Shown here in pieces: positions 1 through 64,000 of a stretch of 64,000 bases of DNA. Under the pieces are notes generated by a model that was not told the DNA's origin, ran no database searches, and saw only the letters and a program-made list of their open reading frames with translations. A program made the translations under genes and the position numbers. The first letter of the stretch is position 1. The number at the start of each line of letters is the position of its first letter. Source of the DNA: Bacteroidales bacterium (GTDB lineage Bacteria; Bacteroidota; Bacteroidia; Bacteroidales; UBA932); NCBI GenBank assembly GCA_017550655.1, contig JAFZOK010000039.1, forward strand, positions 44,186 through 108,185, in the 5' to 3' direction.

Positions 1-1
1 G

Positions 2-1156
2 ATTGGTCCCAAGATAATTCACCGCCTGCAGAAAAAGCAGATCGGAGAGACCATCCGCGACCTCGGCCTGGAAGGACAGCTGGCAAAGAAAGGCACCCCT
101 ACAATGGGAGGACTGATAATCCTGCTCAGCATACTGATTCCGGTACTGCTGTTCTGCAACCTCACCAGCATATATGTGCTCCTTCTGATATTCACCACCG
201 TCTGCCTGGGACTGATCGGCTTCAAGGACGACTCCATCAAGGTTTTCAAGAAGAACAAGGAAGGACTCAAGGGCAAATACAAGATATTCGGCCAGCTGGC
301 TGTGGGCATCGTGGTTGGGGTAACCCTGCTCGTAAGCAAGCAGAACGTCATCCGTCTCTACAGCGACACCCCTAAGGAAGGAGAGAAGACAGAAGTCGTG
401 AGCGGAATCGGAGACGAGAAGGTAATTTATTATCGCGATGTAAAAAGCCGTACCACCACCATCCCGTTCCTCAAGCACAACGAGTTCAAGTACTCCTGGC
501 TTGCTCCAGGAGAGGGCCGCTTCAGAGACTGGGCCACCAATGTCATCTACGTGATTATCATCACTTTCATCGTGATGGCGGTATCCAACGGCACCAACCT
601 CACGGACGGAATGGACGGCCTCGCCACGGGAACTTCGGCCATAGTGGGAGCCACGGTTGCGATACTGGCTTACCTGAGCGGCAACGCCATCTTTGCGGAT
701 TACCTGAGCATAATGTACATACCGAACACCAGCGAGATCGTGATATTCATGGCCGCCTTCGTGGGAGCCCTCATCGGCTTCCTCTGGTACAACACCTATC
801 CTGCCCAGGTATTTATGGGAGACACCGGAAGCCTTGCAATCGGAGGCATCATCGGAGTGGCCGCCATAATGATAAGGAAGGAATTCCTCATCCCTATCTT
901 CTGCGGCGTGTTCTTCGTGGAGAGCCTCAGCGTAATCATTCAGAGATATTATTTCAAATACACCAAAAAGAAGAAGGGAGAAGGAGTCAGGGTATTCAGA
1001 ATGACCCCGCTGCACCATCACTTCCAGAAGGAGAACCCGGACGCCATCATCCAGTGGCCGCACCACATCACCCCTGAGGCAAAGATCACCGTCCACTTCT
1101 GGATCATCACGATAGTGCTCGGAATACTCTCGGTAATAACATTGAAAATCAGATAG
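2..1156 (+). CDS. mraY: Phospho-N-acetylmuramoyl-pentapeptide-transferase (MraY), 5' end missing
   Basis: This integral membrane enzyme transfers phospho-MurNAc-pentapeptide from the UDP precursor to undecaprenyl phosphate, making lipid I. The reading frame is open from base 2, so about 384 residues are visible and roughly the first 30 are lost off the window edge. Family hallmarks are present: KKGTPTMGG near the start, the FKDD aspartate pair at about base 225, NLTDGMDGLA, MGDTGSLA, and the PLHHHFQ histidine motif near 1010. A hydrophilic insert of about 55 residues (roughly bases 360-525) before the NLTDG helix is typical of Bacteroidetes MraY. It is followed after 6 bases by murD in the dcw operon. 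The identification is certain; the N-terminus is unknown. Confidence 0.97.
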   Translation: MGPKIIHRLQKKQIGETIRDLGLEGQLAKKGTPTMGGLIILLSILIPVLLFCNLTSIYVLLLIFTTVCLGLIGFKDDSIKVFKKNKEGLKGKYKIFGQLAVGIVVGVTLLVSKQNVIRLYSDTPKEGEKTEVVSGIGDEKVIYYRDVKSRTTTIPFLKHNEFKYSWLAPGEGRFRDWATNVIYVIIITFIVMAVSNGTNLTDGMDGLATGTSAIVGATVAILAYLSGNAIFADYLSIMYIPNTSEIVIFMAAFVGALIGFLWYNTYPAQVFMGDTGSLAIGGIIGVAAIMIRKEFLIPIFCGVFFVESLSVIIQRYYFKYTKKKKGEGVRVFRMTPLHHHFQKENPDAIIQWPHHITPEAKITVHFWIITIVLGILSVITLKIR

Positions 1157-1162
1157 TACAAT

Positions 1163-2503
1163 ATGGGAAAGAAAAGAATCGTAATACTCGGAGGAGGAGA
1201 AAGCGGAGTGGGAAGCGCCGTCCTTGCAAAGGTCAAGGGCTTTGACGTGTTCCTCAGCGATGCCGGCACCATAAAGCCGCAGTACAAGGAGACACTCTCC
1301 AAATTCCAGATCGAATACGAAGAAGGAGGCCACACCGAGGAGAAAATCCTCTGTGCAGACGAGGTCATAAAAAGCCCGGGAATCCCTGAGGAGAACCCTA
1401 TGGTGCAGAGCATCAGGGAATACCGCATACCGGTAATCTCGGAGATAGAGTTTGCGGGAAGATATGACCGCGCAAAGAAAATCTGCATAACCGGAAGCAA
1501 CGGAAAGACCACCACCACATCCCTGATCTACTATATGCTCAAGAATGCGGGACTGAACGTGGGACTGGCCGGCAACATCGGCAAGAGCTACGCCTACCAG
1601 GTTGCAACCGAGAACTTCGACTATTACGTTATCGAGCTCAGCAGCTTCCAGCTGGACGGAATGTACGCCTTCAAGGCAGACATCGCCATCCTGACCAACA
1701 TCACTCCGGACCATCTGGACCGCTACCAGTTCAAGATGCAGAACTATGTGGATGCCAAGTTCCGCATCGTCCAGAACCTTACGGACAGGGAATGCTTCGT
1801 GTTCTGCGCAGACGACCCTATCACTGCCAAGGAACTGGACCGCATAGTGCTGACGGCAAAGAAACTTCCGTTCACCCAGAAAAAGAAAGTGGACCAGGGA
1901 GCCTTCATAGACGAAGACCGCCTGTTTGTGCGCTACGAGGACGACGAGTATTCGATGTACCTGAAGGAACTTGCCCTGCAGGGAAAGCACAATGTCTATA
2001 ACTCCATGGCGGCAGCCATTGCGGCAAAGGCCGTGAACATAGACAACAAGGTCATAAGGGAATCTCTGATGAACTTCCAGGGAGTAGAGCACAGGCTCGA
2101 GAAAGTGCTATCCATCAAGGGAGTGATGTACATCAACGACTCCAAGGCAACCAACGTGGACTCAGCCTGGTACGCCCTGGAAAGCATGACCACGCCGGTG
2201 GTATGGATAGCCGGCGGAAAGGACAAGGGCAACGACTACAGCCCGCTTTACAAGTTCGTGAAGGACAAGGTGAAAGTGCTCATCTGCATGGGACTCCACA
2301 ACGAGAAACTGCACGAGTGCTTCGGAGACAAGGTGGAAAAGATCATCGATGTGACCAGCGCAAAAGACGCGGTACAGGCAGCTTACGAGAACGCCGTTCC
2401 CGGCGACACCGTGCTCCTGAGCCCGTGCTGCGCCAGCTTCGACCTTTTCAAGAGCTATGAAGATCGCGGAGAACAATTCAAGAAAGCAGTAAGGGAATTG
2501 TAA
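1163..2503 (+). CDS. murD: UDP-N-acetylmuramoylalanine-D-glutamate ligase (MurD)
   Basis: This cytoplasmic Mur ligase adds D-glutamate to UDP-MurNAc-L-Ala using ATP. The 446-residue length is normal. An N-terminal Rossmann-like glycine stretch (GGGESGVGS, about residues 10-18) binds the UDP moiety, and the ATP loop GSNGKTTT lies at residues 111-118. The central domain carries the usual LTNITPDHLDRY motif, and the C-terminal part ends with the SPCCASFD motif. The ATG lies 6 bases after the mraY stop. Its TAA stop shares one base with the ftsW ATG (TAATG), which implies translational coupling within the dcw operon. Confidence 0.97.
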   Translation: MGKKRIVILGGGESGVGSAVLAKVKGFDVFLSDAGTIKPQYKETLSKFQIEYEEGGHTEEKILCADEVIKSPGIPEENPMVQSIREYRIPVISEIEFAGRYDRAKKICITGSNGKTTTTSLIYYMLKNAGLNVGLAGNIGKSYAYQVATENFDYYVIELSSFQLDGMYAFKADIAILTNITPDHLDRYQFKMQNYVDAKFRIVQNLTDRECFVFCADDPITAKELDRIVLTAKKLPFTQKKKVDQGAFIDEDRLFVRYEDDEYSMYLKELALQGKHNVYNSMAAAIAAKAVNIDNKVIRESLMNFQGVEHRLEKVLSIKGVMYINDSKATNVDSAWYALESMTTPVVWIAGGKDKGNDYSPLYKFVKDKVKVLICMGLHNEKLHECFGDKVEKIIDVTSAKDAVQAAYENAVPGDTVLLSPCCASFDLFKSYEDRGEQFKKAVREL

Positions 2504-3915
2504 TGGCAGACAAAGAGAAGGACATAAGGGAAAGCGAGAATCAGACCCCGCAGGAAGAGGTAATGAGCCGTCTCCACGGAGACAAGGTTATATGGGCCAT
2601 TTTCTTCCTCCTGAGCCTGATTTCCATCGCCCTCATATATTCGGCCAGCAGCAGCCTGGCGTATATGAAGGGCAGCACCAATTTTGCCATCCTTATGAAA
2701 CAGATAAGGTTTGTGGTGCTTGGTGTTGCGGCCCTGTTCATCTGCTACAAGGTTCCTCCAAAATGGTACAGGGCAATGTCCATGCTCACCCTGCTTCTGG
2801 CCATAGTCCTTCTTGTACTGACCCTTGCCATCGGTGTCAAGACCAACGACGCCCAGAGATGGCTCTCCATCGGAGGACTGCAGTTCCAGCCTACGGAGTT
2901 CGCCAAGATAGCCATAGTGCTGTATCTTGCAAGGGCTCTGGAGATTATGAAGATAGACACCTACAAGAGCTTCCTGCTGAAGATTATCGCCCCTATCGGA
3001 GTGTGCATCGTGCTGGTGCTTGTGGGAAGCGTATCGGCGGCGCTGTATCTTGCACTGATCTGCTTCATAGTACTGTTCATAGCCGGCATCAAGCCGTCCT
3101 ATCTGCTGAAGACCATAGGGCTTGGAGCCGCAGCCGTGGTATTGCTGATTGTGGTCCATCTGGCAAGCAAGCCTTTCACATCGGAGCACAGGGGAGTGTT
3201 CCCGAGAATGGACACCGCGATAGAAAGGTTCAACCGCTTCTTCAGCAGCAGCGAGGACATAGACGTGTCCACCCTGGACAAGAGGGAGCAGCAGAGGCTC
3301 GCGGACGAGACCCTTCAGGCGGATATGGCCCAGATTGCCGTGAAGGAAGGAGGACTTCTGGGCAAGGGTCCCGGAAAGAGTACTCAGCGATATGTGCTGC
3401 CTCACCCTTACTCGGACTACATTTACTCTATCATTCTGGAGGAATACGGACTGTGGGGAGGAATCCTGGTAATGATGCTCTACGTATGGTTCTTCTACCG
3501 CTGCGTGCTGATTGTCAGGGGATGCCGCACGGTATTCTCCGCCGTTACGGCCGGAGGGCTTGGAGCGGTGATACTTGTGCAGGCGATGCTCCACATCCTG
3601 GTGAACGTGGGCATATTCCCTGTAACCGGTCACACACTGCCGCTGATAAGCCTAGGAGGAACATCCTTCATCATCATAAGCTGCGCCTTCGGAATCATCC
3701 TTTCCATCTCCAGGACCAAGGAAGACGCCGAGGCTCTGATCCAGGAAAGGGAAAGGGAGGAGAAAGAGCAGAAACGCCTTGAGCGTGAGCGCAAGAAAGA
3801 AGAAGAGCGCCGTGCCGCCCAGGCCGAGCAGCTCAAGCAGGACGCCATGACTCAGGAAGAAAGAGACGAGTATCTCAAACAAAGATATGCAGACCAGTTA
3901 GGTCCAGACGAATAA
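2503..3915 (+). CDS. ftsW: SEDS-family lipid II polymerase FtsW
   Basis: FtsW is the division-specific SEDS glycosyltransferase that polymerises lipid II with its partner class B PBP (FtsI, not in this window). The 470 residues contain a run of hydrophobic helices, the conserved PTEFAK segment near residue 130 and the late VTGHTLPLIS/GGTS motif. Position in the dcw cluster between murD and murG supports FtsW rather than RodA. The last 60-65 residues form a highly charged, probably coiled-coil cytoplasmic tail rich in Glu, Arg and Lys, longer than in model FtsW proteins. What the tail binds is not known. The start overlaps the murD stop by one base. Confidence 0.95.
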   Translation: MADKEKDIRESENQTPQEEVMSRLHGDKVIWAIFFLLSLISIALIYSASSSLAYMKGSTNFAILMKQIRFVVLGVAALFICYKVPPKWYRAMSMLTLLLAIVLLVLTLAIGVKTNDAQRWLSIGGLQFQPTEFAKIAIVLYLARALEIMKIDTYKSFLLKIIAPIGVCIVLVLVGSVSAALYLALICFIVLFIAGIKPSYLLKTIGLGAAAVVLLIVVHLASKPFTSEHRGVFPRMDTAIERFNRFFSSSEDIDVSTLDKREQQRLADETLQADMAQIAVKEGGLLGKGPGKSTQRYVLPHPYSDYIYSIILEEYGLWGGILVMMLYVWFFYRCVLIVRGCRTVFSAVTAGGLGAVILVQAMLHILVNVGIFPVTGHTLPLISLGGTSFIIISCAFGIILSISRTKEDAEALIQEREREEKEQKRLERERKKEEERRAAQAEQLKQDAMTQEERDEYLKQRYADQLGPDE

Positions 3916-3925
3916 AACGATTGTT

Positions 3926-6442
3926 ATGGATAAGTTAAAGGTTATCGTAAGCGGCGGAGGAACAGGCGGGCATATATTCCCGGCCATCTCTATAGCAAAC
4001 GCCATCCGGCAGCAGGTTCCGGATGCTGACATCCTCTTTGTAGGAGCCAGCGGCAGAATGGAAATGGAAAAGGTTCCGGCCGCAGGCTACCCTATCAAGG
4101 GAATCCCCGCAAGAGGACTCCACAGGCCGCTCTACTCCCTGTCCAACATAGGCGTAGCCAGAGACTACCTCAAATGCCGCCGCCTGGCAAAGAAAATCGT
4201 GAAGGAATTCAAGCCGGACTTCGTGGTTGGAGTCGGCGGATATGCCTCCGCAGCAGTGGTTAGCGCTGCCGCAGCCCTGAAGGTTCCGGTACTTTTGCAG
4301 GAGCAGAACTCCTTTGCCGGAATCGTAAACCGCAAGAACGCCTCCAAGGCAGCCAAGATATGCGTAGCGTACGACAATATGGAACGCTTCTTCCCTAAGG
4401 ACAGGATCCTTCTAACAGGAAACCCTATCCGCAAGGAGATTGTCCGCTGCACCCCTGAGATGAAGGAGGAGGGTATCCGCTTCTACAACCTTGATCCTGA
4501 GAAGAAAACCGTATTCGTTGTAGGAGGAAGCCTGGGATGCCGTACCCTGAACAACTGTATGAAAAAAGCTATACTGGAAAACCGCATAAAGGGATTCCAG
4601 GTTATCTGGCAGTGTGGCAAGGTCTACAAGAAGGAGATAGACGAGTTTTTGAAATCTACCCCTCATGAGTGTGTCTGTTGTACTGATTTCATTAGCAGGA
4701 TGGACCTTGCCTACGCCGCTGCCGACATCGTGGTCAGCCGTGCCGGAGCCGGAACGATATCCGAACTCTGCGTAGCGGGCAAATGCACCGTGTTCGTGCC
4801 GAGCCCTAACGTTGCGGAAGACCATCAGACACACAACGCCATGTCTTTGGTAAACAAGGACGCCGCAATGATAGTAAAGGACGCCGAGGCGGAGAGCAAG
4901 CTGATGGACACGATAGACGCCTTGATCGCCGATGAGGAAAAGAGGCGCAATCTGGAGAAGAACATCCTTCTGCTTGCAAAGCCGAATGCCGGAAAGGAGA
5001 TTGCTGACGAGTGCCTGAAACTCTGCAAGGGCAAAAACTTCACATCTTCCGAGCCAAAGAACGTTTACTTCATTGGAATCGGCGGAATCGGAATGAGCGC
5101 CCTGGCAAGATATTACAAGAGCCGCGGCTGCAACGTGAGCGGATATGACCGCACCCCTAGCCCGCTGACCAAGGCTCTGGAGGGCGAAGGCATCGCCGTC
5201 CATTACGAGGACAATCCTTCCCTGATTCCTCAGGACAAGGAGAACACCCTGGTAATCTACACGCCTGCGATACCTGCGGACATGCAGGAGCTCGTGACCG
5301 TCAATGCCAAGGGCTACAAGGTAATAAAGAGGAGCAGGGCTCTCGGCCACATCGCAGAGGGAAAAACCTGCCTTGCAATTAGCGGCAGCCACGGCAAGAC
5401 CACAACCAGCACACTGCTGGCCCACATCTTCCAGGACAGCGGCAAGGGATGCAACGCCTTCCTCGGCGGAATATCCCGCAACTATGGCAGCAACCTGCTG
5501 CTGGCAAAGAACAACACGGTTGTGGCGGAGGCGGACGAGTTCGACCGCTCCTTCCACCAGCTGTTCCCTCACATTGCGGTTGTAACAGCCACGGATCCGG
5601 ACCATCTGGACATTTACGGAACTGTGGAGAATATGAGAGAGGCCTACGCCAAGTTTGCCTCCCAGGTGGATGCGGACGGATACCTGATTGTAAAGCAGGG
5701 AGCCAAACTTGACACCTCAAACGTGAAGGCCAAGATCTACACCTACGCGTTCAAGGCTCCGGAAGGAAAGGCTCCGGATTTCTACGCTTCTGACATTGAG
5801 CCTATTAAGCAGGACGGCAAGGAGACCGGAATGTTCCGCTTCACGCTCAACTGCCCTGCTGAAATCGGCAACGTGGAAGGCTGCACCGTTGGCGTTCCGG
5901 GATGGGTGAACATAGAGAATGCGGTTGCCGCATCATCAGTCGCGCTGCTTGCCGGAATAGACAAGGAGAGCCTCAGGAAAGCCCTCGCATCCTTCCGCGG
6001 AGTCCAGAGAAGGATGGATATCCACGTAAACACTCCAAAGGTGGTGTACATAGATGACTACGCCCATCATCCTCAGGAGATTGCAACCACCATCAGCTCC
6101 CTCAGGGAAGCCTTCCCTACCAGGAAGCTGACCGCCGTCTTCCAGCCTCACCTCTACACAAGGACAAGAGATCTGGCAGACGGATTCGCAGAGGCCCTCA
6201 ACACTGCGGACAGTGTCATACTGCTGGACATCTACCCGGCAAGGGAACTCCCGATTGAAGGAGTTACCTCCGAGCTGATTTTCAACAAGATGAGCCTCAG
6301 CGACAAGATACTTATCACCAAGGAGGAACTCCTTGACACAGTAAAACAGAGACTTGAAGAAGGAAAGATAGACCTTCTGGTGACCTTCGGAGCCGGCAAC
6401 ATAGACCGCTTCGTGGAGCCGCTGGAAAAAATGCTGAAATGA
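3926..6442 (+). CDS. murG-murC: MurG-MurC fusion: lipid II synthase joined to UDP-MurNAc-L-alanine ligase
   Basis: One uninterrupted 838-residue frame encodes two consecutive cell-wall enzymes. Residues 1 to about 368 are MurG, which adds GlcNAc to lipid I: the glycine loop GGGTGGH (10-16), QEQNSFAG, and the donor-site motif RAGAGTISEL. Residues from about 377 on are MurC, which adds L-alanine to UDP-MurNAc: GIGGIGMS near 384, the ATP loop SGSHGKTTT (486-494) and DDYAHHP. Each half is close to the length of the free enzyme. The joining segment (about residues 366-378) has no stop and no ATG, GTG or TTG codon, so separate initiation of MurC looks unlikely. In most relatives the two genes are adjacent but separate. 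Its stop overlaps ftsQ (ATGA). Confidence 0.95.
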   Translation: MDKLKVIVSGGGTGGHIFPAISIANAIRQQVPDADILFVGASGRMEMEKVPAAGYPIKGIPARGLHRPLYSLSNIGVARDYLKCRRLAKKIVKEFKPDFVVGVGGYASAAVVSAAAALKVPVLLQEQNSFAGIVNRKNASKAAKICVAYDNMERFFPKDRILLTGNPIRKEIVRCTPEMKEEGIRFYNLDPEKKTVFVVGGSLGCRTLNNCMKKAILENRIKGFQVIWQCGKVYKKEIDEFLKSTPHECVCCTDFISRMDLAYAAADIVVSRAGAGTISELCVAGKCTVFVPSPNVAEDHQTHNAMSLVNKDAAMIVKDAEAESKLMDTIDALIADEEKRRNLEKNILLLAKPNAGKEIADECLKLCKGKNFTSSEPKNVYFIGIGGIGMSALARYYKSRGCNVSGYDRTPSPLTKALEGEGIAVHYEDNPSLIPQDKENTLVIYTPAIPADMQELVTVNAKGYKVIKRSRALGHIAEGKTCLAISGSHGKTTTSTLLAHIFQDSGKGCNAFLGGISRNYGSNLLLAKNNTVVAEADEFDRSFHQLFPHIAVVTATDPDHLDIYGTVENMREAYAKFASQVDADGYLIVKQGAKLDTSNVKAKIYTYAFKAPEGKAPDFYASDIEPIKQDGKETGMFRFTLNCPAEIGNVEGCTVGVPGWVNIENAVAASSVALLAGIDKESLRKALASFRGVQRRMDIHVNTPKVVYIDDYAHHPQEIATTISSLREAFPTRKLTAVFQPHLYTRTRDLADGFAEALNTADSVILLDIYPARELPIEGVTSELIFNKMSLSDKILITKEELLDTVKQRLEEGKIDLLVTFGAGNIDRFVEPLEKMLK

Positions 6443-7236
6443 AACCTGTCTGGAGAAACATATTGGCCGGATTGCTGTATGCCGCGCTGACCGTGGCGGC
6501 GGGAGCCTATTTCTGGGCAGCCCGCGGCCTGAGGGAAAGCGGCAGGAAGGACGAAGTTGTAAAGAGCGTGAAGGTTACGCTTCTGGACAGCTCACTGAAC
6601 AAGTTTGTCACCAAGCAGGAGATTGTGGATATCATCAACCGCTTCAGCGGCAACGTGATAGGCAGAAGGATAGACAGCATCCGCCTGGGCCAGATAGAGG
6701 AACTCCTCAACCACCGCAGCGTGGTAAAGGAAACCGAGGCCTTCGTAACCCGTGACGGTGTGATGAGCATAGAAATCCGCCAGAGGAAACCGGTCATAAG
6801 AATCCAGACGGAGGAGGGAGGATTCTATATGGACGAGACGGCATTTGTCTTCCCGCTCATAGACAACTACTCCTCATACGTTCCGGTGGTAACCGGCAAG
6901 GTTCCGCTGGACGTGCTAATGGACGAGCATCCTCAGAGCAAGGACACTACATCCTGGCTCGGAAAGATTCTCAACCTTGGACTGTACCTGGAGAAACATC
7001 CTTTCTGGAACGCCCAGATAGAGGAGATTTTCTTCAACGACGAGGGAGACGTGGAACTGATTGCCAGGGCCGGAAACCAGAAGATCATCTTCGGAGACCT
7101 GGACAACATCGCTGAGAAATTCGACAAGCTCCACTCTTTCTACAGCTACATTATCCCGAAGGCAGGATGGGACAAATATTCCTGCGTGAACCTTAAATAC
7201 CGCGGACAGATAGTCTGCACCAAAGCAAAGAAATAA
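6439..7236 (+). CDS. ftsQ: Cell division protein FtsQ
   Basis: FtsQ is a bitopic membrane protein that links early and late divisome proteins. The 265-residue product has a short cytoplasmic N-terminus, one hydrophobic helix at about residues 6-26, and a POTRA-like region (about 40-115) with the pattern VTKQEIVDII. This is followed by the FtsQ beta domain with DETAFVFPL. The sequence is divergent, as is usual for Bacteroidetes FtsQ, so position between murC and ftsA is a large part of the evidence. The start overlaps the murC stop by four bases (ATGA). Confidence 0.9.
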   Translation: MKPVWRNILAGLLYAALTVAAGAYFWAARGLRESGRKDEVVKSVKVTLLDSSLNKFVTKQEIVDIINRFSGNVIGRRIDSIRLGQIEELLNHRSVVKETEAFVTRDGVMSIEIRQRKPVIRIQTEEGGFYMDETAFVFPLIDNYSSYVPVVTGKVPLDVLMDEHPQSKDTTSWLGKILNLGLYLEKHPFWNAQIEEIFFNDEGDVELIARAGNQKIIFGDLDNIAEKFDKLHSFYSYIIPKAGWDKYSCVNLKYRGQIVCTKAKK

Positions 7237-7280
7237 CAATTAACAGATACACAAACACATAACCAGTAACAACATTAGAT

Positions 7281-8654
7281 ATGGAAAATTTGATTGCTGC
7301 CATCGATTTGGGAACCACGAAAGTCTCTGTGGCTGTGGGCCACAAGACCAACCTCGGAGTCAAAGTCGTAGCCTTCGGCGAGGCTCCATCCAAAGGCATC
7401 AAGAGAGGAAGAGTGGAAAACGTGAGACTAGCCACCCAGGCTCTGAACAAGGCACTTAAAATGGTTGAAGACCAGATTGGCCAGAAGGTCAACAAGGCCC
7501 TTGTGGGAATAGCCGGCCAGGACATCAAGTGCATCAAGCCTGAGCCGCTGACCGTTCCGAGGGAAAACTACAACACGCTGATTACCCAGGAGGAAATCCA
7601 GAAAATCACAATGAACACCTACCACACCCCTCTGGACGACGGGAACAAGGTACTGTACTCCGTGCCGCAGGGCTATAATGTGGACAATTATATGAGTGTC
7701 AGCGAGCCGGTTGGAATGCTCGGCCGCAATATCCAGGCACGCTTCAAGCTGTTCGTAGGCAAGGAGAACTCCAGGATGATGATAGAGAACACCCTGAAGA
7801 TGGCCGGAATCGAGCCTCTCGAGGTTGTCCTTGAGCCTATTGCATCCGCCAAGGCAGTTCTCACGGAAGACGAGATGGAAGTCGGAAGCATCCTGGTTGA
7901 TATAGGAGGCGGAACCACAGACGTGATCGTGTTCCACCACAACGTTATACGCTATGCCGGAATCATTCCTTTCGGCGGCAATTCCATTACCGAGGACATC
8001 TGCATTGGCTGCGGAATTTCCAACGACAAGGCAGAATACATAAAGACAAATTACGGATGCTGCTTCAGCGATTATGCCGATGCGGACAAGAGGATCCTCA
8101 TCCCTACTATGGGAGCTAACGGCGGAAAGGAAGTGCATCTGAAAGTCCTCTCAAGAATCATCCAGGCCAGAATGGAAGAAATTCTGGAGGCTGTGTGCTG
8201 GCACGTGGAGCAGTCTGACTTCAAGGACGTTATCCGCAGCGGAATGGTTCTTACCGGAGGAGGTTCAAAGATTGGAAGCCTTACAAACCTTGCCAATTTT
8301 GTTACTGGTTACGAGGCAAGGCTCGGAAGTCCTAACGCATTTGCAATCGATCCTTCTTCCTGCGAGCAGGCAAAGGAACCTACATCCTCAACGGCAGTTG
8401 GAATGCTCATCCACGCATTCCAGAGGATGGAAGACGACGGCATCATATACACCAACTGCGTATCCAGCATATCGGCAGCACCCGTTCAGCAGTTTGTCTC
8501 CACGCCGGACCCTGTCCTGATAGAAGACGACTCCATGCTTCAGGAAGCGGAAACATCGGCTCCAAGAGAAAAGAAGGGCAAGAAGCTCTTTGGCAAACTC
8601 AAGGGAATCCTCAGCGGAGAAGGCCTATTCGGAGATTTGAATAACGAAGTATAA
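7281..8654 (+). CDS. ftsA: Cell division protein FtsA
   Basis: FtsA is the actin-like ATPase that tethers FtsZ to the membrane. The 457 residues show phosphate-1 AIDLGTTKVSVAVG (about 7-20), the SHS2 domain that replaces actin subdomain 1B, phosphate-2 VDIGGGTTD (about 206-214), and the adenosine-site TGGGSKIG. The C-terminus ends with a basic, amphipathic stretch (KKLFGKLKGILSG), a good candidate for the membrane-targeting helix, followed by about ten acidic or polar residues. The gene follows ftsQ after 44 bases with no obvious terminator, and ftsZ follows 18 bases later. Confidence 0.96.
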   Translation: MENLIAAIDLGTTKVSVAVGHKTNLGVKVVAFGEAPSKGIKRGRVENVRLATQALNKALKMVEDQIGQKVNKALVGIAGQDIKCIKPEPLTVPRENYNTLITQEEIQKITMNTYHTPLDDGNKVLYSVPQGYNVDNYMSVSEPVGMLGRNIQARFKLFVGKENSRMMIENTLKMAGIEPLEVVLEPIASAKAVLTEDEMEVGSILVDIGGGTTDVIVFHHNVIRYAGIIPFGGNSITEDICIGCGISNDKAEYIKTNYGCCFSDYADADKRILIPTMGANGGKEVHLKVLSRIIQARMEEILEAVCWHVEQSDFKDVIRSGMVLTGGGSKIGSLTNLANFVTGYEARLGSPNAFAIDPSSCEQAKEPTSSTAVGMLIHAFQRMEDDGIIYTNCVSSISAAPVQQFVSTPDPVLIEDDSMLQEAETSAPREKKGKKLFGKLKGILSGEGLFGDLNNEV

Positions 8655-8672
8655 CCACCGAAACCACAAACT

Positions 8673-9998
8673 ATGGAACTGATAGACGACAGCATTAACG
8701 ATTATCCTATAGACTTCAACGAGTCTAACAACATCATCAAGGTCATAGGAGTAGGAGGCGGCGGATGCAACGTAGTCCAGGAAATCTACAAGCAGGGCAT
8801 CAGCAATGTGGACCTGATGATATGCAACACGGACAAGCAGTCTCTGGACAACAACCGCGTGGACGAGAAGATTGTGCTCGGACCTAAAACAGCCCGTTCC
8901 CTGGGTGCCGGATGCGACCCCAAGAAAGGAAGGGAAGCGGCTCTGCAAAGCAAGGATGAAATCACCAAGGCAATACCGGACAGAATCGAGATGGTCTTTG
9001 TAACCGCCTGCCTTGGAGGAGGTACCGGAACCGGTGCCGCCCCTGTCATCGCTGAGATTGCCAAAAACAAGGGCAAGCTTGTGGTGGGAGTGGTAACCAT
9101 TCCGTTCAGAGATGAGGGAAAGGCCTTCATGACACGTGCAATGGATGGTCTGAGAGACCTCCGCCAGTATGTGGACAGCCTTCTGATCATAGATAACCAG
9201 AAGATTTACGAGTCCTTCGGAGACCAGAATATGATGGAAGCCTTCAAGAGGCCGAATGAAGTGCTGGTAACCGCCGTAAAGAGCATCTCGGAAATCATCA
9301 CCAAGGACGGAGAGATAAACGTCGATATGAACGACGTGAGGATGGTGGTGGAAAACAGCGGAATGACCACTATGGGCATCGGCGAGGCGGAAGGAGAAGG
9401 CAAGGCCCAGCAGGCTGTGGAGAAAGCGTTCGAGTCCCCTCTTCTGAACGACTGCGACCTGAAGACTTCTTCCGGACTGCTCATCAATATCGAATGCTCC
9501 GGAGAGAACTTCACTATGGCAGAGTTCAAGCAGGCCCTGGAAGCCGTCAAGAGCTTCACCGGCCAGCCTCTCAAATACAAGCGCGGACTCGTTTATGATC
9601 CTAACCTCGGCAACAAGGTAAGGGTAACGGTGGTTGCCACCGGATTCGACGTCCTCAACCTTCCGGACGTGGACGGACGCAACATCGTTATCCCGGGACG
9701 GGCCGGAGAAACCTCATACCGCCCGGACCCTATCCGTCCAAAGAACCAGGACGAGGCCAAAATGCCTCCTGTTCTGGAATTCGGCCCTACAAAGAGGGTT
9801 GCCGGCACCAAGCCTGTCCTTGTAACTGACGACGACAACGAGATCATCCAGCTGGAAAGCGTCCCTGCCTACGAGCGCAAGAACCGCAAGAACAGCCCCG
9901 GCATCACCACCAACAACATAACGCTCTCCGTTACAGAAATCGGAGACAAGCCATCACTTACCACAAACAACAGATACCTGCACCAGACTCAGGACTAA
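8673..9998 (+). CDS. ftsZ: Cell division protein FtsZ
   Basis: FtsZ is the tubulin-like GTPase that forms the Z ring. The 441-residue protein carries the tubulin signature GGGTGTGAAPV (starting at residue 115), an N-terminal VIGVGGGGCN nucleotide loop, the T7 loop NVDMNDV, and a variable linker. The C-terminal peptide NNRYLHQTQD resembles the NNxFLH peptide I associate with Bacteroidetes FtsZ and probably binds FtsA. It lies 18 bases after ftsA. The gltX start follows 16 bases later without a visible terminator, so read-through is likely. Confidence 0.97.
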   Translation: MELIDDSINDYPIDFNESNNIIKVIGVGGGGCNVVQEIYKQGISNVDLMICNTDKQSLDNNRVDEKIVLGPKTARSLGAGCDPKKGREAALQSKDEITKAIPDRIEMVFVTACLGGGTGTGAAPVIAEIAKNKGKLVVGVVTIPFRDEGKAFMTRAMDGLRDLRQYVDSLLIIDNQKIYESFGDQNMMEAFKRPNEVLVTAVKSISEIITKDGEINVDMNDVRMVVENSGMTTMGIGEAEGEGKAQQAVEKAFESPLLNDCDLKTSSGLLINIECSGENFTMAEFKQALEAVKSFTGQPLKYKRGLVYDPNLGNKVRVTVVATGFDVLNLPDVDGRNIVIPGRAGETSYRPDPIRPKNQDEAKMPPVLEFGPTKRVAGTKPVLVTDDDNEIIQLESVPAYERKNRKNSPGITTNNITLSVTEIGDKPSLTTNNRYLHQTQD

Positions 9999-10013
9999 AC
10001 AGAAACATCAGAT

Positions 10014-11705
10014 ATGGCAAGACAGACAAGAGTAAGGTTTGCACCGAGTCCTACCGGCCCCCTTCACATGGGAGGAGTAAGGACCGCGCTCTACAACTAC
10101 CTGTACGCAAAGCAGAATGGAGGAAAGTTCATATTAAGAATAGAGGATACTGATTCTCAGCGATTTGTACCTGGAGCCGAGGACTACATACTGGAATCTC
10201 TGGCCTGGTGCGGCATAATGCCCGACGAGGGTATTGTCCAGGCAACCGGAACAGACGGACAGCCGGCTGTTGACGCAAACGGCAATCCCGTTTACACTAT
10301 AGCTTCAGAAAAGAGCGAGAAAAACCCTCACGCCCCGTACCGCCAGAGCGAGCGCAAGCCTCTCTACCGCCAGTATGCCGAGCAGCTCATAGCAAACGGC
10401 TATGCCTACTATGCCTTTGACTCTGCAGAGGAACTCTCCAGGCTAAGGGCAGAAGCGGAAGCCAACAAGCAGACTTTCATTTACAACTACGAGAGCCGCA
10501 AGACGCTGAAAAACTCCCTCACCCTCCCGGCAGACGAAGTCAAGAGGCTCATCGAGAACACAGACACCTGGACCATCCGCTTCAAGATTCCGGAAGGCCA
10601 GACCGTCAAGATGAACGACCTCATCCGCGGAGAGATGGAAGTAGAGACCAACACCCTGGACGACAAGGTATTGTGGAAGGCAGCGGACCAGCTCCCGACC
10701 TATCATCTTGCCAACATTGTGGATGACCACCTGATGGAAATCACGGAGGTAATCCGCGGAGCAGAGTGGCTTCCAAGCCTCCCTCTCCACTACCTTCTCT
10801 ACAAGGCGTTCGGCTGGGAAGACACCATGCCGAGATTCGCCCACCTGAGCCTTCTGCTCAAGCCGGACGGCAAGGGCAAGCTCAGCAAGAGAGACGGAGA
10901 CCGCCTGGGATTCCCTGTATTCCCGCTCAAGTGGACCAACCCGGAAACCGGAGAAATATCAAGAGGTTACCGCGAGGACGGCTATTATCCTGAAGCCTTC
11001 GTCAACCTGCTTGCCCTGCTGGGCTGGAACCCCGGCACCGAGCAGGAACTCTTCACCCTGGAAGAGCTCGTTCCGGCCTTCAGCCTGGAAAGGGTAATCA
11101 AGTCCGGAGCCAAGTTCAACGTGGAAAAGGCAAAGTGGTTCAACGAGCAGTACCTCCGCCGCCGCACCCCGCAGCAGCTTGCCGCCGAGTTCCGCCCTAT
11201 GCTCCGCGATGCCCTCACCGCCACCACCTCATACGCAAACACTGCAACCGTCACCCAAGACTTAAAGTTTTCAGATAAATACCTTGCAGAGGTATGCGCA
11301 CTAATCAAGGAAAGAGCCCACTTCGCCAACGAGTTCTGGGATATCAGCAAAGCCCTCTTCACCGCCCCTGCCGCCTACGACGAGGCAGACGTCAAGAAGT
11401 TCTGCACCCCGGACAACCTCAGCCATGCTGAAGAACTCCACACCCTCATCGCCGAGAACAGCTTCCCAACCTTCACGGATGAAGAGACGTCAGAAACTTA
11501 CAAGACTGAATGCTGCGAGAAGATTGAGGAACTCCTGACAGGATACATCAAGGCAAAGGAATGGAAGATGGGCCAGGTGATGAACACCCTGAGACTGTTC
11601 TTTACGGGCAACACCCGCGGACTCGGAATCTCCGATATCATTTACTTCATCGGAAAGGAGGAAACCCTCTACCGCATCCGTAAAGGCCTGGATTCTATAA
11701 AATAA
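10014..11705 (+). CDS. gltX: Glutamyl-tRNA synthetase
   Basis: This class I aminoacyl-tRNA synthetase charges tRNA-Glu. The HIGH-type motif is PLHMGG (residues 16-21) inside FAPSPTGPLHMGG, and the KMSKS-type motif is KLSKR (289-293). At 563 residues it is longer than the usual 470-510. A stretch of about 35 residues at bases 10235-10335 (containing TGTDGQPAVDANGNPVY) interrupts the Rossmann fold between the usual DEG and PYRQSER segments. No GlnRS gene is visible here, so whether the enzyme also mischarges tRNA-Gln cannot be judged. It follows ftsZ directly and may be co-transcribed; its 3' end overlaps the convergent acetyltransferase gene by 11 bases. Confidence 0.96.
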   Translation: MARQTRVRFAPSPTGPLHMGGVRTALYNYLYAKQNGGKFILRIEDTDSQRFVPGAEDYILESLAWCGIMPDEGIVQATGTDGQPAVDANGNPVYTIASEKSEKNPHAPYRQSERKPLYRQYAEQLIANGYAYYAFDSAEELSRLRAEAEANKQTFIYNYESRKTLKNSLTLPADEVKRLIENTDTWTIRFKIPEGQTVKMNDLIRGEMEVETNTLDDKVLWKAADQLPTYHLANIVDDHLMEITEVIRGAEWLPSLPLHYLLYKAFGWEDTMPRFAHLSLLLKPDGKGKLSKRDGDRLGFPVFPLKWTNPETGEISRGYREDGYYPEAFVNLLALLGWNPGTEQELFTLEELVPAFSLERVIKSGAKFNVEKAKWFNEQYLRRRTPQQLAAEFRPMLRDALTATTSYANTATVTQDLKFSDKYLAEVCALIKERAHFANEFWDISKALFTAPAAYDEADVKKFCTPDNLSHAEELHTLIAENSFPTFTDEETSETYKTECCEKIEELLTGYIKAKEWKMGQVMNTLRLFFTGNTRGLGISDIIYFIGKEETLYRIRKGLDSIK

Positions 11706-12234
11706 CTTCCATCGTAGTTTGCTGAACCCCCATCCCCATCTTCTCGTAGAAGGTACGGGCGCCGGGGTTCTTTTCCCATACGTGAAGGGTCACGTTGTGG
11801 CATCCTATGCTGCGGGCATAATCTAAAGTGTAATCGTAGAGAATTTTCCCCACTCCTTTTCCGCGGGCGGATTCGTCTACGCACAGGTCGTCTATGTATA
11901 GAGTCTTGTGGTCGAAGATGCACTTCGCGCCCTTGGTTTCCTGAATTATGCAGAACACATAGCCAAGAACTCTCTCCGAAATGTCTGTCTTACTTTTAGC
12001 ATCTTCACTGCTATATCGCTCTACAGCCACGAACACGGGAGTGCGGTCGCTGAGGAAAATCTCCAGAAGCTGCTCATCGGTATACTTCTTCTCTCCGGGC
12101 TTGAAGATATCCGGCCGCCCTACCCTGTGGAGATCCTCCACCTGGTACAGCAGCTTGTTTACAATCTCAAGGTCCGAGGCGTTTGCACAGCGTACAATAA
12201 TTTCATCCGGGGTATTCTGCATAAAAATCTTCAT
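11695..12234 (-). CDS. GNAT-family N-acetyltransferase
   Basis: The 179-residue product has the acetyl-CoA binding motif A pattern: an acidic beta strand (TLYIDDLCVD) followed by the pyrophosphate loop RGKGVGK at residues 124-130. After it come an IGCHNVTLHV strand and a PGARTFYEKMGM motif B segment typical of GNAT enzymes. The substrate cannot be told from sequence. The ATG at 12234 is preceded on the minus strand by a TAACTTTG box at 12251-12258. The gene converges on gltX, overlapping its end. Confidence 0.85.
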   Translation of the reverse strand: MKIFMQNTPDEIIVRCANASDLEIVNKLLYQVEDLHRVGRPDIFKPGEKKYTDEQLLEIFLSDRTPVFVAVERYSSEDAKSKTDISERVLGYVFCIIQETKGAKCIFDHKTLYIDDLCVDESARGKGVGKILYDYTLDYARSIGCHNVTLHVWEKNPGARTFYEKMGMGVQQTTMEVIL

Positions 12235-12250
12235 TTAACCGTTGTAAGTA

Positions 12251-12258
12251 CAAAGTTA
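12251..12258 (-). promoter_or_regulatory. Bacteroidetes-type -7 box (TAACTTTG) for the GNAT gene
   Basis: The minus strand reads TAACTTTG, matching the TAnnTTTG -7 consensus of Bacteroidetes sigma-ABfr promoters. It lies 17 bases before the ATG at 12234, so the leader would be very short. No clear -33 element was seen. Confidence 0.5.
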
Positions 12259-12353
12259 ACGGAAAAAAGGATGCAGGCTCGTGAATAATGTGCATAAAAA
12301 GAGTTGAACTGAACGGTTTTTGCAGTAAATTGCATACGCAAAAACCCGCTGCA

Positions 12354-13184
12354 ATGAAAAGGACAATCATTTTACTGGCGGCCGCATTGCTTGCAGCTAC
12401 GAGCATCTCCGCCCAAAGGACAATCAAGAACGTCAAGTTCGGAACCTACTCTCTCAACACCACTGAGGAGAACTTTGTAAAGAAACTGGAAAAGGCCGGC
12501 TGGAAAGCCGTGGAGGCAGACAAGACCACACTCCAGGGAAAAATAAACGGAATAGACGTAACCGCCACCATCATTCCTGACAAGGAAAGGGAAACAGTGG
12601 GGAAAATCATTCTGTTCACCGATGCCAACGCCACCCTCAACCCAACTCACTATCAGGTCATAAAGAGCTGGCTGGAAGAAACCTACGGCAAGCCAACCGT
12701 CAACGACCTCAAAGACGATGACGGGGACATTTCCTGCTATTGGGGCAGCTTCAAGGGCGGAGACAGGGACCTCCAGAAAAACAACATCTGCATCACCACG
12801 GCAGACGGAGAGGTAACCGTTGCCACCCTCATAAACCGTGAAAACGCACTCGACGCCACGATGAACAACATCGGCGACGCAGTGGAGAGCTTTGGAGACA
12901 AGGTTAACCGCACCGGTAAGAAAGCCAAGGAAAAGGGCAAGGAAATAAAGGAGAAGGTCAAGGATAAAGCTGAACAGATCGGAGAAAAGATCACCGGCAA
13001 GGCGGAAGACACCGCAGACTGGGTTGCAGACGGAGCCGAAGGCGTCTGGGACAAGACCAAGGAATCCACCGGCAACCTGGGCAAAAAGGCAAAGAGAATT
13101 GCCAAGAGCGCAGCCAATGGAGCCAAATCCGCCTGGCGTGGCGTAAAGAACGCCGTCAAGAAGACAGACAAGGCTACTGAATAG
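12354..13184 (+). CDS. Exported protein with alanine/lysine-rich helical repeat tail
   Basis: I do not recognise the family. The ATG at 12354 is preferred over the upstream in-frame ATG at 12288 because it begins a textbook signal peptide (MKRTIILLAAALLAATSISA, then Q). Residues 22 to about 165 form a globular region with alternating beta-type segments. The last 100 residues are low complexity and Lys/Ala/Glu-rich, with repeated K-x-K-E and GKAEDTADW-type heptads resembling LEA or apolipophorin-like amphipathic helices. The protein would be periplasmic or outer-membrane associated. The next gene starts 18 bases later, so the two may form an operon. Confidence 0.75.
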   Translation: MKRTIILLAAALLAATSISAQRTIKNVKFGTYSLNTTEENFVKKLEKAGWKAVEADKTTLQGKINGIDVTATIIPDKERETVGKIILFTDANATLNPTHYQVIKSWLEETYGKPTVNDLKDDDGDISCYWGSFKGGDRDLQKNNICITTADGEVTVATLINRENALDATMNNIGDAVESFGDKVNRTGKKAKEKGKEIKEKVKDKAEQIGEKITGKAEDTADWVADGAEGVWDKTKESTGNLGKKAKRIAKSAANGAKSAWRGVKNAVKKTDKATE

Positions 13185-13202
13185 CGGAACAACCGGAAGT
13201 AT

Positions 13203-14039
13203 ATGCCAAAACGCATTGCAGCGGCCGTTTTTGCCCTTATCCTCACACTCGCGGGTTGTTCTCCCAAGATTACTACAAAAGCCCGGCAAATCGCTGAGGC
13301 AAACACTACACGCTATGTTCCCGCAGCAGACATCAACAATTTCAAGTACGACACAATCCCCCAGTGGCTGATTCCACTGGATTCTCTTTATATAGCAGAC
13401 AGTCTCCCTGATTCGGCAATCTTGCTTCCGCCTCCGCCACCGTCAGACACCACAAATACCGAATTCAAAGAAGATCTTGCCCAGTGGGAATGGGGTAAAA
13501 GCATTCGTCCCACAGAAAGAGGCCGCCAGGCCAGCCAGGAATCCCTTTTCGGCATAGTGAGAATGTGTACCATATACTCGGAAGTCTTCGGATTCGTCAT
13601 CCATCCGGAAACAACCCCCGCCATTTACCGCTTTATGCTCTATGCCGGAGAAACAGGATATGCCGCCACTGCAAACGCCAAGAAAAAGTACATGCGCCGC
13701 CGTCCGTTTGACCTTATGGGAGAGGAAGTCTGGGGAGAGTTTGACTATGACGCTCTCCGCGAGGATGGCAGCTACCCTTCCGGCCACACGGCCCTCGGCC
13801 TGGCCACAGCGTTAGCTCTTGCGCAAGTGGCACCTGAGATTTCAGAAAAGATTCTTGAACGCGGTTACCAATACGGCGAAAGCCGGGTAATTGTTGGTGC
13901 CCACTGGCAAAGCGATGTAAACGCCGGCTACAAGGTTGCCCAGGCCGCCTTTAACGCAATGCAGAGCAGCCCCCGCTACCAGCAGCACCTTGCCGCCGCC
14001 CGCAAGGAATACCACCTCCTCAAACAACAGCAAAAATAA
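13203..14039 (+). CDS. PAP2 / class A acid phosphatase lipoprotein
   Basis: This is a predicted periplasmic phosphomonoesterase of the PAP2 superfamily. The 278-residue precursor starts with a lipoprotein signal (lipobox LAGC, Cys19). The three-part catalytic signature is complete: a KKKYMRRRP motif for the first block, PSGHT for the second, and SRVIVGAHWQSD for the third, which supplies the nucleophilic His and the Asp. The pattern matches bacterial class A nonspecific acid phosphatases more closely than lipid phosphatases with several membrane helices, since no further helices are visible. Substrate unknown. It follows the helical-tail protein gene by 18 bases. Confidence 0.88.
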   Translation: MPKRIAAAVFALILTLAGCSPKITTKARQIAEANTTRYVPAADINNFKYDTIPQWLIPLDSLYIADSLPDSAILLPPPPPSDTTNTEFKEDLAQWEWGKSIRPTERGRQASQESLFGIVRMCTIYSEVFGFVIHPETTPAIYRFMLYAGETGYAATANAKKKYMRRRPFDLMGEEVWGEFDYDALREDGSYPSGHTALGLATALALAQVAPEISEKILERGYQYGESRVIVGAHWQSDVNAGYKVAQAAFNAMQSSPRYQQHLAAARKEYHLLKQQQK

Positions 14040-14049
14040 AGCAGGAAAA

Positions 14050-14526
14050 CTATTCCGGATCAATGTATTTCTCAGCGATCTGGATTGCGTAACGAACACA
14101 GTTATCGCACGAGCAGAGAACTTTCTTTGTCTGAACTCCCTTGATATCAGCGCATCGCAGAGCCCCTACTTTCTCTTTGAACTCCGCGCATAAGCGCCTT
14201 GTTTTCAAAACCGTAGGCACGGCAGGCCGAGATTCCCCGTCATCAGAAGCGGCACCATTCCCGTTCAGCAATCCCACCACCATTCCAGCACCCACAAGTG
14301 CCCCGCAGGTAGCATCCATACCTCCCATTCCAGCACCAAATCCGGAACCCAGAGCCATCAGCGCATCCTCAAGCCCCTCCTCCTGAAACAACCCCGCTGC
14401 ACCCTCAGCACTCCACTTCAGCCCAATCTCCGGAGCAAATGCAAGCAACACCGCCTGGCAACAATTGCACCCCAGCTGATGCTTCCTTTCAACCGCCAAA
14501 TCACATCTTTCCATACAAAAAACCAT
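14050..14526 (-). CDS. C_GCAxxG_C_C family protein (putative redox protein)
   Basis: The 158-residue product has the cysteine pattern of the C_GCAxxG_C_C family: an early CNCCQAVLLAFA segment, MDATCGALVGAGMVVGL in the middle and RLCAEFKEKVGALRC plus CSCDNCV near the end. These proteins are small, cysteine-rich and thought to bind redox cofactors or metals, but no biochemical role is established. A second ATG four codons in (14514) is an equally possible start. Two similarly oriented small genes follow upstream, with gaps of 21 and 8 bases, suggesting a loose operon. Confidence 0.8.
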   Translation of the reverse strand: MVFCMERCDLAVERKHQLGCNCCQAVLLAFAPEIGLKWSAEGAAGLFQEEGLEDALMALGSGFGAGMGGMDATCGALVGAGMVVGLLNGNGAASDDGESRPAVPTVLKTRRLCAEFKEKVGALRCADIKGVQTKKVLCSCDNCVRYAIQIAEKYIDPE

Positions 14527-14547
14527 ATTACAAAACGAACACAGAAA

Positions 14548-14874
14548 TCAGATAATCAGAATAACCACAGTCCCAAACACTCCGATGGTGATCCTCTTGC
14601 TGTAGCCCAGCACCTGCACTTTCCCAACACTGTAAATCCAGCGGTTCTTCACCACAAAGCAACCGTCCAGCAACAGGTCAGTAACCTTGTCCCCGGCATA
14701 AGCACCGATCTTCTCCATTGTCTTGTTTCCCTCTGTCAGACTTGAAACCCCGCCAGCCAGAAACGACAGATTCTCCTTCATCATTTCCCGATGCGCCTGC
14801 TCATCCGGACAAGTCCAGACCGCCAGCCCCACCAGTGCCGCCAAAACCAAAATCCAAGCAACCGTCTTTTTCAT
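14548..14874 (-). CDS. Small membrane-anchored or exported protein, DUF4359-like
   Basis: The 108-residue product has one N-terminal hydrophobic segment (about residues 4-21), a polar middle, and a C-terminal hydrophobic part with the pattern YSKRITIGVFGTVVILII. The end, in which a YSVGKV stretch is followed by SxGxxGxV, recalls DUF4359 proteins; I make this match from memory and it is tentative. No catalytic residues are evident. It lies 8 bases downstream of the 2H phosphoesterase gene and is probably co-transcribed. Confidence 0.65.
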   Translation of the reverse strand: MKKTVAWILVLAALVGLAVWTCPDEQAHREMMKENLSFLAGGVSSLTEGNKTMEKIGAYAGDKVTDLLLDGCFVVKNRWIYSVGKVQVLGYSKRITIGVFGTVVILII

Positions 14875-14882
14875 AACCGAAA

Positions 14883-15437
14883 CTATTTCACCATAAGCTT
14901 TGTTTCATAAATCGTCCTGCCTCGGAACTCCCTATAATCAACATCTGTCAGCGCAAGTGTAAAAGCCGGAACCTCAACTGACGCCACCATTCTCTTCAAG
15001 TCCCCCAGCCCAACCCTGGCCTCTCTTCCCACCCTTCCCAGAGTCACGTGCAGCTTGAACTCCGACTCAATCACGCACCCCATCTTTTCCATATCCTCCC
15101 TGATTCTTTTCGTCAGAGTCAGAAAACTCTCTGGCACATTATTGGCAGTCAAATAGATAACACCTCCACCTGAACGCTTCCCGAATACACCCACCTTGTC
15201 AAATGTCAGCACCGGAGCCGGGAACCCCTTCAAATGCCTCTCCAGCATCGGCCTCAGATCAACCCCAACCGGCGTTTCATCCAAAAACGCTATGGTAATG
15301 TGATGGAACCCATTCTGCCACTTGACCGATCCTCTTCCTAAAACACCCGGCAACGCATCATCCACCACATCCCTCAGCTCAGCAAACCAGCCCGCATTCA
15401 TCCTCAGCGGAACCCGTATCTCCAAATATGATTGCAT
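14883..15437 (-). CDS. 2H phosphoesterase (LigT/ThpR-like RNA 2',3'-cyclic phosphodiesterase)
   Basis: The 184-residue length and the two H-x-T-x motifs define the 2H phosphoesterase superfamily: HITI at residues 46-49 and HVTL at residues 130-133. LigT/ThpR members open 2',3'-cyclic phosphates on RNA ends, but other 2H enzymes act on different nucleotides, so the substrate is inferred. The start at 15437 gives MQSYLEIRVPL, the expected first beta strand. It begins just beside the AT-rich island boundary. Confidence 0.82.
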   Translation of the reverse strand: MQSYLEIRVPLRMNAGWFAELRDVVDDALPGVLGRGSVKWQNGFHHITIAFLDETPVGVDLRPMLERHLKGFPAPVLTFDKVGVFGKRSGGGVIYLTANNVPESFLTLTKRIREDMEKMGCVIESEFKLHVTLGRVGREARVGLGDLKRMVASVEVPAFTLALTDVDYREFRGRTIYETKLMVK

Positions 15438-15462
15438 AATACTTATACTCAGCGATAAAGAC

Positions 15463-17337
15463 CTATGCCTTTGGATTCATCAAAGACTTGAAATACTCTC
15501 GCAGAACTTCATCCTCACAAAAGACATAGCAACCCTTTTGGCCTCTTGTCAAAAGGGTCTTGTATGTGTTTAAAATAAGGCGATGCGCTTCATTGTCGGA
15601 AGAATTTCGAATTCCTGAAGACTTGTCATCCTTAGAAATAGCCTCCTTGACGGTTTTTACTTTTCCCGACGTTTTATCAAATATCAAATCCTTACCTATC
15701 AGAACTCCCACGTAGTCAAACTCCAATCCTTGGGCAGTATGGATACAACCTACTTGCTCAAATGAATTAGGATTGATTGCCCAGATGTTATCGTTTTCAA
15801 GGTTCCATTTAGCTTTAAAGTCATCACCAATCACAATATCATACTCTCCCCTATGAAACTTCACATCCCAATCATAACAATAACCGGCCACCATTCTGGC
15901 CTTATTGTTTATCTCGTTTTTCTTTCTGAGAGCTTCTCGCATCTCAGCAGGGTTGTCAAAGATTTTGAAATCGTAATTCAACTCAGTCAAGTTCACTGAA
16001 ATTGTTTCTTCGCCTCGCTGTAAAAGATTATCAACAAATTGAATATAGGCATCGCTTCCATTGCATCTGAACTGAGAAACCAGCTTGGTTTCCTTATTCA
16101 TGACCAATCTGGAATTAAGGGCAACACACCACTTCTTAATTTCTTCTACAGAGCCAATATCTTTAGTTGTTACAGCCTGATCTTCGTCTAGCAAAAAGAT
16201 GGAAAGCAAGGACGACTGTATACACTCTTTTACCTGATTCTCGCCACCCCAATCGCGATACATCTGTTTAACAAGGCGATGAGCCTCATCGACGATTAAA
16301 CAATCATACATTTTTGCGGGACAATTGGAGAGCCCGAATGGAGATCTGAACAATGATTTAATTTCAACAGCTGTTTTTGCTTTTCCATTTGAGAGTAAAG
16401 TCAAGAACGCATTGCGGGGAGCGCTGTTCTTTGTAACATAACTTGCGTTATACCCAGACTTTATGAACGACATTAACAGATTGACCGCCAATACTGATTT
16501 GCCCGTTCCTGGTCCCCCTTGAATAACAATTGTTCTTCTCTTTTTGTCTGCTTGGCACTGTGACATAACCTTAAGGCACATGTCATAGCAAACTACCTGT
16601 TCGTCGAGCAGAAGAAATTCATCATTACCCTTAACCATAGATACCAATGAATCCTGCAAAGATTTTGAAGGTCGTATTCTACCCTGATCTATCAAATACA
16701 GTAGATCTCCTCGTGAAGACTTTTTCCTGACAAACTTTTTGATGAAGTCGGAAAAAGCAACAACGTCAGTTTTGATAAAGAACGGTGCTTCTTCATACCA
16801 TTCTTTATATATTGGATTTGAAAGGGTTGAACGATATTCCGGCAAGTAATTATGCAAATATGCACATGGAACCAAACTTATGCTTTGATCTGAGACAACT
16901 TGGGAATAGTTGCTTATAAAACGGGCATATGAATAAGCCTGATACGACGGATGACAAACAATGCGATTATCTTTAGCGACAAAGGTCCTGACACTATACC
17001 GCATTTCATCATCAACAACTTCTGCTTTTTCCCATTGTTTCAGTTCTACAATAACTATATGATTCCTATCACTTTCATCTGCACCAGAAATGATAAAATC
17101 AACGCGTTTGGAGGTTAGAGGAATATTGTACTCTATTGCAATCTGCACATTATCATCAATCTCCTTACAATCAACGACATTTCGCATAAACTGCATCGAG
17201 TTATGCCAAGAAATATACTCTCTAGAATGGCCAGCATTTAACCCATGCCGATAGATTTCCTCAAGAATTTTGTCCTCAATCATGCTAAGCCTTACATCCT
17301 CAACAAACTGATGCTTCGTGTTATTGTAAACAATCAT
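15463..17337 (-). CDS. PD-(D/E)XK nuclease fused to SF1 helicase (DUF2075/Schlafen-type)
   Basis: The 624-residue protein has two parts. Residues 1 to about 200 look like a PD-(D/E)XK nuclease: Asp80 in KRVDFI and Glu98-Leu-Lys100 in IVELK fit the catalytic core. Residues from about 240 on are a superfamily 1 helicase: Walker A GGPGTGKS (274-281), Walker B DEAH (350-353), LLDEDQ (382-387), a SQFRCNGSD motif, HTAQGLEFDYVG and a final TRGQKG motif. This domain matches DUF2075, related to group III Schlafen helicases. The gene is visibly more AT-rich than its neighbours, which suggests transfer. A role in phage or plasmid defence is inferred, not shown. A -7 box lies at 17442-17449. Confidence 0.82.
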   Translation of the reverse strand: MIVYNNTKHQFVEDVRLSMIEDKILEEIYRHGLNAGHSREYISWHNSMQFMRNVVDCKEIDDNVQIAIEYNIPLTSKRVDFIISGADESDRNHIVIVELKQWEKAEVVDDEMRYSVRTFVAKDNRIVCHPSYQAYSYARFISNYSQVVSDQSISLVPCAYLHNYLPEYRSTLSNPIYKEWYEEAPFFIKTDVVAFSDFIKKFVRKKSSRGDLLYLIDQGRIRPSKSLQDSLVSMVKGNDEFLLLDEQVVCYDMCLKVMSQCQADKKRRTIVIQGGPGTGKSVLAVNLLMSFIKSGYNASYVTKNSAPRNAFLTLLSNGKAKTAVEIKSLFRSPFGLSNCPAKMYDCLIVDEAHRLVKQMYRDWGGENQVKECIQSSLLSIFLLDEDQAVTTKDIGSVEEIKKWCVALNSRLVMNKETKLVSQFRCNGSDAYIQFVDNLLQRGEETISVNLTELNYDFKIFDNPAEMREALRKKNEINNKARMVAGYCYDWDVKFHRGEYDIVIGDDFKAKWNLENDNIWAINPNSFEQVGCIHTAQGLEFDYVGVLIGKDLIFDKTSGKVKTVKEAISKDDKSSGIRNSSDNEAHRLILNTYKTLLTRGQKGCYVFCEDEVLREYFKSLMNPKA

Positions 17338-17441
17338 AATACTGGCTTGCTGTTTCCTAAAGAAGAGAAATCAGTTAATTCTTTTGCTAATCTTAAGAAT
17401 ACTTGTGCGTTTTCTGGAATTGTTCCTTGCTGGAGAACATT

Positions 17442-17449
17442 CAAATTTA
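17442..17449 (-). promoter_or_regulatory. -7 box (TAAATTTG) for the nuclease-helicase gene
   Basis: The minus strand reads TAAATTTG, a match to TAnnTTTG, with a T-rich stretch where the -33 element would be. Transcription from here would give a leader of about 95 bases. It sits just after the terminator at 17471-17501, so this gene probably has its own promoter. Confidence 0.45.
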
Positions 17450-17470
17450 CTAAAAAAAGAGAATAAAAGA

Positions 17471-17501
17471 AAACCACCTGGTTGGGATGCCCGGGTGGTT
17501 T
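17471..17501 (-). terminator. Rho-independent terminator after the 24-codon ORF
   Basis: An 11-base-pair stem (17471-17481 with 17491-17501, one G-U pair) closes a 9-base loop. On the minus strand it is followed by TTTTCTTTT. It ends transcripts coming from the small ORF at 17552-17626, or it could act as an attenuator in front of the nuclease-helicase gene. Confidence 0.75.
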
Positions 17502-17551
17502 CAAGAATGGGAGAGGAAGAATAACGCGGATGCTTTTTTTGCTTAGATTAT

Positions 17552-17626
17552 TTACCTGTAATTCTCCACGTAATCAATCAGGCCGATTCCAAAGAAGGCC
17601 AGAATCATTCTAAATGTGCGTTTCAT
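17552..17626 (-). CDS. 24-residue hydrophobic small protein candidate
   Basis: An ATG at 17626 opens a 24-codon frame (MKRTFRMILAFF, then GIGLIDYVENYR) ending in TAA at 17552. It has its own -7 box and is bracketed by two terminators, so a short, separate transcript of about 150 bases is predicted. The peptide is basic at the N-terminus, hydrophobic in the middle and polar at the end, which would suit a membrane-associated peptide or a leader peptide. I recognise no family. The longer in-frame ORF extending upstream to 17767 crosses the promoter and terminator and is rejected. Confidence 0.45.
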   Translation of the reverse strand: MKRTFRMILAFFGIGLIDYVENYR

Positions 17627-17650
17627 AACCACTAACTCTTTAATACGGTG

Positions 17651-17685
17651 CAAAGGTATCGTGACGGTTTGACAGGTTTTGTCAA
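17651..17685 (-). promoter_or_regulatory. Promoter with palindromic operator-like site for the 24-codon ORF
   Basis: The minus strand carries TACCTTTG (17651-17658), matching TAnnTTTG. A perfect 6-base inverted repeat with a 5-base spacer (TTGACAaaaccTGTCAA, 17669-17685) sits where the -33 element should be, so a bound repressor would block the promoter. The regulator is unknown. Confidence 0.5.
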
Positions 17686-17709
17686 TAGATGAATTCTCCC
17701 CCAAAAAAG

Positions 17710-17734
17710 AATTCGCCCCAAGTTGGGGCGAATT
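17710..17734 (-). terminator. Rho-independent terminator after yefM-yoeB
   Basis: A near-perfect inverted repeat (17710-17721 with 17723-17734) forms a strong GC-rich stem. The minus strand then reads CTTTTTTGGGG. It lies about 70 bases after the toxin stop codon. Confidence 0.8.
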
Positions 17735-17801
17735 TATAATAACTATCAAATATCTAATATTCAGCATTTTGTGAATTTTGCCACAAGTGGCGGCAAAATT
17801 C

Positions 17802-18077
17802 TTATTTATCTGAATAATGTCCGTATGATGAAAGCACTAGAACTGTAATCGTATTATTATCGATCTCGTAAATCAGACGATGTTTCCTGTTAATACGTCT
17901 TGACCACTTTCCAGCAAAATCTCCAGTTAAACGTTCCGGTTTGCCAGTTCCCGTTTCAGGATGTTCCATAAGTTCAAAAATAAGACGAGTTGCTTTATTA
18001 AACGCCCTTGGTTCATCCTTTTTAAGTTTCTTCAAGTCCTCCTCTGCTTGTGGGGCGAAAGTAATAGTGTAACTCAT
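17802..18077 (-). CDS. yoeB: YoeB/Txe-family toxin (ribosome-dependent mRNA endonuclease)
   Basis: The 91-residue product ends with the family signature RRINRKHRLIYEI...LSSYGHYSDK, which contains the catalytic His and Tyr region of YoeB. These RelE-fold toxins cut mRNA in the ribosomal A site when free of the antitoxin. The ATG overlaps the antitoxin stop by four bases (ATGA), the standard coupled arrangement. A strong terminator follows at 17710-17734. Confidence 0.93.
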   Translation of the reverse strand: MSYTITFAPQAEEDLKKLKKDEPRAFNKATRLIFELMEHPETGTGKPERLTGDFAGKWSRRINRKHRLIYEIDNNTITVLVLSSYGHYSDK

Positions 18078-18343
18078 AAAGAATTAAGGAAAGAAGACAG
18101 TTCATCCTTTGATCTGAAAGTTTTTCCGTTTCCGGCAAGAATCTCATTACGGGCATTTTCCAATTTGCTCTTCATCTCTGCTTTGCTTATCAGAGCATCA
18201 TCCTCTGTAACTGGGGTTATCTTGAAAGACCCTAAACTTCTTGTTTTCAAGATAACATCTTCTCCTCTGGAAACCATTTCCAGATACCTGCTCTGATTTG
18301 CACGAAAATCCCTGCTGTTAATAATTACCATTTCTAGTCTCAT
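18074..18343 (-). CDS. yefM: YefM/Phd-family antitoxin
   Basis: The 89-residue antitoxin contains the Phd/YefM pattern: an N-terminal SRDFRANQSRYLEMV segment, then GEDVILKTRSLGSFKITPV, which forms the DNA-binding dimer, and an acidic C-terminal tail that wraps the toxin. It would neutralise YoeB and repress its own promoter. The ATG at 18343 follows a GGAGG with 7 bases between; an alternative ATG lies at 18331. The inverted repeat at 18389-18399 is a candidate operator. Confidence 0.9.
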   Translation of the reverse strand: MRLEMVIINSRDFRANQSRYLEMVSRGEDVILKTRSLGSFKITPVTEDDALISKAEMKSKLENARNEILAGNGKTFRSKDELSSFLNSL

Positions 18344-18356
18344 TTGTTTTCCTCCA

Positions 18357-18399
18357 CAAATTTAAGTAATTAGTTTTTGGATGCCAAATTGGTAACCAA
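18357..18399 (-). promoter_or_regulatory. yefM-yoeB promoter with candidate operator
   Basis: The minus strand reads TAAATTTG at 18357-18364 with a TTTG at 18385-18388, exactly 20 bases upstream, a full match to the Bacteroidetes promoter pattern. An inverted repeat TTGGT-A-ACCAA at 18389-18399 adjoins the -33 element and is a good site for YefM autoregulation. Confidence 0.65.
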
Positions 18400-18436
18400 T
18401 ATTTTGTTTGTTCATCACGTCGCAATATAAAAGTAA

Positions 18437-18463
18437 ACGGGATGATTTTCCAAACCATCCCGT
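18437..18463 (-). terminator. Terminator after the flavodoxin-like gene
   Basis: An 8-base-pair stem ACGGGATG/CATCCCGT (18437-18444 with 18456-18463), extended by a few A-T pairs, is followed on the minus strand by TTTACTTTT. It lies about 50 bases beyond the stop of the gene at 18514. Confidence 0.7.
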
Positions 18464-18513
18464 AAAATTGACTATGTCCGCCCCCAAAAAAGCCTTGAAG
18501 AGTTTGGGAAGAG

Positions 18514-19341
18514 TTACCTGATTACCTGGGTAAATTCCGGTTGCTGGCCGTCAAGGACGGTTACGTAAACCTTTATAGGGCCCATTGGCGGGAGCTTGGC
18601 GTCAGGGTTGTCTTCACGTGGAAGTGGAACGGCGGTGAAGAGGTATTCGGTTCCGCCAGGGATGGTGCGCTGAGAGACAGATTCTGCCTTGGCGTTAAGC
18701 ATCGGGTAGCCGTTGACGGCGGCATCGAAGATAGCGGCCTCTTCTTCGGTGGCAGGATGATTATTTTGGAAGTCTTCGAGTTTGGTGAATTCCCCTTCAA
18801 TGAAGCCATTTTCCTTGAGGAAGCGGTCTATTTCATCCTTGATCTTGGATAGTCTTGCGGCACGGACTCCGTAGCCAGGCTGGATGTCTGCGTTTGGCTG
18901 CTTAGCCTTGAGGTCCTTTACGCTGGAATCAAGACCGCCGCTGCCAAAGGTGCAGAAAGGAACAACCTTTTTGCCGGAAAGGTCGGTCTGGTTAAGGAAG
19001 GTGGCAACTGGAGGAGCGTAAGTGCCGAACCAGATTGGATAGCCCAGGAAGATAACGTCGTAATCGGCGATGTTGCGGGTTATCGGTTTGATTTCAGGGA
19101 GAATACCCTCTTCCCTCTCCTTGCCGCTGCGCTCGATGGTGGCCTGGAAGTCTCCGTCGTATGGAACGGTGGCCTCGATGGCCTCAATGTCTGCGTTGAG
19201 GCGGGCCTGGAACTCCTCGGCAACGGCCTTGGTGTTGCCTGTCTGGGTATAATACAGAACCAGGTACTTAGGTTCCGGTTTCTTTTCAGTGCAGGATGCC
19301 GCAAAAATCATTGCTGCAAGAATTATTAAAATCTTTTTCAT
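18514..19341 (-). CDS. Flavodoxin-domain lipoprotein
   Basis: The 275-residue precursor has a lipoprotein signal with Cys17 (FAASC). Residues 26 to about 185 are a flavodoxin fold: the phosphate loop YTQTGNTKAVAEE, the DVIFLGYPIWFGTYAPP segment that contacts the flavin ring, and FCTFGSGGLDSS. The last 90 residues are an unassigned extension ending in a beta-rich part. An envelope electron-carrier or quinone-reduction role is inferred. The preceding lipoprotein gene ends 75 bases upstream, and the two may be co-transcribed. Confidence 0.85.
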   Translation of the reverse strand: MKKILIILAAMIFAASCTEKKPEPKYLVLYYTQTGNTKAVAEEFQARLNADIEAIEATVPYDGDFQATIERSGKEREEGILPEIKPITRNIADYDVIFLGYPIWFGTYAPPVATFLNQTDLSGKKVVPFCTFGSGGLDSSVKDLKAKQPNADIQPGYGVRAARLSKIKDEIDRFLKENGFIEGEFTKLEDFQNNHPATEEEAAIFDAAVNGYPMLNAKAESVSQRTIPGGTEYLFTAVPLPREDNPDAKLPPMGPIKVYVTVLDGQQPEFTQVIR

Positions 19342-19416
19342 ATGTATTTCTTGTGAGTTTGTGAGTCTTTCCGAGAAGTTTTATGTTCTTTACTTGCTTC
19401 TTTATTGATTTGTGGC

Positions 19417-19965
19417 TTAATACTCACGCATAGACTCGAACGGGGTGGTGGTGTCTTCTCCGGCTTTCTTGTAGTCTCCGTTGAAGCCGTCTCCGCGGCC
19501 CTCTACAATACCGGTGAAGGTGCCGAGAACGTCTCCGTTAGGGGAAAGTTCCTCAAAGACAACCTTGTTGAAGCCATTAGGGTTAGGATCGTTCTTTTTT
19601 ATCAGGAGGCCAGTGACAGGGATTTCTTTCTGTGCCGCAGGGTCATAGACAACATAGCCGCAGATCTGGCCATCGCTGACCTTGTCCCATAAAATGGTAA
19701 AGTGGAAAGTGGCGTCTGTCTCGCCAACCTTTCCCTTGTAGATCCAGAGGTCGTCATCGGTGAGGAGAAGTTCCATATCTCCAAAAGAGGAAGGGATAGC
19801 TGCCTCCACAGGCTCTTCCATAGGCATGGATTCCAGGCAGAGGGCATCTGTAACATCCTGGGCGTAGATGGTTCTGTCTGAGTGTGTCATCTTGCTTCTT
19901 TCCCTGCAGGAAACAAAGCAAACCGCAATGATCAGTGTGGCGGTAAAGAGTAAGAGCTTTTTCAT
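19417..19965 (-). CDS. Lipoprotein of unknown function
   Basis: The 182-residue precursor has a hydrophobic N-terminus ending in the lipobox FVSC (Cys20). The rest is mostly beta-type with segments such as DDDLWIYKGKVGETDATFHF and DGQICGYVVYD, and it ends with acidic and polar residues. I do not recognise a family. The flavodoxin-like lipoprotein gene follows 75 bases downstream. The 5' region carries three copies of a 12-base repeat. Confidence 0.7.
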   Translation of the reverse strand: MKKLLLFTATLIIAVCFVSCRERSKMTHSDRTIYAQDVTDALCLESMPMEEPVEAAIPSSFGDMELLLTDDDLWIYKGKVGETDATFHFTILWDKVSDGQICGYVVYDPAAQKEIPVTGLLIKKNDPNPNGFNKVVFEELSPNGDVLGTFTGIVEGRGDGFNGDYKKAGEDTTTPFESMREY

Positions 19966-20015
19966 AAGTGTATGTGTTTGTGATTATTTCTTGTGGGTTG
20001 TATGTGATGGTGTAT

Positions 20016-20051
20016 ATGTTGTGCGGTATGTTGTGCGGTATGTTGTGCGGT
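20016..20051. repeat. Three tandem 12-base repeats upstream of the lipoprotein gene
   Basis: The plus strand shows three exact consecutive copies of ATGTTGTGCGGT, followed by partial, decayed copies. They lie in the 130-base gap between the stop of the large gene at 20096 and the lipoprotein start at 19965. Copy number could vary by slippage. No promoter box was found in this gap. Confidence 0.85.
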
Positions 20052-20095
20052 ATATTTTGTGTCGTCTGTATATTGTTGTGTATTAAGTACTTTGT

Positions 20096-22393
20096 TTAAC
20101 CTAGCAAACGGCTTACGGCAGCGGAGTCCAGAGCCCAGGTGTAAGTATAGCGGAGGGTCGGGTCTGCGTCTTCCGGGTTGTCTGTGATGGTAAGGTTCTG
20201 GGCCTCGGCCTTGAGCTGGAGGAGTTCCCCTACCTTAAGTTTGCCGGCAAGGCGCCTTAAGAGAGTGTCCAGGGCGGCTGTGTCCAGTTTGCCCACAACC
20301 TGGGCAGTGAAAGGCATCTCCAGCCAGGTGATTTCCCGCTTGTCAATGTCCAGAACGCCGAAGACAAGGCCTTTTTCAAGGTTGCCCTCACTGATGCGCA
20401 CAATGTGCTGCACGGTGGAAGGATCGTAGGCAACGCCGGTCTCGTTGGAGATGGCCATAGGGAAGGCGGAATTCATCCAGCCAACCATCAGGTTCGGGGA
20501 AATGGCTCCGTGAGAGTAGGCGTTGCAGGTAAAGGCAACGTACTTGGCACCGGTGTTTTTCAGTTCAGGGATGGTGAGCTCAATGTATTCCGCAGTTCCA
20601 ACCTGGTCCGGAATGTTGCGGATATCTCCGGAATGCTTTGCTCCGGGGAGGGTAAGCTGGAAATAGCCGCAATCCTCGCGATGGCCATCCTTGTAGCAGA
20701 TGGCAACGCTAAGGTCCATGTCCAGATGCTGGGCCTTGAGGCCGACTCCCCACTGCATGAACAGGCGGACAGCGTCTCCCTCAACCCGGAAGCGGGTGCC
20801 CTGAAGGGCAGCGGAAGCATCCTGAATGGAGGAAGACCTGTCGCCGACACTAACGGGGATGTCGTAGAGGGCCTTGTCTATGTAGATCTTGCCGCTGGTG
20901 GCAGAAATGTCTTCTTTTTGGAAGCGGCTTGTCATAGCATCCTTGTAGAGGCTCCAGACGGAACGCTTGAGAGCTTCTCTCTGCTCAGGGGTGAAGTTGT
21001 CCAGCTTCTTGTTGTAAGGTATGGACTTGGTGCTTCCCGTAAGCGGACGGGCAATCCTTTGGGCATCAGTGTCAAAGTAAAGGTCTGCGGCATTGGCAAG
21101 GGAAAGGACCAGACGAGGCGGAACCTTGTCAAGAATATCCTTGAAGGCCTGGATTGTTGGATTTGGGCCGAGCCTCAGCATAATGGAGAAGAGGCTGCGG
21201 GCAAAGGTGCCAGGCCTCTGCTTCAGGAGGGTCAGGGCCTTGCTGTAATCCACGCAGCCGCAGTTGATGCCGAGAGCCTTGTCCAGCTGGCCTTTCCAGA
21301 CGGAATAATCGTCCTTGTAGAAAGTGTCCAGAAGACGGTTCAGGCGCTCGTAACCTGGTTTGCGGGAATACTCGCCGAGGCGGAGTTCACGTATCATCCT
21401 GATCCACATTCCCCTTTTTGGATGCATAATCTCGCAGGCCTCGTCAGCATCCATTTCCAGGGCGTTAAGCCACTGGGCAACAGTGCGGCAGCTTTTGCGG
21501 TCATACTTTAGCTTGAGGTTCTGTTTCATCACCGCCTCAGCCTCCCGGCTTTTGTCCAGGGATTGCCACATGTGGGAGTTCAGCTTTCCGGCGTGCTTTA
21601 TCAGGACCTTTGGTTCCAGTATCTGCGTTTTCTTTGTCTTCTTGTACCAGAGGTACCGGAGTATATCAGCAGGGCTTGTAAGATACGGGGTGGCGGCTTC
21701 CGCCCTGTCTGTCTGGACAAGGGCGTCTACCACATACATTCTGGTTTCCTTCATCCCGATCTCCACTCCTTCCGGAAGCCCAAGGGCAACTATCAGAGTC
21801 TTGAGGCTCTCCGCCTGGGTGCCGTCCAGAGGCACGGCGGATTCCAGCAGGGAAAGCTCAAGCTTTTCCATATCGCTGAGAGTCATTAGCCTCAGCGATT
21901 TCTTCTTTGAGCCCTGGCCCGTATACACATAATTTGAGGTCTTGAACGGGGTGCCGCAGAACGGGCAGCCGTTGTACCTTTCCAGAGGGAAGGTTCCGTC
22001 CGGGATGAAATGTCCGCAAGGGAGCGTGGTGCCGGTCATACGGTCCCTGCCGCCCAGATAGTTTGCATAGAAAGTTATGCAGTGGTCTATGAAGGACTCT
22101 CCGGTTGGGGTGTCCCAGCCCTTGACAAGAGGCATCCAGTTGAGGTTGATGCCCAGGGCGGTGTCTATCGCTTCTGTAATATCGCCGAGATAAGATTCCG
22201 GAACTGTCTTGAGTGCTGCCAGAAGGTCTTCCTCTGCGACATAGCCTTTTTCAGAGAGGCTGAGAAGGAAGGCGGCAAGTTCCTTGGAGATTTCCCGGGT
22301 GCTGGAGAGAGCCTTGCGGTCCACGTCTGCGAAGATGGCGTTATATCGCAGAGCTACCGCCAGAAGCTTCTTGGTTCTGTCTGTCGTTTCCAT
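20096..22393 (-). CDS. Large RING-like / TerD-like protein (MXAN_6230/SCO0854-type)
   Basis: The 765-residue cytoplasmic protein has a short cysteine cluster, Cys126-x-His128 and Cys143-x-x-Cys146, like half of a RING finger or a zinc knuckle. Its last third, with DMDLSVAICYKDG, KYVAFTCNAYS and EKGLVFGVLDI, resembles TerD-type tellurium-resistance domains. The combination matches what I remember of the MXAN_6230/SCO0854 RING-domain family; its function is unknown. The middle is helical and unassigned. The ATG at 22393 is chosen over the TTG at 22447, which lies inside the structured leader. A -7 box is at 22480-22487. Confidence 0.8.
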   Translation of the reverse strand: METTDRTKKLLAVALRYNAIFADVDRKALSSTREISKELAAFLLSLSEKGYVAEEDLLAALKTVPESYLGDITEAIDTALGINLNWMPLVKGWDTPTGESFIDHCITFYANYLGGRDRMTGTTLPCGHFIPDGTFPLERYNGCPFCGTPFKTSNYVYTGQGSKKKSLRLMTLSDMEKLELSLLESAVPLDGTQAESLKTLIVALGLPEGVEIGMKETRMYVVDALVQTDRAEAATPYLTSPADILRYLWYKKTKKTQILEPKVLIKHAGKLNSHMWQSLDKSREAEAVMKQNLKLKYDRKSCRTVAQWLNALEMDADEACEIMHPKRGMWIRMIRELRLGEYSRKPGYERLNRLLDTFYKDDYSVWKGQLDKALGINCGCVDYSKALTLLKQRPGTFARSLFSIMLRLGPNPTIQAFKDILDKVPPRLVLSLANAADLYFDTDAQRIARPLTGSTKSIPYNKKLDNFTPEQREALKRSVWSLYKDAMTSRFQKEDISATSGKIYIDKALYDIPVSVGDRSSSIQDASAALQGTRFRVEGDAVRLFMQWGVGLKAQHLDMDLSVAICYKDGHREDCGYFQLTLPGAKHSGDIRNIPDQVGTAEYIELTIPELKNTGAKYVAFTCNAYSHGAISPNLMVGWMNSAFPMAISNETGVAYDPSTVQHIVRISEGNLEKGLVFGVLDIDKREITWLEMPFTAQVVGKLDTAALDTLLRRLAGKLKVGELLQLKAEAQNLTITDNPEDADPTLRYTYTWALDSAAVSRLLG

Positions 22394-22400
22394 AATCAAA

Positions 22401-22475
22401 ACAACGGAAATTGCCGGTCTGGGATATGAAACCCGAGGGTCTCGCAAGTGAAGTAAGACCGGCTTGGTCCGTTGT
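22401..22475 (-). ncRNA. Structured 5' leader RNA (candidate cis-regulatory element)
   Basis: Just upstream of the ATG at 22393 the transcript can form nested helices: P1 ACAACGGA/TCCGTTGT, P2 GCCGGTCT/AGACCGGC, and an inner hairpin GAGACC-CTCG-GGTTTC. Predicted transcription from the -7 box at 22480-22487 would begin at about the first base of P1, so the whole leader is one structure ending about 8 bases before the start codon. It matches no riboswitch class I can recall. Regulation of the downstream gene is inferred. Confidence 0.6.
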
Positions 22476-22479
22476 AACG

Positions 22480-22487
22480 CAAATATA
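22480..22487 (-). promoter_or_regulatory. -7 box (TATATTTG) for the RING/TerD-like gene
   Basis: The minus strand reads TATATTTG, a full TAnnTTTG match, placing the transcription start near 22474. No good -33 element was seen. Confidence 0.55.
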
Positions 22488-22499
22488 ATGAAAAATCGT

Positions 22500-23690
22500 C
22501 TAAATGTCTGTAGGAGCGGAGTCGTCCTCAGGTTTGGACGGGTCGTCTATCGGGAACTCCATATCCTCCGGCGTGAATTCAGGCGGGCCGGAAGAGGTCT
22601 TAGGTGTCTGCATCGGCCGCACGATGTACCTCTGGTAGTAGGTCAGAAGCAGGGTGGTCAGAGGCAGGGCGATGATCATTCCCAAAATGCCCAGGAGGCT
22701 TCCCCAGATGGAGAGCGAGAGCAGGATAATCGCCGAGTTGAGTCCTGTAACCTTGCCCATGATCTTAGGTGTGAGGATGGTGTCCTGGATGGTCTGCACA
22801 ATGGCAAACACAATCAGCACGGAAAGCATAATCATCCAGAAACTCTGCCCGGTGTCCGCGGCCTTGACCGCAGCCAGCATTGTAAGAGGCAGGAAGCTGG
22901 CTATCTGGAGGTAAGGCACCATATTCAGTATGCCGATAAAAATACCCATTGCCACGGCCATAGGGAATCCTATGATGAGGAATCCTATGCAGAACAGAAT
23001 TCCCACGCAGAGAGCAACGCAGGCCTGGCCGCGGAAATACTTGTTCATTCCGTCCTCTATATCGGAGACAAGACTGCGGACCGGTTTCCTCCAGCGCTCA
23101 GGGAGAAGGTTTTGCCATCCGTCTGCAAGTTTCTCGTAATCAAGCAGTATGAACAGCAGGTAAAGCAAGCCCATCGTTACGGCGAATAAGCCGGTGATGG
23201 CCCTGAAAGAACCTGTAATCACGCTCCAGATCTTTGGCATGGATTCCTGGACTACGCTCAGGATACCGTCTATGGTAAAGGCGCTCTTGAGATGCTCCAC
23301 GTCCAGATGGCTGCGCAGAAAATCTTTTATGGTTGCGGAAAATCCTCCGGATTCATAATCGCTCTGAAGATAGTTCACAAGCATTCCCTTGACCTTCATA
23401 ATCTCCTGGATCATAGGCGGGAATATAAGCATAAACACACCGTACAGCACTCCTCCCACCACAATGAACGCAGCCAGAATTGCCAGGATGCGGTATTTGA
23501 ACCGGCACTTGTACTGGAAGAAACTTACCAAAGGATACATAAGGTAAGCCACCAGCCAGGCAATGCCGAAAGGCAGCAGCACTCCGCTCAGACGCTTCAG
23601 GAGGAAAAACGCGCCTATAACCAGAAGGATTATGACACACCACCGTATGAACCGGTCGAATGTGATTGTCCTTTTCCAGAGATTTTCCAT
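22500..23690 (-). CDS. AI-2E/PerM-family transporter
   Basis: The 396-residue polytopic membrane protein has the layout of the AI-2E family transporter (PerM/TqsA) superfamily: two N-terminal helices, a hydrophilic central domain (about residues 110-190), then five or six helices including MNKYFRGQACVALCVGILF and MIALPLTTLLLTYYQR. Members differ in substrate (autoinducer-2, sodium/proton exchange, auxin-like compounds), so the cargo is not assigned. The C-terminal 40 residues are acidic and Pro/Ser-rich. The ATG at 23690 replaces a GTG at 23714, which overlaps the -7 box. Confidence 0.9.
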   Translation of the reverse strand: MENLWKRTITFDRFIRWCVIILLVIGAFFLLKRLSGVLLPFGIAWLVAYLMYPLVSFFQYKCRFKYRILAILAAFIVVGGVLYGVFMLIFPPMIQEIMKVKGMLVNYLQSDYESGGFSATIKDFLRSHLDVEHLKSAFTIDGILSVVQESMPKIWSVITGSFRAITGLFAVTMGLLYLLFILLDYEKLADGWQNLLPERWRKPVRSLVSDIEDGMNKYFRGQACVALCVGILFCIGFLIIGFPMAVAMGIFIGILNMVPYLQIASFLPLTMLAAVKAADTGQSFWMIMLSVLIVFAIVQTIQDTILTPKIMGKVTGLNSAIILLSLSIWGSLLGILGMIIALPLTTLLLTYYQRYIVRPMQTPKTSSGPPEFTPEDMEFPIDDPSKPEDDSAPTDI

Positions 23691-23713
23691 AAAGAAACCG
23701 TTTCTTAGATGCA

Positions 23714-23740
23714 CAAATTTACCAAAAAATGTTATCTTTG
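23714..23740. promoter_or_regulatory. Divergent -7 boxes between the AI-2E transporter and lipoprotein genes
   Basis: The minus strand reads TAAATTTG at 23714-23721, directed at the transporter gene. The plus strand reads TATCTTTG at 23733-23740, directed at the radical-SAM-associated lipoprotein (ATG 23769). Both match TAnnTTTG, and the two promoters overlap back to back. Confidence 0.6.
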
Positions 23741-23768
23741 GGCAGAAGAAACACTTAATTGACGAGCT

Positions 23769-24140
23769 ATGAAATTCAGATGGTTCAGAAATTTCCTCAA
23801 AGGATGCTCCCTGACGACTGCTCTGTTCATCTTCCAGGCCTGCTACGGTACCGGTCCCGGCTTTCAGAGAAACCTTGCCCAGCAGGAGATAGAATTCCAG
23901 GTTACCGATGGTGAAGGCAATCCCATCAGCAACGCCAAGATCTATGCTAAACTGGATGAAAATGAGGTATATTGGTCAGACAGCACCTTTACGGAGGAAA
24001 ACGGTACTGCAGTTCTGTACCTTTACAACCCTGAACAGGTAACTCCTGTTTTAAGAGTGGAAGCCGAAGGATATAAGGCCAATACAGCCCTTGTCAATTC
24101 TCACGGCTGGGCAAATGTTGTCCTTGACAAGGAAGAATAA
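23769..24140 (+). CDS. Radical SAM-associated putative lipoprotein
   Basis: The 123-residue precursor has a basic N-terminus, a hydrophobic stretch and a lipobox-like FQAC (Cys25). The mature part starts with a Gly-rich segment and then an Ig-like/carboxypeptidase-regulatory-type fold: EIEFQVTDGEGNPISNAKIY and NGTAVLYLYNP. It overlaps the radical SAM gene start by one base (TAATG), so the two are made together. This pairing matches the lipoprotein partner family found beside the TIGR04133 radical SAM/SPASM group. What the enzyme does to it is not known. Confidence 0.82.
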   Translation: MKFRWFRNFLKGCSLTTALFIFQACYGTGPGFQRNLAQQEIEFQVTDGEGNPISNAKIYAKLDENEVYWSDSTFTEENGTAVLYLYNPEQVTPVLRVEAEGYKANTALVNSHGWANVVLDKEE

Positions 24141-25231
24141 TGCTTCCGTTTCTTTTCCGTTCTTTCCGGAGGCTCGAGACCAAGGTTCACGAGCTTAACT
24201 ACCTTTTCTGGGAATGTACTCTGCGATGCAATCTCTCTTGCCGCCACTGCGGCAGCGACTGCTTTGCATCTTCCAAGGATCTTGACATGCCTCTAGAGGA
24301 TTTCCTCAAGGCCCTGGATACTCTTCCAAAACCGGACAGGAAAAAACCTTCCGCAAAACATTCCAGAAGAGTCAATACAGATACTCTTACCGTTGTCCTT
24401 ACCGGCGGGGAGCCCCTGCTCAGACCCGACATTGATCAGATCGGCCGGCAGATAAAGCTCCGCGGCTACAACTGGAGCATGGTTTCCAACGGCTTCCTCT
24501 ACACGGAAGAAATGCACCGCAGGCTTATGGCTTCAGGAATGAGCGCCCTTACAATCAGCCTGGACGGTATCGGAGACTCCCACAACTGGATGAGGGGCAA
24601 TCCAAAAAGCTTTGAAAGGGCCCTTAACGCCATCAGCATTGCAGCAAAGGAAAAACACCTGGATTTTGACGTTGTAAGCTGCATCAACAAGCGCAACCTT
24701 CCGCAGCTGGAAGAGATTTACACCACCCTGCTGAACCTCGGGGTTAAACGCTGGAGAATTTTCACCATAATCCCTATCGGAAGGGCCATTCAGGAACCGG
24801 ACCTCCACCTCTCAAACGAAGAGATGGTCCATCTGATGGATTTTATCCAGGAAAAACGCTCGAAATCTTCTCCGATGGAGGTAACCTTCAGCTGCGAGGG
24901 ATATCTCGGAAAATACGAGGAAAAGGTGCGTCCTGTGCGCTACTTCTGCCACGCCGGCATAAACATAGCTTCCGTCCTGATAGACGGCCGTATATGCGCC
25001 TGTCCGAACATAGACCGGGATGTATTCTCCCAGGGCAACATCTACAAGGACAACCTCTACGAAGTCTGGGAGAACAAGTTTCAGGTATTCCGCAACCGGG
25101 GCTGGGCAAAAAAGGGCATTTGCAAGGACTGCCGCCAGTGGCGCAACTGCCTCGGCGGAGGAATGCATAACTGGCACGGAGACTGCTCCCAGGTCCTCAG
25201 CTGCCACTACCGCCGCACCGGAAACCGATAA
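24140..25231 (+). CDS. Radical SAM/SPASM protein (TIGR04133-like)
   Basis: The 363-residue enzyme binds the radical SAM [4Fe-4S] cluster through CNLSCRHC (about residues 31-38). TGGEPLLR is the GGEP motif, and ISLDGIG lies in the barrel. The C-terminal SPASM region has CHAG, CACPN, CKDCRQWRNC and two further cysteines, enough for one or two auxiliary clusters. SPASM enzymes usually modify peptides or small proteins; the translationally coupled lipoprotein upstream is the obvious candidate substrate or partner (inference). A bidirectional terminator follows. Confidence 0.9.
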   Translation: MLPFLFRSFRRLETKVHELNYLFWECTLRCNLSCRHCGSDCFASSKDLDMPLEDFLKALDTLPKPDRKKPSAKHSRRVNTDTLTVVLTGGEPLLRPDIDQIGRQIKLRGYNWSMVSNGFLYTEEMHRRLMASGMSALTISLDGIGDSHNWMRGNPKSFERALNAISIAAKEKHLDFDVVSCINKRNLPQLEEIYTTLLNLGVKRWRIFTIIPIGRAIQEPDLHLSNEEMVHLMDFIQEKRSKSSPMEVTFSCEGYLGKYEEKVRPVRYFCHAGINIASVLIDGRICACPNIDRDVFSQGNIYKDNLYEVWENKFQVFRNRGWAKKGICKDCRQWRNCLGGGMHNWHGDCSQVLSCHYRRTGNR

Positions 25232-25234
25232 CAA

Positions 25235-25262
25235 AAAACCGCAGCCAAATGACTGCGGTTTT
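25235..25262. terminator. Bidirectional terminator between convergent genes
   Basis: A 10-base-pair stem AAAACCGCAG/CTGCGGTTTT with an 8-base loop has A-tracts on the left and T-tracts on the right. It serves the radical SAM operon (+) and the cysteine-rich lipoprotein (-). A copy of ATCGCTGAG lies 10 bases to its right (25272-25280). Confidence 0.85.
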
Positions 25263-25282
25263 CTGTTTCTCATCGCTGAGAA

Positions 25283-26215
25283 TTACTTTGCTTCAGGAGC
25301 ATTTGGGCAGTCCTTGTGCTGACCGTCGCACTCTGGTTTTCCTTCAGGGCAAGCCTCACCGTGATGGTGCTTTGGGCCCTTTGGTCCGTGGAAGAAAGGA
25401 ACGGCCTTGGTTGCAGGGAATGCCTTGCTCCATGCCTTCAGAGCCTTGCCGTCTGCAGCCTTGATTTCCTTAACTTGCTGAACGCTGATTTCAGGAACTG
25501 CAATCTCTGGGCACTTCTCAGGCTTTCCTTCCTTGCACTCAGGTTTTCCAGCTTTCTCGCACTCGTGCTTTGTGGAATCGCAAGCTGCTTTCTCGCAGTT
25601 CTCGTGGTTGCCTTCGCACTCAGGCTTTGCCTCAGGGCATTCAGCCTTGGTGGAATCGCACTGCTCACCTTCGCAAGCTGGCTTCTCAGGGCAAGCCTTC
25701 TTAAGAACGATAACTACAAACTGTCCGTCTACGCTCTTAGGGCCTTCACACTCAGGCTTCTCAGGTTTCTCCTCAGGGCAGCACTCATGGTTGTTAGCCT
25801 CGCACTCCTTAGGATCCATTCCGCAGTCGTGCTTTGCCTCAGCCTCTTTTGCACAGTCCTTGTGCTGGCCGTCACACTCTGGTTTGCCTTCCTTGCATTC
25901 GTGCTTTTCTTCAGGGCATGCCTTGGTGGAATCGCACTCAGGCTTTGGCTCCTTGCACTCAGGCTTCTCAGGAGCGGCGGTGATGTCCTTGTCAGTTACG
26001 AACACGTTCTCGATTTCCTGTCCCTCGATCTTGAAAGCGTCTGCTGTAACGCTCTCTGCAGAAACTGCCTTGGCATACTTTACTACAACTGCTGCAGGCT
26101 GTCCGTCAGGACCTGCTACAACGGCGGTTACGCTCTCAGGCTTTGCTGAGCAAGAAGAAAGGAGAAGGCCGGCAGCGGCTACTCCGATTACTGAAACGAT
26201 AATGTTCTTTTTCAT
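25283..26215 (-). CDS. Cysteine-rich repetitive lipoprotein
   Basis: The 310-residue precursor has a lipoprotein signal (LLSSC, Cys22). By hand count it holds about 25 cysteines plus many Glu, Lys, Pro and His residues, in irregular repeats such as KPECDGQHKDC (twice), CDSTKAEC/CDSTKHEC and KPECKEGKPE. The non-repeat pieces look like an Ig-like beta sandwich as seen at the N-terminus of some Bacteroidetes esterases: AAVVVKYAKAVSAESVTADAF, VFVTDKD, VDGQFVVIVLKK and SVQQVKEIKAADGKAL. The cysteine-rich segments appear to be inserted in its loops. A HHHGEACPEG stretch lies near the end. Metal binding or a cross-linked surface protein is inferred; no homologue is recognised. Confidence 0.8.
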   Translation of the reverse strand: MKKNIIVSVIGVAAAGLLLSSCSAKPESVTAVVAGPDGQPAAVVVKYAKAVSAESVTADAFKIEGQEIENVFVTDKDITAAPEKPECKEPKPECDSTKACPEEKHECKEGKPECDGQHKDCAKEAEAKHDCGMDPKECEANNHECCPEEKPEKPECEGPKSVDGQFVVIVLKKACPEKPACEGEQCDSTKAECPEAKPECEGNHENCEKAACDSTKHECEKAGKPECKEGKPEKCPEIAVPEISVQQVKEIKAADGKALKAWSKAFPATKAVPFFHGPKGPKHHHGEACPEGKPECDGQHKDCPNAPEAK

Positions 26216-26257
26216 AACGCTTATGTTTTATTGTATTAACGATTTCTTTTTCTTCAA

Positions 26258-26294
26258 CAAAGTTATCCTATATCAGGCTAATTGGTTAAATTTG
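26258..26294. promoter_or_regulatory. Divergent -7 boxes for the cysteine-rich lipoprotein and galE
   Basis: The minus strand reads TAACTTTG at 26258-26265 (lipoprotein ATG at 26215), with a partial TTTA -33 element about 21 bases upstream. The plus strand reads TAAATTTG at 26287-26294 (galE ATG at 26328). The promoters are 21 bases apart and may compete. Confidence 0.6.
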
Positions 26295-26327
26295 CGTTGA
26301 ATCTTAACACTTTTGAAACACAGAGAT

Positions 26328-27407
26328 ATGAGCAAGGGCAAAATACTTCTGACCGGAGCCGCCGGATATATAGGTTCACATACCTGGGTGGAACTCTGCC
26401 AGGCAGGATACGAGGTTGTGGGAGTTGACAACTTCTACAACTCTGAAAGGGACGTGGTTGAACGCATAGGGAAAATCCTTGGACGGGAAGTTCTGTTTGA
26501 GGAAGCGGACTGCTCTGACCTGCAGGCGTTTGGAAAAGTGTTCGAAAAGCATCCGGACATTGTGGGAGCCGTGCATTTTGCAGCCTGCAAGGCGGTTGGA
26601 GAGAGCATAGACAAGCCTCTGATGTATTACAGAAACAACATTGTTTCCCTGCTGAACCTGATAACCCTGATGACTGAAAAGGCAAAGGCGGCCAACATAG
26701 TTTTCTCATCTTCCTGCACCGTTTATGGGCAGCCTGATGAGGACCATCTTCCTATCGCTGAGGACGCTCCGCTGAAAAGGAGCCTTTCCCCTTACGGAAA
26801 GAGCAAGCAGATGGCTGAGGAAATTCTTTCAGACAGCGTGATTGCTTTTCCTCATCTGAAGGTTTGCGCTCTGCGATATTTCAATCCGATTGGGGCGCAT
26901 CCGTCTGCTTTGATTGGAGAACTGCCAAGAGGTGTTCCGCAGAACCTGGTGCCGTTTGTAACCCAGACAGCTGCCGGAATCAGAGACCATCTGAATGTCT
27001 TCGGAGATGATTACAACACTCCGGACGGAAGCTGCATCAGGGATTACATCTATGTGGTGGATCTTGCAAAGGCACACGTGAAGGCTATCGACAAACTCGT
27101 GGGAGAGACTGAGGTTCATCCTGTTGAGGAAACGGACGAGCCTACATACGTGGATGCCGCAAAGACCGGCAGATGGTATATCTACAACCTTGGAACAGGA
27201 AGAGGATTGTCCGTGCTGGAACTCGTTCACGGCTTTATGAAAGCCACGGGAGTAAACCTCCCGTACGAGATTGCCCCTAGAAGGCACGGAGATATCGAGC
27301 AAGTGTGGGCAGATCCGCACAAGGCGGAAAGGGAACTCGGCTGGAAGGCAGACACCCCTATCGAGGATGTCCTCCGCTCCGCCTGGAACTGGCAGAAAAC
27401 CCTTTAG
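26328..27407 (+). CDS. galE: UDP-glucose 4-epimerase
   Basis: GalE interconverts UDP-glucose and UDP-galactose. The 359-residue extended SDR protein has the NAD loop GAAGYIGS (10-17), the SSSCTVYG segment, the SPYGKSK catalytic Tyr/Lys motif, and the RYFNPIGAHPS and GDGSCIRDYIYV-type substrate motifs. The ATG at 26328 is preferred; a TTG 15 bases earlier would leave almost no leader after the -7 box. The C-terminal RRHGDIEQVWADP motif is typical of GalE. Its stop abuts the stop of the convergent TonB-like gene with no gap. Confidence 0.94.
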   Translation: MSKGKILLTGAAGYIGSHTWVELCQAGYEVVGVDNFYNSERDVVERIGKILGREVLFEEADCSDLQAFGKVFEKHPDIVGAVHFAACKAVGESIDKPLMYYRNNIVSLLNLITLMTEKAKAANIVFSSSCTVYGQPDEDHLPIAEDAPLKRSLSPYGKSKQMAEEILSDSVIAFPHLKVCALRYFNPIGAHPSALIGELPRGVPQNLVPFVTQTAAGIRDHLNVFGDDYNTPDGSCIRDYIYVVDLAKAHVKAIDKLVGETEVHPVEETDEPTYVDAAKTGRWYIYNLGTGRGLSVLELVHGFMKATGVNLPYEIAPRRHGDIEQVWADPHKAERELGWKADTPIEDVLRSAWNWQKTL

Positions 27408-28178
27408 TTATTGCGCAATAAATCTATAAGTTATTTGACCGAGTTGAGGGTCGGGAGCGGTATCGCTCTTGGAGAATCTTGAACGCCGTGCGGCATCCAG
27501 CGCGGCGTTTCTTATGCACTCGTCAGGGACGGAAGCATCGGCGACAACAAGGGCTTTCTGGACATAGCCGTTCTGCCCGACATAAATCTGGATTGTGACA
27601 TCCCCACCACCGCGGCATTTATAGACAGGAATAGGCAGGGAAAAGGCCCTTCGGCCTTCCAGTATCCAGTAGAGCACTGAAGGGCCCTTGTATGCGGGCA
27701 TTTCTTCCTTTTTCTCCTCGTATTTGGCGGCGGAAGGAACGTCATCCACACCGTCTGTAGGGATCTTGGCAGCATCCTTGATTCTCTGCTGGAGATCCTC
27801 GGCGTCTTTGTAGAGCTTGTCAGCATCTGTGTTGCGGTCGTCCTTGAGTTGGGAATTGCTGCGGTTTACAGCCACGGCCCTATAGGTTGTGACGGGACGG
27901 CCGGCAATCTGGTCTTCCAGCTGGGCCTTGGCGATGGCCTTGATTTCCTCCTGGAGCCTCTCCTCTTCTTCCTGGCGGCTTTTGGCAATCTGCCCTTCAG
28001 AATCGGTGACAAAGGAGATTTCCCCTTTCCTTACGGTGGAAATGGAAACAATCAGAAGTATGATAACGAGAACAAGATGAAAGATGATGGTAAGGTAAAG
28101 ACCAGCACGGCGGCTCAGTTTGTCTGATTTGGCAAACCGGTCAATGTCCTGGTCAGATATCATCTTTTTTTCATCCAT
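27408..28178 (-). CDS. TonB-like energy transducer
   Basis: The 256-residue bitopic protein has a cytoplasmic N-terminus (about 25 residues), one membrane helix (about 26-45), a long charged periplasmic spacer, and a C-terminal TonB-like domain: GGGDVTIQIYVGQNGYVQKALVV followed by IRNAALDAARRSRF and GQITYRFI. Such proteins couple the ExbB/ExbD proton channel to outer-membrane receptors or stabilise the envelope. The ExbB/ExbD genes at 32.4-34.7 kb are possible partners. The start overlaps the udk stop by one base (TAATG). Confidence 0.85.
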   Translation of the reverse strand: MDEKKMISDQDIDRFAKSDKLSRRAGLYLTIIFHLVLVIILLIVSISTVRKGEISFVTDSEGQIAKSRQEEEERLQEEIKAIAKAQLEDQIAGRPVTTYRAVAVNRSNSQLKDDRNTDADKLYKDAEDLQQRIKDAAKIPTDGVDDVPSAAKYEEKKEEMPAYKGPSVLYWILEGRRAFSLPIPVYKCRGGGDVTIQIYVGQNGYVQKALVVADASVPDECIRNAALDAARRSRFSKSDTAPDPQLGQITYRFIAQ

Positions 28179-28801
28179 TATTCTCCGCGAGTCAGGAGAG
28201 CCTTTTCTATTGTCGCGATTATGATGCTGATAGCCACTCTGTTATGACCGCCCTGAGGAACGATGATGTCTGCATAGCGCTTGCTCGGCTCGATGAACTG
28301 GAGGTGCATCGGCTTTACGGTTTCCTGGTAACGCTTGAGTACCTGCTGGATGGTCTTGCCGCGCTCTTCTATGTCTCTCTGGATAACCCTTCCCAGGCGG
28401 TCATCAGCATCCGCATCGACGAAGATGGAAATGTCGAAAAGTTTCCTCAGTTCCTCGTTTGTGAAGACCAGAATACCCTCAACGATAATGATGGTGGCAG
28501 GCTCCACGTGAACGGTCTCGGTGGTTGAACGCGAGCAGGTTATGTAGGAATAAACCGGAGACTCGATTGCCTGTCCGCTGCGGAGTTTCTGAAGGTCCGA
28601 CACCAGAAGGTCCCAGTCTATGGAGTTTGGATGGTCGAAGTTGTTGGCCGCCTTCTGCTCCGGGGTCAGATGGCTGCTGTCCTTGTAGTAGGAATCCTGG
28701 GAGATTACCGCTACATCTTCCTCCTTGAGGAGGTTCTTTATCTTTCTTACGACCGTTGTCTTGCCGGAACCAGTTCCGCCGGCTATTCCTATGATCAGCA
28801 T
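28178..28801 (-). CDS. udk: Uridine kinase
   Basis: Udk phosphorylates uridine and cytidine in the pyrimidine salvage pathway. The 207-residue P-loop kinase has GGTGSGKT (8-15), SQDSYYKD, NFDHPNSIDW and RRDIEERG-type LID residues (QRDIEERGK), all family hallmarks. It is translationally coupled to the TonB-like gene downstream and lies 26 bases downstream of asnS, so one transcript may run from asnS through both. Confidence 0.94.
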   Translation of the reverse strand: MLIIGIAGGTGSGKTTVVRKIKNLLKEEDVAVISQDSYYKDSSHLTPEQKAANNFDHPNSIDWDLLVSDLQKLRSGQAIESPVYSYITCSRSTTETVHVEPATIIIVEGILVFTNEELRKLFDISIFVDADADDRLGRVIQRDIEERGKTIQQVLKRYQETVKPMHLQFIEPSKRYADIIVPQGGHNRVAISIIIATIEKALLTRGE

Positions 28802-28827
28802 ACTTATGTTGTTTTTAGTTTTTCTGT

Positions 28828-30225
28828 TTAGAATTCAGCGTTTTTCGGAGTTCTAGGGAACGGAATCACGTCGCGGATGTTCTGCATTCCGGTAACAAAC
28901 AGAAGCAGGCGCTCGAATCCCAGGCCGAATCCAGCGTGAGGGCAGGTTCCCCATCTTCTGGTATCGAGGTACCACCAGAGATTCTTCGTGTCCATGTTGA
29001 GTTCGTTGATGCGGGCCATTATCTTCTCGTATGAGGACTCCCTTTCGCTTCCGCCGATGATCTCTCCGATCTTCGGGAAGAGAACGTCCATTCCGCGGAC
29101 GGTCTTGCCATCTTCGTTCTGCTTCATGTAGAAGGCCTTGATCTCCTTAGGGAAATCGGTGAGGATGACAGGCTTGCCGAAGTGCTTTTCAACCAGATAT
29201 CTCTCGTGCTCGCTCTGCAGGTCGGTGCCCCAGTGAACAGGGAACTCGAACTTCTCTCCGCTCTTTTCCAGAATGTCCACAGCCTCTGTGTAAGTCACTC
29301 TCTGGAAGGTGATTCCGACAACGCTCTTCAAACGCTCGATCAAGCCCTTGTCAAACATATCGTTGAGGAACTGGAGGTCTTCCGCGCAGTTGTCAAGAGC
29401 ATACTGAACGAGATATTTTATGAAGTCCTCGGCGAGTTCCATATTGTCAAAGTTGTCGTAGAAGGCCATCTCCGGCTCGATCATCCAGAACTCTGCAAGG
29501 TGGCGCGGAGTATTGGAGTTTTCTGCCCTGAAAGTTGGACCGAAAGTGTAGATCTTGCCAAGGGCGGTTGCTCCGAGCTCGCCTTCCAGCTGGCCGCTTA
29601 CGGTAAGGGCCGTCTGCTTGCCGAAGAAATCTGTGGTAAAATCCACCTCGCCGGTTTCCTTGTCCAGCGGAATGCTCTTGAGATCCATGGTTGTAACCTG
29701 GAACATCTCTCCCGCACCCTCGCAGTCGCTCTCGGTAATCAGCGGAGTATGAAGGTAGAAGAAGCCGTGCTCGTTGAAATATTTGTGGATGGCGAAGGCC
29801 ATGGCGTTACGGATTCTCATTACGCATCCGAAGGTGTTGGTCCTCATCCTGATGTGCGCGATTTCGCGGAGGAACTCCATCGAGTGACCCTTCTTCTGCA
29901 AAGGATAGTCTGCAGGATCAGCCTTGCCGTAAACCTCTATGCTGTCTGCCTGAACCTCCACGCTCTGGCCCTTTCCCATACTCTCCACCAGCTGTCCCTT
30001 AACGCAGAGGCAGGCACCTGTGGTAACGTCTTTGAGCTGGTCTTCCGTAAACTTGTCTCCGGCGCAGACGATCTGCATGTTGCGGATGGTGCTGCCGTCG
30101 TTCAGGGCAATGAAACTGACGTTCTTGTTGCCTCTCTTTGTTCTGACCCAACCTTTGACAATCACCTCTGAGCCAGGCTGCTGGCTGAAAAGTTCCTTTA
30201 TGCTTTTACGTGTAAATTCTCCCAT
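28828..30225 (-). CDS. asnS: Asparaginyl-tRNA synthetase
   Basis: This class IIb aminoacyl-tRNA synthetase charges tRNA-Asn. The 465-residue protein has an N-terminal OB-fold anticodon-binding domain ([21 protein letters not shown]). Its class II core includes [41 protein letters not shown] for motif 2, and [21 protein letters not shown] for motif 3. The length is normal. A 41-codon ORF lies 25 bases upstream on the same strand. Confidence 0.96.
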
Positions 30226-30250
30226 AATAAATTCTCTTATATATCAACTG

Positions 30251-30376
30251 TTATTCTTTCTTTTTTCTTCTTTTAAATAACCCTAATGCAGACTTACCGG
30301 TTATCTTTTCATAAGCATCCATTATACCGGCAACTGCTCCAATAGCAAGACATGTAATCCAACTGAAAGCAGACAT
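30251..30376 (-). CDS. 41-residue small membrane protein candidate
   Basis: An ATG at 30376, 2 bases after the stop of the alkaline phosphatase-SGNH gene, opens a 41-codon frame ending in TAA at 30251. The peptide has a hydrophobic N-terminal half (MSAFSWITCLAIGAVAGI) and a basic end with KRRKKKE, fitting a small inner-membrane protein with a cytoplasmic tail. The tight coupling to the upstream gene supports translation. No family is recognised. Confidence 0.5.
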   Translation of the reverse strand: MSAFSWITCLAIGAVAGIMDAYEKITGKSALGLFKRRKKKE

Positions 30377-30378
30377 TT

Positions 30379-32286
30379 CTATTTGACATATTTGCGTATA
30401 GCGTCTGCCCAGATCTTGTAGCCCTCCTGGGTAATGTGCAGGCCGTCTCTTGTAATCTCTGGCCTGAGCACCTGCTCGGAAGCCGGAAGGGCCAGGTCTG
30501 CAGGTCCGTTCGTAAGCATCAGAGGATAGAGGTTGATGAAAGTGACCTTTTCCTCCTTTGCCATCTTCTCAAGCTTGGCGTTTATCTCCGAGAACATTGC
30601 GGTTTTTCCCGTAAGCAGGCGGTAGCGCTTGAAGCTCTCGTTTATAGGCAGAAGGCTCTGCAGATAGATCTTGGTCTTAGGGCTTTCCTTCTTTATCCTG
30701 CGCACGACATTTATGATGCCGTTTGCAATGGAATCTGCTGTGAGATTGTGGCTTACGTCATTTGCCCCGGTGAGGAAGAATATCTTCTTCGGATGGCCCG
30801 GAAGAATCTGGTCAAGCCTTGCGTCAATGCCGCCAAATGTATCTCCCACGATGCCGCGGTTAAGGATGGCTCCGCCCTTCTTCTCCTGTGCCTTCTGAGT
30901 TTCAGGGAAGTAGGTATCCCACTTTCCGCCCTCAGTCAGGGAGTTGCCCAGGAAAACTATGTCATTTTCATTTACAGGCCTTTCCATATCGAATACTGCC
31001 TTCCTCTTGTAGTAATGGTCCGTATAGATTGGAGTTGCGTCCATCGCCTTCATTATGTTCTTAGGGATGTCCGTATTGTCTATCTGTCCTGCAAACAAAC
31101 GGCTGCCAGCTCCTATTGCGAATACTGGCACAGGAATTCCGGTGTGGCTCTTTGTGGACCAGCCGATTCTGGCCTGCTTGTTGAGGGTATCAATAACCTC
31201 TTTCTTCTCATAGTTCTCCACCTTGCCGGCAATTGCATCGTTGAGAACGGTAAGGTCATAGGTGTATCCCTTCTCCCTTCCGAGGGCAAGTCCGCCGGTC
31301 TCGTGGTCTGCGGTAACAACTATCAGAGTCTGGTCCGGATGCTGCTTGTAGAACTCGTATGCAACGCCAATTGCCTTGTCAAAATCAATTGTCTCAGTAA
31401 TGACTCCGGCTGCGTTGTTGCTGTGGGCTTCCCAGTCTATCTGGCCGCCCTCGCACATAATGAAGAAACCCTTGCCGTCCGGCTCGTACAAAAAGTCTAT
31501 GGCGCTTTCAACCACCTGGGAAAGAGTCAGTTCTCCGTCCTTTCTCACAATAACGGGATGAAGGGCGCTGTCTCTTCTTTTCTTGCCATCCTGGAGCAGA
31601 ATCATCTTGCTTGCATTTCCCTTCTTTGCCTTGTATTCCTCCACTCCGAGAGCAACGGTGTAGCCGTAGTCGTTAATCTTATTGTATATCTGCTCTGCGG
31701 CATCCTTGATTTCCTTGTCCCGAGTTCCCTGGAATCCGCCGCCGCCGAAGAAATCAAATCCGCTCTCCGGAAGCTGCATCGCGACTTCAAAGTAATTGCT
31801 TCTCTTCTGGCTATGGGCATAGAAACCTGCCGGAGTGGCGTGGTCTATGGTCACCGATGTCATTATTCCAATCTTGTAGCCAAGTTCCTTGAGCTTGTAG
31901 GATATCTGAGTAAGAGGAATGGAATCAGCCGGATAAATCCCAACAGTTGAGTTATTTGCCTTGTAGCCGGAAGCCAGCGCAGTGGCCGCGGCGCTAGAGC
32001 AAGTAATGATGTTGGAAGCTGAATAAGTGGTGGCAACACCCATTACTGGAAACTTCGTAAACCCGAGCGGAGTGTTGGAGATTTTCCCGTCTTTCTGGGA
32101 AAGATAGGCTTCAGTCAGGAAAACGTGGGCAAGTCCCATTCCGTCGCCGATGAACAGGAATACGTATTTGGCCTTTTGCTCCTTGTAGCAGTCTTCCTTC
32201 TTTTCCTGTGCGTATGTAGTTGAAAATACGAAGAGTACGGCCATCAGCAAAGCCGCTGTCTTTCTGAGAAATCTTCTGGAATCCAT
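30379..32286 (-). CDS. Alkaline phosphatase fused to SGNH/GDSL hydrolase
   Basis: This is a 635-residue secreted protein with a signal peptide ending near TTYAQ. Residues 40 to about 415 are an alkaline phosphatase: FIGDGMG (45-51) for metal binding, the nucleophile region CSSAAATA (96-103), TADHETGG (325-332) and a late metal-ligand His in SHTGIP (about 381). Residues 441-635 are an SGNH hydrolase with block I GNSL (447-450), block III GAND (507-510) and the DGLH catalytic Asp/His block near the end. Both active sites look intact. The start is ATG 32286; an upstream TTG at 32310 is rejected. The fusion may handle phospho-ester and acyl or acetyl-ester groups on one substrate (inference). Confidence 0.9.
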   Translation of the reverse strand: MDSRRFLRKTAALLMAVLFVFSTTYAQEKKEDCYKEQKAKYVFLFIGDGMGLAHVFLTEAYLSQKDGKISNTPLGFTKFPVMGVATTYSASNIITCSSAAATALASGYKANNSTVGIYPADSIPLTQISYKLKELGYKIGIMTSVTIDHATPAGFYAHSQKRSNYFEVAMQLPESGFDFFGGGGFQGTRDKEIKDAAEQIYNKINDYGYTVALGVEEYKAKKGNASKMILLQDGKKRRDSALHPVIVRKDGELTLSQVVESAIDFLYEPDGKGFFIMCEGGQIDWEAHSNNAAGVITETIDFDKAIGVAYEFYKQHPDQTLIVVTADHETGGLALGREKGYTYDLTVLNDAIAGKVENYEKKEVIDTLNKQARIGWSTKSHTGIPVPVFAIGAGSRLFAGQIDNTDIPKNIMKAMDATPIYTDHYYKRKAVFDMERPVNENDIVFLGNSLTEGGKWDTYFPETQKAQEKKGGAILNRGIVGDTFGGIDARLDQILPGHPKKIFFLTGANDVSHNLTADSIANGIINVVRRIKKESPKTKIYLQSLLPINESFKRYRLLTGKTAMFSEINAKLEKMAKEEKVTFINLYPLMLTNGPADLALPASEQVLRPEITRDGLHITQEGYKIWADAIRKYVK

Positions 32287-32315
32287 ACTTTTGCAGATAA
32301 AGTTCTTCAAACGTA

Positions 32316-32323
32316 CAAATTTA
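32316..32323 (-). promoter_or_regulatory. -7 box (TAAATTTG) for the phosphatase-SGNH gene
   Basis: The minus strand reads TAAATTTG 29 bases before the ATG at 32286. The match to TAnnTTTG is complete; the -33 element is poor. No obvious Pho-box-like repeat was seen. Confidence 0.5.
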
Positions 32324-32352
32324 CAAATTTTTTGCGCCGTTAGCTAAAAAGA

Positions 32353-32376
32353 AACGCCGGCACATTGGCCGGCGTT
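32353..32376 (-). terminator. Terminator after the ExbB/ExbD operon
   Basis: A 9-base-pair GC-rich stem (32353-32361 with 32368-32376) with a 6-base loop is followed on the minus strand by TTTCTTTTT. It lies 26 bases after the stop of the last ExbD gene. T-residues on the plus side could make it work in both directions. Confidence 0.8.
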
Positions 32377-32401
32377 CCATTTTTTTGCTTCTTCCTTAAG
32401 A

Positions 32402-32872
32402 TTAGTTTGCTTCTCTCTGACGAGCTACATACAGAATCTTGAGGGCGGAACAACGTCTGAGTTCCTGTTTGATATCCGTGATGATACCCATGCGGACATT
32501 CTCATCAGCCTTCAGTGCAACGGTCATAGCCTCACGCTCGCCCTCGGAGATGGACTCTCTTTCAGCGGCGATGAAGTCACGGATCTCGTTGACTGTCTTG
32601 TAGGAGTCGTTCAGCTGGATTCGGGAATCGGTTCCGTACTGAGCCTGCTTGGAAGGGATAGGTGCTCCCACATAGATGTAGGAAGTCAGGTCCTTTCTCT
32701 CAAGCTTGGTGTTCTCGGTTGCTGCAGGCAGCTTAACCTGAACGAGCTTGTCGGTCTGGCGGAACGATGTCGATATCATAAAGAAGAACAGGAGCATGAA
32801 CACGATGTCCGGAAGGGATGCCGTGCTGATTGCAGGTGCGGATTTCTTACCGCCTTTTCTAAATCTTCCCAT
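32402..32872 (-). CDS. exbD: ExbD/TolR-family biopolymer transport protein (second copy)
   Basis: The 156-residue bitopic protein has a membrane helix with PDIVFMLLFFFMISTSFR, in which the conserved Asp that takes part in proton translocation sits in SLPD. A periplasmic domain follows, ending with MGIITDIKQELRRCSALKILY. It is the last gene of the four-gene ExbB module, 12 bases after the first ExbD gene. Two different ExbD proteins per ExbB are common in Bacteroidetes. Confidence 0.9.
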   Translation of the reverse strand: MGRFRKGGKKSAPAISTASLPDIVFMLLFFFMISTSFRQTDKLVQVKLPAATENTKLERKDLTSYIYVGAPIPSKQAQYGTDSRIQLNDSYKTVNEIRDFIAAERESISEGEREAMTVALKADENVRMGIITDIKQELRRCSALKILYVARQREAN

Positions 32873-32884
32873 TACGATACCTCC

Positions 32885-33466
32885 TTACTTTTTACCTTTT
32901 GAAACGTCCTTAGGCTCTGCCTCGGAAATGTTCTGAGGAATAGCCTCCTTGACAATTTTCTGATGATCTTCGTCCAACTGTGCGTATTTCTTGCCGTATT
33001 TTGCGGTAGAGAACTGGTCTCTGAGCTCGTTGATTGCTCTCACGATCTCGTTCTGAACCTGGATGTACGTGTTGTACAATGTTCCCTTATCGTTCTGCAG
33101 AGAAACCACACCTTTGGATACCGGATAATTACCCAGACCCTTGATAGCCTTAACTTCCTTCTCAGGCATGTTAGGGTTGTCAGTCGGGTTGCTGAGCATC
33201 TCAACTATCTTATCCTTTATCTGGCTAACGTCAGTCGGTGAGGATCCAACCATTATCTTGTCCTGAGAATTGATCTTCACGACGATGATATTCCTACGGT
33301 TGATCTTCACGTCTTCCTGCTGCTGATTCTCTTCCGGCATAGGAGGGAGTTTTCTGGAAATTCCCTTGTCCACATCCATTGTTGTGGTGATGAGGAAGAA
33401 CACCAAAAGCAAGAAAGCGATGTCCGCCTGACTGGAAGCGTTGATGTCGGGTGTCTTTCTAGCCAT
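32885..33466 (-). CDS. exbD: ExbD/TolR-family biopolymer transport protein (first copy)
   Basis: The 193-residue protein starts with ARKTPDINASSQADIAFLLL, with the conserved Asp in the single membrane helix followed by FFLITTTMDVDKG. The periplasmic part is longer than in the neighbouring ExbD and includes a charged C-terminal tail. With ExbB it should form the proton channel that energises TonB-type transport or gliding or envelope functions; the exact partner is not determined. Confidence 0.9.
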   Translation of the reverse strand: MARKTPDINASSQADIAFLLLVFFLITTTMDVDKGISRKLPPMPEENQQQEDVKINRRNIIVVKINSQDKIMVGSSPTDVSQIKDKIVEMLSNPTDNPNMPEKEVKAIKGLGNYPVSKGVVSLQNDKGTLYNTYIQVQNEIVRAINELRDQFSTAKYGKKYAQLDEDHQKIVKEAIPQNISEAEPKDVSKGKK

Positions 33467-33481
33467 TTTAAATTTTCTGTT

Positions 33482-33898
33482 TTAAGACTTTCTCCTTAAC
33501 AAGCTGCCGAAGATTGTAACAAGGATAGCTACAACCAGCAGGATTATGGACATGATGAGGACAGTGTCCGTCATCTTTAAAGTGCCATGAGTAGGCTCGG
33601 CAACGCTTGATGACAGGCTTACAGGATTGCCAGAAGCAAGCAAGTAAGAAATCACCAGAGCACCAAGGAAGACACAAATGTTGATAAGCGTCTTCTTGCC
33701 GCCTCTTCCGCTACGGTATACCATTGGCAGGAATATAGCCAGCAGTATCGCGATAGCAAGAAGGATGTATGCCCAGTTCAATATCGTGGAAACCATTGTG
33801 CCGTCACCAGTTCCCTTGTTCAGGAAGAGGAACGCAACACCGATAACCACTGATATGGCTAACAGTACATACAATATGAGTTTTGATTTGTTCTTCAT
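33482..33898 (-). CDS. Conserved membrane protein of the ExbB/ExbD locus
   Basis: The 138-residue product has four likely membrane helices (about residues 8-26, 38-58, 69-86 and 110-131) and short loops, ending in RRKS. A small membrane protein in this position, between exbB and the exbD genes, recurs in Bacteroidetes, so it probably belongs to the complex. No motif points to a function. Spacing is 15 bases on both sides. Confidence 0.75.
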   Translation of the reverse strand: MKNKSKLILYVLLAISVVIGVAFLFLNKGTGDGTMVSTILNWAYILLAIAILLAIFLPMVYRSGRGGKKTLINICVFLGALVISYLLASGNPVSLSSSVAEPTHGTLKMTDTVLIMSIILLVVAILVTIFGSLLRRKS

Positions 33899-33913
33899 TT
33901 TGCTCTAATTGAT

Positions 33914-34723
33914 TTACTTCTTGTTGTATTTGGTGAGAATATCTACAAAGTTGATGGATGCGTCCTCCATTGAGTTAACCAGGGAGTCGATCTTTGCAAC
34001 GATAATGTTGTAGAAAATCTGAAGGATAATAGCAACGATCAAACCGGCGATGGTTGTAATCAAAGCCACCTTAATACCACCTGCTACAACGGTTGGAGAA
34101 ATATCACCAGCAGCCTCGATAGCGTCGAATGCGCCAACCATACCAACTACTGTTCCCAAGAATCCCAACATAGGAGCAAGGGCGATAAACAGGGCAATCC
34201 AGGAAAGGCCGCTCTCGAGCTGACCCATCTGTACGCCACCGTAAGCGGTGATGTTCTTCTCAACGCTCTCAAGACCCTCGTCATAGTGGAGAAGACCCTG
34301 ATAGAAAATGGAAGCGACTGGACCACGGGTATCGCGGCAAAGATCCTTTGCCTTCTCAACACCACCCTCCTGAAGAGCAGACTCGATGCCTTCGAGAAGT
34401 TTCTTGTTGTTGGTAGTAGCTCTTGAGAGATAGATAAGTCTCTCGATGGCGATTGCCAGACCCAGGATGAGACAGAGAACAACCCATACCATGAATGCAG
34501 GACCACCCTCGATGAACTTAGTCTTGATCTGCTGATACAGAGGCTTGTCTGACTTCTGGTTGAAAGGATCGACTTCAGCCGGAGCAGCTACTTCCTCAGC
34601 CTGAGGAGCTGGAGCTACCTGCTCAGTTGCATTCTCGTCAGTCTTCTGATCCTGAGCTGTTGCGTTCTGGGCAGTCAATGCCATTAGGCCTGCAACTGCC
34701 AAAAACATGAAAAGTTTTTTCAT
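33914..34723 (-). CDS. exbB: ExbB/TolQ/MotA-family proton channel protein
   Basis: The 269-residue protein has an N-terminal signal sequence (MKKLFMFLAVAGLMALTAQN) and a Pro/Ala/Glu-rich spacer. The MotA/TolQ/ExbB core follows, with a membrane helix near residue 80, LSWIALFIALAPMLGFLGTV and GGIKVALITTIAGLIVAI. The long preceding region is usual for Bacteroidetes ExbB. The ATG at 34723 gives the signal peptide, so the TTG at 34750 is rejected. A weak -7-like TATCTTGC is at about 34803-34810. Confidence 0.92.
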   Translation of the reverse strand: MKKLFMFLAVAGLMALTAQNATAQDQKTDENATEQVAPAPQAEEVAAPAEVDPFNQKSDKPLYQQIKTKFIEGGPAFMVWVVLCLILGLAIAIERLIYLSRATTNNKKLLEGIESALQEGGVEKAKDLCRDTRGPVASIFYQGLLHYDEGLESVEKNITAYGGVQMGQLESGLSWIALFIALAPMLGFLGTVVGMVGAFDAIEAAGDISPTVVAGGIKVALITTIAGLIVAIILQIFYNIIVAKIDSLVNSMEDASINFVDILTKYNKK

Positions 34724-34834
34724 AAATTTTGTTGTGATTAAATTAAACAATGTTTATCAGTTATTATTTGTTTTATCCTATAATGGTGTCCGTAAAACGA
34801 AGTGCAAGATAGCAATTTTTTTTCACATTGGGCA

Positions 34835-35869
34835 TCAAACTCCCGAAATTTCCCCCCTCAATGATTTTTGCATTTCCTTTTTCACCTTTTCCGGGGAAGA
34901 GTACCTTCCGAGCAGCATAAACAGCTTGCAGAGGGTTGCCTCGGTGGTGCCGTCGTAGCCGCTTATCACACCCGCTCCCTTCAGGCCCATTCCGGTTGCG
35001 TAGGCGCACATATCCACTTTGCCGGCGTGGCACTGGGTTACGTTCACGATTACCAGACCCTTGTCCACCCACTTTTTCATCGTTGAAAGAAAAGCTTTTC
35101 CTGTCGGGGCGTTGCCGCTGCCGAAGGTTTCCAGCACCACGGCCCTGCATCCCTTGGTAGAGAGCACGGCGTCTATCGCCTGCGGGGTTATGCCAGGGAA
35201 AATCTTCAGGATGGCAACGTTCGTGTCCATCTTGTCTCTGATTTTCAGCGGTATATCCCATCTTTCCGGATAATGGATCAGGTGGCGGTTGTATTTTATG
35301 TGGATTCCCACGTCTGCCAGAACCGGATAGTTGGCGGAACGGAAGGCGCGGAAATTCTCCGCGTTGTATTTGGTGGTGCGGTTTCCGCGATAAAGCTGGC
35401 TCTCAAAGTAGATGCAGACTTCCGGAACCATCGGGTGACCCTCAGCGTCCTTGGCGGCTGCAATCTCAATCGACGATATGATGTTTTCCTTGCCGTCCGT
35501 GCGGAGCATTCCAACAGGGAGCTGGCTTCCGGTCAGTACAACCGGCTTTGCCAGGTTCTCCAGCATAAAGCTCAGCGCGGAAGCTGTGTAGGACATGGTG
35601 TCCGTGCCGTGAAGTATCACAAAGCCGTCGTACTTGGAGTAGTTCTCCTTTATAATCTTGCAGAGCTTTACCCAGAAATCCGGAGTTATGTCTGACGAGT
35701 CTATCACCGGGTCAAACGAGCAGGTGTCTATCTTATAGCCGAACTTCTTGAGTTCCGGGACCTCGGTCTCTATCTGGCTGATATCCACCGGAACAAGAGT
35801 CATTGTCCTTTCGTCCTGCTTCATACCGATCGTTCCGCCGGTATAGATCATCAAAATTGAACTTTTCAT
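34835..35869 (-). CDS. ansA: Type I L-asparaginase
   Basis: The enzyme hydrolyses L-asparagine to aspartate and ammonia in the cytoplasm. The 344-residue product has YTGGTIGM near the start, with the nucleophilic Thr, and the second catalytic block LHGTDTM, plus ETFGSGNAP. With no signal peptide it belongs to the cytoplasmic type I group. The ATG at 35869 begins MKSSILMIYTGG; an ORF extension further upstream overlaps tatD and is rejected. It starts 1 base after the tatD stop, in a tight tatD-ansA pair. Confidence 0.9.
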   Translation of the reverse strand: MKSSILMIYTGGTIGMKQDERTMTLVPVDISQIETEVPELKKFGYKIDTCSFDPVIDSSDITPDFWVKLCKIIKENYSKYDGFVILHGTDTMSYTASALSFMLENLAKPVVLTGSQLPVGMLRTDGKENIISSIEIAAAKDAEGHPMVPEVCIYFESQLYRGNRTTKYNAENFRAFRSANYPVLADVGIHIKYNRHLIHYPERWDIPLKIRDKMDTNVAILKIFPGITPQAIDAVLSTKGCRAVVLETFGSGNAPTGKAFLSTMKKWVDKGLVIVNVTQCHAGKVDMCAYATGMGLKGAGVISGYDGTTEATLCKLFMLLGRYSSPEKVKKEMQKSLRGEISGV

Positions 35870-35870
35870 A

Positions 35871-36659
35871 TCAATATGTTTTAGACGGAAGGCAGAAAAG
35901 CTCTTCCGCATTCTTTGTTGTCTGCTCTGCAACTTCCTCAATACCAATGCCTTTTACCTCAGCGATCTTGGCGGCTATAAGAGGAATGTAACTGCTCTCG
36001 TTTCTCTGGCCGCGGTGCGGAGCCGGAGTCAGGTAAGGGGAATCCGTCTCCAGCAGGATGTTCTCCAGAGGAATGTCCGCCACCACCTTTGCTATGCCGG
36101 CGTTCTTGAAGGTTACCACGCCCCCTATTCCAACCTTGAATCCCCCCAGCGAGGCAATTCTGCGGTAGGTTTCTATGCTTCCTGTAAAGGCGTGGAAGAC
36201 TCCCCTAATCCTCCCCTTGAAGCCGGAAACCAGATCCAGCATCTCCTGCGTGGCGCTCCTTTCGTGGATAATTACCGGGAGGTTTTCCTTTGCGGCATAT
36301 TCCAGCTGGGTTGCCAGAACCTCCTTCTGCTGTGAGAAGAAATCACGGCTCCAGTAGGCGTCCAGTCCTATTTCCCCTACCGCTATGTATCTGTCCTTAT
36401 GAGCCTTAAGTTCGCCGAGGGCAAAATCCAGCTCATCTTTCCAGTTCTCTCCCACTGATGTAGGATGAAGGCCCATTCCCATAAAGGTATGCTCCCGATA
36501 CTCCTCATACACCTCCATCTGGGCCTTGAAACTGGTAGAGTCTATGCCCGGAAAAATCCAGCGGTCCACACCGCTGGCCAGGACACGTTCCATTACTTGG
36601 GAACGGTCCACGTCAAAAGCCTCGTCGTAAAGATGAGTATGTGTATCTACAAAACGCAT
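35871..36659 (-). CDS. tatD: TatD-family metal-dependent hydrolase
   Basis: The 262-residue TIM-barrel hydrolase has all metal-binding motifs: DTHTHLYDEAFD (HxH) at the start, GEIGLDAYW (Glu), IIHERSA (His), VFHAFTG (His) and ETDSPYLTP (Asp). TatD enzymes act as 3'-5' DNA exonucleases or D-aminoacyl-tRNA/DNA deoxyribonucleases; the exact substrate is open. The ATG at 36659 lies 2 bases after the dprA stop, so dprA, tatD and ansA form a compact operon. Confidence 0.92.
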   Translation of the reverse strand: MRFVDTHTHLYDEAFDVDRSQVMERVLASGVDRWIFPGIDSTSFKAQMEVYEEYREHTFMGMGLHPTSVGENWKDELDFALGELKAHKDRYIAVGEIGLDAYWSRDFFSQQKEVLATQLEYAAKENLPVIIHERSATQEMLDLVSGFKGRIRGVFHAFTGSIETYRRIASLGGFKVGIGGVVTFKNAGIAKVVADIPLENILLETDSPYLTPAPHRGQRNESSYIPLIAAKIAEVKGIGIEEVAEQTTKNAEELFCLPSKTY

Positions 36660-36661
36660 CG

Positions 36662-37765
36662 CTATGCCTTGTACCAAAGTCCGGAAGCGTCCTTGCGGAT
36701 CTGCCCGTCCATTTCCATCTCCAGCAGCACCAGGCTCAATTCCCTGATGTCCATCTTTGCCGTGGCGCAGAGCCAGTCCGCCGTCCGCCCTTTTACAGCT
36801 GATAAAGATAGCAATAATTTCTGCTTGGTCTCCTCGGATGCGGAAAACAGTGAAGGCTGCCGCTTGATGTCCGAGATGTAGCCGTCCGTCCAGCCCATGG
36901 ACTTGATTATAGTGGAAGAGTTCAGGCAGAGCTGGGCCACATTCCTGCTTATCAGATAATTGCAACCATAGGAATTTGCATCCCACATACGCCCGGGAAC
37001 GGCAAAGATGTCCTTGTTGTAGGAAGATGCGTACTCCACCGTGCTCATGCTTCCGCCGCTGATCCGGCTTTCCCCCACCAGCAGAGCGTTGCAGATTCCG
37101 GCAATGATCCTGTTCCTTTGCAGAAAGTTCCGCCTTAAAGGCTTGGTTCCTCTGGGATATTCCGTAACAACACCGCCCTGGCTCAGCATACGGACAGCCA
37201 TTTCCCTGTGGGCGGAAGGGTAAATCCAGTCTATGCCGCAAGGAAGTACGGCAATGGTTTCCAGTCCGGCCTCCAGTGCGGCCTTGTGGGCGCATCCGTC
37301 TATGCCAAGGGCCAGGCCGCTCACTATCTGCACTCCGGAACAGGACTGGGCGATATCCGCAACAATCCTTTCCACGCATTCCGCTCCGTACGGAGAAGCC
37401 ACACGTGTCCCCACAATGCTCATTATGCGGCTCCCGAAAGAGGCGCTCCCCCTGTAATAAAGAAGGAACGGCGGATCCGGGCACTCCTTCAATATCGAAG
37501 GATAATCATCGCTGAGTACAGATATCAGCTTTACTCCCTTGGATCTCATCCAGAGGGCTTCCTGCCGCCCCCATTCCATCATCTCTCGGGAGAAGAGCAT
37601 CTCCCCCACACCTTCCACCTTAAGCAATCCGTCCACATAAGAAGAACCCTCCTTCAACAGTCTCTCGAGACTTCCCGCCTCCTTCAGGACCAGACATCCT
37701 TTTGCCGGATGATTCACCAGCACGCGGCTCATAGCGCACAGCAGAGCCTCAACCTCAATCTCCAT
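36662..37765 (-). CDS. dprA: DNA processing protein DprA
   Basis: DprA protects incoming single-stranded DNA and loads RecA during natural transformation. The 367-residue protein has the Rossmann-like fold with GTRVASPYGAECVERIVADIA and SGLALGIDGCAHKAALEAG, plus TKPLRRNFLQRNRIIAG and SMSTVEYA. A C-terminal winged-helix region (ADWLCATAKMDIRELSLVL) follows. The ATG at 37765 is preferred over an upstream TTG at 37798, which falls in the terminator hairpin. DprA is widespread, so its presence alone does not prove competence. Confidence 0.93.
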   Translation of the reverse strand: MEIEVEALLCAMSRVLVNHPAKGCLVLKEAGSLERLLKEGSSYVDGLLKVEGVGEMLFSREMMEWGRQEALWMRSKGVKLISVLSDDYPSILKECPDPPFLLYYRGSASFGSRIMSIVGTRVASPYGAECVERIVADIAQSCSGVQIVSGLALGIDGCAHKAALEAGLETIAVLPCGIDWIYPSAHREMAVRMLSQGGVVTEYPRGTKPLRRNFLQRNRIIAGICNALLVGESRISGGSMSTVEYASSYNKDIFAVPGRMWDANSYGCNYLISRNVAQLCLNSSTIIKSMGWTDGYISDIKRQPSLFSASEETKQKLLLSLSAVKGRTADWLCATAKMDIRELSLVLLEMEMDGQIRKDASGLWYKA

Positions 37766-37788
37766 ACAATGAAATATTTGCAATAAAA

Positions 37789-37817
37789 ACGGCGGCAAGA
37801 TATGAATCTGCCGCCGT
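37789..37817 (-). terminator. Terminator after queA
   Basis: A 9-base-pair stem ACGGCGGCA/TGCCGCCGT (37789-37797 with 37809-37817) is followed on the minus strand by TTTTTATTG. It separates queA from the dprA operon. Confidence 0.8.
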
Positions 37818-37867
37818 CGGGGAATGCCAAACGGTACAATTGACCCGTTTGCTTAAGGTTGGGCGAA

Positions 37868-38932
37868 TTACACGATCAGCATAGCGTCTCCGTATATGCC
37901 GAAACGGTACATCGCCGAGGCGTCCTTTGCGTGCATTGCCTGCTTGTAGGCCGCCATAACCTTCTCGTAGCCGCCGAATGCCGCCTGGCACATAAGCATT
38001 GTGCTGAGCGGATAGTGGAAGTTGGTTACAAGCGCGTCCACAATCTTGAAGTCATAAGGAGGGAAGATGAACTTGTTGGTCCATCCGTCAATCGGTTTTA
38101 CCCTGTGGGTAGTGGTAACAGGAGTCTCCAAAGCCCTTGCTACAGTAACTCCAATGGCGAAAACCTTGTGTCCGTCTGCCTTGGCCTTGTTGATCTTCTC
38201 TGCACTTTCCTCGGAGATTATGATTCTCTCGCTTCCCATCTTGTGCTTGGAAAGGTCCTCTACATCCACGCCGCCAAAGTTGCTCAGGCCAACGTGGGAG
38301 GTTATGAATGTGCAGTCCACACCCTTGATTTCCATACGGGTGAAAAGCTCCCTTGAGAAATGAAGGCCTGCTGCCGGAGTTGCAATGGCACCCTCGTGGC
38401 GAGCAAAGATGGTATTGAAATTCACCTGGTCATCCTCATTCGGATGAGGGCGGATTTCCTTTGGAACAGGAAGTTCTCCAACGCTGAAAAGCGTCTGGCG
38501 GAAGTCCTCGTAACTGCCGTCGAACAGGAAACGGAGGGTTCTGCCCCTGGAAGTTGTGTTGTCTATAACCTCTGCAACCAGAGAATCATTCTCGCCGAAA
38601 TAAAGCTTGTTGCCGATCCTGATCTTGCGGGCGGGATCAACCAGCACATCCCATAGCCTCTGTTCGCGGTTTAGCTCCCTGAGCAGGGAAACCTCTATCT
38701 CGGCTCCGGTCTTCTCCTTGTTGCCCTGAAGGCGTGCCGGAAAGACTTTGGTGTCGTTGAGAACGAAAATATCCCCCTCGCGGGCATAATCCAGGATATT
38801 CTTGAAGATTTTGTTTTCTATTTTGCCGCTCTGGCGACGCATCACCATCAGCTTGCAGTCATCCCTGAAACGGGTAGGTTCCTTTGCGATCAAATCTGCG
38901 CGGAACGGGAATTTGAATTGTGATAATTTCAT
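37868..38932 (-). CDS. queA: S-adenosylmethionine:tRNA ribosyltransferase-isomerase (QueA)
   Basis: QueA forms epoxyqueuosine on tRNA in the queuosine pathway. The 354-residue product has LSQFKFPF at the start, RDDCKLMV, DYAREGDIFVLNDTKVFPARL, RHEGAIATPAAGLHFS and THVGLSNFGGVDVEDL, all family signatures. An ATG seven codons upstream (38953) is possible, but MKLSQFKFPF is the standard start. No preQ1-like riboswitch was seen in the 68-base gap upstream. truB precedes it on the same strand. Confidence 0.94.
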   Translation of the reverse strand: MKLSQFKFPFRADLIAKEPTRFRDDCKLMVMRRQSGKIENKIFKNILDYAREGDIFVLNDTKVFPARLQGNKEKTGAEIEVSLLRELNREQRLWDVLVDPARKIRIGNKLYFGENDSLVAEVIDNTTSRGRTLRFLFDGSYEDFRQTLFSVGELPVPKEIRPHPNEDDQVNFNTIFARHEGAIATPAAGLHFSRELFTRMEIKGVDCTFITSHVGLSNFGGVDVEDLSKHKMGSERIIISEESAEKINKAKADGHKVFAIGVTVARALETPVTTTHRVKPIDGWTNKFIFPPYDFKIVDALVTNFHYPLSTMLMCQAAFGGYEKVMAAYKQAMHAKDASAMYRFGIYGDAMLIV

Positions 38933-39000
38933 AAAAACTCTGTTTTCGCCCATACACGATAGGCAAAATATTATACGGAGGAAAACGAAAAAGGTTACAA

Positions 39001-39882
39001 TTATCCGAAATATTCTTTGATATCAAGGGCGTCTTCCACCCTGAATCCCCCTGAGGCTGAGCGCCTAAGGGCAGACATAAAGGCTCCGCTGGAAAGCATT
39101 GCCCCGAAATCCCTGGCCATGGAGCGGATGTAGGTTCCCTTGCTGCACTCGATCCTTAGAGTGGCGGCGGGAAGGCTGCGTATCTGGTCCGGCGTAAGTA
39201 GAGAATTCTCCGTATAGCGGATTACTGGATTGTTTTCCTCGGAAGCGATCCTCTTCTTCACAACAAAGGTGTTGTGGGATGCATCCGTGCCGTAGGATGG
39301 CCTTTCCAGGGTTTGGACAAGCGGATTGTCCTTCCCCAAAAGTTCACAGGCATAGATTTTTACGGCGGCGGGCTTGAGCTCAGATTCCTCCCCGTTCCTT
39401 GCCAGATAGTAGCTCCTTGTGCCGTTAACGTATTTTGCGGAATAGGCCGGAGGCATCTGCTCTGTCTGGGAAGTGAAACTTTGGGCAGCCCTTCTCATAT
39501 CTTCCTCAGCGATGTGGGAGGTGGGATACAGGGCATCAATCGGATGCTCCCTGTCGAAAGAAGGGGTTGTGGCGCCAAGGGTGAACTCCGCGATGTATTC
39601 CTTGCGTTCCGCCTGAAGCGCCTCGCTGAGTTTGCAGGCCTTGCCTACGCAGATTATCAGAAGCCCTGTAGCCAGAGGATCCAGGGTTCCCGCGTGCCCA
39701 ATCTTTACGTTCTTGGTGTTGAAGCGGTTGCGGAGAACATACTTTATCTTGCGGACAACGTCTGAACTTGTCCACCTGTAGGGTTTGTCAACCGGAAAGA
39801 TTATGCCCTCGGGATATGCAGACATGTCCTTTTCCAGGCCGACAGGATTGCGTCTGTCTATGACTAGCGGGTTTAATGGCAT
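39001..39882 (-). CDS. truB: tRNA pseudouridine-55 synthase
   Basis: TruB makes pseudouridine 55 in tRNA. The 293-residue product has the catalytic motif HAGTLDPLATGLL (Asp68) and KPYRWTSSD, MPPAYSAKYVNG, and CSKGTYIRSMARDFG near the PUA-like end. The N-terminal MPLNPLVIDRRNPVGLEKD extension is typical of Bacteroidetes TruB. The start overlaps the rpiB stop by 10 bases. Confidence 0.94.
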   Translation of the reverse strand: MPLNPLVIDRRNPVGLEKDMSAYPEGIIFPVDKPYRWTSSDVVRKIKYVLRNRFNTKNVKIGHAGTLDPLATGLLIICVGKACKLSEALQAERKEYIAEFTLGATTPSFDREHPIDALYPTSHIAEEDMRRAAQSFTSQTEQMPPAYSAKYVNGTRSYYLARNGEESELKPAAVKIYACELLGKDNPLVQTLERPSYGTDASHNTFVVKKRIASEENNPVIRYTENSLLTPDQIRSLPAATLRIECSKGTYIRSMARDFGAMLSSGAFMSALRRSASGGFRVEDALDIKEYFG

Positions 39883-40313
39883 ACGGGAATCTTCTCAATC
39901 CTGCGCTGATGGCGGCCGCCTTCGAATTCGGCTTCCATATAGGCCTTTACGATATCCCTTGCAAGTTCTTCGGAAATGAATCTTGCAGGAAGGGACAGGA
40001 TGTTGGCGTTGTTGTGCTGCTTTGCCAGAGCCCCGAGTTCAGGAGTCCAGCACAGAGCGGCCCTGATTCCCTGGTGCTTGTTTACGGTCATGGATATGCC
40101 GTTGCCGCTTCCGCAGATTGCGATGCCAAACTCCACCTCGCCCTTCTCAACTGCCTCGGCCAGAGGATGGGCGGTATCCGGGTAGTCTACGCTCTCCGAT
40201 GAGTAGGCCCCAAAGTCCTTGATGGTATGGCCCTTATCGCTGAGGATACTCTTCAGGTATTCCTTCATCTGGAATCCGGCGTGGTCGGATGCCATTCCTA
40301 TGATCTTTCCCAT
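39873..40313 (-). CDS. rpiB: Ribose-5-phosphate isomerase B
   Basis: RpiB interconverts ribose-5-phosphate and ribulose-5-phosphate. The 146-residue product has GMASDHAGF, the active-site Cys segment IAICGSGNGISMTVNKHQGIR, and NANILSLPARF. The ATG at 40313 gives MGKIIGMASDH; a TTG 20 codons upstream overlaps the S41 gene and is rejected. It overlaps truB by 10 bases and follows the S41 protease gene by 10 bases. Confidence 0.93.
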   Translation of the reverse strand: MGKIIGMASDHAGFQMKEYLKSILSDKGHTIKDFGAYSSESVDYPDTAHPLAEAVEKGEVEFGIAICGSGNGISMTVNKHQGIRAALCWTPELGALAKQHNNANILSLPARFISEELARDIVKAYMEAEFEGGRHQRRIEKIPVCH

Positions 40314-40323
40314 AACTGTGTTT

Positions 40324-41907
40324 TTATGATGTTTTCTGGTTTTCCGAATCCAGTTCCTTAACTTTTTCAACAAGGTTGTCTATTTTCAAAATGTAATGGT
40401 AGAAGGCTTCTTCCTTGAGTGCGGAGTAACGGCCTATCAGTCCCTTGAGCTGCTCCATAATGATATCTCCGCTCTCTTCCCATTCCCCGGCGTTAGGCCT
40501 TACGCCCTCGGATATCGCATAGAGGCGGAACTGGGAAGCAAGGGCTTCTCTTGTAAACAAAGCCTCGAGATCCGTGTAATTGTCTATTCCGGAGAGGGCT
40601 GCGCGGTTGCGGTCTGCAAACTGGGAACTGAATTTCATCAGCAGGCTCTTTCTGTTGACCTTGACAAGATAATCCGTAACCCCTACCGTATCCATAGGAA
40701 CAAAGACATCCGGAACAATTCCTCCGCCGCCTACCTTTATGCTGTCCGCATTCTGCATCTCGCCCCTCTGGTAACGCTCAAGGATGTCATAGCGGTAATC
40801 CTCCGTATAAGGCTTCTGGATGCACCTTCCGGAAGGAGTGTAGAAGCGGGCCACGGTCAGGCGGATTCCGCTGCTGTCTGAGAAGTAAACCGGCTCCTGC
40901 ACCAGTCCCTTGCCGAATGAACGGCGGCCGATTATGGTTCCGCGATGGTTATCCTGGATGGCTCCGGCAACTATCTCGCTGGAAGACGCGCTGTTCTCGT
41001 TAATTGCCACATAAAGTTTAAGATCCTTGAAATGGCCTGATCCCGTCGCGATGAAATCCTCCCTCTTTCTCATCCTGCCTTCCATATAGACCACCATGTC
41101 TCCCTTATTAAGGAACTCGTTTGCAAGGGCGTAAGCCTGTTCCAGATATCCGCCCGGATTGTCCCTAAGGTCCAATACAAGAGAGGTCATTCCCTCGGCG
41201 CTTAACCTGGCGGCTGCAACCATAAACTCCTTGTACGTTGTAAGGGCGAAGGTGGAAATCTTTATGTATCCGAGAGTTGGAGTGAGCATTACTGCAACAT
41301 CTATACTGTGAACCGGAATAATCGCCCTTGTTATGCTGAAGTCCAGAAGGTCCTTCTCGCCGCTTCTCTTAACGCCCACGTTAACCTTTGTGTTTATAGG
41401 CCCGCGGAGCATTTTCATCATTGAATCCTGAGAGAACTTGACTCCCGCAACGTTTCTTCCGTCTATGGTGACTATACGGTCTCCGCTCCTGATTCCGATC
41501 CTCTCGCTCGGGCCGTTCGGAACCACGTTGATAACCACGAGGGTATCTTCAGGAACATTGAACTCTATGCCCACTCCACTGAAGTTTCCGGACAGGGACT
41601 CGTCCGCTGCCTGGAGGTCCTTTGGAGGAAGGTAAACGGAATGAGGATCAAGGCTCTCGAGAATATGCGGAAGAGACTTTTCCATTATGTCCCCGTTGCT
41701 TACGGTATCCACATAGTTTTTCTCTATCTGGTCCAGAACCAGAAGAAGCTTGGACCATTTGCGGTTTTCCGCCAGTTCGTAATTGATTCTCGGATTCTGG
41801 GAATGCCTTAACCTCCAGAGCTTTCCCAAATAGAAGGAAAGCCCTATGACCACAATGAAAATCCACAGCCAGGGATTGTCCAGGAATTCTTTAAGTTTCT
41901 TCAGCAT
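40324..41907 (-). CDS. S41-family C-terminal processing protease
   Basis: The 527-residue protein has an N-terminal membrane anchor (about residues 13-28), a PDZ domain (GVGIEFNVPEDTLVVINVV, SGDRIVTIDG), and an S41 protease core: DLRDNPGGYLEQAYALANEF, the catalytic Ser in ENSASSSEIV and the catalytic Lys in RRSFGKGLVQ. A C-terminal helical domain of about 130 residues follows. The protease should act in the periplasm on protein C-termini; substrates are unknown. The preceding dCMP deaminase gene ends 3 bases upstream. Confidence 0.92.
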   Translation of the reverse strand: MLKKLKEFLDNPWLWIFIVVIGLSFYLGKLWRLRHSQNPRINYELAENRKWSKLLLVLDQIEKNYVDTVSNGDIMEKSLPHILESLDPHSVYLPPKDLQAADESLSGNFSGVGIEFNVPEDTLVVINVVPNGPSERIGIRSGDRIVTIDGRNVAGVKFSQDSMMKMLRGPINTKVNVGVKRSGEKDLLDFSITRAIIPVHSIDVAVMLTPTLGYIKISTFALTTYKEFMVAAARLSAEGMTSLVLDLRDNPGGYLEQAYALANEFLNKGDMVVYMEGRMRKREDFIATGSGHFKDLKLYVAINENSASSSEIVAGAIQDNHRGTIIGRRSFGKGLVQEPVYFSDSSGIRLTVARFYTPSGRCIQKPYTEDYRYDILERYQRGEMQNADSIKVGGGGIVPDVFVPMDTVGVTDYLVKVNRKSLLMKFSSQFADRNRAALSGIDNYTDLEALFTREALASQFRLYAISEGVRPNAGEWEESGDIIMEQLKGLIGRYSALKEEAFYHYILKIDNLVEKVKELDSENQKTS

Positions 41908-41910
41908 CTT

Positions 41911-42375
41911 CTACTTTGATTCGGAAGCCTGTCGTTCGGCTTCAAGTTCCTTAATCTTTTCGGAGTCCAGCTGCTCTACAGTGATACCGGCCCTCTGAAG
42001 AAGCTTTATGCCGTCGTCAAGACGGTAGGCATCGCGATATACCACTCTTCTTATTCCGCTCTGTATTATCAGTTTGGCGCATTCCATGCAAGGAGAGGCC
42101 GTGATGTAGAGAGTGGCTCCCTCGGAGGAGTTGTTGCTCTTTGCCACCTTGGTGATGGCGTTGGCCTCGGCGTGGAGGACGTATGGCTTGGTAACTCCGT
42201 TCTCGTCCTCGCACACGTTCTCGAATCCCGACGGCGTACCGTTGTATCCGTCTGAGATTATCATCCTGTCCTTGACCAGCAAAGCCCCTACCTGAAGCCT
42301 CTTGCTGTATGAGTTCTTTGCCCAGATGCCTGCCATCTGCAGGTAGCTGAGGTCAAATTGCAGCTGTTTGTCCAT
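41911..42375 (-). CDS. dCMP deaminase family protein (ComEB-like)
   Basis: The 154-residue zinc deaminase has the metal-binding motifs HAEANAI and PCMECAKLI, with an SDGYNGTPSG segment that binds the nucleotide. It would convert dCMP to dUMP for thymidylate synthesis. The ATG at 42375 gives MDKQLQFDLSYLQ; the longer ORF upstream overlaps the acyl-CoA ligase gene and is rejected. Spacing to the S41 gene is 3 bases. Confidence 0.9.
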   Translation of the reverse strand: MDKQLQFDLSYLQMAGIWAKNSYSKRLQVGALLVKDRMIISDGYNGTPSGFENVCEDENGVTKPYVLHAEANAITKVAKSNNSSEGATLYITASPCMECAKLIIQSGIRRVVYRDAYRLDDGIKLLQRAGITVEQLDSEKIKELEAERQASESK

Positions 42376-42394
42376 ATAATGCTGTCCCTTTTTT

Positions 42395-44062
42395 CTAGTT
42401 CTGGTAAATGTAACGCTTGATGCTTCTCTTAGGAGTCTTCTCAAACTCCTCCGGCATAATCTTCACGCCTGAAATCTTGGAGTAGTTAGGCATCTCCTCG
42501 TTGACGATGGCAATGTTCTCGTTCATCTTGGCCTCAATCTGCGCGGCGGTGGTAAGGCCGTCACGTGACGCTCCTTCGATATCAGGATAGATCAGGGCCA
42601 CCATCTTTCCGCCGTCATCAATAACCAGAGACTCAACCACGTAAGGCATGTTGTTTATAATACTCTCGATTTCCTCCGGATAAATGTTCTGGCCGCTAGG
42701 ACCAAGAATCATGTTCTTGCTCCTTCCCTTGATGTAGAGGAAGCCGTCCTTGTCCAGTATGCCGAGGTCTCCGGTACGCATCCAGCCGTCTTCCGTAAAC
42801 GCGTCGCGGGTTGCTATCTCGTTCTTGTAGTAGCCGAGCATCGTGTTGTCTCCCTTGACCTGGATTTCTCCCGGGATTGTGCGAGGCTTGTCGGAATCGA
42901 TCCTTATCTCCATCCTCGGAGCGGCATAACCGCAGGATCCAACCCTCTTTTCCTTCCAGTCCGCGTATGCGATGATCGGAGCGCACTCTGTCATTCCGTA
43001 ACCCACCGTGTACTTGAATCCTATGGAGTTGAAGAAACTGTCTGCCTCCTTGTTGAATGCGGCGCCTCCGATAATCACTTCCTCGAATTCTCCGCCGAAG
43101 GAACTTGTAAGAGTATCGTTGATCTGTGTCTTGATCCTCTTGTCCGCAATCGGAAGCCTCAGCAGGAACCTGACACCAGGAGTTGAGAGGAACGGCTGAA
43201 GACGGTTCTTGTAAATCTTCTCTATGACAAGCGGAACGGAGATTATGATCTTTGGCTTGATCTCCTCAAACGCCTTGACAATCACGCTAGGAGACGGAAC
43301 CCTGGTAAGGAAGTGAACGTGGGCGCCTACTGTCATTTCGTAGAGGAACTCGAACATCATTCCGTACATGTGAGCGGACGGAAGTATGGAAACCACGTTG
43401 GATTTCTCGTCCACGGAATTCATAACCTTGTAGGCAAAGAGCACGTTGGACCTCATCGCCCTGTAAGGAATCATCACACCCTTGGAGAATCCGCTGGTTC
43501 CGCTGGTGTAGTTGATCATAGCCATCTCGTTCGGATCTGATTCTCTGCGATATGATATGTATTCAGGTCCGAACACCTTGGGATAGGCCTTTCCGAAGAG
43601 CTCGTTCAGGTGCTCCATCGCCAGGTAGGTATCCTTGTTCTTTGTCTGGATAAGCGAGAAGTCATCCAGGCAGATAACAGTATTGAGGTTTGGCATGTGA
43701 GTCAGCGTCAATCCTTCCAGAATAATGCTTCCGGCAAAGAGAATGCAGCTGTCGGAGTGGTTTACTATGTGCTCTATGTTGCTTGGCTTGAACTCGTGGA
43801 GAATAGGCACCGGAACAGCTCCGTATGTAAGGCTGGCGAGAAAAACAACGGCCCAGTTGGACTGGTTCTTGGAGCAGATGGCAATCTTGTCGCCCTGCTT
43901 TATGCCGCTCTCCCTGAAAATAATATGAATCTTTGCAATCTTGCGCGCCACATCCCTGTAGTAAAGGGTTATTCCCTTATAGTCCGACAAGGCCGGACGA
44001 TTCCAGTTGTGCTTAATGCTCTCTTCAATTATCTCTATCAGAGAATCAGAAACATACATCAT
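42395..44062 (-). CDS. AMP-binding long-chain acyl-CoA ligase-like protein
   Basis: The 555-residue adenylate-forming enzyme has the P-loop MINYTSGTSGFSKGV, the GYGMTECAPI motif, RTGDLGILDKDGFLYIKGRSK and the final Lys region near TPKRSIKRYIYQ. This pattern fits long-chain fatty acyl-CoA (or acyl-ACP) ligases. It lies between the dCMP deaminase and an MsbA-like exporter gene, so a role in lipid A acyl supply or fatty-acid activation is possible but inferred. The first two codons are both ATG. Confidence 0.9.
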   Translation of the reverse strand: MMYVSDSLIEIIEESIKHNWNRPALSDYKGITLYYRDVARKIAKIHIIFRESGIKQGDKIAICSKNQSNWAVVFLASLTYGAVPVPILHEFKPSNIEHIVNHSDSCILFAGSIILEGLTLTHMPNLNTVICLDDFSLIQTKNKDTYLAMEHLNELFGKAYPKVFGPEYISYRRESDPNEMAMINYTSGTSGFSKGVMIPYRAMRSNVLFAYKVMNSVDEKSNVVSILPSAHMYGMMFEFLYEMTVGAHVHFLTRVPSPSVIVKAFEEIKPKIIISVPLVIEKIYKNRLQPFLSTPGVRFLLRLPIADKRIKTQINDTLTSSFGGEFEEVIIGGAAFNKEADSFFNSIGFKYTVGYGMTECAPIIAYADWKEKRVGSCGYAAPRMEIRIDSDKPRTIPGEIQVKGDNTMLGYYKNEIATRDAFTEDGWMRTGDLGILDKDGFLYIKGRSKNMILGPSGQNIYPEEIESIINNMPYVVESLVIDDGGKMVALIYPDIEGASRDGLTTAAQIEAKMNENIAIVNEEMPNYSKISGVKIMPEEFEKTPKRSIKRYIYQN

Positions 44063-44089
44063 AATATCGTAGGTTTTTCGGTTTTCGGT

Positions 44090-45943
44090 TTATGAGAATA
44101 CCTGCATGGCGCAAAGGCCCGCATATATTCCGTTCTTTTCCATAAGCTGGTCGTGATTGCCCTCTTCCACAATCTTTCCGTCTTTCATCACGATAATGTC
44201 GTCCGCATAGCGGATGGTGGAAAGGCGGTGGGCAATAACAATGCTGGTGCGGTTGGCCATCAGCTTGTAGAGGGCATCCTGAACAAGACGCTCGCTCTCT
44301 GTATCCAGGGCACTTGTGGCCTCGTCCAGAATCAGTATCGGAGGATTCTTCAGCACGGCCCTGGCAATGGCGATTCTCTGCCTCTGGCCTCCGGAGAGGT
44401 TTTCTCCGCGATCGCCGATATTGGTCTCGAACTTCTTCGGAAGCTGCTCGATGAATTCCAGGGCGTTGGCGATCCTGGCGGCCTCGATGACCTTCTCCCT
44501 GGAGACATTCTCCATTCCGAAGGTTATGTTGTTGTAAACCGTGTCGTTGAACAAAATGGATTCCTGTGTCACGATTCCCATCTGGGAAGTCAGTGAATCC
44601 AGGGTGTAGTCCCGGATATCGTGCCCGTCTATGAAGATGCCGCCGCCGGTAACGTCATAGAACCTAGGCAGCAGGTCCGCAAACGTGCTCTTTCCCGCAC
44701 CGCTCGGCCCCACCAGAGCCACCATCTTGCCTTTAGGTATGCTGGCGTTGATATCCCGGAGCACAGGAACATCCTTAGTGTAGGAGAAGTTTACTCCGCG
44801 ATATTCGATGCCTTGCTTGAATTCCTTGAGGGTAATGGCGTTCTCTTTTTCCTTGATATTGTTCTTGGCATCGAGGATTACAAACAGTCTCTCTCCGCTA
44901 ACCAGGCCTCTCTGGATGCTGGCGTAAGCCTTGGCGATGTTCTTTGCCGGTTCCAGCACTCTCCAGTAGCACAGGATATAAACAGTGAAGGTGCCTATGC
45001 TAAGCCCCAGCTTTCCGTGAATCTGAAGCCATCCGCCGTACAGGAGCACCGCAGCGGCGATAGTGATTCCCAGGAACTCGCTTGTAGGATGCGCCAGCTG
45101 CTGGCGGTAAAGCATCTTGCGGCTGGACCTCTTGTGAGCGGTATTGGTTTCCTCGAAGTTATCCTGGACGTATTTCTGCGCATTGAAGCCCTTGATTATC
45201 CTGATGCCGGAAATCGCCTCGTCAAAGTGGCTTACGATCCGTCCCATAAGGCTCTGTGTCTCCACCGCCTTCTTCCTCAGCCTCTTGGAAATGGCACCGA
45301 TCGCCAGGCCGGAAAGCGGAATGGTGATAAGGGTAACCAGCGTAAGTTTCGGGGACAGGTAGAAGCAGTATGTGATGAAACCGATTATCAGCAGCGGTTC
45401 CCTGAAAATCATGTGGAAACTGTCCGCCACTCCGTTCTGGACCTCGGTTACATCGTTGGAAATCCTGGATATGATATCTCCCTTCTGCTGGGTGTGGTAG
45501 AAGCCCACGTCCATTGTGGAAACCTTGCGGAACAAGTCCGTGCGGAGTTTCTTCATGATGTGGGTTCTCATCCTCACCAGAATGGTCTGGGAAAGGTATC
45601 TCGTGATATTGGAAAGCAGGCTGGCTCCCACCAGGAGGGCGCAGACGAAAAGCAGCGCCTTCAGCGGTCCGGCCGCCAAGAATATCTTGTCCATATAGTA
45701 CTGGAACGTGTTCTCAAACCAGTCCATTGACATAGAGAAATTCTGCGTCTTGTCTGCCAGGGTGGCAATCTCCGCAGATACCTGCTCGTTGCTCGGGCTC
45801 TCGAACAGAAGCTTCAGCACCGGAGATATCAGGGAATAGTTCACGATTCCGAATATCACGGACAAAATCGCGAGTATTATATATCCCGGCCAGAATCTGC
45901 GCCACGGCCTGGCGTAATTGAGCAGTCTGAGAAAATTCTTCAT
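44090..45943 (-). CDS. MsbA-like ABC exporter (fused permease and ATPase)
   Basis: The 617-residue half transporter has six membrane helices followed by the ATPase: Walker A GPSGAGKST, a Q-loop (GIVTQES), signature LSGGQRQR, Walker B LILDEATSALD and the H-loop IAHRLST. Lipid flippases such as MsbA, and also multidrug exporters, share this form. The neighbouring acyl-CoA ligase favours a lipid substrate (inference). The large membrane-anchored protein gene ends 3 bases upstream. Confidence 0.92.
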   Translation of the reverse strand: MKNFLRLLNYARPWRRFWPGYIILAILSVIFGIVNYSLISPVLKLLFESPSNEQVSAEIATLADKTQNFSMSMDWFENTFQYYMDKIFLAAGPLKALLFVCALLVGASLLSNITRYLSQTILVRMRTHIMKKLRTDLFRKVSTMDVGFYHTQQKGDIISRISNDVTEVQNGVADSFHMIFREPLLIIGFITYCFYLSPKLTLVTLITIPLSGLAIGAISKRLRKKAVETQSLMGRIVSHFDEAISGIRIIKGFNAQKYVQDNFEETNTAHKRSSRKMLYRQQLAHPTSEFLGITIAAAVLLYGGWLQIHGKLGLSIGTFTVYILCYWRVLEPAKNIAKAYASIQRGLVSGERLFVILDAKNNIKEKENAITLKEFKQGIEYRGVNFSYTKDVPVLRDINASIPKGKMVALVGPSGAGKSTFADLLPRFYDVTGGGIFIDGHDIRDYTLDSLTSQMGIVTQESILFNDTVYNNITFGMENVSREKVIEAARIANALEFIEQLPKKFETNIGDRGENLSGGQRQRIAIARAVLKNPPILILDEATSALDTESERLVQDALYKLMANRTSIVIAHRLSTIRYADDIIVMKDGKIVEEGNHDQLMEKNGIYAGLCAMQVFS

Positions 45944-45946
45944 CTT

Positions 45947-48238
45947 CTAAAGTTTCTTGATCCTTCCGGTCTTGAGGTTGAACAGGAATTCCTTTCCGTC
46001 CATTCCCATAACCTTTACAAAACCGTCCTTGTCTTCCGTCACTGTGCTTTCCCTGGATATCGGTCTCTTTATGTTCTTTGCTGTAAGTTCTTCTCCCTCA
46101 GGAGTGTAAATCCTTAGCTTGGATACCGTGCGGAGAATGTAGTAGCGCCGTCCGAACAGGGTGGTCTCCTGCGGCATCTCGCGTGTAAACTCCGGAGCGT
46201 GGATGTCTGTCCATCCCTCAACCCTGTCTCCGTTTACGTCACGCTTGGTAATTATGTTCTCGCCGGTGATGATAAACATTCGGTATCTTCCGTCCTCACG
46301 GATTATCTCCGGTCCAAGGGCAACCTCCACATCCAGCTGCTTAGGATATCCGGTGTAGTGCGCTCCCCTGCGGTTCATGCGGTAAAGCTTGTCGCCGAGT
46401 ATGAAGGTTATGTAGCTCTTCCCGTCGTCCAGTTTTACCAGGCCGGCGTAATTCTTTATCGTGTCCTTCATAGGGATGCCCCAGATACCCTTCTTGTTCT
46501 TGTCCATATAGGAAATGGAAAGGTATTTCTTGCTCTGCTCGAACCAGGTGGTGTCTCCCTTGTCCGGATCCACCAGAGGGAACGGTCCCCAGAAGGTCTT
46601 GAAGGTGCTGTCTATGAATATAACCTCCTCGTCCTCCTCGTCGAACATCTGCGGAGGAACAGACAGCGATGCGGCATAGAAACTCAGGTTAGCCTTTGTC
46701 TTTCCGTCTGACGGGCAGATGTTTATAGTAGCATATTCAAAATTCTTCTTCCTCAGCGACGAGGTTATCCTGCCCCTGAAATACTTGTTCAGGACGGTGA
46801 GCAGGGTATCTGCTCCTTCCTTGATATTGACAAAGGCCTTTGCCACGCCCTTGTCCGAGAAGAAGGAACTGGCCGGAGTGCGGGACAGGTATTTCTCAAG
46901 CTTTACGGCATTGACTTTTCCCTTGTAGAACTCCCCTACGGCATTGGCCGACCCGATTATGGTCCAGTCTTCACTCTTGCAGTACTGGTCTTCCGGATTA
47001 TGGGAGAAAATCTCGCCCAGGACTGCCGGGACATACCCCTTGTAAACAAACTCGGCGGGTTCCTGGAACTGCCCCTTGCCCTTGATTCCGGTTATCCTTC
47101 CCAGAAGGGATGTGGAGTTCTTGTAAAGAAGCGTTACCCACTCGAACTTGCCGCCAACAAGGCAGAATGCACTAACGGCCTCGGTAAAGCCCTCTGAAGC
47201 AAGCCACTCCATAGGTAAAGGAGAATCAGGAAGGGCTATCCTGTCCAGATTGGAAAGGTATGAAGAGTATTTCTTGTTGGCGTCAAGAAATTTCTCGTAG
47301 TCCTTTACGTAACTCTTGAGAGAATGCAGGTCTATGCAGACGGCAAACATCGTGCTTGCCGGAAGAATGTCCTGGGCCTTGGAAACATAAGGCTTCTGGC
47401 CTCCCAGAACCGCCGCAAAGTTTATGAAGTCCCCGTTATCGGTGAGCACTCCCTCGAATGAAATGAAGTTCCTCTGCCTCGGATTGATTTCCAGTGCGCT
47501 CCAGGTGGCCAGCCTCATTATGAAATCCGAGTACTTGAGGAAAGAATACGAAACGCTGCCGGAGAATAGTTTTCCTATCTGCTTGTGGTTGATGTACAGG
47601 CACTCCTCCCCGCCAGTTCCCTTGAGAGTGGAATAGAATTCCTGGTTTTCGAGAATGGAATTGCCCGCATCCAGATGCCTGAGAGAGCTCTCCACGCAGA
47701 TAGAGGAAGAACTGGCTATCACCAGATCCTTGTCAATGGCAACCTTAAGGCCGGACGGCAGAGTGTAAATCTTGTGGGAGTTGTAGTTCCTGGAGTTAGA
47801 CACTCCAGATTCCAGATAACGCTGGATATCCGAAACGCTCTCCTGGGTAGGCATATCCGTTATCTGAAGCAGACTGACTTCGTTAATCGCCGAGTAATGG
47901 AGGGAGAAAAGGCTGTGGCTTTCTCCCGCCCCGGAGAGAAAAAGCTTGTCCTGGAATGCCCCCAGAGAGGAAACGGAATCTATGAGCCCGTAGGCAAAGG
48001 AAGAAGTGTCCCTCAGCATCTGGGAGATATGGTCCAGCTGCTCAAAGTCGAAAATCAGGACCGCATCGGACGGAACGGCCCTGTAGGCCTCCTCTGTCTG
48101 GGCAGAGAGAACTTTCTGCTCTTTCTCGTCCACCTCCTCGGAATTATTGTCGCCGAGCCACAATGCCAGAAACAGAACCAAGCCCAGCAAAACCAGTCCG
48201 GCGGCGAACAGGATGAATATTTTCTTTCCCTTACTCAT
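45947..48238 (-). CDS. Large membrane-anchored protein of unknown function
   Basis: The 763-residue protein has one N-terminal membrane helix (about residues 7-28) and a long periplasmic part. The first 450 residues include an EEAYRAVPSDAVLIFDFEQL segment and several LYINHKQIGKLF-type strands, reminiscent of DUF3352 proteins (tentative). The last 230 residues contain repeating beta segments (LVKLDDGKSYITFILGDKLY, FTREMPQETTLFGRRYYIL) that resemble beta-propeller or PQQ-like blades. The stop lies 3 bases before the ABC exporter start, so they are probably co-expressed. Function unknown. Confidence 0.78.
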   Translation of the reverse strand: MSKGKKIFILFAAGLVLLGLVLFLALWLGDNNSEEVDEKEQKVLSAQTEEAYRAVPSDAVLIFDFEQLDHISQMLRDTSSFAYGLIDSVSSLGAFQDKLFLSGAGESHSLFSLHYSAINEVSLLQITDMPTQESVSDIQRYLESGVSNSRNYNSHKIYTLPSGLKVAIDKDLVIASSSSICVESSLRHLDAGNSILENQEFYSTLKGTGGEECLYINHKQIGKLFSGSVSYSFLKYSDFIMRLATWSALEINPRQRNFISFEGVLTDNGDFINFAAVLGGQKPYVSKAQDILPASTMFAVCIDLHSLKSYVKDYEKFLDANKKYSSYLSNLDRIALPDSPLPMEWLASEGFTEAVSAFCLVGGKFEWVTLLYKNSTSLLGRITGIKGKGQFQEPAEFVYKGYVPAVLGEIFSHNPEDQYCKSEDWTIIGSANAVGEFYKGKVNAVKLEKYLSRTPASSFFSDKGVAKAFVNIKEGADTLLTVLNKYFRGRITSSLRKKNFEYATINICPSDGKTKANLSFYAASLSVPPQMFDEEDEEVIFIDSTFKTFWGPFPLVDPDKGDTTWFEQSKKYLSISYMDKNKKGIWGIPMKDTIKNYAGLVKLDDGKSYITFILGDKLYRMNRRGAHYTGYPKQLDVEVALGPEIIREDGRYRMFIITGENIITKRDVNGDRVEGWTDIHAPEFTREMPQETTLFGRRYYILRTVSKLRIYTPEGEELTAKNIKRPISRESTVTEDKDGFVKVMGMDGKEFLFNLKTGRIKKL

Positions 48239-48285
48239 AGACTTGCGAATTTACGAAAAAAAATCGAGAGAGATGGTTACAAGAC

Positions 48286-48312
48286 AAAAAAAGGGGGATG
48301 CAAGCATCCCCC
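48286..48312 (-). terminator. Terminator after the FKBP gene
   Basis: A 9-base-pair stem GGGGGATGC/GCATCCCCC (48293-48301 with 48304-48312) has a drawn loop of only 2 bases, so the last pair or two probably open. It is followed on the minus strand by seven T residues (48286-48292). It is the strongest terminator in the minus-strand block. Confidence 0.85.
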
Positions 48313-48336
48313 AATCCTGTCAGTTGCTGGCTTCTG

Positions 48337-49056
48337 TTACTTCTTTGCAGCAGCCGGTTCAACGTAAGGGAAAACCTTTACGAGCTCTACGTCAAATACG
48401 AGTGTAGAGTAAGCAGGAAGATCCGGACCCATTTCCCTTCCGCCATAACCGAGGTTGAACGGAATCCAGAGTTTCTCCTTTCCGCCCTCGCCGATGAGCT
48501 GGAGGCCTTCAGACCATCCAGGAATCACGCCGTTGAGAGGGAACTTGATGGTCTCTCCCCTGTCGTAGGAAGAATCAAACTGCTTGCCGTTGGTAAGGCA
48601 GCCCCTGTAGTTAACCTCTACGGTATCCTGAGGACCCGGCTTAACCTCGTTGCCAGGAACTTCGATCTTGTACTGAAGACCGCTCTCGGTCTCCTGTACG
48701 CCCTCGTTCTTCTTGTTTGCTTCAAGGAAAACCTTCTCCTCGTCTGCCTTTACTACTCCGAGGGCCTCGTTGGCCTTCATCATATACTGCTGAATGTACA
48801 TAGGAGCGCTCTGCTCGTCGAAACAAATGGTGGTATCTCCCTTGAGAACGCTCTTGATAGTGCCCATAACCTTTCCAAGGTTGATGTTGTCCAGCTGGGA
48901 ACCGCGAAGCATGTTAGCGAATGCTACTCCAACAGCAACGCTTACGGAGTCAACTTCTCCCTGAGTGATTCCAGGAAGAGGTTTAGGATTGCTCTGGCAA
49001 GAAGCCAATATCATTGCGCTGAGCGCGCAGACTGCAATTGTCTTAAAAAACTTCAT
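48337..49056 (-). CDS. FKBP-type peptidyl-prolyl isomerase lipoprotein
   Basis: The 239-residue precursor has a lipoprotein signal (LASC, Cys20) and an N-terminal helical dimerisation domain (about 30-120), as in FkpA/Mip proteins. A C-terminal FKBP domain follows: DTVEVNYRGCLTNGKQFDSS, VIPGWSEGLQLIGEGGKEKL, IPFNLGYGGRE and LVFDVELVKV. It should assist folding of outer-membrane or periplasmic proteins. The promoter lies inside the 3' end of the upstream ureohydrolase gene. Confidence 0.93.
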   Translation of the reverse strand: MKFFKTIAVCALSAMILASCQSNPKPLPGITQGEVDSVSVAVGVAFANMLRGSQLDNINLGKVMGTIKSVLKGDTTICFDEQSAPMYIQQYMMKANEALGVVKADEEKVFLEANKKNEGVQETESGLQYKIEVPGNEVKPGPQDTVEVNYRGCLTNGKQFDSSYDRGETIKFPLNGVIPGWSEGLQLIGEGGKEKLWIPFNLGYGGREMGPDLPAYSTLVFDVELVKVFPYVEPAAAKK

Positions 49057-49080
49057 AATCCGAATATCTAATTGTTTATG

Positions 49081-50175
49081 TTATTTCTTTTCTCGGGCTG
49101 CAAATATAGCAAACAACGCCATCTTATGCAATAATCTTGCCCCGACATTGGCATCCCACTCGTTTTCTCCCGGAGCCACCTCGCATAGGTCGAATCCGAC
49201 AATATGTCTCTGCGATGCAACTTCCCTGAGAAGATAAACCGCTTTCTGGAAGCTCAATCCTCCCGGAACAGGAGTGCCGGTATTCGGGCAAAGGGACGGA
49301 TCCAGACCATCTATGTCAAAGCTTATATAAACATCTTCCGGAAGAGTTTCAACGATTTCCCGGCAGATTTCCTTCCAGGTTTTTCCTTCTGCCATAGCCT
49401 CCCCGATGCCAGCATCGGTAAAGGCGGAAATCCTTCCCTCACGCTTTATGGAATCGTGCTCGTCTGCGCAGAAGTCCCTGACACCCACCTGGGTAAGATG
49501 ACCGATATTATCTATCTTGGAGAGGATGTTGAACATAATGGAAGCGTGGGAATGCTCAAAGCCCTCGTATGCTATCCTGAGGTCTGCGTGGGCGTCAAAC
49601 TGCAGGACTCCCAATTTCCTGCCTTCCGGAAGAGATGCGGCCGCGGCCTTTACGGCTCCGAAGGTTACGCTGTGCTCACCGCCCACAACTCCCGGAATCT
49701 TGCCTTGTGAAAGGTATCCCGCGCAAACCTGCTCCGTCAGGTAATTCACGGCGGCGGAAGCCTGGTTGACCTCCTCCTGCAAGCCCCTGAGTTCCTTATC
49801 CAAATCCCTTCCCTCTGAAAGACAATCTATTATCTTTTTAGCCTTGGTTCTTGATTCGGTGTTTATCGCCTTTATGTAATCGAAAACCTTGACTCTTCCG
49901 CCATCCTCCATATCTATCTCCGCCTCGTCCGTTCCGATCTTCAGCTCCGGACTGGACGGATAGTGCTCGTCATAAAGGTCCACCTGCACGGAAGCTCCGA
50001 TTATAGCCTCCGGTCCCTCAGCGGTTCCTTCTGAATATGAAACCGTTGCATCCCACGGAACGGAAATCAGCACCACAGGACACTCGTCGTTGGAAAACGG
50101 CATTCCAAAATACCGTCCGTTTGCAACCCCCACTCCTGAAGGATCAAACTCCATCTCTTCTTTAATGTTTTCCAT
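49081..50175 (-). CDS. Ureohydrolase-family protein (SpeB/formimidoylglutamase-like)
   Basis: The 364-residue product has the arginase-superfamily manganese motifs: GGEHSVTFG, DAHADLR with SHASIM, and SFDIDGLDP, followed by GFDLCEVAP. Members hydrolyse agmatine, arginine or formimidoylglutamate; agmatinase is a plausible guess, as is common in Bacteroidetes, but the sequence does not decide. An internal insert (about residues 85-125) separates the usual N-terminal strands. The kdsD-like gene ends 12 bases upstream. Confidence 0.85.
   Translation of the reverse strand: MENIKEEMEFDPSGVGVANGRYFGMPFSNDECPVVLISVPWDATVSYSEGTAEGPEAIIGASVQVDLYDEHYPSSPELKIGTDEAEIDMEDGGRVKVFDYIKAINTESRTKAKKIIDCLSEGRDLDKELRGLQEEVNQASAAVNYLTEQVCAGYLSQGKIPGVVGGEHSVTFGAVKAAAASLPEGRKLGVLQFDAHADLRIAYEGFEHSHASIMFNILSKIDNIGHLTQVGVRDFCADEHDSIKREGRISAFTDAGIGEAMAEGKTWKEICREIVETLPEDVYISFDIDGLDPSLCPNTGTPVPGGLSFQKAVYLLREVASQRHIVGFDLCEVAPGENEWDANVGARLLHKMALFAIFAAREKK
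49101..49131 (-). promoter_or_regulatory. Promoter of the FKBP gene, inside the ureohydrolase 3' end
   Basis: The minus strand has TATATTTG (49101-49108) and TTG (49129-49131), exactly 20 bases apart, a good match to the Bacteroidetes promoter pattern. It overlaps the last codons of the upstream gene and gives a leader of about 40 bases for the FKBP gene. Confidence 0.6.
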
Positions 50176-50187
50176 ACTGTGACCTTA

Positions 50188-51162
50188 TTAGACGATGCCC
50201 TCGCGCAAGATGTCGTGGATATGCACAAGGCCAACATAGCGGCCTTCTTTCATAACCACAACTGAGGTTATCTTGTTCTTCTGCATCATGTTGAAGGCGT
50301 TAACCGCCATGTCGTTGATATCTATCTGCTTAGGATTGCGGCTCATTATGTCTTTAGCCACTATCTTGTCTCCCACGTGGATGCCTTTTTCCACCATTCG
50401 CCTGACGTCTCCATCCGTGATTATGCCCTGAAGATCTCCCTTCCCGTCCAGGACCACGGTTGCGCCAAGCCTGTTCTGGGAAATGTTGATTATGGTGTTC
50501 TGGATGCTCTCGTTCATTCCCACTACCGGCCTGACATTAAGATCCATAACATCAGATACTCTGAGATACAGCCTCTTGCCAAGGCTTCCTCCCGGATGGT
50601 AAAGGGCAAACTGTTCCTGGGAAAAGCCCCTCATCTGCAGAAGGCAGACTGCCAGAGCGTCTCCCATAACCAGCTGGGTGGTGGTGGAAGAAGTAGGAGC
50701 CAGGTTGTTCGGGTCGCTCTCCTTGTCTACGGTGGCTCTTACAATGTAATCGGCGTGCTGAGCCAGGAAAGAATCCACGGAAGAAACCATCGCGATTATC
50801 TTGTTGCCCATCCTTGCAATCAGCGGAACGAGCACCTTGATCTCCGGAGTGTTGCCGCTCTTTGAGATGCAGAGCACCACATCGTCTTTCTGGATGATGC
50901 CAAGGTCTCCGTGAATGGCGTCTGCCGCATGCATGAAAATGGCCGGAGTGCCGGTGGAATTCATGGTTGCCACAATCTTGGTTCCGATTATGGCGCTCTT
51001 CCCTATTCCGGTCACTATCAGCCTTCCCTTGCTGTGGAAAATCAGGTCAACCACCTCCAGAAAGGTCTCGTCTATGTATGAAGTAAGATTTGCCACGCTC
51101 TCGGCTTCCTGGGTAATAACCTTGCGGGCAAGATCCAGAATTTTTCCGTCAGATTTTTTCAT
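50188..51162 (-). CDS. kdsD: Arabinose-5-phosphate isomerase (KpsF/GutQ/KdsD family)
   Basis: The enzyme makes arabinose-5-phosphate for KDO, the inner sugar of lipopolysaccharide. The 324-residue product has a SIS sugar-isomerase domain with VTGIGKSAIIGTKIVATM, STGTPAIFMHAADAIHGDLG and CISKSGNTPEIKVL. Two CBS domains follow (about 200-320). The family shares this layout between KdsD, KpsF and GutQ; KdsD is chosen because it is the most common biosynthetic form. A -7 box (TATATTTG) lies at 51220-51227. Confidence 0.9.
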   Translation of the reverse strand: MKKSDGKILDLARKVITQEAESVANLTSYIDETFLEVVDLIFHSKGRLIVTGIGKSAIIGTKIVATMNSTGTPAIFMHAADAIHGDLGIIQKDDVVLCISKSGNTPEIKVLVPLIARMGNKIIAMVSSVDSFLAQHADYIVRATVDKESDPNNLAPTSSTTTQLVMGDALAVCLLQMRGFSQEQFALYHPGGSLGKRLYLRVSDVMDLNVRPVVGMNESIQNTIINISQNRLGATVVLDGKGDLQGIITDGDVRRMVEKGIHVGDKIVAKDIMSRNPKQIDINDMAVNAFNMMQKNKITSVVVMKEGRYVGLVHIHDILREGIV

Positions 51163-51219
51163 AAAAATTTTGACAACTTGGAATTATTGAGTACATTTAT
51201 AACACAAATGCGTGCATCG

Positions 51220-51227
51220 CAAATATA
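51220..51227 (-). promoter_or_regulatory. -7 box (TATATTTG) for kdsD
   Basis: The minus strand reads TATATTTG in the 85-base gap between divergent kdsD and recQ, giving a leader of about 50 bases. No matching box was found for recQ on the plus strand. Confidence 0.55.
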
Positions 51228-51247
51228 GTGCAAAATAAGACAACTAG

Positions 51248-53467
51248 ATGAACATTACTTCAGAAACCCTTCGCAAACACCTTAAGGAGTTCTTCGGATT
51301 CTCCAACTTCAAGGAGCAGCAGGAAGACATCATAAAGCATCTGATCCGGGGCAACAATGCCTTCGTTCTTATGCCTACAGGCGGAGGCAAGAGCCTTTGC
51401 TACCAGCTTCCGGCATTGCTGATGGAAGGTACGGCCGTAGTCGTATCCCCTCTCATCGCCCTTATGAAGAACCAGGTGGATGCCATAAGGGGTTTTGTCG
51501 CCGAGAAGGAAGGCATTGCCCATTTCTTGAACTCATCACTTAACAAGGCTCAGGTACAGGAAGTTAAGGATGACCTTCTGAAGGGTATTACCAAGCTTCT
51601 GTACGTGGCTCCCGAATCGCTGACAAAAGAAGACAACATACAGCTGCTCAGGCAGTGCAAGATTTCTTTCTACGCAATAGACGAGGCTCACTGTATTTCA
51701 GAGTGGGGCCACGATTTCCGTCCGGAGTACAGGAGAATACTCCCTATTGTCCAGGAGATCGGCCAGGCTCCTATCATAGCCCTCACGGCAACGGCCACTC
51801 CTAAGGTCCAGAGCGATATCCTCAAGAACCTCGGCATGCCGAATGCCAAGGTCTTCAAGTCTTCCTTCAACCGTCCTAACCTCTATTACGAGATTCGCCC
51901 TAAGGTCAACACGGAGAAGGAAATCATAAAGTTCATCCGCCAGAACGAGGGCAAGAGCGGCATCATCTACTGCCTTTCCAGAAAGAAGGTGGAGGATATG
52001 GCGGAACTGCTTAACGTAAACGGTATCAAGGCCTTGCCGTACCACGCCGGACTGGATGCGGCCACCAGGGCCTCCAACCAGGACAAGTTCCTGATGGAGG
52101 AGGTGGATGTGATTGTGGCCACCATCGCTTTCGGAATGGGAATAGACAAGCCGGACGTAAGGTTCGTCATCCATTACAACATCCCCAAGTCTCTGGAGGG
52201 CTACTACCAGGAGACAGGCCGTGCAGGAAGAGACGGAGGAGAGGGCAAATGCATCGCCTTCTACAGTTTCAACGATATTCTCAAGCTGGAGAAGTTCATG
52301 CAGAGCAAGCCTGTCGCCGAGCAGGAAATAGGAAAGCAGCTCCTGACAGAGACTGTTGCATACGCGGAGAGCAACCAGTGTCGCAGAAAGACTCTCCTTA
52401 ACTATTTCGGAGAGGTTTATCCTGAGGACGATTGCGGAAACTGCGACAACTGCCTGCACCGCCAGCCTCAGTTCGAGGGCAAGGATTACCTTGTCACGCT
52501 CTTCCAGCTCATCCGCTCGATGAGGGAAAACTTCAAGGCAGACCATCTGGCAAACATCCTGGGAGGCGTCACCAACGCCATGATCACCTCCTACAAGCAC
52601 AACACCAGCCGCTTCTTCGGCATAGACAGCGAGAAGGACGAGAAGTTCTGGCTGGCCGTCATCCGCCAGGCCTGCGTAGACCAGTTCCTCAAGAAAGACA
52701 TTGAGCAGTACGGCCTTATCTCCCTGACAGACAAGGGCAAGGAGTTCCTTGCAAAACCATACTCCGTGATGCTGACGGAAGACCGCAAGTTTGAAGACAC
52801 GGGAGAGGGAGACGATGTTGACGATGATATGCCTGCAGGCGGCAAGAAGGGCGGCGGTGGAGGAGACCAGAGCCTCCTTGCAATGCTCAAGGATCTCAGA
52901 AAATCTATCGGCAAGAAGCTCAACCTTCCTCCATATGTCATCTTCACCGATCCTTCCCTTGAAGATATGACCATCTTCTACCCTGTCACCATCAAGGAAC
53001 TCACCAACTGTTCCGGCGTTGGTATGGGCAAGGCGGAAAAATACGGCAAGGAATTCGTGGAACTCATTGCCAAATACGTTGAGGAAAACGAGATCCTCCG
53101 CCCGGACGATTTCGACTTCAAGATCCGCTCAACCGAAGACAGTTCCAACATAGGAAGGTTCATCATCCACAACACGGATATGCACGTTCCTCTGGACGAA
53201 ATTGCCAGGATGAAAGACCTCGACATGGATGAGCTCCTTACCAAGATAGAGGCAATGGTTGCCGCCGGAAACCGCATCAAGATAGACTATTACATCCGCC
53301 AGGCCGTGGACGAGGACAAGATAGACGACATCTACGACTACTTCAAGGAAGAGGCGGAATCAGACTCTCTGTCCGATGCGATGAAAGCCCTCGGCCCTGA
53401 CTACGAGGAAGAGGAAATCCGCCTCATCCGCATAAAATTCCTCACGGAAGTTGCCAACGGCTACTAA
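51248..53467 (+). CDS. recQ: ATP-dependent DNA helicase RecQ
   Basis: RecQ unwinds DNA in recombination repair and replication restart. The 739-residue protein has helicase motifs MPTGGGKSLCYQLPAL, DEAHCISEWGHDFRPEY, TATATPKVQ and QETGRAGRDG. The zinc-binding cysteines follow in CRRKTLLNYFG...CGNCDNC, then the RQC region. A Gly-rich linker (KKGGGGGDQS) leads to an HRDC domain and a C-terminal acidic tail of about 110 residues, giving the long form common in Bacteroidetes. It converges on miaA with a 2-base gap. Confidence 0.96.
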   Translation: MNITSETLRKHLKEFFGFSNFKEQQEDIIKHLIRGNNAFVLMPTGGGKSLCYQLPALLMEGTAVVVSPLIALMKNQVDAIRGFVAEKEGIAHFLNSSLNKAQVQEVKDDLLKGITKLLYVAPESLTKEDNIQLLRQCKISFYAIDEAHCISEWGHDFRPEYRRILPIVQEIGQAPIIALTATATPKVQSDILKNLGMPNAKVFKSSFNRPNLYYEIRPKVNTEKEIIKFIRQNEGKSGIIYCLSRKKVEDMAELLNVNGIKALPYHAGLDAATRASNQDKFLMEEVDVIVATIAFGMGIDKPDVRFVIHYNIPKSLEGYYQETGRAGRDGGEGKCIAFYSFNDILKLEKFMQSKPVAEQEIGKQLLTETVAYAESNQCRRKTLLNYFGEVYPEDDCGNCDNCLHRQPQFEGKDYLVTLFQLIRSMRENFKADHLANILGGVTNAMITSYKHNTSRFFGIDSEKDEKFWLAVIRQACVDQFLKKDIEQYGLISLTDKGKEFLAKPYSVMLTEDRKFEDTGEGDDVDDDMPAGGKKGGGGGDQSLLAMLKDLRKSIGKKLNLPPYVIFTDPSLEDMTIFYPVTIKELTNCSGVGMGKAEKYGKEFVELIAKYVEENEILRPDDFDFKIRSTEDSSNIGRFIIHNTDMHVPLDEIARMKDLDMDELLTKIEAMVAAGNRIKIDYYIRQAVDEDKIDDIYDYFKEEAESDSLSDAMKALGPDYEEEEIRLIRIKFLTEVANGY

Positions 53468-53469
53468 TA

Positions 53470-54363
53470 TTAACCAGTTACAATCCAGTTGATATCCTTA
53501 CCTCTTCCCCAGTAGGACATCTGCCGCTTGGCGTAGTGGCGGGTGTTGGTCTTGATTTTTTCTATAGCCTCCGCGATGGAGATATTGCCGTCAAGATAAT
53601 CGAAAAGCTCCCTGTAGCCCACGGTTCTAAGAGGCGGTATGTGCAGTAAATCAGGGCAGAAGACATTGTCTTTGTAACGGAATCTGTCCAGGGACTTGAC
53701 CTCTTCCAGAAGGCCGTCCTCCATCATTTTGTCCACCCTGGTGTTTATGCGCTCATAGAGTTTATCCCGGTCCATCGTCAGACCAACTTTCTCGATTCTG
53801 AAAGGACGGGATTTGGAAGGCTCAGTCTTCCAGTCAGAGAACTTTCTGCCGGTCTGGAGGGTTACTTCCAGGGCACGGATAATACGCTGCGGGTTTGCAA
53901 TGTCAATTGTGTTGTAGGATTCAGGATCCAGCTGCTTAAGCTGATATCGCAGAGACTCTATACCCTCTTCCTTCATTTTGGCGTTCAGGGAATCGCGGAG
54001 CTCCATATCAGGCTCAGGAAAGGCATCCAGGCCGTTGCAGACGGCATCTATGTAAAGGCCGCTTCCTCCGCACATTATTAACCTGTCACGAGTCTTGAAA
54101 AGATCATTCAGAAGATTAAGGGCATCTATCTCGTACTGGCCTGCCGCATAATGCTCGGTGATGGATTTTGTCTGGATGAAATAATGCTTAACCTCAGCAA
54201 GCTGCTCTTTTAAAGGAACGGCCGTGCCGATGGTCATCTCCCTGAAAATCTGGCGGCTGTCGCAATTGATCACGGGAGAACCAATCTGTTTGGCAAGGTT
54301 GATTGCGTAAGCGGTCTTGCCAACAGCTGTAGGGCCAAGTATTATCGTAAGAACCTTTTCCAC
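53470..54363 (-). CDS. miaA: tRNA dimethylallyltransferase
   Basis: MiaA adds a dimethylallyl group to A37 of tRNAs. The 297-residue product has the P-loop GPTAVGKTAYA, NCDSRQIFREM, GGSGLYIDAV and KTNTRHYAKRQMSYW. The start codon is GTG (54363-54361), which shares one base with the upstream TAG stop (TAGTG). No better ATG gives the complete P-loop strand, so translational coupling decides the start. It converges on recQ. Confidence 0.93.
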   Translation of the reverse strand: MEKVLTIILGPTAVGKTAYAINLAKQIGSPVINCDSRQIFREMTIGTAVPLKEQLAEVKHYFIQTKSITEHYAAGQYEIDALNLLNDLFKTRDRLIMCGGSGLYIDAVCNGLDAFPEPDMELRDSLNAKMKEEGIESLRYQLKQLDPESYNTIDIANPQRIIRALEVTLQTGRKFSDWKTEPSKSRPFRIEKVGLTMDRDKLYERINTRVDKMMEDGLLEEVKSLDRFRYKDNVFCPDLLHIPPLRTVGYRELFDYLDGNISIAEAIEKIKTNTRHYAKRQMSYWGRGKDINWIVTG

Positions 54364-56162
54364 TACTTAAGCGGGGTAAACGGATAAACGACACTCACTA
54401 TGAAAATGTTTGCTGCCAGTATTATGATGTTCATGAAGAATCCAATCTTGAGGAAATCCGAGAACCTGTATCCTCCCGGGCCATAGACAAGCATATGTGT
54501 CGGAGAGCCGATAGGAGTTGCAAAACTGGAACTTACGCTAATCATCAGCGCTATCATGAACGGGAAAGGATCATATCCCAGCTTGACTGCAGCTGAATAC
54601 ATAATCGGGCAGAATATGGCACCGGCTGCGGTATTGCTGATGAATTCCGTTATGAAAGTGGCCACAAGGCAGATTGCAGTCATAACCAGAAGGGGACTGT
54701 TTCCGCAAACATTAAGGATTCCATAGGCCATCTTCTCCGCGATTCCTGTTTTCTGAAGCGCCAGGCCAAGCACCACAGAACCGGCAAACACCATAAGGAT
54801 ATCCCAGTTTATGGCTTTCATCGCCTGGTCCACGTTGCAGCAACGGAGGATAATCATAATAAAGGCCGCAATCACAGCGCAATTCATAAGGGACATCACA
54901 TTGGCGGCACTCAACGCAACCATCGCTATCATTATCAGAGAAGAAAGCAGCGTCCTTGTTCCGATATTGGCAACCTGTTCGGAATCAAAGAAATGAATCT
55001 GGCTGAAAATCCTGCTCCCTTCCGTTTTCATCTTAGGAGGGCATTCCAGAAGAAGAGTGTCTCCGGCCTGAAGCACAACCTCCCTCGGAGACTGGTTTAT
55101 CCTCTCCCCCTTTCTGGCCACTGCGACAAGGGTAACGTTGTTCTGACCTTCAAACCCGCTCTCAGATATCGTCTTGTTTATCAGGCTGCTGCCAAAAGTG
55201 ATGTAGGCAGTCTTGAGCTGGCGGTGCTTGACGGATTCTTTCGTGGAAAAAACATTATTCTCCGCGATTGCCAGGCCATGGCTTGCCTTAAGGTCCAGAA
55301 GCTCGTCAATCTGTCCGGAGAACACCAGACGGTCTCCTGCCATAATGGGATCTTCAGATGTCACCGGAGAAATGACGTCGCCGTCTGAACGTATGATTTC
55401 TATAAGGGATCCTCCCTTGACACTGTCCAGTCCAGCCTCGGAAACTCTCTTCCCGATGTATTTGCTGTCTTCCGGCACCTGGAATTCCACCGTGTATTCC
55501 GAAGCATCCTCAAAAGCGGCCTCCGGAGCCTTGCGGTCCGGAAGTAGTTTCCTAAGCGCAAGTACGGAAAGAACACCTACCACCAGGCAGAAAAGTCCAG
55601 GTATCGTGATAGACAAAATATTCATCGATATGCCCGTGTTGTCTTTATACAGGCCTGATATGATGAGGTTTGGCGGAGTTCCGATAAGGGTGCACACGCC
55701 TCCCATTCCGGAAGCGTAGCTCAGCGGTATCAAAAGCTTGGATGGAGAGATACCGAGTTTCTTGCTCCACATTTTCACGATACCCACAAACAAAGCCACC
55801 ACCGCAGTATTGCTAAGGAACGCGCTCAGTGCGGCAACCGGGAACATAAGCCTGGAGATGGCACCCGAATACCTTTTGGGCTGGCCCAGCAGATGCTTGG
55901 CTATCCAGTTCAGAACTCCCGTATGCATCAGGCCGGCAAGCACTATGAACAGGACTCCCACCACCACCGTGGAAGATGAACTGAATCCGCTGAAAGCTTC
56001 CTTCTCGTCCACCACCCCACTGACCAGCAGAATGCCTATGGCTGCCAGAAACACCACATCCGCCCTTAGCTTTGTGAAAATCAGCACGGAAAACATGGCA
56101 AGCACGGTAACAATCGTTATCCATGCGTAGAGGTTAAACCCCAAGAAAACTATAGTATCCAT
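54363..56162 (-). CDS. SLC13/DASS-family transporter with TrkA-C domains
   Basis: The 599-residue polytopic protein has two hydrophobic halves separated by about 200 soluble residues. The hydrophobic parts carry SNTAVVALFVGIV and FISNTAAGAIFCPIMYSAA, the two SNT motifs of DASS transporters. The soluble middle contains two TrkA-C (RCK_C) domains (YIGKRVSEAGLDSVKGGSLI and LINKTISESGFEGQ). Such proteins move dicarboxylates, sulfate or other anions with sodium; the substrate is unknown. Its stop overlaps the miaA GTG. Confidence 0.9.
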   Translation of the reverse strand: MDTIVFLGFNLYAWITIVTVLAMFSVLIFTKLRADVVFLAAIGILLVSGVVDEKEAFSGFSSSSTVVVGVLFIVLAGLMHTGVLNWIAKHLLGQPKRYSGAISRLMFPVAALSAFLSNTAVVALFVGIVKMWSKKLGISPSKLLIPLSYASGMGGVCTLIGTPPNLIISGLYKDNTGISMNILSITIPGLFCLVVGVLSVLALRKLLPDRKAPEAAFEDASEYTVEFQVPEDSKYIGKRVSEAGLDSVKGGSLIEIIRSDGDVISPVTSEDPIMAGDRLVFSGQIDELLDLKASHGLAIAENNVFSTKESVKHRQLKTAYITFGSSLINKTISESGFEGQNNVTLVAVARKGERINQSPREVVLQAGDTLLLECPPKMKTEGSRIFSQIHFFDSEQVANIGTRTLLSSLIMIAMVALSAANVMSLMNCAVIAAFIMIILRCCNVDQAMKAINWDILMVFAGSVVLGLALQKTGIAEKMAYGILNVCGNSPLLVMTAICLVATFITEFISNTAAGAIFCPIMYSAAVKLGYDPFPFMIALMISVSSSFATPIGSPTHMLVYGPGGYRFSDFLKIGFFMNIIILAANIFIVSVVYPFTPLK

Positions 56163-56171
56163 TATCGATAT

Positions 56172-56657
56172 TTATTCGGAATCGCCCTCGTCGTCAAGTT
56201 CTTCATCCCCGATTTCATCGCCGAGCTCGGGAGTGAGATTGTCCAAAGTGTCGAACTTGCTGTCGAACTGGCCAGGAATCCTGCCCTTCTCCGCAACCAG
56301 CCTCGGATATGACACGTGAGGCAGGAATTCCACTTCAGAAATGAAGGTCAGCACCATGTACTTGTTCTTGGAAACATCGAACACGTAATGGAGAGTTGTG
56401 GCGCCTCCGGCAAGGGTCTTGGCAAGGCTCACACCGTCTATTGTTCCGCTGCCAAAGTCAAACAGGCCGTACATTGCCTTGAGCTTGCCAGCCCCGTCAT
56501 AGCCGCGGAAGACAATCATCTGGTCCGGAGCAAAATCCAGATCGTTGACAAGGAACTTGTTAAGCGCAAAGAGAGTCATATCGTCCTTGAGCTCATATTC
56601 CCTGAAAAACACCTTGTTGGAAGGGAAGGTGACCTTGTATCTGAGAATCGTAGGCAT
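56172..56657 (-). CDS. PRiA4 ORF3-like family protein
   Basis: The 161-residue acidic protein begins MPTILRYKVTFPSNKVFFRE and continues with a pattern resembling the plasmid pRiA4b ORF-3 family (TLFALNKFLVNDLDFAPDQM). The last 25 residues are almost entirely Asp/Glu/Gly. Database names such as IS1096 passenger TnpR for this family do not mean a mobile element here; no transposase or inverted repeats were found. The LuxC-like gene ends 12 bases upstream. Confidence 0.72.
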   Translation of the reverse strand: MPTILRYKVTFPSNKVFFREYELKDDMTLFALNKFLVNDLDFAPDQMIVFRGYDGAGKLKAMYGLFDFGSGTIDGVSLAKTLAGGATTLHYVFDVSKNKYMVLTFISEVEFLPHVSYPRLVAEKGRIPGQFDSKFDTLDNLTPELGDEIGDEELDDEGDSE

Positions 56658-56669
56658 AACCCGTCGTTT

Positions 56670-57731
56670 TTATCCGTTGCTCTTGCGCAGAACCCCGCAA
56701 CCTTCCAGAATGGACCAAACGGTATTGACCCCGTCCATCCAGTCGTCTATAGCAGGAGACTGCGCCATACCAAAGTTAGTGAATTTTTTCTGTATAGAAT
56801 TGCGATTGCGGAAACAGAATTCATCCACTTCTGAAATATCCCTGTAGAAAGAGTATCTGACCACTCCCATTTGAGGAAACGGTTTTATGGACTCCTCCAG
56901 CAGGAAGAACCCGCCGTCCGCGCAACCCGGCTCACCGGAAAGAACAGCGACAGCCCTTTCTCTGATATATGAATTCATGTATGGCGTTATTTCTTCCAGA
57001 TATGGTTTCATACTCTGCGATGCCTTTATTATACGCCATATATCAAACCCTTCCGGAAGGAATAAAAACGAGATGCTCCGGCATCCGAGCCCGCAGTAAA
57101 GGAACATGTCCTCTGCCAGCTTTTCAAGATCGGAATCGCTCTCCCTGCCGCTCAACACCCCAAAGCTGAAACGGCTGCCCCTGGCCAGCATAGGCACCCC
57201 CGGAAACTCGTCTTTGAGCAGAGCCTTGTTCGAATCAGAGCCGCTGAACAGCAGAAAATCAAGCTTCCCTTCATATTCGCGGAGAAAAGATTTGTCTTCA
57301 AAGGATAATCCCGTTGCGGCAAGTGGAGAAATCTCACTCAGAAGCCCCGCTATGGCAGGTATCAGAATAGTGTCCTTGGAAGAAACCTTGATTCTGGCTC
57401 CGGCTCCAGTTGAAAGGACGCAGAGAAGATCGTGGAACCCCACTGCAGGAATATTGCCGGCCATAATGATTCCAACTCTTTTGCCTTCCATTTCCCTCCT
57501 TAGGGCGTTAATGTCATCCTCTGGGCCATCTGAATATGAAAGCAGGTTTTCCAAGGCTTCTTCTGTAAGATAATTCTCGGCGATAGCCTTGAGGGCACGC
57601 CTCTGCATAAAAGGCGTAAAGAGCGGATTGGCAGCGTATGCGGACTCTATGGACGATTCCATAAAAGAAATGTCCCCGAGCCTCTTGCCCAGTTCAGAAA
57701 AACACCGTATGAATTCGCTCCTGTTGAACAT
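56670..57731 (-). CDS. LuxC-like acyl-CoA/acyl-protein reductase
   Basis: The 353-residue product resembles LuxC-type acyl-CoA reductases: GIIMAGNIPAVGFHDLLCVL, FLLFSGSDSNKALL, and the active-site Cys region MFLYCGLGCRSISFLFLP. LuxC makes aldehydes from activated fatty acids. There are no luxA, luxB, luxD or luxE genes nearby, so the physiological aldehyde is unknown. The PRiA4-like gene follows at 12 bases. Confidence 0.82.
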   Translation of the reverse strand: MFNRSEFIRCFSELGKRLGDISFMESSIESAYAANPLFTPFMQRRALKAIAENYLTEEALENLLSYSDGPEDDINALRREMEGKRVGIIMAGNIPAVGFHDLLCVLSTGAGARIKVSSKDTILIPAIAGLLSEISPLAATGLSFEDKSFLREYEGKLDFLLFSGSDSNKALLKDEFPGVPMLARGSRFSFGVLSGRESDSDLEKLAEDMFLYCGLGCRSISFLFLPEGFDIWRIIKASQSMKPYLEEITPYMNSYIRERAVAVLSGEPGCADGGFFLLEESIKPFPQMGVVRYSFYRDISEVDEFCFRNRNSIQKKFTNFGMAQSPAIDDWMDGVNTVWSILEGCGVLRKSNG

Positions 57732-57778
57732 AGTCCGTTTTGCAAATTTACCAAAAACGGCCTACCTTTACAACTGAC

Positions 57779-58402
57779 ATGGCCAAAGGAAAGACACAGC
57801 AGACAACACTTCCGGACAACTATCTTAGCATAGCGTCCCCTACCGAAGGTCTTTACAAAGACAACGGAAGCCGTTTTTTGTCTTTCGCCTACCCTTGCAA
57901 AGACGCGGAAAGCGCGGAGGAAATTGTCAAAGGCCTGCGCAAGGAATACTACGACGCCACCCATCACTGCTACGCCTACAGGATTGGCCTGAAGGGAGAC
58001 ATCTGGAGGGCAAACGACGACGGGGAGCCTTCCTCCACCGCCGGCAGGCCTATTCTGGGAGAAATCCTTTCCAGGAATCTCAGCGATATACTCGTTGTGG
58101 TCGTGCGCTACTTTGGAGGAATCAAACTCGGCGTGCCGGGCCTAATCCGGGCCTACAAGGCAGCAACATCGGAAGCTCTTGACAAGGCGGAAATAGTGAC
58201 AAGGACAGCCACATCGCCGATGAAAATTGTCTTCCCCTACCATCAGACAGACAAGGTCCTGAAGGAACTCAGGAAACGGAACATAGAGGAATCGGACAAG
58301 AAATTCGAGGAAGAATGCTCCGTTACCGCACACGTGCCGCTGAGCATGACTGAGACCCTGAAAGAGGTTCTCCTTAAAATGGATGGGGTGAAGATTCTGT
58401 AA
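57779..58402 (+). CDS. yigZ: YigZ/IMPACT-family protein
   Basis: The 207-residue product has the UPF0029/IMPACT signature: SFAYPCKDAESAEEIVKGL, HHCYAYRIG, NDDGEPSSTAGRPILGEI and DILVVVVRYFGGIKLGVPGL. A C-terminal region of about 70 residues corresponds to the DUF1949 ferredoxin-like domain. The family is linked to translation control in eukaryotes; the bacterial function is unclear. ATG 57779 is chosen over an in-frame TTG at 57740. Confidence 0.9.
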   Translation: MAKGKTQQTTLPDNYLSIASPTEGLYKDNGSRFLSFAYPCKDAESAEEIVKGLRKEYYDATHHCYAYRIGLKGDIWRANDDGEPSSTAGRPILGEILSRNLSDILVVVVRYFGGIKLGVPGLIRAYKAATSEALDKAEIVTRTATSPMKIVFPYHQTDKVLKELRKRNIEESDKKFEEECSVTAHVPLSMTETLKEVLLKMDGVKIL

Positions 58403-58427
58403 GGTTTCTGGGGTCCGTTGCTTGACA

Positions 58428-58481
58428 TTATGCAAATAATTGCATAAAACCGCTTAAAATCCGATACAATTCATATCTTTG
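58428..58481 (+). promoter_or_regulatory. serC promoter region with upstream palindrome
   Basis: A TATCTTTG box (58474-58481) matches TAnnTTTG and lies 31 bases before the serC ATG at 58512. Upstream, at 58428-58447, is an exact 8-base inverted repeat with a 4-base spacer (TTATGCAAataaTTGCATAA), a probable regulator site. The -33 element is weak, consistent with activator dependence (inference). Confidence 0.55.
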
Positions 58482-58511
58482 TAGGAAACATATTAACATT
58501 TAAAATCCATT

Positions 58512-59603
58512 ATGAAAAAAGCTTATAATTTCTTTGCCGGCCCATGTGTCCTTCCTGAGGAGGCAATCAACTCTACCATCGATGCTTTGAAGGACTTTGC
58601 AGGCACCGGTATTCCATTGATTTCCATCTCCCACAGAAGCAAGGAGTGGGAAGGTGTGATGAACGAGTGCAGGGCTCTGTGGAAAGAGCTCCTTCAGATT
58701 CCGGACAACTACCACGTAGTGTTCCTGGGCGGCGGCGCAAGCCTCCAGTTCCTGTATGTGGCTATGAACCTGTTCGAGAACAAGGCCGGATATCTCGAGA
58801 CCGGAGTTTGGGCAAAGAAGGCCCTCAAGGAGGCTCAGGGAATCGCCAAGAGCCGCGGCAAGGAAGGTGCTGCTTTCGCCGTTGCTTCATCTGCAGACAA
58901 GACCTACTGCTACATTCCTAAGGGATACGAGATCCCGACCGATCTGGACTACTTCCACATCACCACCAACAACACCATCTACGGAACTGAAATCAAGTAC
59001 GATATGGACTGCCCTGTAACCCTGGTTGCAGATATGTCTTCAGACATTATGAGCCGTCCGGTTGACGTTTCCAAGTACGGTCTGATCTACGGTGGAGCAC
59101 AGAAGAACGTAGGTCCTGCCGGAGTTATCTTCGCCATCATCCGCGACGATGTCCTGGGCAAGGTTTCCAGCTATATCCCGACCATGCTGGACTACAGGAC
59201 CCACATCGAGAAGGAGAGCATGTTCAACACTCCACCTGTATTTGCAATCTACGTTATGACCCAGACTCTGAAGTGGCTCAAGGGCATTGGAGGACTGGAG
59301 GCAATCAACAAGATCAACGTTCAGAAAGCCAACATGCTGTACGAGGAAATCGAGCGCAACAAACTGTTCGTGGGCACCGCAAATCCTGAGGACCGTTCTA
59401 TCATGAACGTATGCTTCGTAATGAATCCTGAGTACAAGGAACTCGAGGCACAGTTCCTGGATTATGCAAAGGCAAACGGAATGATGGGTGTCAAGGGTCA
59501 CCGTTCAGTCGGCGGCTTCAGGGCTTCCATATACAACGCCTGCCCTGTAGAGAGCGTTCAGGCTCTTATCAAGTGCATGCAGGACTTTGAGAAGACTATC
59601 TAA
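58512..59603 (+). CDS. serC: Phosphoserine aminotransferase
   Basis: SerC converts 3-phosphohydroxypyruvate to phosphoserine with glutamate as donor. The 363-residue PLP enzyme starts [17 protein letters not shown], has the [11 protein letters not shown] segment and [11 protein letters not shown], and the PLP-lysine region [16 protein letters not shown]. The C-terminal [19 protein letters not shown] motif is standard. It heads the serC-serA-DUF1015 operon; serA begins 10 bases later. Confidence 0.96.
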
Positions 59604-59613
59604 ATCTTTTGAC

Positions 59614-60537
59614 ATGAAAATACTTATCGCGACAGAAAAACCTTTCTCCAGCAAGGCTGTGGAAGGCATCAGGAATATTGTGGAGGCCGCTGGCCACACT
59701 TTCGCCGCTCTCGAGAAGTACGGTACAGAGGACAAACTCCTTGAGGCAGTTGCAGATGCAGATGCACTCATCGTACGTTCAGACAAGGTTACCAAGGCCG
59801 TTGTAGACGCTGCCAAGAACCTCAAGATCGTTGTCAGGGCTGGTGCAGGATTCGACAACCTCGACCTTGCAGCCCTTTCCGAGAGAAAGATCGTTGCAAT
59901 GAACACTCCGGGCCAGAACTCCAACGCAGTCGCTGAGCTTGCCATCGGTATGATGATCTACATCTCCCGCAACCAGTTCACTCCTGGAACAGGCAGCGAG
60001 CTCAAGGGCAAGACCCTGGGAATCCAGGCTTACGGAAACGTTGGAAGACTTGTTGCAGAGCACGCAAAGAGCTTCGGAATGAAGATTATGGCATTTGACC
60101 CGTTTGTTCCTGCAGAAAAGATGGAAGCAGAGGGCGTTACCGTTGCCAAGGATCTGGATGAACTCTACTCCAACAGCAACTTCATCTCCCTGCACATTCC
60201 TGCAAACGAGCAGACAAAGGGCTCCATCGGCTACGCTCTGCTGAGCAAGATGCCAAAGGGAGGCTGCCTGGTGAACACCGCCCGCAAGGAAGTCATCAAC
60301 GAGCCTGAACTCGAGAAGGTTCTGGAAGAAAGGGAAGACCTCAAGTACATCACCGACATCGCTCCTGCTAACATCGAAGTTCTCAAGGAGAAATTCGGAA
60401 AGAGAGTTTTCGCAACCCCTAAGAAGCAGGGTGCAGAGACCGCAGAGGCTAACCTCAACGCAGGTCTTGCAGCCGCTAACCAGATTGTAGGATTCTTCAA
60501 GGACGGATGCACCCGTTTCCAGGTAAACAAATTCTAG
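59614..60537 (+). CDS. serA: D-3-phosphoglycerate dehydrogenase, short form
   Basis: SerA performs the first step of serine synthesis. The 307-residue product has the hydroxyacid dehydrogenase fold with an NAD-binding loop (KTLGIQAYGNVGRLVAEHA), MNTPGQNSNAVAELAIGMM, LHIPANEQTKGSI and a catalytic-region Arg/Glu/His arrangement. No ACT domain is present, so feedback control by serine through such a domain is absent. The last residues are a short Phe/Asn-rich tail. ATG 59614 lies 10 bases after serC. Confidence 0.93.
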   Translation: MKILIATEKPFSSKAVEGIRNIVEAAGHTFAALEKYGTEDKLLEAVADADALIVRSDKVTKAVVDAAKNLKIVVRAGAGFDNLDLAALSERKIVAMNTPGQNSNAVAELAIGMMIYISRNQFTPGTGSELKGKTLGIQAYGNVGRLVAEHAKSFGMKIMAFDPFVPAEKMEAEGVTVAKDLDELYSNSNFISLHIPANEQTKGSIGYALLSKMPKGGCLVNTARKEVINEPELEKVLEEREDLKYITDIAPANIEVLKEKFGKRVFATPKKQGAETAEANLNAGLAAANQIVGFFKDGCTRFQVNKF

Positions 60538-60540
60538 GCT

Positions 60541-61791
60541 ATGGTAAAAGTTAAACCGTTTGCGGCAATACGTCCGCCAAAGGAAATCGTAAAGGAAGTG
60601 GCATCACGCCCTTACGACGTGCTCAACTCAAAGGAAGCCAAGGCTGAGGCCGGCGAGAAATCCCTACTCCACATCATTAAGCCGGAGATAGATTTCGACC
60701 CTATCGCAGACGAGCACGAGCAGAAGACCTACGACAAGGCTGTCGAGAATTTCAAGAAGTGGCAGGAGAAAGGCTGGCTGGTACAGGACAAGAAGGAGCA
60801 GTACTATGTTTACGCCCAGACAATGGACGGAAGAACCCAGTACGGCCTTGTAGTCTGCGCCAACACAGACGATTATATGAGCGGTGCCATCAAGAAGCAC
60901 GAGCTTACCCGCAAGGAGAAGGAAGACGACCGCATGATTCACGTAAGAATCCAGAACGCCAACATCGAGCCTGTATTCTTCGCCTATCCGGATAACGCAG
61001 AGATCAACGCCATTGTTGAGAATACTGTAAAGGAAAAGGATCCGGAGTACGACTTTGTGGCAGAGGACGGATTCGGCCACACAATGTGGATCATCGACGA
61101 TGATGCAACCATCGCCAGGATTACGGAGATCTTCTCCACAGTTCCAGCTTTCTATGTTGCTGACGGACACCACCGTACTGCAGCTGCCGGAAGAGTGGGC
61201 GCTGAGAAGAAATCCCAGAATCCTAACCACACAGGTAACGAGGAGTACAACTACTTCATGGCAGTGGTATTCCCTGAAAGCCAGCTCAAGATCATCGACT
61301 ACAACCGCGTTGTAAAGGATCTTAACGGGATGACTCAGGACGAGTTCATCGCAAAACTCGGCGATTTCTTCACCGTTGAAAAGAAGGGTGCTGAGATCTA
61401 CCGTCCGGCCGGACTGCACAACTTCTCGATGTACATAGGCGGAGAGTGGTACTCCCTTACCGCAAAGCCTGGAACATACGACGACAACGATCCTATCAAG
61501 GTTCTTGACGTTTCCGTGTTCTCGGACTTCATCGCAGACAAGCTTCTGGACATCAAAGACCTCCGCACTTCCAAGAGAATCGATTTCGTTGGAGGTATCA
61601 GGGGGCTGGGAGAGCTCAAGAAGAGAGTGGACAGCGGAGAGATGGCAGCTGCATTCGCCCTCTATCCTGTTTCCATGCGCCAGCTCATAACCATCGCCGA
61701 TACAGGCAACATCATGCCTCCAAAGACCACCTGGTTTGAGCCGAAGCTCCGCAGCGGAATCACCATTCACTCCCTTGCAGACTTCAAGTAG
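60541..61791 (+). CDS. DUF1015 family protein
   Basis: The 416-residue product begins VKVKPFAAIRPPKEIVKEVASRPYDVLN, a DUF1015 hallmark, and contains YVADGHHRTAAAGRVG. The function is unknown, but this gene commonly accompanies serC and serA in Bacteroidales, so a role linked to serine metabolism is plausible (inference). It follows serA after 3 bases. A bidirectional terminator follows at 61841-61878. Confidence 0.9.
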   Translation: MVKVKPFAAIRPPKEIVKEVASRPYDVLNSKEAKAEAGEKSLLHIIKPEIDFDPIADEHEQKTYDKAVENFKKWQEKGWLVQDKKEQYYVYAQTMDGRTQYGLVVCANTDDYMSGAIKKHELTRKEKEDDRMIHVRIQNANIEPVFFAYPDNAEINAIVENTVKEKDPEYDFVAEDGFGHTMWIIDDDATIARITEIFSTVPAFYVADGHHRTAAAGRVGAEKKSQNPNHTGNEEYNYFMAVVFPESQLKIIDYNRVVKDLNGMTQDEFIAKLGDFFTVEKKGAEIYRPAGLHNFSMYIGGEWYSLTAKPGTYDDNDPIKVLDVSVFSDFIADKLLDIKDLRTSKRIDFVGGIRGLGELKKRVDSGEMAAAFALYPVSMRQLITIADTGNIMPPKTTWFEPKLRSGITIHSLADFK

Positions 61792-61840
61792 AAGCCGCCG
61801 GGGCGATGGTGCCTTGTAAAATCCTGTCAACCAGGTACAT

Positions 61841-61878
61841 GTAAAATAACCCGTAGCGTAAACTACGGGTTATTTTAC
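61841..61878. terminator. Bidirectional terminator with a 16-base-pair perfect stem
   Basis: GTAAAATAACCCGTAG (61841-61856) pairs perfectly with 61863-61878 around a 6-base loop, with A/T tracts on both sides. It ends the serine operon (+) and the outer-membrane barrel gene (-). An ATCGCTGAG word (61881-61889) adjoins it on the right. Confidence 0.85.
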
Positions 61879-61917
61879 ATATCGCTGAGACTGAGCCGCT
61901 TGCAGAGGACCATCGCC

Positions 61918-62514
61918 CTACAAGGCAAACTTTATTCTGATTCCTGCTACAATGTAACCCTGGGTTCCGAATCCGGCCTCTGCAAATCCGCATACGGTTT
62001 CTCCATACTCGAATCCAATTGCTCCAACCTGCCAGGCAACGTTGACATCGCGGAATTTCTCTATGATACCGTTGTTGTTGGTGTACTTGTTCCTTCTGAC
62101 ATTTACACCGGCGGCAACCTTTGAATAGACGTTCTTGGTTTTGTCTGAGTACCAGTAATATCTCAACTGTGGCATCAGGGAATACCAGGTGTCTCTTGCC
62201 TTGGTGTTGTCGTGTCCTTCGTTAAGAATGTGGGAATCCGCTACCTGGAAAGAAAGGAGGGCGCCAACTGCAAATTTGCTGTTGAACCTGTATCCATACT
62301 CGCCTGTTACAGTCGGGAAGTACTTGAAATCCTTTGCCTCGTAGCTTGGATATCCGCTTATTATCTTGGTATAACTGTCCATGAACTGCATATTGGATCC
62401 ATATCCCGCAGAAAGTGAGAGATCGTGATATCCTTCCCTGTTCATGTTATCCTGAGCCTGAAGACATACAACAGCCAGGAATAAAGCGCTTATTGTCAGA
62501 ATAATCTTTTTCAT
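61918..62514 (-). CDS. Outer membrane beta-barrel protein
   Basis: The 198-residue precursor has a signal peptide (MKKIILTISALFLAVVCLQA) and mature sequence dominated by alternating hydrophobic and polar strands, such as YHDLSLSAGYGSNMQF, GEYGYRFNSKFAVGALLSF and YIVAGIRIKFAL. The last residue pattern suits insertion by the BAM complex. About eight strands are expected. No function is known. A TATCTTCG box one base off consensus lies at 62523-62530. Confidence 0.82.
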   Translation of the reverse strand: MKKIILTISALFLAVVCLQAQDNMNREGYHDLSLSAGYGSNMQFMDSYTKIISGYPSYEAKDFKYFPTVTGEYGYRFNSKFAVGALLSFQVADSHILNEGHDNTKARDTWYSLMPQLRYYWYSDKTKNVYSKVAAGVNVRRNKYTNNNGIIEKFRDVNVAWQVGAIGFEYGETVCGFAEAGFGTQGYIVAGIRIKFAL

Positions 62515-62553
62515 ATCAGAGGCGAAGATACTATATTTTCGTGAATTAGAACA

Positions 62554-63450
62554 CTATGCGTCAATCTTTTTGGGTTCCATGTGGAGAGTGACGTGAGTGT
62601 CCAAACCGAATTTTTCCTTTAGCTTTCGCTCGATTTCAGACGTAAGGTCGTGGGCGTGGGCAAGAGTTATATCCCCGTCCATGCGTATGTGGGCCTCTAT
62701 TGAAATCCTTCCTCCCAGCCGCCTGGTTCTCAGGTTATGGGGCTGACAAACTCCCGGAACGGAACTGATGATGTCCAGGATTTCATTCTCTGTATGTTCC
62801 TGTAAAGACTCGTCTGTAAGCTCGCCGATACTTTGTCTCAAGATGCGGAGTGCCACAAATATCAACATAATACCCACTATGATAGAAGCTATAGGATCCA
62901 GTACCGTCCATCTCTTGCCCAATATTATGGCTCCTGCAATACCTACGGCGGCAGCTATGGAAGAAAAGGCATCGCTTCTGTGATGCCAGGCATTGGCCAC
63001 CACGGCCTGGGATTCCAGCTTCCGGCCCTTGTATGCCGTGTAGCGGTAAAGCGCCTCCTTAATCACGATAGACACAAGAGCTGCCCACAGCGCAAGCATT
63101 CCCGGAGCCTCAAGCTGCTCTCCTTTCATCCATCCGTAAAGCTTGTTGCCACCCGAGATTATAATTCCGGCGGCGGCTCCGGCAAGGGCCAGGCCTATCA
63201 GAAACGAGGCAACCGTCTCGTATTTGCCGTGGCCGTAATCGTGAGATTCGTCCTGAGGCTTAGAGCTGATGTTGACGAACACCAGCACAACAATGTCCGT
63301 TATGAAATCTGACAGGGAATGAACAGCATCCGCTATCATCGCGGAGCTGTGTCCCAACAGTCCGGCTACAAACTTGAAAGCCAGCAGCACCACATTCCCG
63401 ATGCCACCCACCAGCGTTACCTTGTATATTTCCCTTTCCCTGTTTTTCAT
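62554..63450 (-). CDS. Cation diffusion facilitator (CDF) metal transporter
   Basis: The 298-residue inner membrane protein has about six helices with the metal-binding pairs of the CDF family: ADAVHSLSDFITD in helix 2 and NAWHHRSDAFSS in helix 5, plus DPIASIIVGIML. A C-terminal cytoplasmic domain (ENEILDIISSVPGVCQPHNLRTRR, ISIEAHIRMDGDITLAHAHDL) binds regulatory metals. HxxxD/DxxxD residues allow zinc, iron or manganese; the metal is not decided. A TACATTTG box lies at 63456-63463. Confidence 0.92.
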   Translation of the reverse strand: MKNREREIYKVTLVGGIGNVVLLAFKFVAGLLGHSSAMIADAVHSLSDFITDIVVLVFVNISSKPQDESHDYGHGKYETVASFLIGLALAGAAAGIIISGGNKLYGWMKGEQLEAPGMLALWAALVSIVIKEALYRYTAYKGRKLESQAVVANAWHHRSDAFSSIAAAVGIAGAIILGKRWTVLDPIASIIVGIMLIFVALRILRQSIGELTDESLQEHTENEILDIISSVPGVCQPHNLRTRRLGGRISIEAHIRMDGDITLAHAHDLTSEIERKLKEKFGLDTHVTLHMEPKKIDA

Positions 63451-63455
63451 CTACA

Positions 63456-63463
63456 CAAATGTA
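63456..63463 (-). promoter_or_regulatory. -7 box (TACATTTG) for the CDF gene
   Basis: The minus strand reads TACATTTG, matching TAnnTTTG, directly upstream of the ATG at 63450. The transcription start would fall at or near the start codon, so the mRNA may be almost leaderless. Confidence 0.4.
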
Positions 63464-63524
63464 CAAAGAATTATCTAACAGTATTCGACTCGTGCGGTGG
63501 GTATAGTACAGCAGAAAGTAATAA

Positions 63525-63612
63525 GGCACGAAGTGCCCGGCCGGTAGGCCGCATACCCCTTGAGGGGTGCCGACTGAGTCGGCGGGGTGAAAATGAGGCG
63601 GCTTGCCGCCTC
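63525..63612. repeat. Cluster of five tandem mini-hairpins
   Basis: Five compact perfect stems follow each other: GGCAC-GAA-GTGCC (63525-63537), CGGCC-GGTA-GGCCG (63538-63551), ACCCC-TTGA-GGGGT (63555-63568), GCCGAC-TGA-GTCGGC (63569-63583) and GAGGCGGC-TT-GCCGCCTC (63595-63612). They lie between the CDF gene and the 5S terminator. No ORF covers them convincingly. Confidence 0.8.
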
Positions 63613-63623
63613 CAGCCGCCAAC

Positions 63624-63658
63624 AAAAAAAGGGACTGGCATTTCTGTCAGTCCCTTTT
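63624..63658 (-). terminator. Terminator of the rRNA operon
   Basis: A strong hairpin (AAAGGGACTG-type arms at about 63627-63637 and 63648-63658) is followed on the minus strand by seven T residues. It begins 5 bases after the 5S 3' end. Confidence 0.85.
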
Positions 63659-63662
63659 GAAG

Positions 63663-63773
<111 letters not shown>

Positions 63774-63847
63774 AATATATCGTATCGCGGTTACCCGCGT
63801 ATGTCGCCGAGAGAAAAACACAACAGAGGCTTGAAATCTGTTCGTAT

Positions 63848-64000
<153 letters not shown>

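What the first reader, a model, noticed from the sequence alone, without database searches (positions are those of the whole stretch)
1253..61889. Nine-base word ATCGCTGAG / CTCAGCGAT is strongly over-represented on both strands
By hand I found 18 exact copies, starting at 1253, 3383, 7108, 9048, 10157, 13290, 14071, 15448, 21873, 21892, 25272, 26754, 35958, 37508, 39505, 40236, 58079 and 61881. About 0.5 is expected for a random 9-mer at this base composition. The orientation is balanced (nine each way). Three copies are intergenic, which is dense for so little non-coding DNA, and two of them directly follow terminator hairpins (25235-25262 and 61841-61878). Two form an inverted pair 10 bases apart (21873 and 21892). 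In genes the word is read in different frames (Ile-Ala-Glu, Leu-Ser-Asp, Gln-Arg), so one codon preference does not explain it. The AT-rich island (15.46-18.4 kb) has none. DNA-uptake sequences behave this way (strand-symmetric, near terminators, absent from recent imports), and dprA is present; a recombination hotspot or nucleoid signal is another option.
Basis: partly seen in the sequence, partly recalled or inferred. Interest (0 to 1): 0.75.

Follow-up and report, generated by a model that had tools for sequence, protein, structure and literature searches.

The report
DNA uptake-like words in rumen bacteria
A rumen bacterium of the phylum Bacteroidota carries a short DNA word about once per thousand bases, and close relatives carry different versions of it, which looks like a self-recognition tag for taking up DNA of one's own kind, a trait so far well known from two families of another phylum; uptake itself was not tested.

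Summary
All 18 copies exist; the genome holds 407 ATCGCTGAG against 2 of the reversed word. The motif is wider: ATCGCNGAG (1,045 against 21), with an A-rich 3' flank and about one matrix site per kb. It is strand-balanced, in excess in all six reading frames (214 against 29 codon-shuffled), without replication polarity, and arises by substitution.

Eleven of 37 tested genomes of the genus carry it at high copy; 13 of 39 carry CTGTCGGGA instead; six carry an intermediate, CYATCGNGA; nine are unassigned. None has both main words at high copy. The forms share TCG(C)NGA plus an A tract.

Best explanation (inferred, 0.75): DNA-uptake sequences, with dialects, in a Bacteroidota genus with ComEC and DprA but no pilus ATPase above cut-off. 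All 11 genomes of the window's dialect, and four others, encode adjacent CarboxypepD_reg and DUF5689 proteins, resembling a gene pair essential for Riemerella transformation; none of 13 CTGTCGGGA genomes has the pair, so their reader is unknown, and phylogeny confounds the link. No uptake was tested. Nine searches of a partial library showed no established uptake word for Bacteroidota.

The parts
1253..1261 (-). ATCGCTGAG
2463..2471 (+). ATCGCGGAG
3383..3391 (-). ATCGCTGAG
5351..5359 (+). ATCGCAGAG
7108..7116 (+). ATCGCTGAG
9048..9056 (+). ATCGCTGAG
10156..10164 (-). ATCGCTGAG
11202..11210 (-). ATCGCGGAG
11448..11456 (+). ATCGCCGAG
13290..13298 (+). ATCGCTGAG
14071..14079 (-). ATCGCTGAG; intergenic by my gene caller, but inside a 158-aa ORF
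14154..14162 (+). ATCGCAGAG
15448..15456 (-). ATCGCTGAG, intergenic by my gene caller
21872..21880 (+). ATCGCTGAG, arm of an inverted pair that folds as a stem-loop
21891..21899 (-). ATCGCTGAG, other arm of the inverted pair
22181..22189 (+). ATCGCCGAG
22345..22353 (+). ATCGCAGAG
22729..22737 (+). ATCGCCGAG
24219..24227 (-). ATCGCAGAG
25272..25280 (+). ATCGCTGAG, intergenic, after a terminator hairpin
26754..26762 (+). ATCGCTGAG
26869..26877 (-). ATCGCAGAG
35958..35966 (-). ATCGCTGAG
37508..37516 (+). ATCGCTGAG, inside dprA
37911..37919 (+). ATCGCCGAG
39505..39513 (-). ATCGCTGAG
39586..39594 (-). ATCGCGGAG
40236..40244 (+). ATCGCTGAG
43543..43551 (-). ATCGCAGAG
44404..44412 (-). ATCGCGGAG
44794..44802 (-). 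ATCGCGGAG
47886..47894 (+). ATCGCCGAG
49208..49216 (-). ATCGCAGAG
53569..53577 (-). ATCGCGGAG
53946..53954 (+). ATCGCAGAG
53992..54000 (+). ATCGCGGAG
54735..54743 (-). ATCGCGGAG
55260..55268 (-). ATCGCGGAG
56217..56225 (+). ATCGCCGAG
57013..57021 (-). ATCGCAGAG
57576..57584 (-). ATCGCCGAG
58079..58087 (-). ATCGCTGAG
61357..61365 (-). ATCGCCGAG
61881..61889 (+). ATCGCTGAG, intergenic, after a terminator hairpin
63338..63346 (+). ATCGCGGAG
36662..37798 (-). dprA, DNA-processing protein A, a transformation gene inside the window (only 10 window proteins were scanned against Pfam)
   Evidence: PF02481 E 3.1e-68 and DprA_WH; TIGR00732 209.9 bits, cut-off 191.15

Best explanation
ATCGCNGAG with its 3' A tract is a self-recognition DNA-uptake sequence of the DUS/USS kind, here in the Bacteroidales. 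A surface protein binds the motif on free DNA and so favours import of DNA from kin. Imported DNA recombines, so alleles that carry the motif spread by uptake bias and the word builds up to about one per kb in both orientations and all frames. As the surface reader evolves, the genome's word follows, which gives dialects among species: ATCGCNGAG (group A), CTGTCGGGA (group B) and CYATCGNGA (intermediate). The proposed route in group A is a DUF5689 lipoprotein with an adjacent CarboxypepD_reg outer-membrane protein, then a helix-hairpin-helix protein, ComEC, DprA and RecA, without a type IV pilus. Shown here: the motif, its statistics, the dialects and the gene content. Inferred: that the motif acts in uptake, that the 980-aa protein is an outer-membrane barrel (from its make-up; no barrel family was matched), and which protein reads the motif.
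For: Genome-wide enrichment, in all frames against a codon null. Weight-matrix density 0.99 per kb in G000 and 0.89 in G034, each with about 14% expected false sites, near the 'one copy per kb' stated for USS and DUS (PMC1626085, passages). No strand polarity. Strong consensus: 254 perfect copies against a mean of 22.9 for the 24 single-mismatch forms (550 in all, summed). The 3' A-rich flank is seen in every frame/strand class and is strongest between genes (mean A 59% in G000, 63% in G034); Pasteurellaceae USS also have a 3' AT-rich flank. Dialects: ATCGCNGAG at 359 to 1,058 copies in 11 of 37 genus genomes; CTGTCGGGA at 75 to 717 in 13 of 39, and at control level in all 11 of group A (10 to 37 against 10 to 28); CYATCGNGA raised in six more. 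Sites are kept between A species above same-phase windows (26 of 40 against 12.1; 26 of 53 against 13.4). Where a site is not kept, 92 of 101 site-by-relative comparisons are gap-free. Machinery: ComEC in 38 of 39, DprA, a protein with at least two HHH matches. Adjacent CarboxypepD_reg and DUF5689 (~340 aa) genes in 15 of 39 genomes, namely 11 of 11 A, 0 of 13 B and four others; matches lie within 160 bases of each other in all 15. In Riemerella anatipestifer adjacent genes with these domains (RS04915/RS04920), an HHH protein, ComEC and DprA are among eight essential for transformation (PMC8459023, passages and Discussion read). R. columbina prefers its own DNA (PMC7965970, section 16 read).
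Against: No uptake, binding or transformation was tested; these are draft assemblies. The pair is absent from all 13 B genomes, among them G034 with the most CTGTCGGGA copies, so B needs another reader, not found: the best candidate, a remote homologue, is full-length in only 8 of 13. Three B genomes have DUF5689 in a 711-741 aa protein. The pair is also in four genomes outside group A (G018, G029, G061, G062), so it does not fix the dialect, and labels cluster on gene trees, so carriers are not independent. Homology of the 980-aa protein to RS04915 rests on one domain and gene order; no Riemerella sequence was compared, and the Riemerella authors found RS04915 homologues only in Flavobacteriaceae. 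The DUF5689 protein is below the cut-off of the one NCBIfam lipoprotein model it hits (65.9 of 475 bits). Nine genomes are unassigned, eight of them with ComEC. In 12 of 38 genomes the ComEC match contains a stop codon (not followed up). Five B genomes have a mild excess of ATCGCNGAG (G034 59/22, G010 50/17, G002 39/16, G021 30/9, G001 25/7). Site conservation with G003 is near expectation (10 of 45 against 7.7). Intergenic and inverted-pair excess is absent or mild. Even spacing holds in G034 at 2 kb (variance/mean 0.75) but not in G000 (1.03, rising to 1.78 at 20 kb).
Confidence: 0.75

Rival explanations
1. A Chi-like recombination signal read by a RecBCD/AddAB-type nuclease.
For: Similar density and a short asymmetric word; a recombination signal could be maintained in genes (inference).
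Against: Orientation is balanced over 400 kb of contig C15, where GC skew is mostly of one sign (100 against 109), and over 28 stretches of the single-contig genome G034 (95 against 80 on the G-rich strand), whereas Chi sites are strongly polar (recalled). The A tract and the change of word inside one genus are not expected.
Confidence: 0.08
2. Binding site of a chromosome-organising, repair or transcription protein spread over the chromosome.
For: Even spread round the G034 chromosome; conserved sites.
Against: Perfect copies dominate, whereas regulatory sites usually have a relaxed consensus (PMC1626085 passage); most sites lie in genes. Dialect change at hundreds of sites per genome would need turnover without a driving process.
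Confidence: 0.08
3. Recognition site of a DNA methyltransferase or modification system whose marking or repair bias enriches the word.
For: Asymmetric words with a free base are common methyltransferase targets (recalled).
Against: A 50-fold excess over the reversed word, the 3' A tract and words that exclude each other at high copy yet share a core are not known effects of methylation (recalled). No modification data were available.
Confidence: 0.05
4. A dispersed mobile or palindromic repeat.
For: High copy number.
Against: 92 of 101 unkept sites are gap-free in relatives; flanks beyond about 14 bases share nothing; sites lie in genes in all frames. By contrast the GCATCTGAAC word of G014 is of this kind: 28 of 29 intergenic, with inverted pairs at a fixed spacing.
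Confidence: 0.01
5. Codon or amino-acid usage artefact.
For: Ile-Ala-Glu is commoner in the A genomes sampled (55 to 81 per 100,000 residues in four) than in G034, G010 and G002 (39 to 43).
Against: 214 against 29 codon-shuffled, all six frames, and intergenic copies. The tripeptide excess may itself follow from the motif.
Confidence: 0.01

Closest known systems
Uptake signal sequences of Pasteurellaceae (AAGTGCGGT and ACAAGCGGT types; PMC1626085, abstract and passages seen)
   Same: 9-base core, about one per kb, no orientation bias, perfect copies outnumber mismatched ones, AT-rich 3' flank, two subclade versions, origin by substitution.
   Different: Different phylum and unrelated core; uptake not shown here; one A tract instead of two AT segments; no pilus-type ATPase above cut-off in the genus.
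DUS dialects of Neisseriaceae (PMC3630211, abstract and the section on dialects read)
   Same: Distinct words with a shared core among relatives; one Neisseria dialect (wadDUS) is another with one base inserted, as TCGCNGA relates to TCGNGA here.
   Different: Read by the pilin ComP (start of abstract of PMC3868556 seen in listing); no pilus machinery found here; neisserial DUS has no flanking motif.
Transformation system of Riemerella (PMC8459023 passages and Discussion; PMC7965970 section 16 and passages; PMC8383284 abstract)
   Same: Same phylum, no pilus homologues reported; adjacent DUF5689 and CarboxypepD_reg genes, HHH protein, ComEC, DprA; preference for own DNA in R. columbina; TonB mutants impaired.
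   Different: Its DUF5689 protein also has DUF5017 and its CarboxypepD_reg protein was reported from Flavobacteriaceae only; no uptake word was established, the k-mer table lists A/T-rich words. The window's genus is of another order (recalled) and untested.

Membership tests
DNA-uptake sequence (DUS/USS kind) | Short asymmetric word at about one copy per kb, far above expectation | tested here: met
   1,045 exact against 21 reversed; 461 matrix sites in 464 kb against 65 in a control
DNA-uptake sequence (DUS/USS kind) | No orientation bias | tested here: met
   505 and 540 by strand genome-wide
DNA-uptake sequence (DUS/USS kind) | Perfect copies far outnumber single-mismatch forms | tested here: met
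   254 against a mean of 22.9 over 24 forms
DNA-uptake sequence (DUS/USS kind) | Sites arise by point substitution, not insertion | tested here: met
   92 of 101 unkept sites gap-free
DNA-uptake sequence (DUS/USS kind) | Distinct dialects among relatives that follow phylogeny | tested here: met
   Dialects. Labels cluster on the ComEC tree (6 changes against 14.5 shuffled) and the Tex tree (7 against 15.2), though group A alone does not cluster better than chance on the latter (4 changes against 4.7; five A rows, one aberrant)
DNA-uptake sequence (DUS/USS kind) | Spacing more even than random | tested here: inconclusive
   variance/mean per 2 kb 0.75 in G034, 1.03 in G000; 1.09 and 1.78 per 20 kb
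DNA-uptake sequence (DUS/USS kind) | Close inverted pairs and excess between genes | tested here: inconclusive
   Pairs 9-40 bases apart: G034 14 inverted, 2 direct, 6.6 of each expected; G000 9 and 3, 7 of each expected. Intergenic excess in G034 (18 of 49 against 13%) and for the T form in G000 (25 of 101 against 14%), deficit in G010 (1 of 35) and G020 (2 of 76)
DNA-uptake sequence (DUS/USS kind) | Cells prefer to take up DNA that carries the word | not testable with these tools
   needs a cultured member
   PF00437 above cut-off in 0 of 39 genomes (31 have matches below it), 13 of 14 control genomes above it; pilins and secretins were not searched
Riemerella-type Bacteroidota transformation machinery | Adjacent CarboxypepD_reg outer-membrane protein and DUF5689 protein | tested here: inconclusive
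   Both domains, adjacent, in 15 of 39 genomes, 11 of 11 of dialect A; direct homology to the Riemerella proteins was not compared
Riemerella-type Bacteroidota transformation machinery | ComEC, DprA and multi-HHH protein | tested here: met
   ComEC 38 of 39; DprA in the window; two HHH matches in one 293-aa frame of G000
Riemerella-type Bacteroidota transformation machinery | ComF and DUF1343 protein | not tested
   not searched
Chi-type sites | Polarity with replication direction | tested here: not met

The most novel reading that the evidence does not exclude
A Bacteroidota genus has evolved, apart from Neisseriaceae and Pasteurellaceae, its own uptake-sequence language with at least three dialects. 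The words are read at the surface by an outer-membrane protein plus DUF5689 lipoprotein pair in one dialect and by another reader in the rest, without a type IV pilus, so that dialect splits act as mating barriers between sister species of one gut habitat.
Probability: 0.45. Interest if true: 0.92.

Novelty: new variant of a known kind. Interest (0 to 1): 0.85.

Why it matters
Uptake sequences are well known from two proteobacterial families that import DNA with type IV pili (recalled, and start of the abstract of PMC7811141). An unrelated case in the Bacteroidota, with dialects inside one genus of 39 sampled species, would show that the trait evolves repeatedly and with other machinery. It would give a sequence handle for finding the DNA receptor of pilus-less Bacteroidota, let gene flow between gut species be read from genomes, and could help laboratory genetics of gut Bacteroidales that are hard to transform.

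Tried and rejected
Strand bias seen in the place listing was an artefact of the listing cap; the sequence shows 100 against 109. A further dialect in G014 (GCATCTGAAC) was rejected: 28 of 29 copies are intergenic, with six inverted pairs at 24 bases. The G010 TonB-receptor-like homologue (L265:1865-4357) as general B reader was rejected: full-length in 8 of 13 B genomes, not in G034, G001, G002, G009 or G021. The site-poor stretch C15:126.8-143.3 kb was checked for mobile genes: of five proteins scanned there, one kinase, one esterase, three without family, so 'recent import' stays unproven. The ComEC tree (30 of 38 genomes, as cut by the tool) was poorly resolved. The Tex tree (30 rows, 5 of the 11 A genomes) has an aberrant G016 row and short G012, G025 and G036 rows. 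A PDB profile search of the DUF5689 protein gave only two short chance-like matches (E 0.87 and 0.93).
Full report
What was found. The window lies in a 2.26 Mb, 42-contig assembly, 88% complete, of a rumen Bacteroidales species: its FtsZ is 98% identical to a yak-rumen MAG record (RGIG10221) and 95% to RUG13464. The genus name was not determined. The 18 copies of ATCGCTGAG are confirmed; the genome has 407 against 2 of the reversed word. Single-base tests in the window showed that position 6 is free. ATCGCNGAG occurs 1,045 times against 21.

Shape of the motif. In 464 kb (400 kb of contig C15 plus the window) there are 254 sites, 122 and 132 by strand. Flanks add C at -1 (46%, G 6%) and an A-rich run at +10 to +13; nothing marked further out. 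A weight matrix finds 461 sites in 464 kb against 65 in a Markov control. The A tract is present in all six frame/strand classes and strongest between genes, so it looks like a DNA-level feature.

Not a coding artefact. Within-gene synonymous shuffling gives 29.2 (sd 5.2, maximum 40 of 20 shuffles) against 214 observed, and each frame/strand class is in excess. Genes were called by my own script, which is crude; intergenic shares depend on it. Those shares are uneven: 40 of 254 in G000 (background 14%), 25 of 101 for the T form, 18 of 49 for CTGTCGGGA in G034 (13%), but 2 of 76 in G020, 2 of 48 in G003, 5 of 50 in G026 and 1 of 35 in G010.

No polarity. Over 400 kb the motif is 100 plus and 109 minus although GC skew is mostly negative. 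In the single-contig relative G034, 28 stretches of 20 kb give 95 against 80 on the G-rich strand.

Dialects. One search counted ATCGCNGAG in 61 genomes, 37 of the genus and 24 from other families of the order. Eleven of the genus have 359 to 1,058 copies (G000, G003, G004, G013, G016, G020, G026, G027, G028, G031, G032; reversed control 11 to 36). The other 26 have 6 to 170, and the 24 outsiders 9 to 110 (a few with mild excess, such as G057 110/23 and G043 90/15). G061 and G062 were not counted for this word. Word counts in stretches of non-enriched relatives then brought out another word, CTGTCGGGA, in G034 (49 in 160 kb against 0.6 expected) and G010 (35 in 140 kb against 1.7). Over all 39 genus genomes CTGTCGGGA reaches 75 to 717 in 13 (G001, G002, G006, G007, G009, G010, G011, G015, G017, G021, G022, G024, G034) and stays at control level in the 11 dialect-A genomes. 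ATCGCNGAG in those 13 is 7 to 59, with mild excess in five. CYATCGNGA is raised in G012, G018, G023, G025, G029 and G061 (282 to 457 against 53 to 151), which I call intermediate; it is also raised in the B genomes G001, G010 and G034 and about two- to threefold in most A genomes. Five of the six intermediate genomes were counted for ATCGCNGAG and show 78 to 170 against 6 to 29. The cut-offs between groups are mine. Nine genomes are unassigned (G005, G008, G014, G019, G030, G033, G035, G036, G062); some have a weak excess of one word (G036 120/23 and G033 98/19 of ATCGCNGAG; G019 54/13 and G005 30/1 of CTGTCGGGA). Weight matrices show a shared plan: TCG-N-GA (B and intermediate) or TCGC-N-GA (A), followed by A-rich bases, clear in G034, G000 and the intermediates, weaker in G010.

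Trees. On a ComEC tree of 30 genomes the dialect labels need 6 changes against 14.5 when shuffled. On a Tex tree of 30 rows they need 7 against 15.2; all six intermediate genomes, four of the five A genomes present and G033 fall together (support 98/99), the fifth A row (G016) being aberrant.

Evolution of sites. Between A species, sites are kept above same-phase windows: 26 of 40 against 12.1 (G020), 26 of 53 against 13.4 (G026), 6 of 9 against 1.9 (L061), 5 of 9 against 1.8 (L062), 10 of 12 against 5.8 (L059), 8 of 10 against 3.7 (L060); with G003 hardly (10 of 45 against 7.7), with the B genome G034 0 of 14. L059 to L062 were not assigned a dialect by genome count. Of 101 site-by-relative comparisons where the word is not kept, 92 have no gap in the word. 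Low-GC 4-kb windows hold fewer sites, although G034 reaches 0.89 per kb at about 42% GC.

Machinery. ComEC (PF03772) matches in 38 of 39 genomes, 12 of them with a stop codon inside the match (not followed up); DprA is in the window; G000 has a 293-aa protein with two HHH matches. No genome of 39 has a PF00437 ATPase (type IV pilus or type II secretion) above cut-off. In Riemerella anatipestifer, also without pilus homologues, a transposon screen found eight genes essential for transformation: those for a DUF5689 protein, an adjacent CarboxypepD_reg protein placed in the outer membrane, an HHH protein, a DUF1343 protein, ComEC, DprA, ComF and RecA (PMC8459023; passages and Discussion read). 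In G000 a CarboxypepD_reg protein of 980 aa and a DUF5689 lipoprotein of 336 aa (lipobox read by eye) are neighbours behind an endonuclease/exonuclease/phosphatase-family gene (L262:170-5000). A DUF5689 protein of 338-360 aa is in all 11 A genomes and in G018, G029, G061 and G062 and in none of the 13 B genomes; three B genomes have a different 711-741 aa protein and three unassigned ones a 921-922 aa protein. The 980-aa protein has the same 15-genome distribution at E up to 1e-20 (split over two contigs in G031, only its end in G062) and lies next to the DUF5689 gene in all 15. A profile search found remote relatives in other genomes; one, 22% identical, is full-length in 8 of 13 B genomes and in G005 (partial), G014, G019, G030 and G062.

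Reading. Density, strong consensus, lack of polarity, 3' A tract, substitutional origin and clade-wise dialects match what is described for USS and DUS (PMC1626085 passages; PMC3630211 section on dialects). R. columbina prefers its own DNA, and its authors looked for an uptake word but list only A/T-rich words (PMC7965970 section 16). I therefore conclude, at 0.75, that these are uptake sequences of a pilus-less Bacteroidota system. The DUF5689 pair is the best reader candidate for dialect A; it is confounded with phylogeny and cannot serve dialect B.

Prior work. Nine literature searches in a library of open-licence papers showed no established uptake sequence for Bacteroidota; four spellings of the words gave no paper. 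Earlier work elsewhere is possible.

Noticed in passing
G014 stretches (L087, L162-L165): GCATCTGAAC occurs 29 times in 94 kb, 28 of them intergenic by my gene calls, with six inverted pairs at 24 bases: a dispersed intergenic repeat.
   Followed up: partly
dialect-A genomes G000, G003, G026: ATCGCGATA/TATCGCGAT is also over-represented (29 in 464 kb of G000 against 1.5 expected); it contains the intermediate word's TCGNGA and may be a relic or a second accepted form.
   Followed up: no
G000 contig C15 and window sample: TGCTAGGTCC occurs 12 times against 0.1 expected; perhaps a separate repeat.
   Followed up: no
L182:5534-7654 (G034): 706-aa protein with a sub-cut-off HHH match and, by eye, a signal peptide and a beta-barrel-like end; 29 of 39 genomes have an HHH match in a frame of 550-762 aa, not compared with each other.
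   Followed up: no
window 15463-17337: Schlafen group 3 helicase-domain protein (PF09848, E 2.8e-92) in the AT-rich island that holds no ATCGCNGAG.
   Followed up: partly
window 25283-26215: 310-aa ORF that reads as a lipoprotein-like protein with Glu/Cys/Lys-rich repeats.
   Followed up: no
G000 C15:126.8-143.3 kb (L045, L046): 16.5 kb with a single matrix site inside it, sparse genes, a protein kinase, an esterase and three proteins without Pfam family.
   Followed up: partly
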